From: Antedon mediterranea
Lineage: Eukaryota > Echinodermata > Crinoidea > Comatulida > Antedonidae
Assembly (NCBI RefSeq): GCF_964355755.1
Contig: NC_092672.1
Coordinates: 9,482,501 to 9,546,500, forward strand
Reading direction: 5' to 3'
DNA length: 64,000 bases
Shown here: positions 1 to 64,000 of the stretch, in pieces
Layout of the letters: every line of letters begins with the position of its first letter
Numbering within the stretch: the stretch's first letter is position 1
The notes under the pieces: generated by a model
What the model was told of the DNA's origin: nothing
The model's database searches: none
What the model saw: only the letters and a program-made list of their open reading frames with translations
Position numbers and translations under genes: made by a program

Positions 1-214
1 GCGCTACGCACGTAATTGTATTGCCATATGATGATTTATGCCCTGAAATTTATGAGTACCAAATTTTATTTAATTGTGATTCATGGTTGTTAAGATATGA
101 TTACAAACGTGATTTCGTTAAATCGTGCGTAGACCGCGTAATTTTTTATTGCGCACCGTGAAAACATGACCACATCGATTCCTGGCCATAAGGAATATTC
201 TATGAAAAATTGAC

Positions 215-365
215 TTAGCTAGATTAAACTGATATCAAGATAAGGTCAGAAAGCGATAAAACGCATAGTGATACCGGACCGACAGACAGACAGACCGACA
301 GACAGACAGACCGACCAACCGACCGACATAGTGAACTATAGAGTCGCTTCCACGCGACTAAAAAG
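215..365 (+). repeat. Dispersed repeat with terminal hairpin, copy 1 (inverted partner at 2155-2280)
   Basis: About 150 bp containing a GACA/GACC microsatellite (about 280-330), then ACATAGTGAACTATAGAG and a hairpin AGTCGC...GCGACT at 342-359. A close copy lies in the opposite orientation at 2155-2280. More diverged relatives are at 11210-11312, 22190-22265 and 26330-26445. It reads as an interspersed repeat family rather than a gene. Confidence 0.7.
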
Positions 366-446
366 GTCTTGCATTTAAGCCATATAATCAAATTTGCAGA
401 ACTGCTGTTTAAGTGGATATTATAAACAAAGCGTAAGTCGGCCTAC

Positions 447-579
447 CTTCCAACAGTTCTACCGTTTGGTGAATTAGAACTTGATCCACCTGAGACAGAT
501 ATTCCAGTCCTCGTGGAATGGAACCGGTTACTCCATAGTCTGTGCGGACATCACCTACGTTTATCGGTTGTTTAACAAC
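447..579 (-). CDS. Phospholipid scramblase family, one internal exon (partial gene)
   Basis: Minus-strand exon of 133 bp bounded by a good acceptor (polypyrimidine then CAG at 580-582) and a donor (GAAG|GTAGGC, exon end 447). It encodes about 44 residues ending in PRGLEYLSQVDQVLIHQTVE-LLE. This matches the start of the scramblase core, where vertebrate PLSCR proteins have a PPGLEYLxQIDQILIHQ-type segment after a proline-rich N-terminus. Scramblases are membrane-associated proteins linked to calcium-dependent lipid scrambling and, in some members, to nuclear roles. The rest of the core (lipid-binding barrel, C-terminal hydrophobic helix) would lie off the left edge. No matching exon was found in 1-446, and no upstream exon could be identified with confidence. 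Family assignment is fairly sure; which paralog, and whether the gene is intact, cannot be told. Confidence 0.75.
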
Positions 580-2154
580 CTGAAAGAACATGTAATGATT
601 TTACAAAAAAAAAAAAACGTACTACATTTATTCCTAAATAGGCCTATCATTATTGCGATGGGCCTACAGTTATAGACTACAGCTTATAAGAGCAACAGGT
701 AATTTTACCGCGTAAAACACATATGGTTTTTTAGGATGTTTGAACATCAGAGGGAAATGTAAGTAGGCCTATGTTTCATAATAAAGGAACCGAGGGCAAG
801 AACCCCAGTTTCTACTAGATTTAAAATATCTTATTCACACCATGCCAGCCATGATTCCGTATCCTTTCTGTCAGGTCATATAGCTTTCCAGGCCAGTACT
901 CAACTCCAATAAATGCCTAACAATGAGATAAAACGCCTATAAAAACTAACCATTTATACTACACCTCTACACACTACAATTCAGTACAATAATCTTTGAA
1001 CTTACTGGTTCATCCATTTTTGTTTGATGCTGTTTTTAGAATAGTTTCAATTCACGAAGGAAAGATATTACTATCGATATTTATTACGGTCCAGTAAATC
1101 AAAACAAAACAAGGAAACACCTAGAAACGTCACGCGGTGGAGGCAACAAATAACGGCTTACAATAACAACATATATGACAAGCATACTGGATAGCATGTA
1201 AACAAACTCTACAAATAAGGCACAATAAATTCGATGCAATGTACACTGTATAGATTACAGTAAGTGAACTTTGAGCCGATATCATAATTGACGCTTTCAT
1301 TCTTCCATTATAGTACAGTACCCACTTTCAAAGCCTTTTGTTTGCGTTTGCTATCCCCGTACGCTTTTCAAAGAACGCATTTTCAGAAATTCGTAATCAG
1401 TAAATAAAAAGTTAATAAAAAAATATTCATCTTCAATGGAAATACAACAAAAAATACAGTATATGTAATGTAAGCAGTACTGTTGCAAACAAGTGTAAAC
1501 AACTTAATGAAAAAAAAAAAATATCTAAGAAAGATCGCAAAAGAAAGCAATTTTTGTTTGCAACCCACAGTCTGTAGGCCTACGGTTGGCGCGAAGTCGG
1601 TGTTGCCTGTCCACACTAGGTCTACTTACTGGAGAATGTCATCTGCAGGAACACACGACTACAACAACCGTTACGTTAGTTTGTATAAACAAGCAAACTC
1701 CGAGTTTGGCGAGAAAAGATTTTTAAAGTTTGCTTGAAATTTAGGCAAACTGCAGAAACAAATTGTGTTCTGCTGAGGGTTGTGAAGTCAGCCAATCAGG
1801 TAGGTAGCAGCAATAATGTCATCTGATCCTACAGATAGATAAAATTACAACGTACACAATTACCTTAGAAAACATTGTAATGAAAATGCCTAGTCTATAC
1901 TAAACGTAATGGTGAAGAAAACTAGTTTTTACAGCTTATTCTACACTAGCAAAGGAGTTTGGCAAAGCATATAAGTGATCATTTTTATGCAATCATGTGA
2001 ACATATAGATAAATGCCACCGGTAGTCTACAATCGCAAATTAAGCTTTCGAAAATGTTGCAGTGTACGATGCTGACCTTTGGTAAATTGCCGAAAACTTG
2101 TTTTTTTAGAAATTAAGCCAGTTTACACTGGCAAACCCGTAGAAACTTCCGTTT
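580..2154. other. Non-coding stretch, no gene recognised
   Basis: AT-rich sequence between the scramblase exon and the inverted hairpin repeat. Short open frames around 1383-1737 have no recognisable family, signal or codon pattern. Several GTAGACTAG/CTAGTCTAC-like palindromic words between about 1600 and 2640 suggest decayed transposon ends. Part of it may be a scramblase intron or 5' flank. Confidence 0.4.
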
Positions 2155-2280
2155 TTAGTCGCGTGGACGCGACTCTATAGTTCACTATGTCGGTCGGTCT
2201 GTCTGTCGGTCCGGTATCACTATGCGTTTGATCGCTTTCTGACCTTATCTTGATATCAGTTTAATCTAGCTAGCTTAGAG
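2155..2280 (-). repeat. Dispersed repeat with terminal hairpin, copy 2 (inverted)
   Basis: Inverted counterpart of 215-365. It has the hairpin TAGTCGCG..CGCGACT at 2156-2174, then a GTCGGTCTGTC microsatellite, CCGGTATCACTATGCGTTTG and CTGACCTTATCTTGATATC, all reverse-complementary to copy 1. The two copies bracket about 1.8 kb. Confidence 0.7.
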
Positions 2281-3027
2281 ATACTGCAGTTAAGAACTTT
2301 GAAAGATAATTTTAAGGGAAGAAATAACATATTTTAATTATTTATTATAGTTTATGGATAATTGTGTTCCGTTTTATATTGGGTAATCCACTTGATAGTT
2401 GATTAAAGTTTACTTTTTGGATATTCCCGTCTACTTGTTTTTCTTTGTGTAAGGTTTAATGTATGAATGAGGCAAATAAATTAAATGAAAACAATAATTT
2501 TCCAAACAATAGTGAAGTTTACAGAAGTCTCGTCTACATATAGACTACAGCAATCTTTGGAACACTTGTCTGTCAAACTCAAAGTTTGCAAACGCAAACT
2601 TGCTGGTGTAGACTAGTCTAAACACTGAAGAGAAGGTCGACTAAAAACAAATGTATACATATCTCTTCATTTTAATTATCAAATTTGTATAACAAATATA
2701 ATACTTATATGACCATGATTACTGAATAATAGTACTGTTGAGTAATTTTAATACTGTATTAAAATGTTCGAATATCCGAACAAACCTCGGGTATACACCC
2801 ATTTATTTTGATAAGTTAGGTTATGAAATGTGGTCTTTTCTGAATTATACAATCTGTTCAATTTATGTGGTATTCAACTGCCTTTTTTAGATGGCAAGAA
2901 TAATGCCTGTTATTTCGCAAAGTAGTAGAGATGATCTATTTTTGTAAAAAATAATCCATTTCTAATGGATTGAAAATGCAATACTTTATTTTACTGAAAA
3001 TGTCCAAATAAAAAATCTTGATGTTTT
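2281..3027. other. Non-coding stretch, nothing recognised
   Basis: AT-rich DNA without a convincing open frame. A small palindrome (AGTTTGCAAACGCAAACTT) lies near 2582-2601. Confidence 0.4.
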
Positions 3028-3152
3028 TTACACTATAAAACTAGTTTGAAAACAAGTTTACCATAGGCCCAAATATTGTAGTGATATGACATAATCATGT
3101 CCATATAATGGGCACATCACACTTTTTTTGATAGTGTAATCAAGGCTTTAGA
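3028..3152. mobile_element. MITE, 'TACACTATCAAACT' family, copy 1 (diverged)
   Basis: About 125 bp with imperfect inverted ends (TACACTATAAAACTAG ... TTTGATAGTGTAATCAAGGC) and a core with CATGTCCATATA..GGGCACATCACA. The same core and ends recur at 4521-4643 and 7740-7894. It contains no coding sequence and is typical of a non-autonomous DNA transposon. Confidence 0.65.
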
Positions 3153-3592
3153 ATGAAGGAATACAATTTAAAAAATAGTGTCCATAGCTACTTAAAATGT
3201 GTTTGTTCTTGGTCCCTGGAATGACTTTCCAGTCAAGCTATGTTTAATTTAATACTGTATATGGAAGTGAAATTTAGTCTACATTTTGTCTAAATTTATA
3301 ATAATACGTAATATAATTACTTTGTTTGTACAATAAAAAGAATGTTTTGGCAAGATTTTGAAAGAGGGAAACTCTCTAGTTGTATCCCTTCCTGGGTGGA
3401 GTATTTTTTAGATTACATCGAAAGTGAAACAATCAGTTAGTGAGGTTTCTACATAGTGGATTGCAATTGCATTAATAAATAATATACAATTATGATATTT
3501 TTTTAAACAAATGAGACTTATTATTCTGTGATAATGTTATACATTATATTTAGATATTAGATTACATTTTGTTTAGCCTATTAGTCCAAGGC

Positions 3593-3598
3593 TTTATT
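3593..3598 (-). terminator. Candidate poly(A) signal of the AGXT-like gene
   Basis: AATAAA on the minus strand about 90 nt past the stop codon at 3687-3689. Position and sequence fit a vertebrate/invertebrate cleavage signal; use is not shown. Confidence 0.45.
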
Positions 3599-3686
3599 AT
3601 GAAACCATCCATTGATAGATATCTATAGGTTATAAAAATAGGAATTTAAATGTAGCACATGATCAGTAATATTAATAATTATTTCC

Positions 3687-6600
3687 TTATTTGGAAAGGG
3701 TGGTTAACGCATTATTTAATGCTTCTATTATTCTAGAAACATTCTCCTCTGTGCAGTTGTACCCCATTAACCCAATTCGCCAAACCTATAAAAATAAGAA
3801 ATATAAAACACATCATAAAACAGTAAAAACATACATTTTGTAATGGTATTTAGATGCTCGTACATAGATCCGCCCTTTTAAACATCTAAAATGGAATTGT
3901 GAACTATATCTATTTTCGACAGTATTAGATTATTTTTATTAGGGAGGACCTAAGACTAAATTATTACATTTATGAATTTTATAAATCTCACAATTGTTAT
4001 AATTATTAATAAAAAAATTATACATATACTTACCTTTCCAGTTGTCTCTCCAAGGCCTCCAGAAATTTCAATCTTGTAACTGTAACAAGAAAAAGATTAA
4101 ACATTAACTATCAAATTTTTCTTATATTATTTTAACCTGATACACGAATAGGAAAACATATCAGTTACTGTAAGTTGCTAACAATTTAAAAAAAAATAAA
4201 ACTAAGAAGCAGTGGACAGGGCAACTTTCGGAACAAAATATTAAAAAGAAAATTTTGTTTCAACCTCATCACCTAATGGATGATATAAACCCATGAGCCT
4301 ACTGTACAAGTTCTGCGAATTCCATTCCATCAGGCTTAGCTAGTAGCAATTTGTTCTCACAGCAATTCTTGTATCTATGAGCGGGTAAACCCAGAGGCTA
4401 CAGAGCTTAAGGGGTCCAGCACATGAGTAGCCCCAATACAACTATCCAGCGCTGGAGGACCTCTTAGTAGTGGTCTTTGCCCACCGCGTTACACCACTGA
4501 TGAGTGCTCTCATACCAACTAAAGCTCTGTCCACACTATCAAACTTTATGTGACAAAAAATGTGCCCATATATGGACATGATGATGTCATATCACTAACA
4601 TATTTTTTGGCAAATCACACTTTTTGATAGTGGAGACAAAGCATTACACAGCAATATTCGACTGACTGTTTATTACAGGTTACCAAATAAGGTAAACATA
4701 ACTGTATATTTTCAAAGATTACACTGCATTGTTGAATACAAGTATTATACATTGATTTAACATTTATTTCTATTTCTATATAAATTCATGTAAAATATTT
4801 CCATTACTTTTTCATAATAAAATCAGCAATGTCTTTCCAATTAACACCATCTGGTACCTTCACTGTAGTGACAGTCGGTAATCTGACAGCCTAAAAAAGA
4901 AAATTATTTCCAATTCTCAAGTTGTGAAATTTTCAAAAATATTGGAAGAAAAACAAGAAGTTTGTTGTGGTCCTTGCAACCTTTCAGTATTGGGAGCATT
5001 TGATTTGTGCAGAAATATTTTGTGATTTGTGTGTTTCATTGAAATAAATGTGAATCTGAGAGTAATATAAAATAACTTGTTAAGCTTTCACTTTCAAATA
5101 TACTACAATTTATTTGGTCAAACATGTCTTAAAATTGCCCTTACTTGTTACACCTTTCAATGTAAAAAAAAATACCTTACCTTGTCTTTGACAAATAATT
5201 CCAATCCCATGTTTTCAAGCTGGTTGTGAAGTTGTAGTGCACACTTACTGTGCCTTGTCCAACAGTTCTCAAGACCCTGAACAATGGAAAATTATTTTAA
5301 TGCCATATAATCTAATGTTTTTAACCAATAATAAGATGATAAACAGTTAAATCAATTCATTTTTTTTATAACATGCACTACTTTAAAGGCAAATATAAAA
5401 TTTCAGGGGTAGGGAATAATTTTTATTTCGTATAACTAGTTTTTTTCCACACTCTCACCATTCAAAATTTGTCATGACATAGTGGCCAATAAATGTTTTA
5501 AAACATTTTTTAAAGGCTAAATTTGTATTATATTTTAATTGTATTAAAATTATGTATGTATTTGTATTTCGTTAAAAGCGCACGCCAAAGTAAAAAAAAA
5601 GTTCCCCAGCTTAAGATTTAGATTAGTTCAATAAACCAGTCATTTACCTCTTCCGCCAACATTGCTAGGCCTTCTCTTAAGGTGTAAAAGCTACTAATTG
5701 GTCCAGTGTGGTGATATCTAAGTTAACAAAGAAAGGTTATAAGCAAGAAAATAAGAAAAACATAACATTTAATAAGGGGGGAAATCCAACCAGAAATTGC
5801 TGATCATTAGGGACTCTCACAAAGGTTCACAAGACAAACATACACAAGATGCTCTACATAAACAAAGTCTTATTACAAGTTTTTGGGAGTGGAGTAATTT
5901 TTCCCCTAGAAAGAAACCTGACATGTGACGGGACTTGAACTTAGGACCCTTGGAGTGGTTGCCAAACATCATAATCACAACAACAAGACACAACTTCACT
6001 CTAACTTCTTAGTTGAGTAGTTAAAAAAAAAAATGAAAAAAAAAATACCTTCTTGGCTGATCATCAGCGCCCCAGTAATTTCCTAGCTCATTCATATCAA
6101 AATAATAAGATGGTACTTTGGTCTTCCTTGATGCAAGCTTGTCACTAAAAATGTTGACAAAGTATTATTTGTCTTTTGCCTTATGCTTAAAAACAGTGAC
6201 TGTGACAATTTCTTCCCTACTTAGTGACACAAAGAAATATTATTTATAATATATAATACGTAAAAGGAATTGTTAACTATAGTTTAACTTACCATGCTTT
6301 TTGACTAAAAGAAATTGGTGCTGTACCTGGCGGACATCCTAGCACCTTTTGAGATCCACTATAAATCACATCAATTCCTGAAATAAAAATGGTGTAATTA
6401 CTTGTGACGCCCCCTTTTAAAAATTGAAAATGGAAGAATGAATGAAAATGAGTGAATACGTTACCCCATTCATCTGCAAACATTGGTACTCCTCCTAAGC
6501 TGGCAACTGAGTCAACAAACAACAAACAATCATGTTTTTTGCACACATCACCAAAGCCCTCTAGTGGTTGGTGAATACCAGAGGATGATTCACCTTGAGT

Positions 6601-8853
6601 AATGAAAAACACACATGGTTTGTGTTCCTGTATGGACTGTGTAAAGATTTATTAAAAGAAATTATAAAAAACTAAACTAGCCATTTTGAATTATTGTTAC
6701 ACTAATAAAACAATAGACACGTTTCTCGCTCGCGACCAATCAGAAATAGTGGGTATAGATTTGTAAACAAACCGAAAACCTCTCGCCTAGTGCGTGTTGA
6801 AGCATAGCGAAATGGCGACTGCCGAGTGCTTTTGTTGCAAGGTGCATCATAAATGCTGTATATGTTGGATACATCGTGAATTTAACTACACAAAATCACT
6901 GAATAATATTCCTGTTTTTAATTTTCAAACACTTGCTGAGTGGTTTGCGTCGGCTCCGAAGGATAGTGGCGCAAAATCTTGGAAATTTTTCAAGGAAAGG
7001 TACGTCCACGATGTGCTCGTGTCTCTCCGCCCGCCCGGTGGCGTTGCCTGATGTGCGGTACTTCGTCTACTAGGCCTAGGAGGCTTGGGTGTCTGTTTAA
7101 GCGCCGAAGAACATCACATAATACATGGAAGATGCAATAGGAGCATGAAGAAGAATGAAAGATAATAATTAATATATTTACGCAACATTTGTAAATAAAT
7201 TTGCACCGTATATATATAGGCCTAATACTATGTGTGTCAAACCAAAAATGACAATTTGAATACATAAATAAAGTCGATGATTCCGAACCAAATGTCCAAA
7301 TAATTCTACAGTGAATATAAAACATAAGTTTAGAAAATAAATAACATCCTTACCATGCCATTCCATCAAAAGGCTAGTTTTGACGATTGCTTTTTAAGAT
7401 GATCATCTCTCAGTTCTCCCATGCTTTAACATACCTCTCGCTGTGTTTGTTTACCATTGTATACCCACTAAAAGGTCAAACTGACGGTGACCTCGCGAGC
7501 GCGAACCGTGTCTATTGTTTATTTTTTCTAATCTTTATTTTACAACATGGAACCTAAATATACATTATTACACTTTTTGTTTACAAATACCTGAGACACT
7601 TCTTGTGTGGTAAACACCTCGCCTGCAGGCTTCTTTAACACTCGAACATCAGCACCTACATCCATAAAATATAAGTTCAATTAAAAATTCTAAATTGTAA
7701 AAGTTACAAATTACAGTACATAGTGCAATCCCAGTAAAACGCTCTGTCTATCAAACTAGTTTGACAACAAATTGTGATGTACCCAAATATAGAAGGGATG
7801 TACCCAAATATGGTAGTGGTACGACATTATCATGTCCATATATGAGCACATCACATTTTTTGTCACATAAAGTTTAATAGTGTAGACAGAGCTTAAAAGT
7901 AAATAAAAGAAAAGGATACAGAGTCAAGTAAATATGAATACTCCACCACTTAAATGTAAATACCACCTCTTCCTAAATAAGCCACCTATTCTAAGAGCCC
8001 CCTGAATCTAACATACCGCCAATAACCAACATTACCGATTCTTTCTGCTAAAGATGCAAGTCTTTGACCCCAAATGCCATTAGATCCAACAAGCACAACA
8101 TCTCCAGGCTCAACTATATTGACCAGCGCTGCTTCCATTCCTGCATGTCCAGTGCCACTGATGGCTAAGGTTAAGTTGTTCTTGGTTTGAAAAGCATACT
8201 GCATGCCCGATTTAATATCATCCATTATCTATGTAAATAAAATCAATTCAATGTTTAATAATATTATGTTAGAGTTTAAAATTACATAAGACCATTTATA
8301 GAGTTGCTTAATAACCCCCCCCCCCCCTCCCCCTCCCACCCACCAAAAAAAAGTCTTCTGGTGCCACCCTTACTGAATATTAATGGCGAAAGAATTATGA
8401 CGAAAATGGCGCGCCATGCATTTAGCTACTAAAGTACATTGTGTTCTCTATCTACACAGTACAGGCCTACTACTTTTATATAAATATTACCTACCACCAC
8501 AACACCTATTTATTTTAAAATAGGCAAAATTAAAGTATGACCTAGTCCTTTAGGCCGAGACTTGCGCTACAATGCAAGAAATTACTTAGGCCTAGGCCTA
8601 GGCCTACCTTTAAAAATTCCGGATGCATATGGCCAAGCAAGGGCAATGCCGACGCTGCCAACACACGCGGTGGGCTGTTCGAGGGGCCTGGACCAGTAAG
8701 CAATTTATGTGGAACATTCATAGGCTCAAAAAGACCTGTCGGGGGATCTATGTTACACGTTTGTAAATTAAATGAGGTGCAGAAAAAGGACCGTAATTGT
8801 TGATAACCAAGTCGCCCCCATGACGTTATTTTAGTCACTCGTTGCGTAAACAT
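3687..8853 (-). CDS. AGXT: Alanine-glyoxylate / serine-pyruvate aminotransferase, 11 exons, complete
   Basis: Fold-type I PLP aminotransferase that moves the amino group of alanine (or serine) to glyoxylate (or pyruvate), removing glyoxylate. Exons read on the minus strand: 8853-8608, 8228-8036, 7655-7591, 6636-6465, 6377-6293, 6144-6049, 5717-5648, 5276-5181, 4890-4808, 4079-4034, 3785-3687. All junctions are AG/GT and the phases agree, giving about 416 residues (human AGXT 392). Family landmarks in order: [51 protein letters not shown] with the PLP lysine in exon 5, [19 protein letters not shown], and WRIGLMGYN near the end. The ATG at 8853 begins a basic, Ser/Thr-rich, acid-free leader that looks like a mitochondrial presequence. 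ATGs at 8907 (longer) and 8721 (shorter) are alternatives. The protein ends in LSK, not a peroxisomal SKL-type signal. Identity is secure; start and location are inferred. Confidence 0.93.
3787..4033. other. AGXT last intron
   Basis: Intron between exons 10 and 11, 3786-4033, with GTAAGT donor and TTTTTATAG acceptor on the minus strand. It holds only AT-rich sequence. Confidence 0.8.
4370..4515 (-). repeat. Candidate SINE-like repeat in AGXT intron 9
   Basis: Unlike the AT-rich intron around it, this segment has balanced base composition. On the minus strand it reads AGTGGTGTAACGCGGTGGGC then AAAGACC..CCTCCAGCGCTGG. That style is seen in short interspersed repeats of marine animals. No second copy is present in this window, so the call rests on composition only. 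Confidence 0.3.
4521..4643. mobile_element. MITE, 'TACACTATCAAACT' family, copy 2
   Basis: 123 bp with inverted ends: AAAGCTCTGTCCACACTATC on the left mirrors GATAGTGGAGACAAAGC on the right. The core has CATATATGGACATGATGATG. It lies in AGXT intron 9. The family is shared with 3028-3152 and 7740-7894. Confidence 0.75.
5815..6015 (-). repeat. Candidate tRNA-derived SINE in AGXT intron 6
   Basis: On the minus strand the segment contains AAGTTCAAGTCCCG, close to a pol III B box (GGTTCRANNCC). It lies about 50 nt downstream of TTAGAGTGAAGTTGTG, a possible degraded A box. Orientation and spacing fit a tRNA-like SINE head inserted between exons 6 and 7. There is no cloverleaf good enough for a working tRNA gene. 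Confidence 0.4.
6708..7520. mobile_element. DNA-transposon-like element with terminal inverted repeats, in AGXT intron 3
   Basis: About 813 bp bounded by inverted ends: AACAATAGACACG at the left and CGTGTCTATTGTTT at the right. A second inverted block follows (GTGGGTATAG near 6749 against TATACCCACT near 7460). GC-richer blocks with CTCGCGAGC-type palindromes sit inside each end. Target-site duplication is not clear; flanking TA/AT-rich DNA makes it ambiguous. Inside, on the plus strand, is a short frame at 6812-7051 (next entry). It is probably a small or internally deleted cut-and-paste transposon; the superfamily is not recognised. Confidence 0.65.
6812..7051 (+). CDS. Short Cys-rich open frame inside the intronic transposon, unknown
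   Basis: The frame opens at ATGGCGACTGCCGAG (an upstream in-frame ATG lies at 6794) and runs about 79 codons. The N-terminal third has a dense Cys/His cluster ([20 protein letters not shown]), suggesting a small zinc-binding module. A stretch with W and F follows ([10 protein letters not shown]). A good splice donor, GGAAAG|GTACGT, lies at about 6999, so this may be only the first exon of a transposase-like gene whose remainder was deleted. No family was recognised. It lies antisense to the host AGXT gene, inside the inverted-repeat element. Confidence 0.35.
   Translation: MATAECFCCKVHHKCCICWIHREFNYTKSLNNIPVFNFQTLAEWFASAPKDSGAKSWKFFKERYVHDVLVSLRPPGGVA
7740..7894. mobile_element. MITE, 'TACACTATCAAACT' family, copy 3
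   Basis: About 155 bp in AGXT intron 2. Left end is GCTCTGTCTATCAAACTAG, right end AATAGTGTAGACAGAGC, mutually inverted. The core has ATGTACCCAAATAT repeated twice. It is the longest copy of the family in the window. Confidence 0.75.
8315..8343. repeat. C-rich homopolymer tract (G-rich on the AGXT coding strand)
   Basis: A nearly pure run of C with occasional T in AGXT intron 1. On the transcribed gene's sense strand it is a G-run that could form a quadruplex. It is probably simple-sequence expansion. Confidence 0.6.
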
Positions 8854-8907
8854 TATAAGTATTATGTGTGTACTGCCTGCTGCATGCTGAGCGATGTAAT
8901 AAGCCAA

Positions 8908-9025
8908 AGAGCGGAAGTACCATCTTGTACCATCTATCCAGGCACCAAAAACTAAACTCGAGCGGCGCGGAAGCTCGAAATTCTACAAAGGTCAACAATC
9001 AATCAAGATGACGTCACCCAATCAA
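8908..9025 (-). promoter_or_regulatory. Probable AGXT core promoter: ETS, CRE and CCAAT motifs
   Basis: Just upstream of the AGXT first exon. The ETS-type word GCGGAAGT is at 8911-8918, next to a CAAGATGG word on the minus strand. A perfect CRE palindrome TGACGTCA is at 9009-9016, directly followed by CCAAT at 9018-9022. The cluster within 170 bp of the start codon, and no TATA box, fits a housekeeping-type promoter. Function is inferred from motifs alone. Confidence 0.45.
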
Positions 9026-10621
9026 TACTGGTCAATACATTATAATCGATATTATAATAATGATTATGATCGATATGTTTATTACTTTTATTAAAACATT
9101 GTGACTGATTCAATATAGCCTACAAATGAAATTAGTAATAACTAATAGGGGCCGCTAATAACAGATTTTGCACGACAATGCATTTTTGTATCAAGGATAA
9201 TATGTCACTCTTCTCTGGGATAAACATCCCCGGTTCAAGGTTATAGAATATTCCAAAATTTATAAAATAGGCTTAATTAATAAATATTGCGCAGCGAAAC
9301 ACGTGATACAGGTAACATTTTAAAGTATTACGGTCCGACGGTACATTCCTATTAGTATCATAAGCATCAAACTAATGTAAAACTGAATATCCAAAACGAG
9401 ATGAACATTTTTAATCATAAGGTAAACCTGATATATATATATTAATATTTGAGCAAATTCATTCAGAATAGGTAAATCGATACTAGTGGGCTGCTAAGCC
9501 TCGTATAAATAGTCTACTCTAATTAGTATAAACTGCATTATTCGGGGTAGGCACTTTCATAGTGTTTTGAAACTACAGCCAACCCATACAGGGCACTAGG
9601 TGTCCCTCCAGAGCCTAAATTATGGCTTAAGGCCTCTGTAATTACTTTATTTTTGTTTTAAAATATCAATTATTATTAGGAACTGTATTGATATGTTTGC
9701 TCGAACTAATCTACAAGCGTACAACAGCAACAACATATTTTGTAGATAATTGCACGTTATGTTGTATTAAAGGATTATATCTCTATCGTAAATAACCTTC
9801 TTATAAACATGATGTTTACAATGATTTGCAATACCATATTGATTTCCAGTCAGGGTAATTAATAATGACAAACACCACGAACAAAAAGTTGTTGATCGTC
9901 CTTGAAAAAAAAACGAAAAACAAAAACAAAAAGTCGAGTGCTAGGGAGGTTTTTTTTTTTAATTATGACCACTGACCGGAAGGAAAAAAATGTATGATTT
10001 GTGTGTGTCGGTATCTTCATGGTTGGCTTACTGTACTTTATTAAATAAAAAAAAAACACATTACAACATACAGTATTATACACAACGTTGGAGTACGATT
10101 TCCAGTTAATTAGTTCCCAGTTCATCGACATTTAATCAGGCCTAATGAAAGGAAATAAATACTTGCTAAAAATACACCACATGAACTTTAATAAAACCAA
10201 AAAAATGTAATAGTTATAATAAATGGATAACACTCGTCAAAACATTACAATGAAACAATGTAGGTTTTACACCTAAGAGCGTGAAACAGGACCTTTGATG
10301 AATTTTTCATAGGCCTAATAAAGATTTTAATGTGAATCGCCCACTCATAAATGACCTATGATTATTTTTAATGAATTGTTTTATTGGCAGAATTAATGTT
10401 TTACCTCAAGTAAATTCATATTATTGTCAAAACACACTTATTGAGATAAAATAAATGGTTCTTCACAGAGGATTGATCAAGGAATGTGGATGACCAATTA
10501 TACAGATACATATCGACGATAATAAGTATGCATTTTTAAATAAAACAAAGGAAATTAGAAAGTTTTTCGTTCTAGAACTAGGATAACCATTTATGCTGTC
10601 AAAAGAAATATTTTGTAAAAC
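9026..10621. other. Intergenic DNA between AGXT and the first MITE
   Basis: AT-rich, with no recognisable coding frame. It contains poly-A/T runs (about 9904-9960 and 10048) and a short TA repeat near 9431. No conserved element was recognised. Confidence 0.4.
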
Positions 10622-10943
10622 CCAATCACGTCATGACGTCATGATGAATAAAAAGAATAAAATCGTTATATTGTCACGACATTTGTCGTATTCGATTGGG
10701 AACTTTCGTTTTCAACGTAAAGATTCGTTGAGTACTTTTTGTATTCGAATTGTAAATTTGTGCTCAACAGAAAGTCATTCGAATAGAAAATGTTGACAAC
10801 GAAAGGTTTTTCGTTAAGAACAATCTCAACGCTCAAAATACTCCGTTAAAGAAGTACTCAACGGAAAAACTGTACTCAACGGTGAAAGTCTAAATCGAAT
10901 ACGACAAATATTGCTCTTATCAATCATGACGTCATTTGATTGG
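10622..10943. mobile_element. Long-palindrome MITE carrying TGACGTCA sites at both ends
   Basis: About 322 bp. The left end CCAATCACGTCATGACGTCA mirrors the right end TGACGTCATTTGATTGG. The inversion continues inward (TTTGTCGTATTCGATT against AATCGAATACGACAAA, and CGTTGAGTAC against GTACTCAACG), so most of the element could fold as one hairpin. There is no coding content. Target-site duplication is not obvious. Each arm carries a CRE/ATF palindrome. Confidence 0.7.
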
Positions 10944-11209
10944 ACGTGAAAAAATATAATTTTAATCAAAGGGAGTAGATGGTTTTTCTATAGTTAGAGG
11001 ATGAAAACTTGGATTTCTTTTGTTTATGAATGAACATTTTTTTTTATTGTCGATCGTCCTAGTGTAAATGGGCCTAACTAAAACTCATTCTTACCTCTGC
11101 AAATATCCGATAAGAATACAATTTATCGAACGTCTGATAAAACAAAACGGAGTACTGTTGTAATTTTATCTGAAATTTCAAAAATGCTATACGGTACTGT
11201 ATCTAACAA

Positions 11210-11312
11210 GGCCAAATACTTGGCTGCAGTCGCGTGCTCAAATTTGAGTTAGTGTTTACCGACCGACCGGCCGACATAGTGAGCTGTAGAATCGCGTTTG
11301 CACGCGACTAAA
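11210..11312 (+). repeat. Dispersed repeat with terminal hairpin, copy 3
   Basis: GGCTGCAGTCGCGTG, then GTTTACCGACCGACC, GACATAGTGAGCTGTAGAAT and a hairpin CGCGTTTGCACGCG before ACTAAAA. It is the same family as 215-365 and about 0.9 kb upstream of receptor A1. Related copies lie downstream of A4 and A5. Confidence 0.6.
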
Positions 11313-12245
11313 ATTGTAATCTTTAAAGAAATTGTTTGTTGCTCAGTGATGAAATACTTATCTATGTACCATTATACCTCTAATCGTATGTTACAGGTAG
11401 GCCTACATTGGCAACACAGGATATTGTTAGACCGTACCTACTTATAGCTGTAAACTTTTATAGTTATTCTTTAACAGGAAAACTTACTAGTGTTTCACAT
11501 GAGATTATCATTTTCTAAGGCTTCACAATTGTAGTAAAGAAGATGATGACGTAGTGACCGAACTTGAGGATTATCTTTATAATTCATGATTTAGAGATGT
11601 CCTTAAGTTATTGCATTCGATGTTTGATTATTATAGCAGTTTTAACTTGGCTCAAGTTAACACAGAGATAGGCCAACTAATAACTACAAAAACAGTGACT
11701 GAAAATCAATGGTAGGTACCTGTACTGGATGTACTAACTACTATATTAAAAAAAATAAATATCTTCTATTATTTCTTAGTTAACTTCATGATGTATATAC
11801 TTTAAAAACTGTTTTGTGCTAGAGGTCCCCACTTCTGTGTTGTGCCATTGGCCCATGGTTTCCTCTTAGGCTATTTGTCAAATTTGTAATACATTTTCTT
11901 TGTGCATATGCATGTGTAAATACAGTTTTATTATCTTAATTATTAATTTTCAAAAATGAAAGATAAAAATTACCATAACGAACATAGCTGTGTTATTACA
12001 AATAAGTCTGAAATTTCACACTAACATGTGCAATAACATTTTTTCACCTATAAATGAGAAGAGCCCTTAAAAGCCAAAAAAAAAACCAAATAGTATTTTT
12101 TTAGATTGAATATATTAGACCTAACCATTAATAACATAATTGAACGTTTTTGGGAGTATAGCTTTGATTGATTGAAAATCCTGTCATCAGAACGGACGGG
12201 TGGGATCCGTAGCTAACCTACAACACTCTATATTTACATTTCCAG
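11313..12245. other. 5' flank of receptor A1
   Basis: AT-rich. It should contain the A1 promoter and a non-coding first exon, because a splice acceptor (TTTACATTTCCAG) ends exactly at the A1 start codon. A donor could not be fixed; AATGGTAGGT near 11711 is one possibility. Confidence 0.4.
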
Positions 12246-13394
12246 ATGGATACTGCCGCCGGCATAATTAGCTCGGAATCTTTCTATCAATCATGGGGCG
12301 ACTACTCATCAATGAATATATCAGACTGGGATGGATTTATTCAGTCAATTTCATATACAATGGTGGATGAAATATTTATTGCCATATTTATGCCGATTGT
12401 CGTTATTTTTGGTATAATTGGTAACATACTAACTATCACTGTGATAGTTAGACATCAGCGCATGCGCACTTCTGTTAACGTATATTTAGCCAATATGGCG
12501 ATTGCTGATGCGATATTTCTTGCCATGGCACCTGATCTAGTATGGACTTCTTTGACCAATAGCCCAATACGTGACACGTACGATATTGGTATTCAAAATC
12601 CATGGGTGTGCAAATTCAACTTCTACGTCGTTGATGCAACATACGAAGTGGCAATCTTCACAATCGTCGCGATGTCCATCGAACGATATCGGGCAATCTA
12701 TCATCCGATTTCATTTCATAACAATAAGTCTGTATCGATTTTAAGAGCCATCCAGATATGTTGCTTTATATGGTTTATAACGTTAGCATGGCAGTCGAGG
12801 AAACTATTTTGGGTAGAAATGGTCGAATATCAATTTCCATGGCCTGACATGTATAATGGACTTCCGAATTTGACAACAGCGTGTGTTTTTTGTCTTGATG
12901 ACTTCGACTGCAAACTTGACAAGTATTTGTATATGTTTGATACTTGTTTATCATTGACACTCATGTTAGTTGTTGTCGGCCTTTATACAGCAATATTGAT
13001 CAAGCTCAGAACATCTACATTCAGTGCAGCGGGTAAAACAGCTAGATCAAAATCAGAGAAGAAAGTTTTCCTGACTGTGTTTCTGGCTGCCACTGCCTAC
13101 ATTGTTTGTACTGCACCCTTTGACGTTCTGAACATTATCCTGACCTATGGAGATGTTGATTATAACACTTCACTCAAAGCATTTAATATACTGCGCGTTG
13201 CACTGTATATGAATTCTTCAGTAAATCCAATAATATATAATGCTGTAAATGACGAATTTAGAAAAGCTTTTCTAAAAATATTTTATTGTAATTATCGTAA
13301 GCCCAAAGCAGCATGTGCTAATTCAGACCGTGAAGTAGGCCTAACTACCGTTTCACTGGTTTCATATTCCACGACAAATATTACAATAAACTAA
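12246..13394 (+). CDS. Class A (rhodopsin-like) GPCR A1, intact
   Basis: 382 residues with seven predicted membrane helices, probably in the plasma membrane. Landmarks: N60 in TM1 (GIIGN), D88 in TM2 (LANMAIAD), C122 at the top of TM3 paired with a Cys of CVFC in loop 2, E146-R147-Y148, W176 in TM4, and N327-P328-xx-Y331 in TM7, followed by a helix 8. TM6 reads YIVCTAPF, so the usual Trp before Pro291 is Thr, and TM5 has no central Pro. The short acidic N-terminus has an N-glycosylation site (NIS). The layout resembles peptide receptors, but no orthologue is recognised. ATG follows TTCCAG directly, indicating an upstream non-coding exon. AATAAA overlaps the stop codon. First of the plus-strand cluster. 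Confidence 0.93.
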   Translation: MDTAAGIISSESFYQSWGDYSSMNISDWDGFIQSISYTMVDEIFIAIFMPIVVIFGIIGNILTITVIVRHQRMRTSVNVYLANMAIADAIFLAMAPDLVWTSLTNSPIRDTYDIGIQNPWVCKFNFYVVDATYEVAIFTIVAMSIERYRAIYHPISFHNNKSVSILRAIQICCFIWFITLAWQSRKLFWVEMVEYQFPWPDMYNGLPNLTTACVFCLDDFDCKLDKYLYMFDTCLSLTLMLVVVGLYTAILIKLRTSTFSAAGKTARSKSEKKVFLTVFLAATAYIVCTAPFDVLNIILTYGDVDYNTSLKAFNILRVALYMNSSVNPIIYNAVNDEFRKAFLKIFYCNYRKPKAACANSDREVGLTTVSLVSYSTTNITIN

Positions 13395-14427
13395 TAGATA
13401 ATGTTTCACTAATGAATACGTTTCTTCAAGTATAAATTATAAGTTAAGCAGTTAGTGGCAGTAGTGACCACTTTTAGATTAGGTGTTGACTGTATTACTG
13501 TATATTTTAGAAGCTATAATATGAATTGTTATTTATTTATTTATTCTTTATACTGGGTAACCTCTTCAGTAAAACAAACTGTTCTCCCAGCCCAAAAATC
13601 ACAATCACTATAAAATTATAAACAATTTAAAACAAAGCAACGATACACATTTGAATCGAGTTATCAAGTACAAAGTAACAAACCTGAACAAAATAACGTA
13701 TATAATTGTTTCATGTCAATATTTAAATTAGAAATAGAAGAAGAAAAAAGATATGTATTTCTTACATTCAGTAGTTGTGAAATATTCACGTTATCAATAA
13801 AATGAATTGTGATCCAATAAAAAAAAGTAAGTCTATCGTTATGTCGCAATGTATAACGTTACTCCAACGTAATACACCACCACATAAGGAAACAGGGACT
13901 AAACTTTTTTTACAGCTCAAAAACTGGTAAATCTTCATTATACTAAGAAAAGTATGAATGCATATTTTTACCGGTACTGTTCTCCTTTGGATCCGGTATT
14001 AAGGTTACCATTTTGGGTGATTAAAGGTTATGTACATTATATTGGCTTCCCTGCTTTCTCTTATTTATGTTTGTGTCAGATATGTAAATGATCGATTGAT
14101 ATTTATACCACGGAGAAATAACTTCTATCTAACATCGGCTGACAATCGCACGTTGAGTGACGTCAACAAATGTTCTACAAAAACAATCCGACATAACATA
14201 AGATTCCCTTGGTTGTACAACCATGATAAGTAGTGCTCTGTCGTTCCTCGGAATAGTGAACATCTCGAGTTATCTGTATCTTTAATAGCCCAAATATTAA
14301 ACAGCGCACCCTATTTGCTCATATTCTAAGCGCTTAAGTTATATAAACATTGTTCATATGGGTAAATGAAGTTTATGGGTAAAAGAATAGTTTTTTTTAT
14401 CGATATTTATAATACTACTGTCTGCTA
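13395..14427. other. A1-A2 intergenic, shared with the A5 5' flank
   Basis: From about 13720 onward this is a diverged copy of about 23490-24130 upstream of A5. It shares the blocks GTGAAATATTCACGTTAT, TCTATCGTTATGTC and GGATCCGGTATTAAGGTTAC. No gene is seen. A short frame at 14030-14233 is not conserved as coding in the copy. Confidence 0.6.
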
Positions 14428-14760
14428 CTATACCCATGTTGGTTATACTCGCGCACAGTAATAATGAATAGGATACGATTAAAATCAGCGAAAAGTTTAC
14501 CACTGTGTGTACTCTATACCCATTTTGGTTGTACTCGCGCACATTGATAATGAATAAGATACGATTAAAATCAGCGAGAATTTTACCACTGTGCGTACTC
14601 TATACCCATTTTGGTTGTACTCGCGCACAGTGATAATGATTGGGATACAATTAAAATCCGCGAGAAGTTTACCACTGTGCGCAGTATGTACCAATTTTGA
14701 TTGTACTCGCGAACAGTGATAATGATTAAAATCAATGAGAAGTTTACCACTACGTTTCAA
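14428..14760. repeat. Tandem array, 86-bp unit, about 4 imperfect copies
   Basis: The word TACTCGCG recurs at 14446, 14532, 14618 and 14704, each 86 bp apart. It lies within units containing ATACCCATTTTGGTTGTACT, GTGATAATGA and AAGTTTACCACTGTG. The homologous flank of A5 (about 24150-24190) lacks the array, so it arose after that duplication or was lost there. Confidence 0.85.
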
Positions 14761-15060
14761 CGTAGGCCTACATGGCTGACCTACTGTAACATTCAGTCTC
14801 AAATGGTGGGTAACCTTGCCATCATATTATAAAACTGCAAAAGAAATTGATGCATTTTGGGAATTCAAAATATATTTATTTTATTTATTTTACTCAAGAT
14901 TACGTATAACAATAATAATCAACGACAAAGTGGAGTGGAATACATTGCATGATGATATAAAAGTTGATGGCTTGAAAAGTGTCACGAAAATCACTTACAT
15001 TCAATCTGACGTCCCGAAACGAAAGACCGCTACTAATTCATGAAATTACGACAAATACTT

Positions 15061-15330
15061 AACCTAACCCAGTCATACCGTCCAGTTTCGAACCTAACCC
15101 AGTCATACCGTCCAGTTTCGAACCTAACCCAGTCATACCGTCCAGTTTCGAACCTAACCCAGTCATACCGTCCAGTTTCGAACCTAACCCAGTCATACCG
15201 TCCAGTTTCGAAACTAACCCAGTCATACCGTCCAGTTTCGAACCTAACCCAGTCATACCGTCCAGTTTCGAACCTAACTCAGTCATACCGTCCAGTTTCG
15301 AACCTAACCCAGTCATACCGTCCAGTTTCG
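15061..15330. repeat. Minisatellite, 30-bp unit, 9 head-to-tail copies
   Basis: Nine nearly perfect copies of AACCTAACCCAGTCATACCG + TCCAGTTTCG; copy 6 starts AAACTAA and copy 8 has CTAACTC. The unit length is a multiple of 3 and has no stop on either strand, which creates a false repetitive open frame. The equivalent place upstream of A5 (about 24490-24530) has one diverged unit. It lies about 475 bp upstream of A2. Confidence 0.95.
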
Positions 15331-15728
15331 AAAACTCTCTGAATATTTGTTGATTGCTTAAGCTGGTATGCATGTTAGTGGTTAATCAAAATATATTTTT
15401 AAAATATTAGTTTTAGTACTAACTTTAATTTGCATTTATCAAGGTGATATATAAGCTTACATATTGTATTTACAATTGTCCGAACTTGACAATTAACATA
15501 TTTAGGTCAACGTATTCATTACCATTTTGAATTAATGTATTAAATATGTATTTACATTTTTATGATTTGTTTTCCTCAGCCAATTGTTGGTAGTTAATTT
15601 ACATCGTAAGACGAGTACGACAACATCACAACGACCCAAATACAAGAAAATGGTAAATATTAGTGAAGGTTAAAATATGACATGTTCGTTTAAATCGTGA
15701 ATGTATCATATCATTTGCATTTCGTTAG
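15331..15728 (+). promoter_or_regulatory. Predicted leader exon / promoter region of A2
   Basis: Shares ordered blocks with the A5 flank at 24540-24903, including TTTAGGTCAACGTAT and ATTTCGTTAG just before a consensus splice donor. TTAG|GTAAGT marks the end of a non-coding first exon at 15728, giving a 76-bp intron (15729-15804) that ends at the A2 start codon. Confidence 0.5.
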
Positions 15729-15804
15729 GTAAGTTAACATCCAAATTCATTATAAATTACTATCCACTACTACGTATTAATATGCCTATTTTATTTCCAT
15801 CTAG

Positions 15805-16906
15805 ATGATGGAAAATGTCGATGTATACGACAGTTACAGCTCGGAGTATTTCTATGATTGGAGTTACTACTTTTCGACAAACATGACTGCTGACTGGGAT
15901 GACTTCATTGAATCAATTTCATATACATTGAAGGATATAATTGTTATAGCCATTTATGCCTATTGTCGTTATTTTTGGCATAATCGGAAATATCACAACT
16001 ATTACTGTGATAGCTAGACATCAGCACATGCGCACTTCTGTTAATGTGTATTTAGCCGATTTGGCGATTGCGGATACGTTGTTTCTTGTATTCGCACCTG
16101 ATTTAATATGGACTTCTTTTGTTGATGGCCCACTACGAGATGAGTATAATATCGGTGTTGAAAAAACATGGTTTTGCAAGCTCAACTTCTACGTCGTCGA
16201 TACTACAATGCAAGTGGCTATTTTCACAATCTTTGCGATGTCCATAGACCGATATCGGGCAATCTGTCATCCTATTAAATTTCGTACCAGTAAGTCAGGA
16301 TCGGTATCTAGAACCATAAAGACATGTTGCTTTATATGGTGTATAACTTTAGCATGGCAGTCGAGGAAACTTGTTTGGGTAGAAATGGTCGCATTTAAAT
16401 TCCCATGGCCTGACATGTATAATGGAGTTCCAAATTCGACAACAACATGTGTTTATTGTGCTGATGAATTAGACTGTAAAATCAATGATTATCTGTATGC
16501 GTTTGATACTTGTTTATCTTTGGCACTTATTTTAGTTGTAGTTGGTCTTTATACGGCAATGTTGGTCACCCTTAGAAGATCGAAATTCACTGCAGCTACT
16601 TCCACAGGTAACAAATTAAGATCTAAATCCGAAAAGAAAGTTTTCATCACAGTGTTTCTGACCGTCACCGTCTACATTGTTTGTGTTGCACCATTTGGGA
16701 TTTTCAATAATATTCTAAGCTATGGAAATGTTGATTATAGTACTGCACTCCAAGTAATCAATATAATCCGTGTTGCACTATATATCAATTCGTCGGTAAA
16801 TCCTATCATATATAATGCTGTAAATGATACCTTTAGAAAAGCATTTCTAAATATATTTTATTTCAATAATGAAAAAAGAAAACACACGCCAATGCCCATA
16901 CAGTGA
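15805..16906 (+). pseudogene. Class A GPCR A2, frameshifted
   Basis: A receptor gene of the same family, open from ATG at 15805 to about 15950 in one frame and from about 15952 to 16906 in another. Compared with A1 and A4, two bases are missing where ATATTTATGCC is expected in TM1 (here CATTTATGCC, 15950-15959), which causes the shift. Everything after is intact: AIAD in TM2, DRY, PWPDMYNG, YIVCVAPF in TM6 and NSSVNPIIY in TM7. A downstream ATG at 15956 would give a product lacking the N-terminus and half of TM1. A clean TTCCATCTAG acceptor precedes the first ATG. It could be a young pseudogene or an assembly error. The tail is shorter than in A1 or A4 and ends KRKHTPMPIQ. Confidence 0.85.
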
Positions 16907-17865
16907 CTTCTGTTACACATGCAGCATATTCATCCTCGACAAATATTTAATACAATATAATGTGATGCATATGAACAATAATTAACTACCAAAACCATGC
17001 CTACAAGATTATATATTCAAATAAACACCGCAAGTTAGAAACTCGTGCATTAGTGCCCCAATTCTGTATTTATTGTCTTTTTATGTTAGTCCACCAGTCG
17101 GCTTTTCGATTTTTTTTGCCTGACGAGCTCAAGTAGTATACGTATCAAACGCCATATGTGCCAAAAACATTTATCTTTTTACTAATATTAAGTGAAAAAC
17201 TCCGTCTAGAACCCGGGCTAATAATGATATAATCGACGTACGGTGTATCGAGTTATGTTTCACGATTTTTTCAGGAAAGATATTTAGACATAACATCCCT
17301 CTTTTACACCAATACCTTCTTTGAACAACACATTCCAATTTCTTCTACAACTGCGCATTTACTCTTACTATAAATTCCTCGTATGACGTTCTGGAATACC
17401 TTTACCTTTAGTATGAATATTTTCTTTCACCTCTCTAAAACTCTCCCGTGAAAACTGTTAACATTGACCATTTTCTATTGCTATTTCTAGGCCTATTTCT
17501 GCAGTCAACATTTATAATATTAAAAGGCTAATACAGAAAGCATTTATTTGAGTTTGAGCTGACATGCGTTTCAAAACAATAAAAATAATATTTAATCTTC
17601 TGACCCTGTAGAGTTTTTATTATTATTAAAGGACATGTTAATTAATATATTGGTGATTTTAGTTAATGCCTATTTCAGAGATCCTTGTCGGTGATTAAAA
17701 GTTACTTACAGTATTGACCGTACTTCAAGATTAATCTAACTTTAGCCATTATATCAGGTATTTAAAATGATCATCAGATATAATTTTACTCAGTTTTTGT
17801 GAACACTGCTACCTTACCACCAGTTCACACACGCACTCTCTACACATATTGGGTGACAACCAAAA
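16907..17865. other. A2-A3 intergenic, with one copy of a repeated flank
   Basis: About 17055-17215 matches 22945-23100 and 27345-27500 (TGTATTTATTGTCTTTTTAT, CCACCAGTCG, AAACGCCATATGTGCC, CTCCGTCTAGAACC). About 17755-17865 matches 20640-20745 upstream of A4 (GGTATTTAAA, ACACACGCACT, GGTATTGCTGA), which marks the A3 leader exon. Donor AAAA|GTACGG is at 17866, acceptor TTATAG before 17982. Confidence 0.55.
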
Positions 17866-17981
17866 GTACGGTAGGTATTGCTGAAGCCTTCTATATTTGC
17901 ACGATAAACAGTATATCCCTTCATTTACTTCTGGAAATACATGCATTTTATTGTTTAAAAATATATATTATATACTTATAG

Positions 17982-19060
17982 ATGGGTAATGATGATGTCA
18001 ACTATAGTAGCTCAGAATAATATGTCTATGTATCACGGAGCGACTACCTGTACTCTTCAACGAATATGACTGACTGGGATGACTTTATTCACCCAATATC
18101 ATACACAATGATGGATAAAATCGTCATCACGGTATTTATGCCGATTGTCGTTATGTTTGGTACAATTGGAAACATAATGACCATTATTGTGATTTTTAGG
18201 TATCTGCACATGCGCAATTCTGTTACTGTGTATTTAGCCAATACGTTGTTTCTTGCGTTAGCACCTGGTTTAATATGGACTTCTTTTGTTGATGGTCCAC
18301 TACGCAGCGAGTATAATATCGGTGTTGAAAAAACATGGTTTTGCAAATTCAACTTCTACGTCGTCGATACTACAATGCAAGTGGCGATTTTCACAATCTT
18401 CGCGATGACCATCGACCGATATCGAGCAATCTGTTATCCTTTTAAATTTCGTACCAGTAAGTCAGGATCGTTTTCTAGAACCATACCGATATGTTGCTTT
18501 ATATGGTGTATAACACTAGTATGGCAGTCACGGAAACTTGTTTGGGTAGACATGATCGAATATCAATTCCAATGGCCTGACATGTATAATGGCGTTCCAA
18601 ATTCGACAACAACATGTGTTTATTGTGTTGATTGTAAAATAAATGATTATCTTTATGTGTTTGATACTTCTTTATCATTGACACTTATTTTAGTTGTTGT
18701 TGGTTTGTATACAACACTGTTGGTCACGCTTAAAAGATCTCCTTTTACTGCAGCCAATTCAACAGGTTACACATCAAGATCAAAATCAGAGAAGAAAGTT
18801 TTCCTGGCAGTGATTCTGACCGTCACCGTCTACATTGCTTGTACTGCTCTATTTGGTATTTTTCCATTATTATATTAAGCAGTCTAACTGTTGATTTTAA
18901 CACTGCAATCAAAACAATTAATATACTCCGTGTTGCACTATATATAAATTCGTCGGTAAATCCTATCATATATAATGCTGTAAATGATACCTTTAGAAAA
19001 GCTTTTCTAAATACAGTAAGGCCTAATTGTAAAAATAATTGTAGGAAGAGAATAAAGTAA
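17982..19060 (+). pseudogene. Class A GPCR A3, heavily damaged
   Basis: Readable over its whole length but broken several ways. ATG at 17982 starts MGNDDV..SSSE and meets an in-frame TAA at 18018-18020. A 15-bp in-frame deletion in TM2 removes the LAIAD segment with the conserved sodium-site Asp (YLANTLFL near 18234-18250). Loop 2 lost three residues before DCKIND. The TM6 Pro is changed (CTALF). A frameshift near 18850-18878 then throws TM7 into another frame that runs to 19060. TM3 with DRY, PWPDMYNG (with Q before PW changed) and NSSVNPIIY are still clear. These lesions together make a working receptor unlikely. Confidence 0.93.
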
Positions 19061-20004
19061 GATATGTCTAATATATAAAATAATAAAATGTCTAATACTG
19101 TGTAATCGAAAAGCTCTTTTAACTAGTATTATTGTATTTGTATTTATTTGTATTTTGTATTAATAGTAGATAGGAGTACATTATCATACTTTAATTAACA
19201 TATAATCCAATAAACACTTGTCAAACGTTCTGCAGTAGTTGTCATTACTACAGAATTGTATGGACGCGAACATTTCAACGATTGGACCGAAATTCATGGG
19301 CGAAAAAAAGTAAAAGTCAATTAAGATATTAATATTTAATTTTAATTCGTATATATTTCATTTATATTAGGCCTATAATTTTGGTTCAACAGAAAAGTAA
19401 AAAATACAATACAATTTAATGTTGCTTACCCTACAATTCTTGTCGTCTAGAAACGAAGATTATTTTGTTTGTTATTTTATACAATGTGCATGTGGTTATG
19501 GAGTGTGTGGCCGTACCGTCCCATAATAAACATTTTAAACAGATAGTTTGTCTCCGTTGTTTCTTGTATGAGGTTAACGGGGACTGAGATGATATTCCAG
19601 TAGAAAGAAACACAACACTGCGACACGATAATAAACTGTAAAATGTAATATTTTGTATCAAGGGAGCAGTTCCTAAATCCTCAGCATGTGAGATACAAAT
19701 AGATCTTGTAGTAGAACCCCTTCTATATCTATAGTATAGTCGCACAGTTTCATGTAGACAACAATATTACTATACATGTTAACGACAGCGCGATTTTCCA
19801 TCACCTACCCTAATTTACATATTTAACAGGTGTACTGGTTTTGTTGATACTGTTTAAACATTGTTGTTATACATGTGCGTACACCTTTAATTACCATATT
19901 ATGTCTATCTTTAAAATAAATTGAAGAAATACTAAACCTGCTAACCTATTTAGTAGATTGTTCGATGAAAATACATCTCGTTTGAAGGCGTATACACTGT
20001 AAAA
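19061..20004. other. A3-A4 intergenic, nothing recognised
   Basis: AT-rich, no supported gene; a minus-strand frame at 19431-19745 has no family signal. Confidence 0.4.
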
Positions 20005-20300
20005 ATAATGTTTAGATCTTAAACACGTATTTTGTACCATCTTTTCTCACACATTTAGCATTCAAAATGTTTAGATTTAGGTTTTAAATACATTTTAAAC
20101 ATGTACCGTAATCTGCATCCAACTCAATACATCAGTGGCATCTTGATTGTTAAACATAATGTAAAAATATAAAGACACGTTTAGGTTTTAAACGTGTTTA
20201 ATTTGCCATGTATGGAGTTCATGTGTGGAGGTGACTGCTATATAAGTGGAGGACAACAACACGTAGCTATAAACACGTTTAGGTTTTAAACACGAAAAAC
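20005..20300. promoter_or_regulatory. Cluster of GTTTAGGTTTTAAAC palindromic motifs with a TATATAAG box
   Basis: Four related motifs: 20009-20027, 20070-20090, 20176-20198 and 20271-20294. The last two are nearly identical (CACGTTTAGGTTTTAAACRYG). Between them lies TATATAAG at about 20240-20247. It sits 0.6-0.9 kb upstream of A4. It could be a cis-regulatory cluster or a small palindromic repeat; function is not shown. Confidence 0.35.
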
Positions 20301-20639
20301 ATGTACCTACTTGTTTAAAAGCTAAATGTGTTTTATTCTAAAACTAAATCTATATATATTATAATGTTGACTTGAAACACTTTTCTTGAAACAACCATAC
20401 GTGTCTGACAGTACAGTAAAAAATTAATCTGTTTTTTTAGTTTCTATAACGTTTTTTTGTAATTACTGTATTATTAAAAACAGATTTAAGATATTAATCA
20501 AAGGTATTATGTTCTACATTAATAATACTTTAGATCCTGTCTATAATATTTTTTTTGGTGGTACCACTTACGGTAATTAAAAGTTATTTACTGCAGCTTT
20601 GACCGTACCTGAAGATTAATTTAATGTTTTGTCCTTCTA

Positions 20640-20745
20640 TCGGGTATTTAAATGATCGTTAGATATTTTTGTACTTAGTTTTGGTGAAAACGACTGCCTC
20701 GCCACAAGAACACACGCACTGTAAAACATCGGATGACAAGCAAAG
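20640..20745 (+). promoter_or_regulatory. Predicted A4 promoter and non-coding exon 1
   Basis: TATTTAAATG (20645-20654) may serve as a TATA-like box. It is followed by a block conserved upstream of A3 (CACACGCACT..GGATGACAA). AAAG|GTACGG at 20745/20746 and TTTCCAG at 20880 bound a 135-bp leader intron. Confidence 0.45.
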
Positions 20746-20880
20746 GTACGGTACGTATTGCTGAGTGTTTTTTAAGTGTTCTATTCGCACTATCAATGGT
20801 ATGTTGGCTTTATGGGGAGCTTAATTTGTATGTAGTATGCTAATGTATACGCAGTAATTTTTTCTTATTTATATTTCCAG

Positions 20881-22038
20881 ATGGGCAACGAGGAAGCCTC
20901 CTACGATAGTAGCTCAGAATATTTCTATCAATCATGGACCGACTATTCTTCAATGAACATGAGCGACTGGGATGACTTCATTCAATCAATTTCATATACA
21001 ATGGTGGATAAAATCGTCATCACAATATTTATGCCGATTGTGGTTATTTTTGGTATAATTGGAAATATAATGATTATAACTGTGATAGCTAAAAATCAGC
21101 GCATGCGTACTTCGGTTTACGTATATTTAGCTAACTTGGCGATTGCGGATATGTTGTTTCTTACGTTGGCACCTGATTTATCATGGACTTCAATTGTTAA
21201 TGGCCCAATACGAGACGAATATAATATCGGTGTTGAACAAAAATGGATTTGCAAGTTCAACTTTTACGTCGTCGACACTACAGTTCAAGTTGCAATTTTC
21301 ACAATCGTCGCGATGTCCATCGAACGATATCGGGCAATCTGTCATCCTATTACATTTCGAAGTAATAAGTCCAGGTCGATGTTAAGAGCCACACAGATAT
21401 GTTGCTTGATATGGTGTATAACTTTAGCATGGCAGTCGAGGAAACTTGTTTGGATAGAAATGATCACACACCAATTTCCATGGCCTGACATGTATAATGG
21501 AGTCCCAAACTTAACAAAAACTTGTGTTTATTGTAATGATGAATTCGACTGTAAAATTGATGAAACTCTGTGGGTGTTTGATACTTGTTTAACGTTGACG
21601 CTTATTTTAGTTGTTGTAGGTTTGTATACGGCAATTTTAGTCAAGCTTAGGAAATCTAAATTCAGTGCAGCCAATTCCACAGGTAGCAAACAAAGATCAA
21701 AATCTGAGACGAAAGTTTTCCTGACTGTGTTTCTGATTGTCACTGTCTATATTGTTTGTATTGCGCCATTCGAGTTTCTGACTGTTGTCCTAATTGTTAG
21801 CGATTACGGAGATGATTTTGCTATTAAAACAATTAATATACTCCGTGTTGCACTATATATAAATTCATCGGTAAATCCAATCATATACAATGCTGTGAAT
21901 AATGAGTTTAGACGAGCTTTTCAAGAAATGTTTAATTGTAAAAAAAATGAGAAGTCAAAGCCAACGTCTGATAATACTGACCGTACACTAACTGCTGTTT
22001 CATGTGTGTCACACTCAATGACAGGTACACAACCATAG
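20881..22038 (+). CDS. Class A GPCR A4, intact
   Basis: 385 residues, seven helices. Acidic N-terminus with SSSEYFYQSW and NMS glycosylation site, then FMPIVVIFGIIGN (TM1), LANLAIAD (TM2), ERYRAICHP after TM3, CCLIWCITLAWQSRK (TM4), PWPDMYNG and CVYC in loop 2, RSKSETK before TM6, YIVCIAPF (no Trp), NSSVNPIIY, and a 45-residue Ser/Thr-rich tail. ATG lies directly after TTTCCAG. Poly(A) signal AATAAA at 22062-22067 is followed by a GT-rich stretch. The coding 3' two thirds and about 1.4 kb downstream are closely matched in A5, showing a recent duplication. Ligand unknown; peptide- or chemoreceptor-like by overall layout only. Confidence 0.93.
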   Translation: MGNEEASYDSSSEYFYQSWTDYSSMNMSDWDDFIQSISYTMVDKIVITIFMPIVVIFGIIGNIMIITVIAKNQRMRTSVYVYLANLAIADMLFLTLAPDLSWTSIVNGPIRDEYNIGVEQKWICKFNFYVVDTTVQVAIFTIVAMSIERYRAICHPITFRSNKSRSMLRATQICCLIWCITLAWQSRKLVWIEMITHQFPWPDMYNGVPNLTKTCVYCNDEFDCKIDETLWVFDTCLTLTLILVVVGLYTAILVKLRKSKFSAANSTGSKQRSKSETKVFLTVFLIVTVYIVCIAPFEFLTVVLIVSDYGDDFAIKTINILRVALYINSSVNPIIYNAVNNEFRRAFQEMFNCKKNEKSKPTSDNTDRTLTAVSCVSHSMTGTQP

Positions 22039-22061
22039 CATCAAAAGTTTTATATCTTAAT

Positions 22062-22067
22062 AATAAA
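22062..22067 (+). terminator. Poly(A) signal of A4
   Basis: AATAAA 24 nt after the stop, followed within 10 nt by a GT-rich element (TTTTGTGTGGTC). The same arrangement is conserved after A5 at 26180-26185. Confidence 0.6.
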
Positions 22068-23489
22068 GTGCTTTTGTGTGGTCAGTAGTATAAAGTACAA
22101 ATCTGAATCCAAACTGGCAATACTATTATTTTAAAATATCAATAATACTATGATATAGACAAAGAACTTACTGTCATTTAAACAAGGCCATATACATGGC
22201 TGTAGTCGCATGCGTTTACCGACATTTAGAGTTTACCGACCGATCGACATAGTTAGCTATAGCATAGGTAACATAAGGTAAACATGATTGTATTATAGAG
22301 AAAAAACACTGTAGTACATTATTATTAGAAAAAGAAATAAATACGTGTCTATGTGGTATTGTAGTTATTTTTAATAAAATTGTTTCTTAGATCTTATGTG
22401 TTTGTATTTTGTTTTCTTGTTTATGCAGACACGCACAACACTTTAGTCTTAAACTAAATACTTCAATCATTATTATAAATCACCGTTTGTAGTGACTATG
22501 CTACCAGCCTAAATTATCAAATGTTATAATTATTCAAAAACTTTGTCAACAAAAATAAAAGAAATCAAATATCTTGTTACATTATACAGTCGTCTATGAA
22601 TCGTGACATTAATAATCAATTTAACCAAGTTATCTGTATCATGTGTTGTATCTATGAATGTTCCACCAGTTCCATCAGTAAGGTGGCTGAATAAGGTTTA
22701 GAATACGAAACTATACATACAATTTCCTCCTGCTTTAAATCTAGTTCAGCGTAAATGTATGTTGGAATAATAAGGTGCTTCCATAGTTAAACTATTAGCT
22801 TAATTTATTCTTCTTTTATTTGGAATGGGGGTGGCTAATATCATGTTTAATATACGCTATTATAGCTAATATCATGTTTGTCTACAGTCGATGTAAGTTA
22901 ATGAGTTCTATATTAGTTGTACGTTAGACTTACCCCTCTGTCTGTATTTATTGTCTTTTTATGTTAGTCCACCAGTCGACGTTTCAATTCTTGTCTGAAA
23001 AATATAAACTCAAGTAGTATACGTATGAAACGCCATATGTGCCAAGATATTTATATTTTTACTAATATTAAGTCAAAACTCCGTCTGGAACCCAAACTAG
23101 TTATACGTTTAATTGAGCGCATGCCCTATCATGTTCATCGACAGATACAACTTCTCTATCGTCCTTGACGTTTTGAATTTTCTAATTGTTATCATTGGAA
23201 TCATTTAACGATTGGTTTTGTTTTGAAGTTTCACATATAAGGAAAAGTATGATTGAATGAAACTAAAATGAATGTTTCAAATAAACATTCTTCTAGGCTA
23301 GAGGCTCTGCATGTTGATGATATCGTTGATTGTCGTCTCAGTTCTTTTTGACGAAATCAGTTTTCCATCTGAAAATTCCAACAAACTATGTTCGTGTAGA
23401 TAAGTATCCTTTCTTCTGGTTTCTATCCTTTGTTGTTTTTTTTTTCATGTTGTTGCTCATTCTGTATATGTATTCTTTTGTTTTTGCGC
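22068..23489. other. A4 3' flank, duplicated downstream of A5
   Basis: Collinear with about 26186-27900. It includes a diverged copy of the hairpin repeat (22190-22265), and TATTTATTGTCTTTTTATG..CGTCTGGAACCCAAACTAG at 22945-23100. No gene is seen. The short frame at 23330-23533 is hydrophobic by base composition and not conserved in the copy. Confidence 0.6.
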
Positions 23490-24903
23490 TGCATTTCTTA
23501 CATACTGTAATTGTGAAATATTCACGTTATTAAAAAATTGAAGTGATCCAATAAAAATAAAGAAAGTCTATCGTTATGTCTCAATGTATAACGTTACTCC
23601 AACGTAATACACCACCACATAAGGAAAAAGGGACCAAACATTTGTAACAGCTCAAAAACCGGTAAATCCTCATTATACTAAGAAAAGTATGAATGCATAT
23701 TTTTACCCGTACTGTTCTCCTTTGGATCCGGTATTAAGGTTACCATTTTGGGTGATTAAAAGTTATGTACATTATATTGGCTTCCCTGCTTTCTCTTATT
23801 TATGTTCGTGTCAGATATGTAATGATCTATCGATATTTTTATACCATGAACGGAGAAATAATTTACTATTTCTGCGTGGTTTTATCTAACATCGGCTGAA
23901 AATCGCTCCTTGCTGAAGAAAACATTTTCTACAAAGACAATCCAGCATAACATAAGATTGCCTTGGTTGTACAACCATGACAGGCAGTTCTCTGCCGTTT
24001 CTCGGAATAGTGAACATCTCTAGTTATCTATATCTTTAATATAGACCGAAATATTAAAAATATCGCGCCCTCTATCTCATTTTACCAAGTATTTGCTCAG
24101 ATTATAAGCGCTTAAGTTATATTAACGTTATTCATATGGGTAAATGATGACAATAGTTTCTGATTAAGGTATTTATATTAAGTGATGGCGTAGATACTTT
24201 TCAACGTACGTGGCTGGCCCACTGTAACATTCAATCTCAAATGGTGGGTAACATTGCCACCATATAAAACTGTAGAGGAATTTTTTGGAATTTAAATATA
24301 GGCCTATCCTTTTTATTTACTCAAATTACGTATAACAATAATAATTGACGATATACTTCAAACTCGAATGGAATACATTACATGATGATATAAAAGTGTA
24401 TGACTTGAAAAGAGTCGTGAAAATTACCCAAATTCAATCTAACCAAAGCCCGCTACTAATTCATGAACGATTCGTTCGTATATGAATTACGACAAATACT
24501 TTACCGAACCCAGTCATATCGTTTCCAAGACTCTCTGGATATTTGTCGATTGCTTATGCTGGTATGAATATAGTTGTTAATCAAACTATTTAAAATATTA
24601 GTTCAAGTACTTAATTTAATTTTAATTTATCAGGGTGATATATAAGCCTACATATATCTACAATTGTCCGAACTTGAAGATTAACATATTTAGGTCAACG
24701 TATACCGTTAGCATTTTAAATTAATGTATTAAATACGTATTTACATTTACGATTAGTTGTCCTCAGTCAATTGTTGGCAGTTAATTCTCATTAAGACGAG
24801 TACCACGACATCACAACCACCTAAATGGTAAATATTAGTGAAGTTTATAATTTGACATGTTAGTATAAATTGTGAATGCATCATATTATTTACATTTCGT
24901 TAG
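23490..24903. other. A5 5' flank, homologous to A2 5' flank
   Basis: Collinear with 13720-15728 upstream of A2 but without the 86-bp array and with one unit of the 30-bp minisatellite. It ends with a predicted leader-exon donor TTAG|GTAAGT at 24903/24904, giving a 76-bp intron before A5. Confidence 0.6.
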
Positions 24904-24979
24904 GTAAGTTAACATCCAAACTAATTATGCATTAGTATCCACTACTACGTATTAATAGGTGTATTTTATTTCCATCCAG

Positions 24980-26086
24980 ATGATGGAAAATGTCAATGCA
25001 TACGAAAGTTACAGCTCGGAGTATATCTATGATTGGAATTACTACACTTCAACAAACATGACCGATTGGGATGACTTCATTGAATCAATCTCATATACAA
25101 TGGTGGATAAAATCATCATCATCATATTTATGCCGATTGTCGTTGTTTTTGGCATAATTGGAAATATCACAACTATTGCTGTGATAGCTATAAATCGGCG
25201 TATGCGTACTTCGGTTAACGTATATTTAGCCAACTTGGCGATTGCGGATACGTTGTTTCTTGCGTTGGCACCTGATTTATCATGGACTTCAATTGTTAAT
25301 GGTCAACTACGCGATGAGTATAATATCGGTGTTGAAAAAACATGGATTTGCAAGTTCAACTTCTACGTCGTCGACACTACAGTCCAAGTTGCAATTTTTA
25401 CAATCCTCGCGATGTCCATCGAACGATATCGGGCAATCTGTCATCCTATTGCATTTCGAAGTAATAAGTCCCGATCGATGTTAAGAGCCACACAGGTATG
25501 TTGCTTGATATGGTGTATAACTTTAGCATGGCAGTCGAGGAAACTTGTTTGGATAGAAATGATCACACACCAATTTCCATGGCCTGACATGTATAATGGA
25601 GTCCCAAACTTAACAACAACTTGTGTTTATTGTAATGATGAATTCCACTGTAAAATTCATGAAACTCTGTGGGTGTTTGATATTTGTTTAACGTTGACGC
25701 TTATTTTAGTTGTTGTTGGTCTGTATACGGCAATTTTAGTCAAGCTTAGGAAATCTAAATTCAGTGCAGCCAATTCCACAGGTAACAATCCAAGATCAAA
25801 ATCTGAGATGAAAGTTTTCCTGACTGTGTTTCTGATTGTCACTGTCTATATTGTTTGTATTGCGCCATTCGCGTTTCTGAATGTTGTCCTAATTGTTAGC
25901 GAATACGGAGATGATTTTGCTATTAAAACAATTAATATACTCCGTGTTGCACTATATATAAATTCATCGGTAAATCCAATCATATACAATGCTGTGAATA
26001 ATGAGTTTAGACGAGCTTTTCAAGAAATGTTTAATTGTAAGAAAAGTGGGAAGTCAAAGCCAACTTCTGGTAACACTGTACACTAA
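24980..26086 (+). CDS. Class A GPCR A5, intact, mosaic gene
   Basis: 368 residues from the ATG at 24980, chosen because it follows the splice acceptor TTCCATCCAG. The in-frame ATG at 24959 lies inside the predicted intron. N-terminus and TM1 (MMENV..SYSSEYIYDW, GNITTI) resemble A2. From loop 1 on (RRMRTSVNVYLANLAIADTL, ERYRAICHPI, CLIWCITLAWQSRK, WIEMITHQFPWPDMYNG, CIAPF, NSSVNPIIYNAVNNEFRRAF) it is nearly A4. DxDE in loop 2 has become DEFHCKIH. All helices and the ERY and NPxxY motifs are present and TM6 has Ile in place of Trp. The tail is 10-15 residues shorter than in A4. Poly(A) signal at 26180-26185. Confidence 0.93.
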   Translation: MMENVNAYESYSSEYIYDWNYYTSTNMTDWDDFIESISYTMVDKIIIIIFMPIVVVFGIIGNITTIAVIAINRRMRTSVNVYLANLAIADTLFLALAPDLSWTSIVNGQLRDEYNIGVEKTWICKFNFYVVDTTVQVAIFTILAMSIERYRAICHPIAFRSNKSRSMLRATQVCCLIWCITLAWQSRKLVWIEMITHQFPWPDMYNGVPNLTTTCVYCNDEFHCKIHETLWVFDICLTLTLILVVVGLYTAILVKLRKSKFSAANSTGNNPRSKSEMKVFLTVFLIVTVYIVCIAPFAFLNVVLIVSEYGDDFAIKTINILRVALYINSSVNPIIYNAVNNEFRRAFQEMFNCKKSGKSKPTSGNTVH

Positions 26087-28375
26087 CTGCTGTTGCATGT
26101 GTATCAAACTAAACGAAAGGTACACAGCAATAACATCAACAGCTTTATATTTTAAATATGTTTACAAATTATGAATAATAATAAAGTGCTTTTTGTGTGT
26201 TCAGTAGTATAAAGTACAAATCTGAATCCATTTAACTTTGTTAACAAACTAGCAATACTATTACTTTAAAATAACAATAATACTGACAAGAGACAATGAT
26301 AGAGACAAAGAACTTGCTGTCATTTAAACAAGGCCATATACATGGCTGCAGTCGCATGCGTAAATGTATTTGGTGTTTACCGACATTTTAGTGTTTACTC
26401 ACCGATATAGTGAGCTAGAGTCTGGTTGCACGCGACTAAAAATCGCTGAGCATAGGTAACATAAGGTAAACATGATTGTATTATAGAGAAAAGACACTGT
26501 AGTACATTATTATTAGAAAAAGAAATAAATACGTGTCTATGTGGTATTGTAATTATTTTCAATAAAAGTAATGATACAACAATTGTTTCTTAGATCTTAT
26601 GTGTTTGTATTTGTTTTCTTTGTTTAAAACGTATGCAGACACGCACAACAATTAAGTCCTAAACTAAATACCGTAGGCCTACTTCACTCACTAGTATAAT
26701 CAGAAAGGTATACCTCCCTGGTATATTCATCGTTTGTAGTGAGTATGCTACCAGTCTAAATTATCAAATGTCATAATTATCCAACATATTTGCCAACAAC
26801 AATAAAATAAATCAAATATCTTGTTACATTATACAGACGTCTAATGAATCGTGACATTAACACTCTATCAATTTATCTGTATCGTTTGTTGTATCTATGA
26901 ATGTTTTATTTTTATTTTTTATTTATTCGACTTCTCACTAACTCAGTTAGTGAAGGATCTGGACCAACAGGTGGTAAACACCTCTAAAACGGTCCAGTCT
27001 CAATTTGCACAGTGGCTGTGTGTGTGTGTTCCACCAGTTTCAACAGTAATATACGTGTTCTGCTTCATTATTGTTCCTAAAGTTGACTGAATAAGGTTAA
27101 GAATACGAAACTATACATGTAACACGTCCTGCTTTAAATATAGCTCAGCATACATGCATGTTGGATTCATGGGTACTCCCATAATTAAATCAGACTTTTG
27201 CCTAATTGATTCTTCTTTTATTTGGAATGGGGTGGCTAATATCATGTTTGATATACGCTATTATAGCTAATATCATGTTTGTCTACAGTCGATGTAAGTT
27301 AATGAGTTCTATATTAGTTGTACGTTAGACTTACCCCTCTGTCTGTATTTATTGTCTTTTTTATGTTAGTCCACCAGTCGACGTTTCGATTCTTGTCTGA
27401 AAACATAAGCTCAAGTAGTATACGTATGAAACGCCATATGTGCCAAGATATTTATATTTTTACTAATATTATGTCAAAACTCCGTCTGGAACCCAAACTA
27501 AGTTATACGCGTATAACGGTCTCTGATTTAATTAAGCGCGTGTCCTATCATGTTCGTCGACAGATACAACCTCTCTATCGTCATTGACGTTTGGAATTTT
27601 CTAATTGTTATCATTGGAATCATTTAACGATTGGTTTTGTTTTTGAAATTTCACATATACCGAAAACTATATTTTTTGAATGAAATTAAAATGAATGTCT
27701 CAAATAAACATTCTTCTAGGCTAGAGGGTCTACTTGCTCTGCATGTTGATATCGTTGATTGTCGTCTCAGTTATTCTTGACGAAATCAGTTTTCCATCTG
27801 AAAATTCCAACAACCTACAGTATGTTCGTGTAGATAATTATATTTTCTTCTTGTTTTTTCTTTGTTTCAATTTGTTTATGCTGTTGCGCATTCTGTTCCA
27901 TTTTCAGTTTTGGATATTCCACCATGTAATATATTGGTGGAGGCTTTAACTGTATAGAGAGAGAGACTCGCTTGGTTGCTTGTATTAGAACTTTATTCAA
28001 CTTAACTATATGCTTCTTATAATGCAATACAGTAATATCATATCGCCTTATTAGGAACAGCGGAATAATGATGCTGTGTATTAGGTGTGTCTCTGTAAAT
28101 GTCTGTGAGTTGAAAACTCTTTTGCTGAAACTGCTGAATTATCGGTTTTTGTTCACATAGTCATTACATCATTTGTGAGCTTATCTATTGTTCTTAAGTT
28201 TTTCCAGGTACTTCTTAATGAATTGATTAATGGTATGGATATTGCTGTTCAATTTGTTCACGATATTGTTTATGATTGATATTGTTTTACAATAGAAAAT
28301 ATCTGCTTAGATTAGATACACATGTTAAAATGAATATTTTGTAGATTCAGTTTGTGAACTCTATACTGGTCATTG
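26087..28375. other. A5 3' flank and spacer
   Basis: Collinear with the A4 3' flank to about 27900. A hairpin repeat copy is at 26330-26445. An insertion of about 125 bp at about 26904-27028 (TTTATTCG.., CACTAACTCAGTTAGTGA, ending in a TG repeat) is absent from the A4 flank and looks like a small SINE-type insertion. 27900-28375 has no recognised content. Confidence 0.5.
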
Positions 28376-31300
28376 TAGTTGGGGAGCCAGGAAGGGTTTA
28401 CCTGCACCCTCTAGCAAACTATGTTAACAATGTTTTTTTGCTTCCTTATATATCAATACAAATCAATTTTTTGCTGTTGGCCGAAAAAAAATTGGGATGC
28501 TTGGTCAGTACAGGGGCCAAAAGGTCAATATGGTTAAAGTTAGAACTGTGTGTAACTTGGTAACTACTGGGTGTATTGGAATATTTTTTGTACCAAACTA
28601 CTCAGAAGACCCATATTTCTATTCACTCTAATGGGAAACTTTTGCCGAAGGTGGACAGAAACCCCTTTTCTGACCACTGGTCAAGAAATTGGCCATATGA
28701 ATATCTCATCAACCACTGGTCAGAAAGTGATAATTGTGATAATTGTGGTCTCAAATTACTCGCAAAGTATATGTTTATATTTGTTCTAATGTAATAAAAA
28801 TCATAAAACTCTAAATAAACCCCTAATTTTGACCTTTGACTTATAGCCGGCACAAATATGTTTGGGTTGGAGCACACTTTTCATATCTTATAAATTGTTG
28901 GGCGGATATGGTCATAGTTTGTGTCAAAATACTCAGAAAATACATATTTCTATTCACTTTAATGGACAACTTTTGCTAAAAATGACCATGAAATGTTATT
29001 TTTGACCATTGGTCAAGAAAATAGCCATATCAATATCTCAGCAACCACTAGTCAGAAAGTTATAATTTTAGTCTCAAATTACTCGCAAAACATATATTTA
29101 TATTTGCTCTAATTCAACAGAAATACACAAAATGTTAAAAAACACCTTATTTTTACATTTAACCTATAGCTGGTACAAACATTTTTGCGTGGAGCACACA
29201 AGTTATGAAAAAGTGGAGCCTTACTTTTCAGGTATCACATGATAAATTGAAACGCGTTGCCCACGATACACCATACGGTAGGCTACTCCAGGCCCGTAAA
29301 CTAGTTTTTATAGAGGTTCGAATTTGAAAGCCTTTGATAGACCTACCAATTACGATTAATTTGTAGGCCCTATGTGTATTAAATTTCAAATACACCGGCT
29401 CTGTGGATGATGGTTTTCAGTGAAAGAGGTGGCGATTAGGAGGGAATTCTCAACCTCAGCCCCCGCCCCCCATCGTGTTGGGATTGAGTAAGGATATTTG
29501 GAAAATATGGACCTATAGTTGACCAGAAATTAAGTTATGTAAAAATCGTATCAAAGTTCCAGCTTGGAGTCAATTGTATAAAACTTTAAAAATATATTTG
29601 AATCTGAAATATACACATAGGTCGAGCCAAGGGACGGTTAAGTGAAGGGGTCTTCTGCACCACCTCAGTCCCATCATGGTTGGAGCTGAGGTAAGAAAAT
29701 GGAAACATTGATCTTTTAGTTGGTACAATCATATCAAACTTCTCAATTCTTTAACACTAATGTTGTTTGTACTGTCTACTTTTAATTTATGGATAGGGAA
29801 AGTCACGCCGTCTCTACACACATAGACTGCTCAAATCATTATGCTATAATATCAAATTTAAACTCATGCAATATTTCACTTAAAACTATAACCATTTTCT
29901 TGTGTTTAATAAAATTATGAAAATCTAAAGAAAAATCAAAGAAAACCGTTACTACAATAGTATGACTAAGTTATAATGATCCTAAAGGACATTATTGTTA
30001 TTTACTCATATCTCCTCCTTTTTGTTGGATTTACTAATAATTTAAGAAGCAAATAAATGAATGAACATTGAATAGTAAACCATCATATTACAGCAGTGCG
30101 CATGTGATTTTAATATCCTAACTATATATTTTAGTATCCTAAATATAGGTTTGTGAATAAAGATTAACTAATTTACTTATTTTTGTTTATTTGTATTAAA
30201 AAAATTCAATATAACTTAGTATGTTGCATCAAACGGGTTATTGTAATGGAGGGAAACATTGGAACATCTGAACAAAACAAACCTAAGTTCTTTAGAATTA
30301 AATTATTAATTTTTAGTTTTAATTGTAATCACATACTGTACAGTGAGCAGTATGAATGAAGTTTAAGGTTTACTGTGCAATGTCATAACAAACATGGTAA
30401 GCTTCTCAATTAGTATTAGTTGTAAATTATAATAAGTTAGTGATTCCAAACCATAATATATAGCCATACTACGGTTACTTTGATTTGTTGTTATTATATT
30501 GTTCAACTATGGTTTTAAAATATGTAACAGTATACTGTATAGCATTTGTCATTCATTTACCGAAGTTCTTTAAAATTGTTAAACAGTGATATAGTTTAGA
30601 TTGTAATTAATACTAAATATTAATAATGATCTTGGTGATAAGAGATTTAACTGTGATGTTATTCATTAAAATTAATAGAAATATCTACTTAGGACTTCCG
30701 ATACAAAGTATTCATAGTATATACCATACTCACACAACAGTCAATGATATTTTGATATTAAGCAAGACAATTCGCTAGTTATTAAAAATGTAAGTGTGCT
30801 CCACGAAAAAATGTTTGTACCAGCTATAGGTTAAATGTCAAAATAAGGTATTTTTAAACATTTTGTGTATTTCTGTTGTATTAGAGCAAATATAATTATA
30901 TATATTGCGAGTAATTTGAAACTAAAATTATAACTTTCTGACTAGTGGTTGCTGAGAAATTGATTTGGCTATTTTCTTGACTAATGGTAAAAAATAAAGT
31001 TTCACAGTCATTTTTGGCAAAAGTTGTCCATTAAAGTGAATAGAAATATGTATCTTCTGAGTATTTTGACACCAACTATGACCATATCCGCCCACAAATT
31101 TCTGAGAAATGAAAAGTGTGCTCCAAGCCAAAAATATTTGTGCCGGCTATATATCAAAGGTCAAAATTAACGGTTTATTGACACGGTTTTATGATTTTTT
31201 ATTACATTAGAACAAATATAAACATATACTTTGCGAGTAATTTGAGACCACAATTATTACTTTCTGACCACTGGTTGCTGAGATATTCATATGGCCAATT

Positions 31301-31607
31301 TATTGACCAGTGGTCAGAAAAGGTGTTTCTGTCCACTTTTGGCAAAAGTTTCCCATTAGAGTGAATATAAATATGGGTCTTCTGAGTAGTTTGGTACAAA
31401 AATATTCCAATACACCCAGTAGTTACCAAGTTACGCAAAGTCTTAACTTTGACCATATTGACCTTTTGGCCCCTGTACTGACCGAACATCCCAACTTTTT
31501 TTCGGCCAACAGCAAAAAATTGATTTGTATTGATAAAGGAAGCTAAAAAACATTGTTGGCATAGTTTGCTAGAGGGTGCAGGTAAACCCCTTCTGGCTCC
31601 CCAACTA
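28376..31607. mobile_element. 3.2-kb element with ~820-bp terminal inverted arms
   Basis: The left arm (28376-29203) begins TAGTTGGGGAGCCAG. The right arm (30792-31607) ends CTGGCTCCCCAACTA, its reverse complement. Similarity runs through both arms, including TTTACCTGCACCCTCTAGCA near each tip. Each arm is itself made of two direct repeats with a 321-bp period (CTCAGAA at 28611, CTCAGAA at 28932). TTG flanks both tips (28373-28375 and 31608-31610), a possible 3-bp target duplication. The 1.6-kb centre has no long open frame; two related segments around CCTCAGCCCC (29450) and CCTCAGTCCC (29664) recur. It fits a non-autonomous fold-back or long-TIR DNA transposon; the superfamily is not recognised. 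Confidence 0.8.
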
Positions 31608-32154
31608 TTGGTAGAAAGGTGACATTTTATGGAAAGTATAACTACATTGCAGTCTCGATGTTTATTTTAATTACACTGGTACTATTGTTTTTTTTACTAA
31701 TAATCCTAGAAGAATAACGTTACTTATTATATTTCCTGACAATCTCTCTCCCACTTTTACCAAATAAAACATCGTTTCCTCTCTATAATGTTCCATATAA
31801 TTTGGTAAATTTTACCTAATATTCCTAGAAGAATAACGTTACTTATTATATTACCTGACAATCTCTCTCACTCGTTTACCAAATAAAACATCGTTTCCTC
31901 TCTGTATAACGTTCTATATAATTTGGTAATTAAAATTTACAGAGGTTAGTTTTAATACCAAGAATGATTCTGTTTACATGTAAATGTGACGTACATATTA
32001 CATGTCTGCGATTGGTCGAACTTGACGATGAGTATATTTATGTCAATTTATTTGCATCAGATAATCAAATGGTCAGTTACCGTCTGTCAACAGAGCTGCT
32101 AAACTTACAGCTTAACGCAAGTACTGTTTTACAGACATCGAAAGATAACAAACA
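31608..32154 (+). promoter_or_regulatory. A6 5' flank with a two-copy 119-bp tandem repeat and predicted leader exon
   Basis: CCTAGAAGAATAACG recurs 119 bp apart (31705 and 31824), each time followed by ACAATCTCTCT and AATAAAACATCGTTTCCTCT. The A7 flank (35270-35420) has a single diverged copy. ACATCGAAAGATAACAAA-CA|GTATGT marks a likely leader-exon donor at 32154/32155, shared with A7 (35590-35610). The resulting 100-bp intron ends at the A6 ATG. Confidence 0.5.
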
Positions 32155-32254
32155 GTATGTAGTATGAAGCTTTAAAATATTGAAATGTTGATATTATATG
32201 CACATCTGTTTGAATAGGATACTCTTTATTAATGTATTTTTATTATTTCTTTAG

Positions 32255-33348
32255 ATGGATAGTTCCAAAGTCTACAATAGTAGCAGAGAATATGTATATG
32301 AATCATCGTTTGTGACCGACCACTGGGATGACTTAATTCAATTAATGTCATATACAATGGTGGATAAAATCATCATCACCGTATTTATGCCGATTGTCGT
32401 TATTTTTGGTATAATTGGGAATATCACAACTATTACTGTGATAGCTAGAAATCAGCGCATGCACACGTCTGTTAACGTGTATTTAGCCAACTTGGCGATT
32501 GCGGATACGTTGTTTCTTGCGTTGGCACCTGATTTAATTTGGACGTCTTTTGTTGGTCATGGCTCAATGAACATTGAGTTTATGAATAATATTAAGAAAA
32601 AATGGATTTGCAAGTTTAATATTTACTTCGTTGACACTGCAGTCCAAGTTGCAATTTTCACAATCTTTGCGATGTCCTTCGACCGATATCGGGCAATCTG
32701 TCATCCAATTAAATTTCGTACCAGTAAGTCACGATCGTTTTCTAAAACCATAAAGACATGTTGCTTTATATGGCTTATAACTTTAGCTTGGCAGTCCAGG
32801 AAGCTGGTTTGGGTAGAAATCACCGCATTTAAATTTCCTTGGCCTGACATGTATAATGGAGTTCCAAAATCGACAACAACATGTGTTTATTGTGCACGTT
32901 CTGATGAATTAGACTGTAGAATTGATGATTATATTTATGTTTTTGATACTTGTCTATCATTGACACTTATTTTAGTTGTTGCCGGTTTGTATACGGCAAT
33001 GTTAATCACGCTAAAACGATCTACTTTCACTGCAGCTAATTCCACAGGTAACAAATCAAGATCAAAATCCGAGAAGAAAGTTTTCTTGACTGTGTTCCTG
33101 ACCGTCACCGTCTACATTGTTTGTGCTGCGCCATTTGGTCTTCGGAATATTATCGTCCTTTATACAGTAGCTATGTTGATTTTAAAACTTCACTCAAAAG
33201 TATTAATATAGTGCGTGTTTTAATATACATAAATTCTTCGGTAAATCCAATCATATATAATGCTGTAAATAATGAATTTAGACAAGCTTTTCTAGATATG
33301 TTTTATTGTAAGAATCGTGGAAACACTAACCGTACACTAACTGTTTAA
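32255..33348 (+). pseudogene. Class A GPCR A6, frameshifted before TM7
   Basis: Open from ATG at 32255 (right after TATTTCTTTAG) through TM6 in one frame, stopping at 33211. TM7 and the tail (SINIVRVLIYINSSVNPIIYN..) continue in a second frame to 33348. The shift lies in loop 3, near 33165-33180, by comparison with A1 (NIILTYGDVDYNTS). Otherwise complete: GIIGN, LANLAIAD, FDRYRAICHP, PWPDMYNG, YIVCAAPF. Loop 1 is longer than in sisters (GHGSMNIEFMNNIKKK) and loop 2 has two extra residues (CARSDELDC). One indel only, so sequencing error remains possible. Confidence 0.85.
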
Positions 33349-34299
33349 TGTGCATAACACTCAACGACAGGTACACAATAGCTCAGCCACAGGTATCAGA
33401 TAGTTTCAGATATATCTGTTAAATGTACAACAATTAAAACTATGTTACAGAAATTACGGGTGAAAAACATATTCAACAACATTGAAATGGTTTACGACCG
33501 AACATGGACATTTTACGAAATTTGCTAAATCCATCTTCCAACACCTAACTGCCTTATTATGTATTGCAGGCAAAAAGGCTTTGGATATAATACCTGTTAA
33601 AATACAACAATGTGATCATATTTAAACTTTCAAATTAAATTACAAACAAATTGTATATATTTTATTTTCTACAGTATATTGATATTTCAACTTCATTTCA
33701 CTGTAGCTTAGCGTCTCTTTATGGTTATTTTCATATTTACAAAAAGGACAATTGTACCACCTTATTTCTGAATTATGTTTTCCTGTAAAAATATTTTTTT
33801 AAATAAAAATAAATACACTTCTCTTTAAATTGTTTAATACAGAATTTGTCAAAATTCTGCTGTAAAAACCCCTTTTCAGTATAGTTTTCATGTTATCAGA
33901 TGACTTCCAATTTCGTTTTCATGTTACTTCAAGTTTGTGGGTGTACGGTGATAAAAATTGTAAAATCTATTTTAAAATAGTGATCTCATAACACCGTTTA
34001 TTTTTCATAATTTAAAATATACCTTTGTATTACAACATTTGTATACAACGGAATATGGGCAATTTGAACTGTCCACTTATTATGAACGTGCTTATTTTCC
34101 GACAAATCCTGTAAAAAACATTATGAAACATTAGGGGAATCTATAGATCGATAATTATTGGAATGTAACACTCTTTGGCTGCATCTGGTCTTTCTCACTA
34201 ACAATGTTATACCTAATTTATGTGTAAACTATTTAGAAATAATTAGGCTGTATTGTGTGTTCAATACTCACTTACTCATACTAACATAATGCATGGTTT
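33349..34299. other. A6 3' flank, first copy of a duplicated segment
   Basis: Blocks at about 33740-34250 recur in order at about 34510-34810 (ACCACCTTATTTCTGAATTATG at 33756 and 34534; TGCATCTGGTCTTT at 34180 and 34750). This shows a local duplication with indels. On the minus strand a remnant reading WYNCPFCKYENN hints at a decayed zinc-binding reading frame, but no gene can be supported. Confidence 0.4.
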
Positions 34300-34330
34300 A
34301 CAATATATAAATTCTTCGGTAAATCCAATT
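34300..34330 (+). pseudogene. Orphan TM7 fragment of a cluster-A GPCR
   Basis: About 30 bp identical in sense to the TM7 region of A6 (ATATAAATTCTTCGGTAAAT then CCAATT, coding YINSSVNPI). It is broken off on both sides, so it is a relic of a lost receptor copy. Confidence 0.6.
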
Positions 34331-35699
34331 GTTTGTTTGTTTTATTGGCTTTTCCACACATTTTAAAATAAAAAAATTTTACAAATTTTGAATAAGATAG
34401 GCACAAAACATAAAAACATCACAAATGTGCAGATGGAGGTTAAAATAAGTTGCGGACAACTTTAAGTCATGACCACCAGTTAAAAAAATAATATATAAAG
34501 GGTAAGATTGTATATTTACAAAAGGGAATTTGAACCACCTTATTTCTGAATTATGTGAACTTCTCTTAAATTGTCAACAGCAGTATGTGTCAACAATCTG
34601 CTGTAAACTCCTTTTAAAAAACTTTTTTTCAAATGATGATGTCATCTGGTGAATGCCTATTTTGCTTAAAAACATTAACAAACATAGGTGAATCTTAGAT
34701 CAATCCTTATTGGAATGTAAAAAACTGTATATAGTAATATGTTTTTAGCTGCATCTGGTCTTTAACTTCAACAGTGTAATTACACCTTAAATATGTGAAA
34801 ACTATCAATAATAAAGTCGTATAGCTTGTTTCAGTTGGATAAGATACTAAATGAAATCTGAAATGGAATCCTAACCATGAAGTTTGATTTGCCACAAGTA
34901 TAAATTATAGTATTTCTTTTATGGACCGGGAAGAATTTTTCCACTCAAACTGAAGTATAGTTATGACACGTCATATGTCAAATGTTTTCTTTTAGATATT
35001 AGTTCACATTTCCGTCTAGAACCTGGACTACAGATCAATACTATAATAAGCTATGAAATTGGCAAAACCGTACTGTATATAATATTTTTGTTATTTAAAA
35101 AGGTATTAAATTATTATAACTAAATAAATACGTTTCTGCGTCGTATTGTATTTGTTTAAAATAACAAGCATTCTTTTTTGTTTGTTTTTATGTTCTTCCG
35201 AAGTATGAAATTTAAAGTAATATTTCCATCATCAATATACCTAAGTCGCCTTCCTGTCGCAGTTGTTGTGATTATATTGGTACTATTGGGTTTCTTTATC
35301 AACATACCTGGTAGAATAAAATTACTATTATCTTTCCTGACAGTCTCACTCTTACCTCATTAACACATCGGATCATGTGTATAATGTTCCAGGTATAGAG
35401 ATGACATGTGGTAATTAAAATTTACGGACATTTACAGGTTGCTGGTGTTTACAATGACGTACATAATCATCATGTTTTTTATTTGCCAAACTTTAAAAAG
35501 TTTTTGTCAAGTAATTAAGTGAGCAGTTATATTTATTTTTCTTTGCAGTTAATAGAGGTGGTAAACTCATGACTATTTTTGCAAACATCTGAAGATAACA
35601 AATGGTATGTATATTGTGAAGCTTTACTATTAAAATTATCTGGAGAAACTGAGCCTTTTATAACACTATCTCTCTTACTGGCGAATTACGATATCTAAA
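34331..35699. other. A6-A7 spacer with repeat relic and A7 leader region
   Basis: Second copy of the 33740-34250 segment (34510-34810), then a diverged flank repeat ending TCCGTCTAGAACCTGGACTA (34930-35030). The A7 5' flank (35160-35640) matches that of A6, with GATAACAAATGGTATGT as probable leader donor near 35607. Confidence 0.5.
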
Positions 35700-36001
35700 T
35701 AGTTACGATCAGACTATTTTTATGAAATATGGACCGGCTACTCTTCAATGTATAGAAATTATTGGAATCAATCGATTTCGATACAATGGTGGATAAAATC
35801 GTAATCACCATATTTATGCCGATTGCAGTTTTTATTTACATAATTGGAAAGATAATGACTATTACTGTGATTTTTAGATATCAACGCATGCGGACTTCTG
35901 TCAACGTGTATTAAACAAACTTGGCGATTGCGGATACGTTGTTTCTTGTATTCGTACTTGATTTAATTTGGACTTCTTTTGTTGATGGCCCACTACGCAA
36001 T
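35700..36001 (+). pseudogene. Class A GPCR A7, truncated relic
   Basis: Sequence from the N-terminal segment to the first extracellular loop of a cluster-A receptor. MVDKIVITIFMPIAV is readable, but GN of TM1 is GK, VYLAN is interrupted by TAA (GTGTATTAAACAAAC, about 35905-35919), and similarity stops after DGPLR at about 36001, where unrelated DNA begins. The N-terminal part is also out of frame. No start ATG equivalent is preserved. It is the most decayed recognisable full 5' end in the array. Confidence 0.88.
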
Positions 36002-36522
36002 GTCTTTATTTTGGACAAGATCCATCAGACATTGACTGATTGCTCTATTGAGTAACATGTGTCAAGGTTTTATTTCTCAAAAACCTAATTTATATAAATT
36101 TAATTATGAGCCCCATAATTGGCTACTGTTTAATGTCCCCTATGTCAGATCCTTCTATCTCATATTATAACAAAATCACCTTACACCATTTTGGTCACAA
36201 CTTATAACATTGCCTTGGATGTCGCCCTCTGGAAAACCAGTGTTTTTTTAAGAATAATAATTATATCACGTGGATTTATTAATAGAATTTTAATTTAAAA
36301 TGTTTCGTACACTACGTATTCACTCACATTGCAAAATAATCGGCTTCATGTTGGTCACAACTCGTACTACAATAGATACATAGTTAGAAACACTGAAATT
36401 CAGCAAAGTGTACGTATTTATTGGTGTAGCATGACATGTTTGTATAAGTTGTAAATGTGTACTGTTTATTGTTGAATCGTAATCATAATCATACATTTAT
36501 TGAGTTTATTTTATTTTTTTAG
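36002..36522. other. A8 5' flank
   Basis: No gene. About 36420-36480 (GCATGACATGTTTGTATAAG) resembles the leader region of A2 and A5 (TGACATGTTAGTATAAATTG). An acceptor TTTTTTTAG ends at 36522; the matching donor was not placed. Confidence 0.4.
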
Positions 36523-37653
36523 ATGATGGACAATGTCAACAGCAGTTATTCTTATGATTGGAGCGACTATTCTTCAAAGGACATGTACGGTTGGGATGAA
36601 GTTATTGAAATGTATTCATATTCATTAGTGGACAAAATTGTTATTGTCATATTTATGCCGATTGTAGTTATTTTTGGTATAATCGGAAATATAATGACTA
36701 TCGTTGTGATAGTGCGAAATCAGCGCATGCACACTTCTGTAAACGTGTATTTTGCCAACTTGGCGATTGCAGATACGTTGTTTCTTGCGTTGGCACCTGA
36801 TTTATTTTGGACTTCTATTGTTGATAGCCCACTACGCTTTGAGTATAATATCGGTGTTGAAAATACATGGATTTGCACGTTCTACTTATACGTTGTAGAT
36901 ACTGTGTTTCAAGTGGCAATTTTCATAATCTTTGCAATGTCAATCGACCGATATAAGGCAATCTGTTATCCTATTAAATTTCGGATCAATAATTCAGGAT
37001 CGGTTTCTAGAACCATAAAGACGTGTTGCTTAGTATGGTGTATAACTTTTGCATGGCAGTCGAGGAAGCTTGTTTGGGTAGAAATTTTCACCCGGTCATT
37101 TCCATGGCCTGACATGTATAATGGCGTTCCAAATTCAACAACAACATGTGCTTATTGTGTTGATGAATTAGACTGTAAAATCAATGAATATCTTTATGTG
37201 TTTGATACATGTTTATCGTTAACACTTATTTTAGTTGTTGCTAGTTTGTATAGGACAATGTTAATCACGCTTAAAACATCTCCTTTTATGGCAATCAATT
37301 CAGTTAACAAATCCAGATCTAAATCCGAGAAGACAGTTTTTCTTACTGTGTTTCTGACCGTCACCGTCTTCATTGTATGTACTGCACCATTTGGGATTTT
37401 CAATTTTATTAGCATCTTTGGAAATGTTAATTATAAAAATACAGTTAATCCAGCTAATATATTACGTCTTGCACTGTTGATAAATTCGTCGGTAAATCCA
37501 ATTATATATAATGCTGTAAATGACAGGTTTAGAAAAGCTTTTCTAAATACATTTTGTTGTAATAATTATTGTAAGTACACAAAACACACACTAACCAATG
37601 ACCATGTGGTTACTCCTGTTTTTCTTGTAGCATACTTAAAGACACATAATTAA
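36523..37653 (+). CDS. Class A GPCR A8, intact
   Basis: 376 residues, last gene of the plus-strand cluster. GIIGN (TM1), YFANLAIAD (TM2), TWICTFYLYVVDT with the TM3 Cys, DRYKAICYP, CCLVWCITFAWQSRK (TM4), PWPDMYNG and CAYC in loop 2, RSKSEKT before TM6, FIVCTAPF (no Trp), NSSVNPIIY. It differs from its sisters in YRTML at the end of TM5, IIFAMS in TM3 and a distinctive tail. ATG directly follows TTTTTTTAG. Its 3' end and flank are partly duplicated at 38688-39003, and the far flank recurs upstream of B1, B2 and B3, linking the two clusters. Ligand unknown. Confidence 0.92.
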   Translation: MMDNVNSSYSYDWSDYSSKDMYGWDEVIEMYSYSLVDKIVIVIFMPIVVIFGIIGNIMTIVVIVRNQRMHTSVNVYFANLAIADTLFLALAPDLFWTSIVDSPLRFEYNIGVENTWICTFYLYVVDTVFQVAIFIIFAMSIDRYKAICYPIKFRINNSGSVSRTIKTCCLVWCITFAWQSRKLVWVEIFTRSFPWPDMYNGVPNSTTTCAYCVDELDCKINEYLYVFDTCLSLTLILVVASLYRTMLITLKTSPFMAINSVNKSRSKSEKTVFLTVFLTVTVFIVCTAPFGIFNFISIFGNVNYKNTVNPANILRLALLINSSVNPIIYNAVNDRFRKAFLNTFCCNNYCKYTKHTLTNDHVVTPVFLVAYLKTHN

Positions 37654-38687
37654 TTTATACAGTATGCCTATTATTTTTAGCATATGTTCTGTCGATGTGA
37701 ATGTGTTTTATTTAGAACAAATGTTTAGTTGTAAATGTGTAAATATGTATTGTGCTACATTATGGTGCAACTGTAATCAGGGGTACCTTGCGATCTCTTC
37801 ATGTATGCTACAATAATGGGTTAAAAATGTTGTTGCAGAGGCCTCGACGTTGTAGTTCCAGCCTCATGTTTTCGGAATGTAGAATTCGATGACCTGATGT
37901 GTAGACTCAATTCAAGTAAAAATGTGTTAGTTTCAACGATTATAGGCAACGCCTTATATAAGTCAAAGATGCTCTCCATGGAATGCCATCCTGAGATGTG
38001 TAGTAGTAATTAGTACAGTCTTGTTTATTTTTAATTAATTTAAAATGTAATTTTACTTTCTATGGACCAGATATTCTAAATAATTGAATTACTATTACGG
38101 TATTCTTTCTAAAAGATGACATTAATAACATACAAATTAAATTATATAAACATGAACAATTAGGCTTTGATATTATAATGTAATTAAAATATAACTTATC
38201 ATTTCCAATCAGCACTGTGTGAAACACCAGCGTAAAGACATCATGTTAGAAAACAAAGACAATGGCGAAACAATAAATCAAATTACGTAAAAAAAAACTT
38301 TAGAATTCATGATAAGTCCCGGTCTTTTGTTTCACACGGAGCTACAAATTGCAAGGAGGAGAGAATATGTCCTATCACTGGTCATTCGTTAGTAATATTT
38401 ACACCGAAATTATCTGTTTTTTTGTAAGAAAAATTACAAACAAACGTCACTTAAAACAATGGCATCTAATAAGAACACGCTTATTCCGTCATTGTTTGCT
38501 GGCTACTCATGCAGTACTGACTACAAGGGAGCAACAGCTGCTGGAGCGTACAACTGGCAGAATTTTCGTGGAAATTTCAAACGTTTCTAATAATATATCA
38601 GTACAAATACTACTTTCAACAAACAAAATTACAACCTAAATTCAAGTTTAACTCATATTATTTCACCTCGCACAACTCACTACTTAA
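37654..38687. other. A8 3' flank
   Basis: No supported gene; a 96-codon frame at 38349-38639 has no family signal. The block GATGACATTAATAACATACA..CATTTCCAATCAGCAC (38110-38215) recurs at 38895-39000. Its distal part also recurs at 44685, 52450 and 58670. Confidence 0.5.
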
Positions 38688-38877
38688 CTCCGCTGCATAT
38701 ATAAATTTGTCGGTAAATCCAATTATATAATGCTGTAAATGTTCTAAATACATTTTGTTCGCAAAAAAACACACTCGCCAATGACCACATGCAGTTAGTC
38801 TTGTTTCACTTGTAAAGCATACTCAAAGACTAGACACATACTTAATTTATACAGTATGCCTATTATTATACTGTATT
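38688..38877 (+). pseudogene. 3'-end fragment of an A8-like GPCR
   Basis: Matches the A8 sequence from TM7 (ATATATAAATTTGTCGGTAA) to past its stop (CCAATGACCACATG, ACTTAATTTATACAGTATGC). An internal deletion removes most of helix 8. It is the remains of a duplicated A8 copy. Confidence 0.8.
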
Positions 38878-40134
38878 CTTTATACAAACGATGACATTAA
38901 TAACATACAAATAAAATTATATAAACATGAGAAATTAGACTTTGATATTATAATTTTAATTAAAATATAACTCATCATTGCCAATCAGCACCAATCCGAA
39001 AAGTATAGTTCTTGATTTGCATATAGAGGATTAGAGGAGCACACATGAGTCTCGCGTCGAGTTTGAACGCCCTCATCTAACATCTGACGCATTTTTTTTT
39101 TCTCTTTTGTGGCGCAAACACCACTTTTATTCACATTCATATTATCTCATATTACATAAAATCGTATTATTTAACTTGTAAATGTCGTTACAGTTCATAA
39201 GTAACATTTTTACATATATGAATTCTGTATTACTCCTTTTTTCATTAATTTTCTTATATTTTGTTATACACTTTACAGGATCATCAATATCATCTATCCC
39301 GTTTTAAAATAGTTCACACATTTTCATTTGTTTGTTTTCATTTTACAACCCGGATTATACAATATATTTATATACATGATAAAAAAAAACAATAATAGCT
39401 CAGTCTGACGCATTTATTACACGCACGTACGCACGGTATCAAACTTTTTTATAATGTCTAATAATAAAACCATCGCCAGATCGTTGGTGCGTTTAAAAGA
39501 AACTCACAGGCCGTAAGGACAGTCAGGTATTGGGTGATTATGTGTCAAAACAATTAAAATGCGTGGTAGGCCTCGCATCTGTCAACAAGTGAAAATACAG
39601 GAAAGTCCAATAATTTGATTTCGCGAAATAGAAAAAGTGACGAAGCAAAAAAAGGGTCCTATAACAATTGGTAGAGGGCAATACATAAAATGGATCACGT
39701 GTCAGTTTCTTTTTGGCTGGTGCCACCGGCGGATTTTAGCTCACGTATTGAAACGCAACTGACAATAAAAAAAAATAATGACATAAATGAGTTTTGATAC
39801 TGCTTTTCAGATATTTACTGAACAATAGCTATTCAGCCAAAGAGGAAAAATTACGATAAAAATACGACATAGCTCCCTCTACAGCAGTCTATAAATTAAA
39901 ATTATGCAAATTTCAGGATCCTAGCTTGTGATTAACGTGCATGCGCAGTTATATTTACAGAATAGGAATTCTAACGAGTGCCCCATGATGATGAACTAAA
40001 TTGCGTAACTCTAGTACAAAAAATAGTCAAACTCAAATATAGTTATTATGGCACGCTGTATACTATGAAATGAATGAAATGAATGAAATGAATATGACAA
40101 TTAGACCAAACCACCGTCTAGAATCAGAACCTTT
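38878..40134. repeat. Start of the B-type repeating unit (unit 0/1 boundary)
   Basis: 38921-39065 matches the far upstream flank of B1-B3. 39066-39595 is an insertion absent from the other units. 39595-40134 is again unit sequence (AATAATTTGATTTCGCGAAA, ATCACGTGTCAGTTTCTTTT) and includes one copy of the octamer-bearing flank repeat (about 39885-40134) with an ATGAA microsatellite at 40068-40093. Confidence 0.6.
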
Positions 40135-40568
40135 TTGACAAATTTGAATTACTCTATTTGTGGGTTATTCAATATTAATGTTTGAACGACGAGTTCATTC
40201 TAGTTTCGCGAATGTGGATCTTATGAAGAAATTCTGTAAAAGATATCTGCCGTGCTTGTCCGACAATATTTAAACAGATTTATAATAATTTATACTACTG
40301 TATTTTGGGAAGAAAGATAGGCCTATGTTTTACACTGATCTTACTGTTAATATTTTTAAACATCAATACAACAAATATATTATTTCATTTTATATTAAAC
40401 TTTTATAGTTCTTTTTTAAGTGTATGTTTTTATCTAATTTGCAGACAGTATAATGTTTCGATCTTATTAGATCTCGTCAGTGCAGCTCAGGTTTCGAAAT
40501 GATCTGTACCACATAACTGGCACAATGTATAGGATGAACCAGTTATGTTACTGAATATGAACACAAAT
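40135..40568. other. B-unit spacer with a repeated hydrophobic frame
   Basis: Conserved in all four units (also about 47455-47900, 54430-54890 and 59790-60240). It holds a 65-codon open frame starting MGRKIGLCF that is disrupted in the third unit, so it is not taken as a gene. Confidence 0.5.
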
Positions 40569-41107
40569 ACCCCTTTTATACCAAAAGCAAAACTCCGGAG
40601 ACACTACGGAGTTGACGCCCCGGTGTTTTGGTGTGAAAGGTAAAATCAAACAACTCTGGAATTCAAAACAGCGGGTTGAACAGCTGAACGTTCTCTGGAG
40701 GAGGAAGTGCAGGGACACACCGGTGTTCTGGTGTGAAAGGTAGCAACATCACACTCCGGAGGTTTTAGATAAAAAGATAATCCTCACACGATCAATCATT
40801 GCTTTAGTTTTATTTTTCAAAATACGGGTTTAAAATATAATAAATAGTATAAATAAAATATTATGACTTCTGAGACTTTTGAAAATAATTATTAAAATTA
40901 AAAATATTATCAATTAAATGATTCTAACGATCGTCGCTATGTAAGCAAACAAATAGAGAACGGTTTTACGATTTAATTTTGAAAACCTTGGTGTTGCAAG
41001 GTTGGTGACGTATGAATGGGGTATCTCCGGAGTTTCTCAACGTTTGGAATGGTCACAAATCCCGGAGTGTCTCGGGAGATCACTGCGGAGTTTTGGTGTG
41101 AAAGGGG
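40569..41107. mobile_element. CTCCGGAG-rich MITE, unit 1, first copy
   Basis: Left end CCCCTTTTATACCAAAAGCA, right end TTTTGGTGTGAAAGGGG, inverted. Interior has CTCCGGAG and ACACCGGTGTTTTGGTG-type palindromes. The other B units have one such element each at the same place. Confidence 0.65.
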
Positions 41108-41138
41108 TAAAAGAGTGCACACACTCAAAAGAGTGTGA

Positions 41139-41555
41139 TATCCCTTTCAAACCAAAAGCAACACTCCGGAGACACTCAGGGGAGTTGACGCCTCGGTGCT
41201 TTGCTGTGAAAGGTAACAAATCAAACAACTTCGGAGTTCAAAACAGCGGGGTTGAACAGCTAAATGTTCCCCGGAGGGCGAACTGCGCTGACACACCGGT
41301 GTTTTGATGTGGAAAGTACCAACATCAAACTGTTTAGGTTAAAAGGTCATCCTCACACGATTAATTTGCTTTAGTTTTATTTCAAAATACTATTTCTACA
41401 AAATATATAGCGGGTCTAAACAATAATTAGTAGTATCAGTAAAACCATAGATGTAAAAAATAGTAAAACATTTTTATACCTCCATGAGTAAACATTATAT
41501 GATTTCTGATCACTGAGAAAAGTGATTTTACCTTTTATACCTTGGTGTGAAAGTG
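41139..41555. mobile_element. CTCCGGAG-rich MITE, unit 1, second copy
   Basis: Tandem neighbour of 40569-41107, starting ATCCCTTTCAAACCAAAAGC and ending near CTTGGTGTGAAAGTGG. This doubling is seen only in unit 1. Confidence 0.6.
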
Positions 41556-41764
41556 GCCTACAGCCATGTATAAGGGTAGCAACATTAACGAGTATGCTCT
41601 TTTGGTTTTTCATACTGTGTTGCTTCATTTTAAATTTCTATTCTATTATCTAATCACATGAAATTTTGGAAATAAATCAGTTGAAGATATAAAAAGTTTC
41701 CCCATGTCTGTTTCTTTTAAAACTAGCGCCCCCAGTGGGCATTTTAAATTTACATTACGATGAC

Positions 41765-42008
41765 AATCTTCATATGCCATATATAGCCCCCTCTATGGTT
41801 TATACATTATGTAAATTCCACGATCCTAGCTCGTGATTAATGTGTATGCGCAGTTATTATTTAAAGAATAGAAATTCTAACGAATCATTGCGTAACTAAT
41901 AGTAACAAAAATAGCTTCCAGCTGAAGCAGGCTATAGTTGTTATGGCACGCCGTGTATGCCAAACTATTTTCTTTTAGGAAAATTAGACCAAATCTCCGT
42001 CTAGAACC
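41765..42008 (+). repeat. Flank repeat copy downstream of B1
   Basis: The same family as 39885-40134, ending CTCCGTCTAGAACCTAAACT. Its octamer is mutated (ATGTAAAT). Confidence 0.65.
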
Positions 42009-42308
42009 TAAACTAGCCGCGTCGGTGAAAATAGTAATAATAATAATAATATTTATTCAATCACCAAATAAAAAAAAGTGAGTGAGATTAGGCTAAAAAT
42101 CCCAAATATATTCTGCACTCGCTCATAGCAATATATAATTTATTATGGATTCATATAACGCCTAATGTCGTGAAACCTCTAAGCTCTGTAGACCTGTAGA
42201 CATAGGCTACAAACAGGAAAAGGTGCAATAAAATATTCACTACTGTAGTAATGTGTATCGTCTATGTAATTTGACAAATAGTTTAATATTAACAAATATA
42301 TGAAATGG

Positions 42309-43445
42309 TCATCCATTGACGTAGGCGGGGTTTGTCTGTGAAACCACTGTAACTCCACTCGTCTTCTTGCTATTTCGCCGTCTGCAGAAAACATCGACAA
42401 ATGCTTTCCTAAACATTTCATTTACAACATTATACATGAAAGGATTAACGGACGAATTTGTATAAAGTGCAACACGAAATATGTTGACTATCTGAAGTAT
42501 AACATTATGGTCAATGCCATGGTAGATATTCACTATGTTCATGATTGAGAATGGTGCCATACAAAATATGTAGATAGTTACAGTTAGGAAGATCGTCATA
42601 AAGACCTTTTTTTCTGATTTTGACCTTACTTTATTACCCGTTGAATTGGCTGTTGCAACGGTTGATCTTTTGAGTGTAATCAGGATTATTGTATAGAAAC
42701 CAACTACAATTGTTATTAGGATAAACGATAAATAACTATCGATCACAAATAGATCATTTTGAAAATCACAACTGTCAGTGTTCGCACCACAGTAAGTACA
42801 TACTATCGTTGAATTTGGAGCCCCGTTGTACATATCAGGCCATGGGAATTCATATGAAACTATAGCGTTCCAAGTAAATTTCCGGGCCTGCCATGTTAAG
42901 GATATTAGCCACATGATAACGCAGACTTGTAAAGATCTCGAACGTTCTCCAAATTTACTGTTCCGAAATTTCAAAGGGTGACAAATTGCAAGATATCGTT
43001 CAGCAGACATCCAGAAGATTGTGAAATTTGCAACTTGCAACGCAGTGTCCACGATGTAAATGTTTAGGTGGCAAAACCATAGCATACCCTCTCCGATGCC
43101 CATGTCAAATACATCGTGTAATGGACTGTGCGCAAAGGATGACCATATCAGATCAGGAGCAAAGCAAAGAAACAGAACGTCAGCAATCGCTAAGTTGGCT
43201 AAATACACGTTGACTGATGTGCGCATGCGAGGATGTTTCACTATTACAGTGATTGTCATTAGATTCCCAATAATACCGATAATTACAACAATTGGCATAA
43301 ATATTGTGATAACAATTTCATCTGTAGTTGTATAGGAGTACGATTTGATTACGTCATCCCAATCGGTCTCCTCAACTTTTCCTATGACATCAGTCGTCGA
43401 CTCATTCACAATATTCGAATCGGTGTAAAAAGTTGATTTGTTCAT
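42309..43445 (-). CDS. Class A GPCR B1, intact
   Basis: 378 residues, first gene of the minus-strand cluster. N-terminal glycosylation sites (NKS, NES), N61 of GIIGN, D89 of LANLAIAD, C125, E149-R150-Y151, W179, FPWPDMYNG then an N-glycosylation site (NST) and Cys216/219 in loop 2, RSKSEKK before TM6, YIFCMAPF (Met in place of Trp), NSSVNPFMY, and the tail ending NPAYVNG. Distinguished from cluster A by HxLxxYIVDTA in TM3 and a longer loop 2 (CGANTDSC). Leader: the minus strand reads TTATTAAG|GTGAAAAAATG, and a donor GGACAG|GTAAGA ends exon 1 at 44405, giving a 951-bp intron. Nearly identical to B2-B4. Confidence 0.94.
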   Translation of the reverse strand: MNKSTFYTDSNIVNESTTDVIGKVEETDWDDVIKSYSYTTTDEIVITIFMPIVVIIGIIGNLMTITVIVKHPRMRTSVNVYLANLAIADVLFLCFAPDLIWSSFAHSPLHDVFDMGIGEGMLWFCHLNIYIVDTALQVANFTIFWMSAERYLAICHPLKFRNSKFGERSRSLQVCVIMWLISLTWQARKFTWNAIVSYEFPWPDMYNGAPNSTIVCTYCGANTDSCDFQNDLFVIDSYLSFILITIVVGFYTIILITLKRSTVATANSTGNKVRSKSEKKVFMTIFLTVTIYIFCMAPFSIMNIVNIYHGIDHNVILQIVNIFRVALYTNSSVNPFMYNVVNEMFRKAFVDVFCRRRNSKKTSGVTVVSQTNPAYVNG

Positions 43446-44902
43446 TTTTTCACCTTAATAAATAAAATAAACGTTAAATAAATAAATGGTATATCTATAA
43501 ACAGCCTAGATTAAAACAAACTGCGTACATGTTAAACAAGGCCTACACAAGTGAGCAAAAAATTGGGATAATTTAACCAAAAATAGAAAGGAACTCTTTT
43601 TTCATGAAACAAATTAATTTTGCAATTAAGTTTCTTTGCTAAATCATCAATTGTAATTATTACATAACCGTGTTTAATATTGTATATAAGGATTTGTATT
43701 AACAATGCCATTACAAGATTTTGTTTAGAGGCCTAAGGACATTTTTCAATGGTTTTGATGGTACCCGTTTTATTATTACTGTATTTCTAACGAACATCCT
43801 AACGACATGACTATAGACAGTACAATTACTGCAGTAATAACAGTTTAGACAGTACAATTATTGCAGTAATAACAGTTTTTACTTAATTTTTGTAGAACTT
43901 GTGCTTTAATATAGTGTTTTCTGTAAAACAGAATAAATCTTGTATTTGGTATCATCACCTTATAACTACATAAAGTAATACATCGTGTCTTTTGAATAAT
44001 AATTTTATGTTTGATTCTGTTTAATTCCTTCCAGAAATCGATCAATCGGCTCGATCTGGGCCAAATTGCCTAGGATTCTTATTATCAATACAGGAAAAGC
44101 GTGCAGTATCCGACGCGATATAACTGTTTTATTTGCTATAATCTACAACTGGCTCAGGTTGGTACGGTCCTGGGATTTTAAATTAAATCCCTTTATTTCG
44201 TCCTCAATAGGAACATTTAAAGCGTATTCCATGTATAGTACGTTACATAAAAATATTATTTGAGAATATGAAAAAAAAGCGAAACGTGTAGTCTTGTTTT
44301 CTGCATGACAGCGAGATTTGAGAACAATAATTACGGTTCATAAAATAAAACTCTAAAAGTTCACAAGATGAAGTACTGTGTACTTAAGCTTAAAAATGTC
44401 TTACCTGTCCTTTTTCCTTCAATGTTAATAGTAACTGCTGCAATTCCGATTAAAGTAACTCTGATACTCTTAGTGCGGGAAGGGGCTTGCCGTGTAAAAT
44501 AGTTCACACAATTTAAGGCAGATAGTTATAACGGTACCGGTATTACATTAATTAACAGGCGTGGCTTGTATTTGATTGGCTGATACCTCCAGATAATTAG
44601 TTATTACACTATAAAAGAATTTGGTTAGTTCTTTAATGTTGGAATCTACTTAATTGTATTGAAGGTATTAATTAATATATAAACATGAACAATTTTACTT
44701 TGACTAACATTATATTTTAATTAAAATATAACTTATCATTGCCCATCAGCACCAATCCGAAAAGTAGGCTATAGTTCTTGATGTGCATGTATAGGGAACA
44801 CACATGAGTCTTGCGTCCCTTTTGAATCCTTTTTGTAGATAAGTCCAATAATTTGATTTTGCGAAATGGAAAAAGTGACCAAGTTAAAAAGGGGTCTATA
44901 AC
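43446..44902 (-). promoter_or_regulatory. B1 leader intron, non-coding exon 1 and upstream flank
   Basis: Intron 43454-44404; exon 1 ends at 44405 (GAAGGAAAAAGGACAG). Upstream, CTTTTATAGTG near 44605-44615 (minus) is a possible core promoter, and CCAATCA lies beyond it. About 44683-44770 is the block shared with the A8 3' flank. The same layout is present for B2 and B3. Confidence 0.5.
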
Positions 44903-46554
44903 GTTCGTTCACCTAATGGGGTTTTATTTCCACAATATTTAGGCCTCTGGCCCTTATATCTTACATACAAATCATACAATAATATTTTCTGGTTGGGTTG
45001 CAAAATAATATTTTCTATTTTCGTAAGCTAAATAAACAAAATTTGCTAAATCTTGGACTACTCTAGTGTTGCACATTAAAAAATAAAACTTATTTAAACA
45101 AGGGAACGTGTGATAAAAATTAAGAATATATAAGTTTCTGAGTTCGGAATAATATGGACAGACTAACATAAAATGAAATTCGTCTTCAATAGAATTCATA
45201 TTGCATAATTTACATAAACGGTTTTGAAGTGGGATTTTGTTCCATCTTCCCTTTTCTATTTCCAAATCTAACACTCCTAAACGAAATTTTGTGAATATAT
45301 TTTTACGTTTCCAATCTTTTAAGTGTAACAAATGATAACTTATTTCAATTTTCGTTTTAAAATACTTAAAATATTTTAGTTTTGAATGTAAAGAAAATTG
45401 TTCAAAATATTTTTGTTTTTCTAAATCAATCAGTCGTAATTTAAATTCATTAATAAATAATTTCTTGTCTTCAATCATTTGATTGTACCAAACATAACAA
45501 AAGCCGGTTGAACAAAGTAAATGTTTTACCTGACTAGCCCAGCAATGTTCATTTCTGTTAATTTTTCTTAACTGAAAACTGTAACATTTAAAAATAAATC
45601 TATTTTTATCCATGTCAATAATATGCAACCAAAAACGAATAATTGAAATTAAACAATCGACATGCAAGGAAACTCTGCCTAATTCTGTAGTTACGGCTGC
45701 GCTAGTGGCACTTTTTCCAATGTTCAAAATAAACCTCGCAAAACGCGTGTGGAAATTATTAGTAATTATTTGGTTAGAAAACCCCATATTTCACTGCCGT
45801 AAATTAAAATTGGTAATATTTTTGTGTCAAAAATATAATTCCATGTATTTTCTCGTAAATATTTCATATTTCGACTAATAAAAGATTTAACGGAAAATAA
45901 CGCGTTGTTTGCTTTTTGACAATTATATTCAAGTGCTTTGTTCCACTGGCCATTTGAACCAAATACCACTCCTAAATAATTATAAGTCTTAACAACCTCC
46001 ATTTGAATATTCCTGTAATACCATTTTTCAAAATATTTTAGTTTCCCACCCTTTTTAAATACCATTATTTTTGATTTATTTATGTTTACACTGAGACCCC
46101 ATGTGTCACAAAAATGTTCGAGTTTATTTATTAAAATTTGTAAGCCCCTTACCGTATCTCCAAATAATACTAAGTCATCAGCGTATAATAAATGATTGAT
46201 AAAGCTGTCTTCAACTTGTATTTTGTCGCTATCTCTACTCTGATTTAGATCATAACTTAAATCATTCATAAATATGTTGAAAAGTAAAGAGGATAAAGGT
46301 GAACCTTGTTGTATTCCAATAGAACAGTCAAATGGAAATTTCACTTTGTTACCAATGTTTACATGTGCAGACAAATTGTTATACATAGACTGAATTATAT
46401 TGTACATATTACCATTTACACCTATTCGTTTTAATTTAAGTAAAAGAAAACTATGATTTATACTATCGAAGGCACGCTTGAGATCAATGAAACAGCAGAA
46501 TACCCTACCTCGTTTTTTACTTAAATATTTTGCAATGATACTATTTAAAATTAA
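44903..46554 (-). mobile_element. 5'-truncated non-LTR retrotransposon (LINE) next to B1
   Basis: Minus-strand reverse-transcriptase remnant in two frames: about 46551-45766 (residues FIDLKRAFDSINH, GIQQGSPLSSLLFN, catalytic YADD in LLYADDLVLFG) and 45787-44972, offset by a frameshift at the GSEIWGF segment. The second frame ends with a C-x2-C...H-x4-C knuckle (CKLCNMNSIEDEFHFMLVCP), usual at the end of LINE polyproteins. Units 2 and 3 have an uninterrupted GGGGTCTATAACAATTG here, which fixes the insertion limits; AAC may be the target duplication. The 5' part (endonuclease) is missing and the 3' tail ends GAACGAAC. Jockey/CR1-like affinity is a guess. The element is inactive. Confidence 0.9.
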
Positions 46555-47900
46555 CAATTGGTAGGGGGCACTACATAACATGGATCACGTGTCAGTTTCT
46601 TTTTGGCTAATGTCACCGATTCTAGCTGACGTATTTTTTTTTATACAATACATGCAAACAATCTATCAACTGAAAAAAAGAAACTAATGACGTAAATGAA
46701 TTTTTGAATAGCCATTCAGCCAAAGAGTAAAAATTAGGCTGAAAATCTTCATATGACATAGCTCCGTCTATAGTCTATAAATATGAATTATGCAAATTTC
46801 ACGACCCTAACTTGCGATTAATGTGCATGCGCAGTTATAATTACAGAATAGGAATTCTAACGAGTGCCCTATTATGATGAACTAAATTGCGTAACTCTAG
46901 CATAAAAACATAGTCTACCTTCCAGCTCAAGTATAGTTATTACGGCACGCCGTGTATGCCAGCGTATTTTCTTTTTATAAAACTTAGGCGAAACCACTGT
47001 CTAGAACCAGAATCTTTAGTAGTAGGCCTATAGTTACTTTTCCCAGTACAATTCCAGAAGTTGTACTTCTATTACCTCCAAAATCTAGTATCTCCACCCA
47101 TCCCCCTTCCAACTAACCCCCTTCTTAGTATGTGTTTAAGATGTGTGTTAAGCCATTACCCCAACCCATAATAATGAGTGGCAGTTTTCAAAATAATTTG
47201 TAGGCCTACATTACATTCCCGGTACAGTTTCAGTCATGTTGAATTAGAATTATGCAAATTTTACGATCCTAGCGTGCGATGAATGTGCATGCTCAGTTAT
47301 ATTTACAGAATAGGAATTCTAACGAATAATTTGCGTAACTAAAAGTAAAAAAAAAGTCTAGCTTCCAGCTCAAGTACAGTTATTATGGCACGCCGTATAT
47401 GCCAAAATATTTTCTTTTTATGAAAATTAGACCAAACCACCGTCTAGAACCAGAACCTTTTGGACAAATTAAATTACTCTATTTGTGGGTTATTCAATAT
47501 TAATTTTTGAACAACGAGTTCATTCTTGTCTTAGGAATGTGAATCTTATGAAGAAATTCTGTTAAAGATATCTGCCGTGCTTGTCCGACAATATTTAAAC
47601 AGATTTATAAATAATTTATACTACTGTATTTTGGGAAGAAAGATAGGCCTATGTTTTACATTGATCTTACTGTTAATATTTTTAAACATCAATACAACAA
47701 ACATATTATTTCATTTTATATTAAACTTTTATAGTTCTTTTTTAAGTGTATGTTTTTATCTAATCTGCAGACAGTATAATGTTTCGATCTTATTAGATCT
47801 CGTCAGTGCAGCTCAGGTTTCCAAATGATATGTACCACATAACTGGCACAATATATATGATGAGCCGGCCAGTTATGTTACTGAATATAAACACAAATAC
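46555..47900 (+). repeat. B-unit spacer with two tandem flank-repeat copies
   Basis: Copies at about 46765-47012 and 47240-47458, both with ATTATGCAAATTT, GGAATTCTAACGA and CCGTCTAGAACCAGAA. Between them lies a C-rich stretch (CCACCCATCCCCCTTCC). Unit 4 has the same pair; unit 3 has one hybrid copy. Confidence 0.7.
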
Positions 47901-48280
47901 ACTTTTCACATCAAAAGCAAAACTCCGGAGACACTCCGGAGTTGACGCACCGGTGTTTTGATGTGAAAGATAAAATCAAACGACTTCAAAACAGCGGGGT
48001 TGAACAGCTGAACGTTCTCCGGAGGGCAAACTCCGGAGACACACCGGTGTTTTGGTGTGAAAGGTAACAACATCAAACTCTGGAGTTTTTAGATTAAAAG
48101 GCTATCCTCAGACGATCAATCAATTCTTCTATTCCTACAAAATATATAGCGGGTCTAAAAAATAATAAGTAGTATCAGTAAAACATTATATGACTTCTGA
48201 GACTTATGAAAAGTGATTTTACCTTTCACACTAAAACACCGCCGGAGTTTCTCCGAAGTTTTGCTTTTGGTGGGAAAGGG
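47901..48280. mobile_element. CTCCGGAG-rich MITE, unit 2
   Basis: Ends ACTTTTCACATCAAAAGCAA and TTGCTTTTGGTGGGAAAGGG, inverted; interior CTCCGGAGACACTCCGGAG and CACCGGTGTTTTG. The same site as in units 3 and 4. Confidence 0.7.
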
Positions 48281-49312
48281 ACCATCTATAAGTGTAGCCA
48301 CAATAACGAGTATGCTCTTTTGGTTGTTCATACTGTGTTGCTTCATATTAAATTTCTATTCTATTATCTAATCACATGCAATTTTAGAAATAAATCAGTT
48401 GACGATATAAAAAGTTTCCCGTGTCTGTTTCTTTTAACACTAGCGCCCCCAGTGGGCATTTTAATTTTTGGGAACAAGTAGATCTTGGCAAAAAATACGA
48501 TGACAATGTTCATATGCCATATTTAGCCCCCTCTATGGTTTACACATTATAATTATGCAAATTTCACGATCCTATATGTGATTAATCTGTATGCACAGTT
48601 ATTATTTAAAGAACATGAAATCTAACGAATCATACTGCGTAACTATAGAAAAAAATAGTTCCCAGTCGAAGTATAGTTGTTATGGCACGTCGTGTCTGCC
48701 AAACTATTTTCTTTTTAGAAAAATTAGACCAAATCGCCGTCTATAACCTAAACTAGCCACGACGGTGAAAATAGTAATTATAATATTTATTCGGTCACCA
48801 AAAAATAAGTTAGTGAAAAATCCCAAATATATTCTGCACTGCTCATAGCAGTCTATGCCATACTCTGTATTATGTTCAATCTTTCTTTTCTTTCAAGTGT
48901 GAATTTTGTTAAGAAGCAGGCAGAGTACAATGCAGTTTGTCATATATTTAGTAGGAATTGAAACGGGTAAAAGAAAGGGTGGTATGGTGTATCTCATATA
49001 TACTCACGTGAAATACATACGTAATAACAATGGGATTTTAAAAATGAAACTTACTCTAGATAAAATTGTTTAAATTATAATATATAATTTATCATATAAC
49101 GCCTAATGTCGTGAAACCTCTAGCTATGTAGACCTTATACATGGGCTTCAAACTGAAAAAGGTGCAATATAATATTCACTTCTGTAGTAATGTATATCTT
49201 CTATGTAATTTGACAAACTGTTTGATATTAACAAATATATTCACTACTGTAGTATTGTGTATCTTCAATGTAATTTGAGAAACAGTTTATTATTAACAAA
49301 TATATGAAATGG
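48281..49312. other. B2 3' flank
   Basis: Flank repeat at about 48540-48750 with ATGCAAAT, then a TTTATTCGGTCACC..GTTAGTGA palindromic block. Two near-copies of ATATTCACTNCTGTAGTANT lie at about 49170-49300. No gene is seen. Confidence 0.5.
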
Positions 49313-50449
49313 TCATCCATTGACGTAGGCGGGGTTTGTCTGTGAAATTACTGTAACTCCGCTCGTCTTCTTGCTATTTCGCCGTCTGCAGAAAACATCG
49401 ACAAATGCTTTTCTAAACATTTCATTCACAACATTATATATGAATGGATTAACGGACGAATTTGTATAACTTGCAACACGAAATATGTTGACTATCTGAA
49501 GTTTAACATTATGGTCAATACCATGGTAGATACTCACTATGTTCATGATTGAGAATGGTGCCATACAAAATATGTAGATAGTTACAGTTAGGAAGATCGT
49601 CATAAAGACCTTTTTTTCTGATTTTGACCTTACTTTATTAACCGTTGAATTGACTGTTGCAACGGTTGATCTTTTGAGTGTAATCAGGATTATTGTATAG
49701 AAACCAACTACAATTGTTATTAGGGTAAACGATAAATAACTATCGATCACAAAAAGATCATTTTGAAAATCACAACTGTCGGTGTTCGCACCACAGTACG
49801 TACATACTATCGTTGAATTTGGAGCCCCGTTGTACATATCAGGCCATGGGAATTCATATGAAACTGTAGAGATCCAAGTAAATTTCCGGGCCTGCCATGT
49901 TAAGGATATTAGCCACATGATAACGCAGACTTGTAAAGATCTCGAACGTTCTCCAAATTTACTGTTCCGAAATTTCAAAGGGTGACAAATTGCAATATAT
50001 CGTTCAGCAGACATCCAGAAGATTGTGAAACTTGCAACTTGCAACGCAGTGTCCACGATGTAAACGTTTAGGTGGCAAAACCATAGCATACCCTCTCCGA
50101 TGCCCATGTCAAATGTATCGTGTAATGGACTGTGCGCAAAGGATGACCATATCAGATCAGGAGCAAAGCAAAGAAACAGAACGTCAGCAATCGCTAAGTT
50201 GGCTAAATACACGTTGACTGATGTGCGCATGCGAGGATGTTTCACTATTACAGTGATTGTCATTAGATTCCCAATAATACCGATAATTACAACAATTGGC
50301 ATAAATATTGTGATAACAATTTCATCTGAAGTTGTATAGGAGTACGACTTGATTACGTCATCCCAATCGGTTTCCTCAACTTTTCCTATGACATCAGTCG
50401 TCGACTCATTCACAATATTCGAATCGGTGTAAAAAGTTGATTTGTTCAT
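49313..50449 (-). CDS. Class A GPCR B2, intact
   Basis: 378 residues from the ATG at 50449; a longer reading from GTG at 50458 only extends into the leader. All receptor landmarks are as in B1. It differs at scattered sites: ERYIAICHP, TWISTVSYEF, NSTVNK (glycosylation-like motif altered in loop 3), IMNIVSIYHG, HNVKLQIV, FRVASYTN, and NPFIYN where B1 has NPFMYN. No frame damage. Leader intron 50459-52175, with the donor shifted in context (GATGG|GTAAGA) and carrying a 0.76-kb LINE fragment. Confidence 0.94.
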   Translation of the reverse strand: MNKSTFYTDSNIVNESTTDVIGKVEETDWDDVIKSYSYTTSDEIVITIFMPIVVIIGIIGNLMTITVIVKHPRMRTSVNVYLANLAIADVLFLCFAPDLIWSSFAHSPLHDTFDMGIGEGMLWFCHLNVYIVDTALQVASFTIFWMSAERYIAICHPLKFRNSKFGERSRSLQVCVIMWLISLTWQARKFTWISTVSYEFPWPDMYNGAPNSTIVCTYCGANTDSCDFQNDLFVIDSYLSFTLITIVVGFYTIILITLKRSTVATVNSTVNKVRSKSEKKVFMTIFLTVTIYIFCMAPFSIMNIVSIYHGIDHNVKLQIVNIFRVASYTNSSVNPFIYNVVNEMFRKAFVDVFCRRRNSKKTSGVTVISQTNPAYVNG

Positions 50450-52889
50450 TTTTTTCACCTTAATAAATAAAATAAACGTTAAATAAATAAATGGTATCTA
50501 TAAACAGCCTAGATTAAAACAAATTACGTACATGTTAGACAAGGCCTACACAAGTGAGCAAAAAGTGGGTTAATTTAACCAAAAATAGAAAGGAACTCTT
50601 TTTTCATGAAACAAATTAATTTTGCAATTAAGTTTCTTTGCTAAATCATCAATTGTAATGATTACATAACCGTGTTTAATATTGTATATAAGGATTTGTA
50701 TTAACAATGCCATGACATGATTTTGTTTAGAGGCCTAAGGACATTTTTCAATGGTTTTGATGGTACCCGTTTTATTATTACTGTATTTCTAACGAACATC
50801 CTAACGACATAGACAGTACAATTACTGAAGTAGTAACAGTTTAGACAGTACAATTACTGCAGTAGTAACAGTTTATACTTAATTGTTGTTGAACTTGTGC
50901 TTTAATATAGTGTTTTCTGTAAAACAGAATAAATCTTGTATTTGGTATTATCACCTTATAATTACATAAAGTAATACATAAGTCAAATTATCGTGTCTTT
51001 TGAATTTCATTTCATAGTAACGTTTATTTCCTTCATAATATACAAAATAAATAATATAATACAAAATTCATGACAAGAAGAAAGATAGTTAAAACAATAC
51101 CATTTTTTCTCATCTTTAAAATGAATAAAACAATATTATGAAGGAGGCACAATTTCTAAAAAGCAAAAGCTTGTGTTGAAAGTGCCTGAACAAAAAAAAA
51201 AGTAACTAAAATAAAATTAGTAAATAATAGTAAATGGTATATAGGAATAAAGTAATTACCATAACGTAATATGAAAACAATAAAAACTGATACCTAGAAT
51301 ATAACTAGTTAATTAATTTACTTTTGTATTAAATATTGTTTAGTGTTAAAGACGAAGCTATGTTTGTTTGCCGAAGTTGTAATTTTGTTAGGAAGTGAGT
51401 TCCATATCTTGGGTCCAGTAAATCTAATATTATGTTGAAAAGAAGTCTTTTTGTATTAAGGAATATGAAGGTTATTGAGGATTCTTAATAGCCGTGAAAT
51501 TCATAATTGGGAGAAAACATACGGTATCCCGTAAATGAGATGGAAGAAGAACATTTTGGCTTTTGTAAATAAATAGACATTGTTGGAAAATATTAATATC
51601 TGTTAATTTTAATAATTTGAGAGAACGAAATAAAGGATCTGTACTAGTTCTATGTGAAACATTCGAAATTATTCGTATGATTTTCTTTTGTAGTATTTGA
51701 AGTTTGTTTAAATTAGATGGGAATGTGTTATACCAAACGATATTGCAATATAAAAGATATAATAATTTTATGTTTGATTTTGTTTAATTCCTTCCAGAAA
51801 TCGGTCCAATCGGCTCGATCTGGGCCAAATTGCCTAGGATTCTTATTATCAATACCGGAAAAGCGTGCAGTATCCGCCGCGATATAACGGTTTTATTTGC
51901 TATAATCTACAACTGGCTCAGGTTGGTACGGTCCTGGGATTTTAAATTAAATCGCTTTATTTCGTCCTCAATAGGAACATTTAAAGCGTATTCCATGTAT
52001 AGTACGTTACATAGAAATATTATTTGAGAATATGAAAAAAAAAAGAAAAGCGAAACGTGTAGTCTTGCTTTCTGCATGACAGCGAGATTTGAGAAAAATA
52101 ATTACGGTTCATAAAATAAAACTCTAAAAGTTCACAAGACGAGGTACTGTGCACTTAAGCTTAAAAATGTCTTACCCATCCCTTTTCCTTCAATGTCAAT
52201 AGTAACAGCTACAATTCCGATTAAAGTAACTCCGATACTCTTAGTGCGGCAAGAGGTTTGCCGTGTAAAATAGTTCACACCATTTAAGGTAGATAGTTAT
52301 AACGGTATTGCATTAATTAACAGGCGTGGCTTGTATTTGATTGGCTGATACCTCCAGATAATTAGTTATTACACTATAAAAGAATTTGGTTAGTTCTTTA
52401 ATGTTGGAATGTACTTAATTGTATTGAAGGTATTAATTAATATATAAACATGAACAACTTTACTTTGACTAACATTATATTTTAATTAAAATATAACTTA
52501 TCATTGCCCATCAGCACCAATCCGAAAAGTAGGCTATAGTTCTTGATGTGCATGTATAGGATTAGAGGGAACACACATGAGTATCGCGTCCCTTTTGAAT
52601 CCTTTTTGTAGATAAGTCCAATAATTTGATTTCCCGAAATGGAAACAGCGACCAAGTAAAAAAGGGGTCTATAACAATTGGTAGAGGGCACTACATAACA
52701 TGGATCACGTGTCAGTTTCTTTTTGGCTAATGTCACCGGCGGATTCTAGCTGACGTATTTTTTTTTATACAATACATGCAAACAATCTATCAGCTGAAAA
52801 AAAGAAACTAATGACGTAAATGAATGTTTGAATAGCCATTCAGCCAAAGAGTAAAAATTAGGATGAAAATCTTCATGACATAGCTCCCA
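50450..52889 (-). promoter_or_regulatory. B2 leader intron, exon 1 and upstream flank
   Basis: Apart from the retroelement insert at 51006-51770, this is collinear with 43446-44902 and 46555-46760. The A8-type flank block is at about 52450-52535. Exon 1 ends at 52176. Confidence 0.5.
51006..51770 (-). mobile_element. 3' fragment of a CR1/L2-like LINE inside the B2 leader intron
   Basis: Absent from B1 and B3 at the same site (GTCTTTTGAAT/AATAATTTTATG). On the minus strand it translates with stops as WYNTFPSNLNKLQILQKKII then RIISNVSHRTSTDPLFRSLK, LPSHLRD and a GPK-WNSLPNKI-like end. That is the usual C-terminus of CR1/L2-type LINE proteins. The 3' end has ATGAAATGAA, a simple-repeat tail. 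Several stop codons and indels make it inactive, and no upstream domains are present. Confidence 0.75.
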
Positions 52890-54209
52890 TCTTCTTTTCC
52901 TAAGCGTTCGTAATAGGTTTCACTTCAACTAGTCTACTACTATGATTGACATACAATCACTGTACAGCTCAACGAAAGCATACTTTGCTGACGACGATCC
53001 GAGTGATGATAAGTTCGAAACATCTTCTGGTGTGCGACAGGGTGGTATTGAGAGCACCAGCATGTTTAACCAATATTTTGATTACGTTATTAGAGTGTTC
53101 AAACAACGCTGTAAAGATGATAGTTTGGATGGCCTAATGATACAATACTTAATTCCTATTAAAGCTACAAATCGTGCTCAAAGATGTAAAGCACCGTCAA
53201 GGGGCATCTATGACGACTTTGAAAGTGGCTATGCTGACGACTTTGCTGTAAGCTCCTGGTCACAAGAAGAACTGCAAACCATTGTGAACATCTTGAATGA
53301 AGTTTGTCTGGAATTTGGTCTAAGAATTAGTGCCCCCAAAACAGAAACCATTATATGGAACTGGAAAGAGGAATTGAAGAATACCCAAGATGCATCATAC
53401 AAATTGGCGGCGTACACATTAACAACTTAACACACTTTAGATACCTTGGTGTATGGGCTACCTACAATGATGTTCATATTGGAGATCAAGAAGTAAAATA
53501 CAGAATCAATTCAGCCAAAGGAGCATTTGCAGAGAATAGGGCATTGCTTACCAACAGAACGATCCACCTACAAACAAGAATGATGTTTCTTAATGGTCTA
53601 GTTAGGAGTAGACTCACCTATGGTTGCCATGCTTGGAGGGCAACAGGAAGTGAAATGTCCAAACTTAGCACAACATACAAAACCTTCCTAAGAAGAATGC
53701 TAGTGAATGGCTTTCAAAGGGTCTGCCCACCAAACCATGTAGACATATCCTCAGATGAAGAAACAGATGACAACTATATAGACTGGCGTTACGTAATTGA
53801 TAATGACGATCTCTACAAAATTACTGGCTGTCAACCGCTAGAAGAATATGTCTACAAGCAACAATTCAACTGGATCAGACATGTAATTAGAAAAGAAAAT
53901 GAAGATCCTACAAAAATTCTTACTTTTCACACAACACAAAATAAACGAAGAGGTCGGAAGGTACCATCAGTACTTGATAGAGTTGTACAACAAAGTCAAC
54001 TTACTAGATGCAACTTCATTGGAGCCTGCTTCAACAGAAATTGATAATTCCCAACTGTTTTATAAGTTGTTTTGTGACTGTGCAATTTGGTAGTAGTCAC
54101 TCTCGTACTGTACATTTAAAAGTAACACATCCAAATGCCAACTTTAAGTCAATGGCTACCAGATGTCTCTGTGAGACGGTTATTTGAACAGTACCAGTAC
54201 CAGTACCTC
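52890..54209 (+). mobile_element. RTE-like LINE fragment between B2 and B3
   Basis: Plus-strand reverse-transcriptase remnant in two frames (52942-53430, then from about 53390 to 54044). The first has GVRQGGIESTSMFNQYFDYV and the catalytic YADD in GYADDFAVSS. The second has THFRYLGVWAT, RSRLTYGCHAW, a C-terminal QFNWIRHVIRKENEDPTKIL segment as in RTE-type elements, and a basic KRRGRK end. A frameshift near 53395 separates them, and the endonuclease and palm N-terminus are lacking. The 3' end is a GTACCA repeat (54191-54208). Unit 4 reads GACATAGCTCCCTCTATAG uninterrupted, fixing the insertion. Inactive. Confidence 0.88.
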
Positions 54210-54891
54210 TATAGTCTATAAATATGAATTATGCAAATGTCACGATCCGAGCGTGCGATTAATGTGTATGCCCAGTTATATTTACAGAATAGGAATTCTA
54301 AAGAATAATTTGCGTAACTATAAGTAAAAAAAATAGTCTAGCTTCCAGCTCAAGTATAGTTATTATGGCACGCCGTATATGCCAAAATATTTTCTTTTTA
54401 TGAAAATTAGACCAAACCACCGTCTAGAACCAGAACCTTTTGGACAAATTAAATTACTCTATTTGTGGGTTATTCAATATTAATTTTTGAACAACGAGTT
54501 CATTCTTGTTTTTCGAATGTGGATCTTATGAAGAAATTCTGTAAAAATATCTGCTGTGCTTGTCCGACAATATTTAAACAGATTTATAATAATTTATACT
54601 ACTGTATTTTGGGAAGAAAGATAGGCCTATGTTTTACACTGATCTTACTGTTAATATTTTTAAACATCAATACAACAAATATATTATTTCATTTTATATT
54701 AAACTTTTATAGTTCTTTTTTTAAGTGTATGTTTTTATCTAATCTGCAGACAGTATAATGTTTCGATCTTATTAGATCTCGTCAGTGCAGCTCAGGTTTC
54801 GAAATGATATGTACCACATAACTGGCACAATATATAGGATGAGCCGGCCAGTTATGTTACTGAATATAAACAAAAAAAAACACCTTTCACA
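54210..54891. other. B-unit spacer, single hybrid flank repeat
   Basis: One flank repeat (about 54215-54432) whose left part resembles the first copy, and right part the second copy, of the pair in units 2 and 4, as expected after recombination between them. The hydrophobic frame of the other units is disrupted by an extra T. Confidence 0.6.
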
Positions 54892-55252
54892 TCAAAAGCA
54901 AAACTCCGGAGACACACCGTTTTGATGTGAAAGATAAAATCAAACAGTTCAAAACAGCGGGGTTGAACAGCTGAACGTTCTCCGGAGGGCAAACTCCGGA
55001 GCCACACCGGTGTTTTGGTGTGAAAGGTAACAACATCGAACTCTGGAGTTTTTAGATTAAAAGGCCATCCTCACACGATCAATCAATTCTTCTATTCCTA
55101 CAAAATATATAACGGGTCTAAAAAATAAAAAGTAGGGGCCTAGTATCAGTAAAAACATTATTTGACTTCTGAGACTTATGAAAAGTGATTTTACCTTTCA
55201 CACCAAAACACCGCCGGAGTTTCTCCGAAGTTTTGCTTTTGGTGGGAAAGGG
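54892..55252. mobile_element. CTCCGGAG-rich MITE, unit 3
   Basis: Ends CACCTTTCACATCAAAAGCA and GCTTTTGGTGGGAAAGGG; somewhat shorter than in units 2 and 4, with part of the left CTCCGGAGTTGACGC block deleted. Confidence 0.7.
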
Positions 55253-56258
55253 ACCTATAGCTATGTATAAGTGTAGCCACAATTAACGAGTATGCTCTTT
55301 TGGTTTTTCATACTGTGTTGCTTCATATTACATTTCTATTCTATTATCTAATCACATGAAATTTTGGAAATAAATCAGTTGACGATATAAAAAGCGCCCC
55401 CAGTGGGCATTTTAATTTGTTGGGAACAAGTTGATCTTAGCAAAAAATACGATGACAATCTTCATATGCCATATTTAGCCCCCCTCTATGGTTTATACAT
55501 TATAATTATGCAAATTTCACGATCCTAGATGTGATTAATCTGTATGCGCAGTTATTATTTAAAGAACATAAATTTTAACGAATCATACTGCGTAACTATA
55601 GAAAAAAATAGCTTCCAGCCGAAGTATAATTGTTATGGCACGCCGTGTATGCCAAACTATTTTATTTTATGAAAATTAGACCAAACCTAAAACCTAAACT
55701 AGCCGCGACGGTAAAAATAGTAATAATAATATTTATTCGGTCACCAAAAAATAAGTTAGTGAAAAATCCCAAATATATTCTTCATGCTCAAAGCAGTCTA
55801 TTCCATGCTCTGTATTATGTTCTATCTTTCTTTTCTTTCAAGTGTGAATTTTGTTAAGAAGCAAGCAGAGTACAATGCAGTTTGTCATATATTTAGTAGG
55901 AATTGAAACGGGTAAAAAAAAGGGCGGTATGGTGTAACTCATATATACTCACGTGAAATACATACGTAATAACACTGGGATTTTAAAAATGAAACTTACT
56001 CTAGATAAAATTGTTTAAATTATAATATATAATTTATCATATAACGCCTAATGTCGTGAAACCTCTAGCTATGTAGACCTTATACATAGGCTTCAAACTG
56101 AAAAAGGTGCAATAAAATATTCACTTCTGTAGTAATGTATATCTTCTATGTAATTTGACAAACGGTTTAATATTAACAAATATATTCACTACTGTAGTAA
56201 TGTGTATCTTCAATGTAATTTGATAAACCGTTTAATATTAACAAATGTAATGAAATGG
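55253..56258. other. B3 3' flank
   Basis: Flank repeat at about 55490-55690 with ATGCAAAT. A block duplicated at about 56120-56240, as after B2. No gene is seen. Confidence 0.5.
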
Positions 56259-57395
56259 TCATCCATTGACGTAGGCGGGGTTTGTCTGTGAAACTACTGT
56301 AACTGCACTCGTCTTCTTGCTATTTCGCCGTCTGCAGAAAACATCGACAAATGCTTTCCTAAACATTTCATTTACAACATTATACATGAAAGGATTAACG
56401 GACGAATTTGTATAAAGTGCAACACGAAATATGTTGACTATCTGAAGTATAACATTATGGTCAATGCCATGGTAGATATTCACTATGTTCATGATTGAGA
56501 ATGGTGCCATACAAAATATGTAGATAGTTACAGTTAGGAAGATCGTCATAAAGACCTTTTTTTCTGATTTTGACCTTACTTTATTACCCGTTGAATTGGC
56601 TGTTGCAACGGTTGATCTTTTGAGTGTAATCAGGATTATTGTATAGAAACCAACTACAATTGTTATTAGGGTAAACGATAAATAACTATCGATCACAAAT
56701 AGATCATTTTGAAAATCACAACTGTCGGTGTTCGCACCACAGTAAGTACATACTATCGTTGAATTTGGAGCCCCGTTGTACATATCAGGCCATGGGAATT
56801 CATATGAAACTATAGCGATCCAAGTAAATTTCCGGGCCTGCCATGTTAAGGATATTAGCCACATGATAACGCAGACTTGTAAAGATCTCGAACGTTCTCC
56901 AAATTTACTGTTCCGAAATTTCAAAGGGTGACAAATTGCAAGATATCGTTCAGCAGACATCCAAAAGATTGTGAAATTTGCAACTTGCAACGCAGTGTCC
57001 ACGATGTAAAAGTTTAGGTGGCAAAACCATAGCATACCCTCTCCGATGCCCATGTCAAATACATCGTGTAATGGACTGTGCGCAAAGGATGACCATATTA
57101 GATCAGGAGCAAAGCAAAGAAACAGAATGTCAGCAATCGCTAAGTTGGCTAAATACACGTTGACTGATGTGCGCATGCGAGGATGTTTCACTATTACAGT
57201 GATTGTCATTAGATTCCCAATAATACCGATAATTACAACAATTGGCATAAATATTGTGATAACAATTTCATCTGTAGTTGTATAGGAGTACGATTTGATT
57301 ACGTCATCCCAATCGGTCTCCTCAACTTTTCCTATGACATCAGTCGTCGACTCATTCACAATATTCGAATCGGTGTAAAAAGTTGATTTGTTCAT
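56259..57395 (-). CDS. Class A GPCR B3, intact
   Basis: 378 residues, the copy closest to B1. It differs by ADILFL for ADVLFL, CHLNFYIV for CHLNIYIV, TWIAIV for TWNAIV, LSFTLI for LSFILI, and KTSAVTVV for KTSGVTVV. ERY, PWPDMYNG, CMAPF and NPFMY are unchanged. Leader acceptor TTAAG|GTGAAAAAATG is present; donor GGACAG|GTAAGA at 58390/58389 gives a 986-bp intron. Coding and flanks show no decay, consistent with a functional gene or very recent duplication. Confidence 0.94.
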   Translation of the reverse strand: MNKSTFYTDSNIVNESTTDVIGKVEETDWDDVIKSYSYTTTDEIVITIFMPIVVIIGIIGNLMTITVIVKHPRMRTSVNVYLANLAIADILFLCFAPDLIWSSFAHSPLHDVFDMGIGEGMLWFCHLNFYIVDTALQVANFTIFWMSAERYLAICHPLKFRNSKFGERSRSLQVCVIMWLISLTWQARKFTWIAIVSYEFPWPDMYNGAPNSTIVCTYCGANTDSCDFQNDLFVIDSYLSFTLITIVVGFYTIILITLKRSTVATANSTGNKVRSKSEKKVFMTIFLTVTIYIFCMAPFSIMNIVNIYHGIDHNVILQIVNIFRVALYTNSSVNPFMYNVVNEMFRKAFVDVFCRRRNSKKTSAVTVVSQTNPAYVNG

Positions 57396-60240
57396 TTTTT
57401 CACCTTAATAAATAAAATAAACGTTAAATAAATAAATGGTATATCTATAAACAGCCTAGATTAAAACAAACTACGTACATGTTAAACAAGGCCTACACAA
57501 GTGAGCAAAAAATTGGGTTAATTTAACCAAAAATAGAAAGGAACTCTTTTTTCATGAAATAAATTAATTTTGCAATTAAGTTTCTTTGCTAAATCATCAA
57601 TTGTAATTATTACATAACCGTGTTTAATATTGTATATAAGGATTTGTATTAACAATGCCATGACAAGATTTTGTTTAGAGGCCTAAGGACATTTTTCAAT
57701 GGTTTTGATGGTACCCGTTTTATTATTACTGTATTTCTAACGAACATCCTAACGACATGACTATAGACAGTACAATTACTGCAGTAATAACAGTTTAGAC
57801 AGTACAATTACTGCAGTAATAACAGTTTATACTTAATTGTTGTTGAACTTGTGCTTTATAGTGTTTTCTGTAAAACAGAATAAATCTTGTATTTGGTATC
57901 ATCACCTTATAATTACATAAAGTAATACATAAGTCAAATTATCGTGTCTTTTGAATAATAATTTTATGTTTGATTCTGTTTAATTCCTTCCAGAAATCGA
58001 TCAATCGGCTCGATCTGGGCCAAATTGCCTAGGATTCTTATTATCAATACAGGAAAAGCGTGCAGTATCCGACGCGATATAACTGTTTTATTTGCTATAA
58101 TCTACAACTGGCTCAGGTTGGTACGGTCCTGGGATTTCAAATAAAATCACTTTATTTCGTCCTCAATAGGAACATTTAAAGCGTATTCCATGTATAGTAC
58201 GTTACATAAAAATATTATTTGAGAATATGTCGCGAATATATCATTACTCAAATTTATTAAAAAGTGAAACGTGTAGTCTTGTTTTCTGCATGACAGCGAG
58301 ATTTGAGAACAATAATTACGGTTCATAAAATAAAACTCTAAAAGTTCACAAGATGAAGTACTGTGTACTTAAGCTTAAAAATGTCTTACCTGTCCTTTTT
58401 CCTTCAATGTTAATAGTAACAGCTGCAATTCCGATTAAAGTAACTCTGATACTCTTAGTTCGGCAAGGGGCTTGCCGTGTAAAATAGTTCACACAATTTA
58501 AGGCAGATAGTTATAACGGTACCGGTATTACATTAATTAACAGGCGTGGCTTGTATTTGATTGGCTGATACCTCCAGATAATTAGTTATTACACTATAAA
58601 AGAATTTGGTTAGTTCTTTAATGTTGGAATCTACTTAATTGTATTGAAGGTATTAATTAATATATAAACATGAACAATTTTACTTTGACTAACATTATAT
58701 TTTAATTAAAATATAACTTATCATTGCCCATCAGCACCAATCCGAAAAGTAGGCTATAGTTCTTGATGTGCATGTATAGGGAACACACATGAGTCTCGCG
58801 TCCCTTTTGAATCCTTTTTGTAGATAAGTCCAATAATTTGATTTCGCGAAATGGAAAAAGTGACCAAGTTAAAAAGGGGTCTATAACAATTGATAGGGGG
58901 AACTACATAACATGGATCACGTGTCAGTTTCTTTTTGGCTAATGTCACCGGCGGATTCTAGCTCACGTATTTTTTTTTTTATACAATACATGCAAACAAT
59001 CTATCAACTGAAAAAAAGAAACTAATGACGTAAATGAATTTTTGAATAGCCATTCAGCCAAAGAGTACAAATTAAGATGAAAATCTTCATATGACATAGC
59101 TCCCTCTATAGTCTATAAATATGAATTATGTAAATTTCACGACCCTAACTTGCGATTAATGTGCATGCGCAGTTATATTTACAGAATCATGGAATTCTAA
59201 CGAGTGCCCTATTATGATGAACTAAATTGCGTAACTCTAGCACAAAAACATAGTCTAGCTTCCAGCTCAAGTATAGTTATTACAGCACGCCGTGTATGCC
59301 AACATATTTTCTTTTTATAAAACTTAGGCGAAACCACTGTCTAGAACCAGAATCTTTAGTAGTAGGCCTATAGTTACTTTTCCCAGTACAATTCCAGAAG
59401 TTGTACTTCTATTACCTCCAAAATCTAGTATCTCCACCCATCCCCCTTCCAACTAACCCCCTTCTTAGTATGTGTTTAAGATGTGTGTTAAGCCATTACC
59501 CCAACCCATAATAATGAGTGGCAGTTTTCAAAATAATTTGTAGGCCTACATTACATTCCCAGTACAGTTTCAGTCATGTTGAATTAGAATTATGCAAATT
59601 TTACGATCCTAGCGTGCGATGAATGTGCATGCTCAGTTATATTTACAGAATAGGAATTCTAACGAATAATTTGCGTAACTATAAGTAAAAAAAAAGTCTA
59701 GCTTCCAGCTCAAGTACAGTTATTATGGCACGCCGTATATGCCAAAATATTTTCTTTTTATGAAAATTAGACCAAACCACCGTCTAGAACCAGAACCTTT
59801 TGGACAAATTAAATTACTCTATTTGTGGGTTATTCAATATTAATTTTTGAACAACGAGTTCATTCTTGTCTTAGGAATGTGAATCTTATGAAGAAATTCT
59901 GTTAAAGATATCTGCCGTGCTTGTCCGACAATATTTAAACAGATTTATAAATAATTTATATTACTGTATTTTGGGAAGAAAGATAGGCCTATGTTTTACA
60001 CTGATCTTACTGTTAATATTTTTAAACATCAATACAACAAACATATTATTTCATTTTATATTAAACTTTTATAGTTCTTTTTTAAGTGTATGTTTTTATC
60101 TAATCTGCAGACAGTATAATATTCCGATCTTATTAGATCTCGTCAGTGCAGCTCAGGTTTCGAAATGATATGTACCACATAACTGGCCCAATATATAGGA
60201 TGAGCCGGACAGTTATGTTACTGAATATAAACACAAATAC
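57396..60240 (-). promoter_or_regulatory. B3 leader intron, exon 1 and upstream unit sequence
   Basis: Intron 57404-58389, exon 1 ending 58390, A8-type flank block at about 58670-58760. Then follow unit spacer, the paired flank repeats (about 59105-59350, octamer mutated to ATGTAAAT; and 59580-59790) and the hydrophobic frame at 59917-60168. A small local insertion (TCGCGAATATATCATTACTC near 58231) distinguishes it from B1. Confidence 0.5.
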
Positions 60241-60620
60241 ACTTTTCACATCAAAAGCAAAACTCCGGAGACACTCCGGAGTTGACGCACCGGTGTTTTG
60301 ATGTGAAAGATAAAATCAAACAACTTCAAAACAGCGGGGTTGAACAGCTGAACGTTCTCCGGAGAGCAAACTCCGGAGACACACCGGTGCTTTGGTGTGA
60401 AAGGTAACAACATCAAACTCTGGAGTTTTTAGATTAAAAGGCCATCCTCACACGATCAATCAATTCTTCTATTCCTACAAAATATATAGCGGGTCTAAAA
60501 AATAATAAGTAGTATCAGTAAAACATTATATGACTTCTGAGACTTATGAAAAGTGATTTTACCTTTCACACCAAAACACCGCAGGAGTTTCTCCGAAGTT
60601 TTGCTTTTGGTGGGAAAGGG
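60241..60620. mobile_element. CTCCGGAG-rich MITE, unit 4
   Basis: Same ends and interior as 47901-48280. Confidence 0.7.
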
Positions 60621-61579
60621 ACCATCTATAAGTGTAGCCACAATAACGAGTATGCTCTTTTGGTTGTTCATACTGTGTTGCTTCATATTAAATTTCGATT
60701 CTATTATCTAATCACATGCAATTTTGGAAATAAATCAGTTGACGATATAAAAAGTTTCCCGTGTCTGTTTCTTTTAACACTAGCGCCCCCAGTGGGCATT
60801 TTAATTTTTTTGGGAACAAGTAGATCTTGGCAAAAAATACGATGAAAATGTTCATATGCCATATTTAGCCCCCTCTATGGTTTATACATTATAATTATGC
60901 AAATTTCACGATCCTAGATGTGATTAATCTGTATGCGCAGTTATTATTTAAAGAACATGAATTCTAACGAATCATACTGCGTAACTATAGAAAAAAATAG
61001 TTCCCAGTCGAAGTATAGTTGTTATGGCACGTCGTGTCTGCCAAACTATTTTCTTTTTATAAAAATTAGACCAAATCGCCGTCTAGAACCTAAACTAGCC
61101 GCGACGGTGAAAATAGTAATAATAATATTTATTCGGTCACCAAAAAATAAGTTAGTGAAAAATCCCAAATATATTCTGCACTGCTCATAGCAGTCTATTC
61201 CGTGCTCTGTATTATGTTCAATTTTTCTTTTCTTTCAAGTGTGAATTTTGTTAAGAAGCAGGCAGAGTACAATGCAGTTTGTCATATATTTAGTAGGAAT
61301 TGAAACGGGTAAAAGAAAGGGCGGCATGTTGTAACTCATATATACTCACGTGAAATACATACGTAATAACACTGGGATTTAAAAAATGAAACTTTATTAC
61401 TCAAAATAAAATTGTTTAAATTTTAATATATAATTTATTATGGATTCATATAACGCCTAATGTCGTGAAACCTCTAAGCTCTGAGGCCTACATAGACTAG
61501 AAACTGAAAAAGGTGCAATACAATATTTACTACTGTAGTAATGTATACTTGACAGTTTATTAACAAATATATGAAATGG
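60621..61579. other. B4 3' flank
   Basis: Flank repeat at about 60885-61095 with ATGCAAAT. The duplicated TATTCACT block seen after B2 and B3 is missing, so the region is shorter. No gene is seen. Confidence 0.5.
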
Positions 61580-62716
61580 TCATCCATTGACGTAGGCGGG
61601 GTTTGTCTGTGAAACCACTGTAACTGCACTCGTCTTCTTGCTATTTCGCCGTCTGCAGAAAACATCGACAAATGCTTTCCTAAACATTTCATTTACAACA
61701 TTATATATGAAAGGATTAACGGACGAATTTGTATAAAGTGCAACACGAAATATGTTAACAATCTGAAGAATAACATTAAGGTCAATGTCATGGTAGATAT
61801 ACACTAGGTTCATAATTGAGAATGGTGCCATACAAAATATGTAGATAGTTACAGTTAGGAAGATCGTCATAAAGACCTTCTTTTCTGATTTTGACCTTAC
61901 TTTATTACCCGTTGAGTTGGATGTTGCAAAGGTTGATCGTTTGAGTGTAATCAGAATTATTGTATAGAAACCAACTACAATTGTTATTAGGGTTAACGAT
62001 AAATAACTATCGACCACAAAAAGATCATTTTGAAAATCACAACTGTCGGTGTTCGCATCACAGTAAGTACATACTGTCGTTGAATTTGGAGCCCCGTTGT
62101 ACATATCAGGCCATGGGAATTCATATGAAACTATAGCGATCCAAGTAAATTTTCGGGCCTGCCATGTTAAGGATATCAGCCACATTATAACGCAGACTTG
62201 TATGGATCTCGAACGTTCTCCAAATTTACTGTTCCGAAATTTCAAAGGGTGACAAATTGCAAGATATCGTTCAGCAGACATCCAGAAGATTGTGAAACTT
62301 GCAACTTGCAACGCAGTGTCCACGATGTAAAAGTTTATGTGGCAAAACCATAGCATACCCTCTCCGATGCCCATGTCAAATGCATCGTGTAATGGACTTT
62401 GCGCAAAGGATGACCATATTAGATCAGGAGCAAAGCAAAGAAACAGAATGTCAGCAATCGCCAAGTTGGCTAAATACACGTTGACTGATGTGCGCATGCG
62501 AGGATGTTTCACTATTACAGTGATTGTCATTAGATTCCCAATAATACCGATAATTACAACAATTGGCATAAATATTGAGATAACAATTTCATCTGAAGTT
62601 GTATAGGAGTACGATTTGATTACGTCATCCCAGTCGGTCTCCTCAACTGTTTCTATGACATCAGTCGTCGACTCATTCACAATATTCGAATCGGTGTAAA
62701 ACGTTGATTTGTTCAT
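61580..62716 (-). CDS. Class A GPCR B4, intact, most diverged of cluster B
   Basis: 378 residues with all landmarks of B1 but more substitutions: ETVEETDWDD, SDEIVISIFM, AQSPLHDAF, CHINFYIV, RSIQVC, NSTTVCTYCDAN, VVDSYLSLTL, STFATSNSTG, NLVYIYHDIDLN, and NPFIYN. The changes are mostly conservative and concentrated in loops. Acceptor TTTTTTAG|AGTGAAAAATG is kept. The duplicated unit ends at about 62880, so the exon-1/promoter segment of B1-B3 is not present. Expression would need a new first exon; GA|GTAAGTTT on the minus strand near 63356 is one candidate donor. Confidence 0.93.
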   Translation of the reverse strand: MNKSTFYTDSNIVNESTTDVIETVEETDWDDVIKSYSYTTSDEIVISIFMPIVVIIGIIGNLMTITVIVKHPRMRTSVNVYLANLAIADILFLCFAPDLIWSSFAQSPLHDAFDMGIGEGMLWFCHINFYIVDTALQVASFTIFWMSAERYLAICHPLKFRNSKFGERSRSIQVCVIMWLISLTWQARKFTWIAIVSYEFPWPDMYNGAPNSTTVCTYCDANTDSCDFQNDLFVVDSYLSLTLITIVVGFYTIILITLKRSTFATSNSTGNKVRSKSEKKVFMTIFLTVTIYIFCMAPFSIMNLVYIYHDIDLNVILQIVNIFRVALYTNSSVNPFIYNVVNEMFRKAFVDVFCRRRNSKKTSAVTVVSQTNPAYVNG

Positions 62717-63386
62717 TTTTCACTCTAAAAAATAAAATAAAGGTTAAAAAAAATAAATGGTATATATAAAGCTTAGAATAAAAACAAACTACGTACAGTT
62801 AAACAAGGCCTAGACAAAGCAAAATTTGGGTTAATTTAACCAGAAAATAGAAAGGCACTCTTTTATCATGAAATAAATAAACAAATGAAATGTATTGCAT
62901 AAAGAGTATTTATTCTATTACCGTATACTACCCTACTTTGAAAATGGTTTATCTACAAAAAGCTACTTTTGAATAATTGACCAAAATGTTGTTTTTTTTA
63001 TTACAAAAGTCCATGTAGTATTTTATTTACAACTGAATATATTTCAGAAATACATTATAAAAAAATATTGTTAATAATTATTTGTTTTTTGTCGTGTGTG
63101 TTCTAAGTAAGGGTAATAAAGATACATATTATGCACATATCTTGTTATTTAGGCCAATACACGGTGTTACTATAAATTTATTGATAACGGATAATAATAA
63201 TAATAATTGATTGTTAATCGTGAAATAAACAAATGAAATGTATTGCATAAATATTATTTATTATTAATTTATATTATCGTATAATACCGTAAGCCGGAAT
63301 TATGTGTCTATCAATATATACTACATCATTAACATATCATTATTTCTACACAAACTTACTCTATTACAATTTCCGATTCGTGTTAT
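62717..63386. other. B4 5' flank and spacer
   Basis: Similarity to the other B units stops at about 62880. AAATAAACAAATGAAATGTATTGCATAAA recurs twice (about 62872 and 63222), a local direct repeat. No gene is seen. Confidence 0.5.
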
Positions 63387-63801
63387 CAAAGAACTTATAA
63401 CACAAGAATCTCCTGTTCTTCAATTTGCATTCAAAACACAGTATCGGAAGTACAGGGTTAAAAGGTCAAACTGGGCGACGCCATTTCACAGCATGGAGAA
63501 GCGCCCCCTCCAAACTAGAAAGTCAATTACTCTACCCCCTAGAGTATTAGCAGATCCCCTCTATGATTTTGACTTTCTAATTTGATGCGGGCGCCCTACT
63601 CCTCAGTCAATTACTCTATCCCCCCTAGAGCATTAGCAGATCCCCTCTATGATTTTGACTTTCTAATTTGATGCGGGCAGCGGGCGCCCTACTCCATGGC
63701 TCACAATGACGCCACCCATAGCTCTATTCTATCCCACAATGCCTTTCGAAATTGTTACGCGCTTCGGACGAACAGGAGATTCTTGTGTTATAAGTTCTTT
63801 G
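63387..63801. mobile_element. MITE with hAT-like ends and target duplication
   Basis: 415 bp. Left CAAAGAACTTATAACACAAG mirrors right CTTGTGTTATAAGTTCTTTG, and the inversion continues through AATCTCCTGTTC. Direct GTGTTAT(C) copies flank it (63380-63387 and 63802-63809), a 7-8 bp target duplication. Together with the CAAAG tip this fits the hAT superfamily. Interior holds an 86-bp-class tandem duplication (CAATTACTCTA.., AGCAGATCCCCTCTATGATT twice at about 63550 and 63630). No transposase. Confidence 0.8.
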
Positions 63802-64000
63802 GTGTTATCTTATTATAGTCAAATAAGTGCATTTTAAACCCCAGTTACTTCCAGTCAATTTTACAATTTCTTACAGTTTTTAAAGGTAAATATTTACCTA
63901 ATATAACTATTATGTCACATTAAAATGGAATATTTAAAAAAAAAAAAATTTAAAGGGAAAATATATATTTATAATTGTTTCTTATCATTATTAAAGTTTC
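63802..64000. other. Right edge, nothing recognised
   Basis: AT-rich with an A-run at about 63938-63950; too short to judge. Confidence 0.4.

Follow-up and report, generated by a model that had tools for sequence, protein, structure and literature searches.

The window, a 64-kb stretch of the Antedon mediterranea genome (C3:9482501-9546500), contains a tandem array of G protein-coupled receptor (GPCR) genes. The assembly spans 354 Mb, nearly all of it in eleven large contigs of 22-41 Mb each. By combining an open reading frame (ORF) listing with tblastn, we identified exactly eight intact copies of the receptor and four broken ones in the 64 kb (Table 1). The A subfamily comprises four intact and four broken copies, all on the plus strand between 12 and 38 kb, and the B subfamily comprises four intact copies, all on the minus strand between 42 and 63 kb. 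Because the A genes run rightward and the B genes leftward, the two subfamilies are arranged tail to tail. This confirms an earlier note on this DNA, which had described two opposed subfamilies of one family with eight intact and at least four broken members.

Table 1. Receptor copies and associated features, in window coordinates.
Feature	Position	Strand	Description	Basis
A1	12246..13394	+	Intact receptor, 382 aa	ORF; Pfam 7tm_1 5e-34
A2	15826..16906	+	Broken: one frameshift in TM1, rest open	tblastn, translation
A3	17982..19051	+	Broken: stop near codon 14; 5-aa loss including D2.50; TM6 frameshift	tblastn, translation
A4 acceptor	20860..20880	+	AG splice acceptor with its pyrimidine-rich tract, abutting the A4 ATG	Upstream DNA alignment
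A4	20881..22038	+	Intact receptor, 385 aa; numbering reference	ORF, Pfam, PDB search
A5	24980..26086	+	Intact receptor, 368 aa, with a shorter C-terminal tail; shares 87% identity with A4	ORF, Pfam, tblastn
A6	32255..33378	+	Broken: single frameshift after TM6	tblastn, translation
A7	35709..36007	+	Relic: N-terminus to TM2/ECL1 only	tblastn, translation
A8	36523..37653	+	Intact receptor, 376 aa	ORF, Pfam
B1 unit	42230..44902	-	Duplicated unit containing B1; 56179-58887 matches it at 97% identity over 2.7 kb	Self-comparison
B1	42309..43445	-	Intact receptor, 378 aa	ORF, Pfam
B2	49313..50449	-	Intact receptor, 378 aa	ORF, Pfam
B3	56259..57395	-	Intact receptor, 378 aa; 96% identical to B2	ORF, tblastn
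B4	61580..62716	-	Intact receptor, 378 aa; earliest-diverging B copy	ORF, Pfam, tree

The longest ATG-initiated ORF encodes 385 aa, compared to at most 142 aa in 20 shuffles of the DNA. All seven intact proteins scanned matched Pfam 7tm_1 over the whole model, with E values of 1e-32 to 1e-36 (the eighth, B3, is 96% identical to B2). Relative to A4, identity was 61-87% for A members and about 54% for B members; relative to B2, it was 93-96% within B. Overall A-to-B identity was 51%. In a genome-wide search, the next relative on C3 lay 3.7 Mb from the array, indicating that the array is complete within the window. The few neighbours that we examined consisted of an AGXT-like enzyme and retroelements, and an Rfam scan of the window returned no match.

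Each receptor gene in the window has one coding exon, as the earlier note had said, and an upstream non-coding exon is likely besides. In each of the six A copies examined, a splice acceptor, made up of a pyrimidine tract and AG, abuts the start codon. In the B copies, the AG lies a few bases upstream of the ATG, and small indels between the two indicate that this short stretch is non-coding. Similar acceptors precede the ATG in three relatives elsewhere in the genome (L076, L077, and L079). Units of up to several kilobases were duplicated along with the B genes, and therefore the copies arose at the DNA level. Retroposition was considered as an origin and rejected, because the acceptor before the ATG was retained and kilobases of flank were duplicated together with the genes.

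Searches of the whole genome recovered more than 100 matching stretches, the weakest of which were ordinary class A receptors. At least 73 sequences were placed together in a superclade, in which the window genes form a small branch. The largest related array lies on a different chromosome (C2:4.31-4.68 Mb; hereafter the sister array), with further arrays at C2:4.83, C2:8.9, C2:9-16.5, C5:23.7, and C5:27.4 Mb and single copies on several chromosomes, including a single-copy relative on C9 (L023). The 50-kb array described in the earlier note is real and complete, but it makes up only a small branch of the superclade, the main array of which is on another chromosome. As a separate observation on this genome, a coding pattern for GLRFHKGAPFG, a crinoid SALMFamide, occurred exactly once (reversed control, 0; estimated chance expectation, ~1e-5 hits), which marks the source as a crinoid rather than a sea urchin; this peptide is reported to form the end of an L-type SALMFamide precursor in all three crinoids studied (PMC9793003).

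A second B cluster was found at C3:13.75-13.78 Mb; within C3:13.735-13.785 Mb, we read the parts L017, L018, L020, and L024. The cluster has a single intact copy, which the tree places among the B copies of the window. One of the remaining copies is frameshifted, and two are interrupted at codon 259 by a stop common to both, in units that are 99% identical over 3.5 kb. A shared stop in near-identical units suggests either that a dead copy was itself duplicated or that the stop spread by gene conversion. The birth-and-death turnover that the earlier note had proposed for the array is supported.

By their sequence marks, the window receptors are class A, peptide-type GPCRs. N1.50, D2.50, the (D/E)RY motif, P6.50, NPxxY, and C3.25 with its ECL2 cysteine are present along with the full-length 7tm_1 match; apart from W6.48, no key class A residue is missing from the intact copies. 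The second Pfam match after 7tm_1 was the nematode Srw family. Searches of the PDB with a single window protein gave weak and scattered matches (1e-24; NMUR2, opioid, SSTR, and TRHR), and a profile of all eight intact proteins reached 1e-31 to SSTR2, followed by opioid receptors and NMUR2. By contrast, an ordinary orthologue in the same genome (L083) matched SSTR2 at 1e-54.

To place the family, we built a tree with human TRHR, NMUR2, GALR1, and CCKAR and receptors from the same genome; the human TRHR query was identical to PDB 7wkd at 337/337 residues. The 73 superclade sequences sampled grouped with support of 99/95. Human and crinoid TRHR paired outside the superclade (99/97), and the superclade, the TRHR pair, and NMUR2 fell together in a group supported at 96/98. 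On this tree, the superclade is related to, yet distinct from, the TRH and neuromedin-U receptors. The earlier note had expected a lineage-specific clade, and the tree agrees, placing the window genes as one-to-one orthologues of none of the human or same-genome receptors sampled. We had considered membership in TRHR itself on the grounds of R7.39 and a shared TM7 pattern, and rejected it on finding a separate TRHR orthologue in the genome, a two-exon locus at C8:28.2 Mb. The ligand-contact positions of TRHR are Y3.33, N3.37, Y6.51, and R7.39; of these, the window copies have R7.39 only, with D3.33, Q/E3.37, and F6.51 at the others. Both the reading of R7.39 and the placement near TRHR depend on a tree that has long branches and samples few receptors from outside the crinoids.

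The superclade is also marked by its own residues. None of its 73 members carries the W6.48 toggle, whereas 47 of the 58 other class A receptors sampled do, and R7.39 occurs in 55/73 members vs. 0/58 of the others; these 58 were taken from among the best 7tm_1 matches and do not cover the full repertoire. The W6.48 (CWxP) toggle is common but not universal in class A, and its absence is not disqualifying. Of 72 superclade members, 52 carry an ECL2 motif, PWP[D/N/H], that no receptor outside the superclade has, the single match counted among the others being L024, a broken B copy. The olfactory signature LxxPxYxxxxxLxxxDxxxxxxxxP had no exact match among 72 superclade members (window copies match 2 to 3 of its 6 letters), and the Pfam olfactory family 7tm_4 stayed below the cut-off for the window proteins.

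We then compared selection and predicted ligand pockets. Every pairing of intact copies within A, and likewise within B, gave a dN/dS of 0.28-0.50; these ratios show purifying selection on the window receptors. The pocket was defined as 32 generic-numbered positions and compared with the remaining helix positions; it was set by generic numbering alone because an AlphaFold model of 11 window sequences was unusable (pLDDT 34). Between A and B, predicted pocket identity was 0.60 vs. 0.59 at non-pocket helix positions, and between A/B and the single-copy relative L023, it was 0.57 vs. 0.45. In the sister array, the corresponding values were 0.33 vs. 0.62, with pocket identity below all 4000 random helix draws (P<1/4000) and still low when the random sites were taken from the extracellular half (P = 0.008). 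ECL3 of that array also had a pN of 0.39, above its pS of 0.28. Within A, predicted pocket identity was 0.68 vs. 0.76 (P about 0.11), a comparison among only four intact members in which a moderate pocket change could be missed, and ECL3 and the N-terminus are variable. The predicted pocket thus appears hypervariable in the sister array and nearly unchanged across the window A and B receptors.

These results would fit a recently duplicated receptor set that purifying selection holds to a single ligand or a narrow class of ligands while birth and death continue, an interpretation to which we give an even chance. The window holds a complete tandem array, formed by repeated DNA-level duplication of few-kilobase units and representing one branch of the superclade. 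Under this interpretation, all A and B receptors may share one ligand or a narrow range of charged or polar ligands. The ligand would enter under a conserved ECL2 lid (FPWPDMYNG..N..C..C) and be held by the predicted contacts D3.33, K4.60, D5.43, and R7.39. Activation would move TM6 without the usual W6.48 toggle, with G protein coupling through the (E/D)RY motif, and extra copies may alter dosage or expression site more than specificity. A diverse set of odours is less likely as the ligand than an endogenous peptide or a single external cue that recurs.

The array might instead be chemosensory, with A and B responding to different chemicals from the surroundings in the tube feet, the pinnules, or the larvae, a role proposed for sea urchin surreal-GPCRs and starfish ApORs; this is possible but rather unlikely. 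Tandem, single-coding-exon, birth-and-death arrays have also been described for echinoderm olfactory receptor (OR)-like genes (PMC5442662, PMC7042368), the related sister array has a hypervariable predicted pocket, and the variable ECL3 and N-terminus in A point the same way. However, the predicted pocket is conserved between A and B despite their 51% overall identity, and neither the olfactory signature in the 72 sequences tested nor the Pfam olfactory family above its cut-off was detected. The earlier suggestion of a chemosensory expansion consequently holds in part: the pocket comparison reveals chemosensory-type diversification in the C2 relatives and none among the window genes, so that chemoreceptor-like diversification would reside at C2:4.31-4.68 Mb rather than here. 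A wider scenario links the two limbs, with a crinoid peptide-hormone receptor lineage near TRHR/NMUR losing W6.48 and being recruited into a large sensory superfamily in which the C2 limb diversifies its pocket and the window limb keeps a fixed one; we consider this scenario unlikely as a whole.

It is distinctly unlikely that the copies are mostly redundant products of recent duplication with little functional meaning, of which one or two act as an ordinary peptide receptor. The B copies differ by a dS of only 0.016-0.105, 4 of the 12 window copies are broken, and the two premature-stop copies in the second B cluster fit such redundancy as well. Still, dN/dS is low in every intact pair, and key class A positions other than W6.48 are retained in the intact copies; both points argue against it. 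Least probable by far are immune-type receptors on coelomocytes, such as chemokine-like or danger peptide receptors, which the earlier note had also raised and for which we obtained no support. The general fact that immune receptors also undergo birth and death speaks for them, but the nearest known receptors are neuropeptide types, the predicted pocket is conserved, and no immune gene occurred among the few neighbours examined. The preferred interpretation therefore remains a recently duplicated set with a single or narrow ligand specificity.

Arrays with conserved and hypervariable predicted pockets make the question of a dedicated ligand vs. an odour set directly testable, and a whole clade without W6.48 is a natural test of whether that switch is necessary. 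If the receptors are sensory, they would be a further case of animals turning peptide-hormone receptors to chemosensation, here starting from a TRHR/NMUR-like ancestor. If the sensory-superfamily scenario is true, generalist and dedicated receptors could be compared within one genome.

Lineage-specific rhodopsin-type expansions in echinoderms are already known: tandem expansions of this kind have been reported in sea urchin, starfish, and sea cucumber and treated as olfactory, with the OR motif present to varying degrees in the sea cucumber receptors (PMC5442662, PMC7042368). In the open-access literature, we found GPCR-repertoire papers for sea urchins, starfish, and sea cucumbers, no crinoid GPCR survey, and nothing matching an earlier description of such an expansion. 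Crinoids are the sister group of other echinoderms. Among known receptors, the closest comparison is with the beta-rhodopsin TRHR/NMUR group, with which the superclade shares the 96/98 grouping and, with human and crinoid TRHR, R7.39, which in TRHR is a known ligand contact. The window clade differs in lacking W6.48 and in forming a separate 99/95 clade in a genome that has its own two-exon TRHR. Like the surreal-GPCRs of sea urchins, the window genes belong to a lineage-specific set of rhodopsin-type receptors that expanded rapidly within an echinoderm, although the host here is a crinoid and the likeness is one of description. The crown-of-thorns ApORs and sea cucumber OR-l1 to OR-l4 similarly form tandem arrays and both-orientation clusters of mostly single-exon genes under purifying selection (PMC5442662, PMC7042368), but they are filed as olfactory, whereas the window receptors are peptide-type and lack the OR motif. 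With vertebrate olfactory receptors, the window genes share a single coding exon, a probable upstream non-coding exon, and arrays with pseudogenes, yet they lack the OR signature, fall below the 7tm_4 cut-off, and belong to another branch of class A.

Kin of the receptor family in the window also occupy other parts of the genome (Table), and the most extensive group is an array on chromosome C2, which spans 0.37 Mb and holds ~35–40 receptors along with many relics. The predicted ligand-binding pocket is hypervariable in this array. The C2 array is the better candidate for a chemosensory repertoire than the array in the window.

Table. Features located in the window and elsewhere in the A. mediterranea genome
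Feature	Location	Strand	Basis or remark
Class V aminotransferase gene, alanine-glyoxylate aminotransferase-like	window 3700-8760	-	multi-exon; Pfam PF00266, 7e-32
Short tandem repeat, period 60 bp	window 15061-15332		units nearly identical; self-comparison
Large inverted repeat	window 28376-31607		self-comparison of window DNA
Two retroelement ORFs	window 44972-46581	-	between B copies
229-aa ORF	window 53355-54044	+	
Receptor array kin to window family	C2:4.31-4.68 Mb	nearly all same	genome-wide search for relatives
Dense array, single-exon class A receptors	C3:4.81-4.89 Mb		
Small receptor cluster (L065 and neighbours)	C3:13.25-13.34 Mb		genome search, tree
Second B cluster (L017, L018, L020, L024)	C3:13754290-13777262		
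Dense array, single-exon class A receptors	C3:31.55-31.65 Mb		
TRH receptor orthologue (L139, L140)	C8:28206122-28209709		two exons

Related clusters also lie elsewhere on C3. In the tree, locus L065 was placed within the clade of the C2:4.4 Mb array despite its position on C3, indicating movement between chromosomes. Two copies in the second B cluster have an identical premature stop and belong to near-identical units, so either one copy was already a pseudogene when it was duplicated or conversion carried the stop from copy to copy. Those members of the two dense C3 arrays that were placed in the tree fall outside the superclade containing the window family.

Within the window, the receptor array adjoins the aminotransferase gene, and the tandem repeat sits upstream of the broken A-subfamily copy A2. 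One of the two retroelement ORFs (45766-46581, minus strand) matched RVT_1 in Pfam (1.7e-28). The 229-aa ORF, which returned no match in a Pfam scan, resembles the terminal part of a polyprotein from a retroelement. The inverted repeat, with ~820-bp arms that are 91.5% identical around a ~1.6-kb spacer, is probably a transposable element.

Finally, although the main text of a published survey of crinoid neuropeptides (PMC9793003) does not mention TRH, this crinoid genome does encode an orthologue of the TRH receptor.
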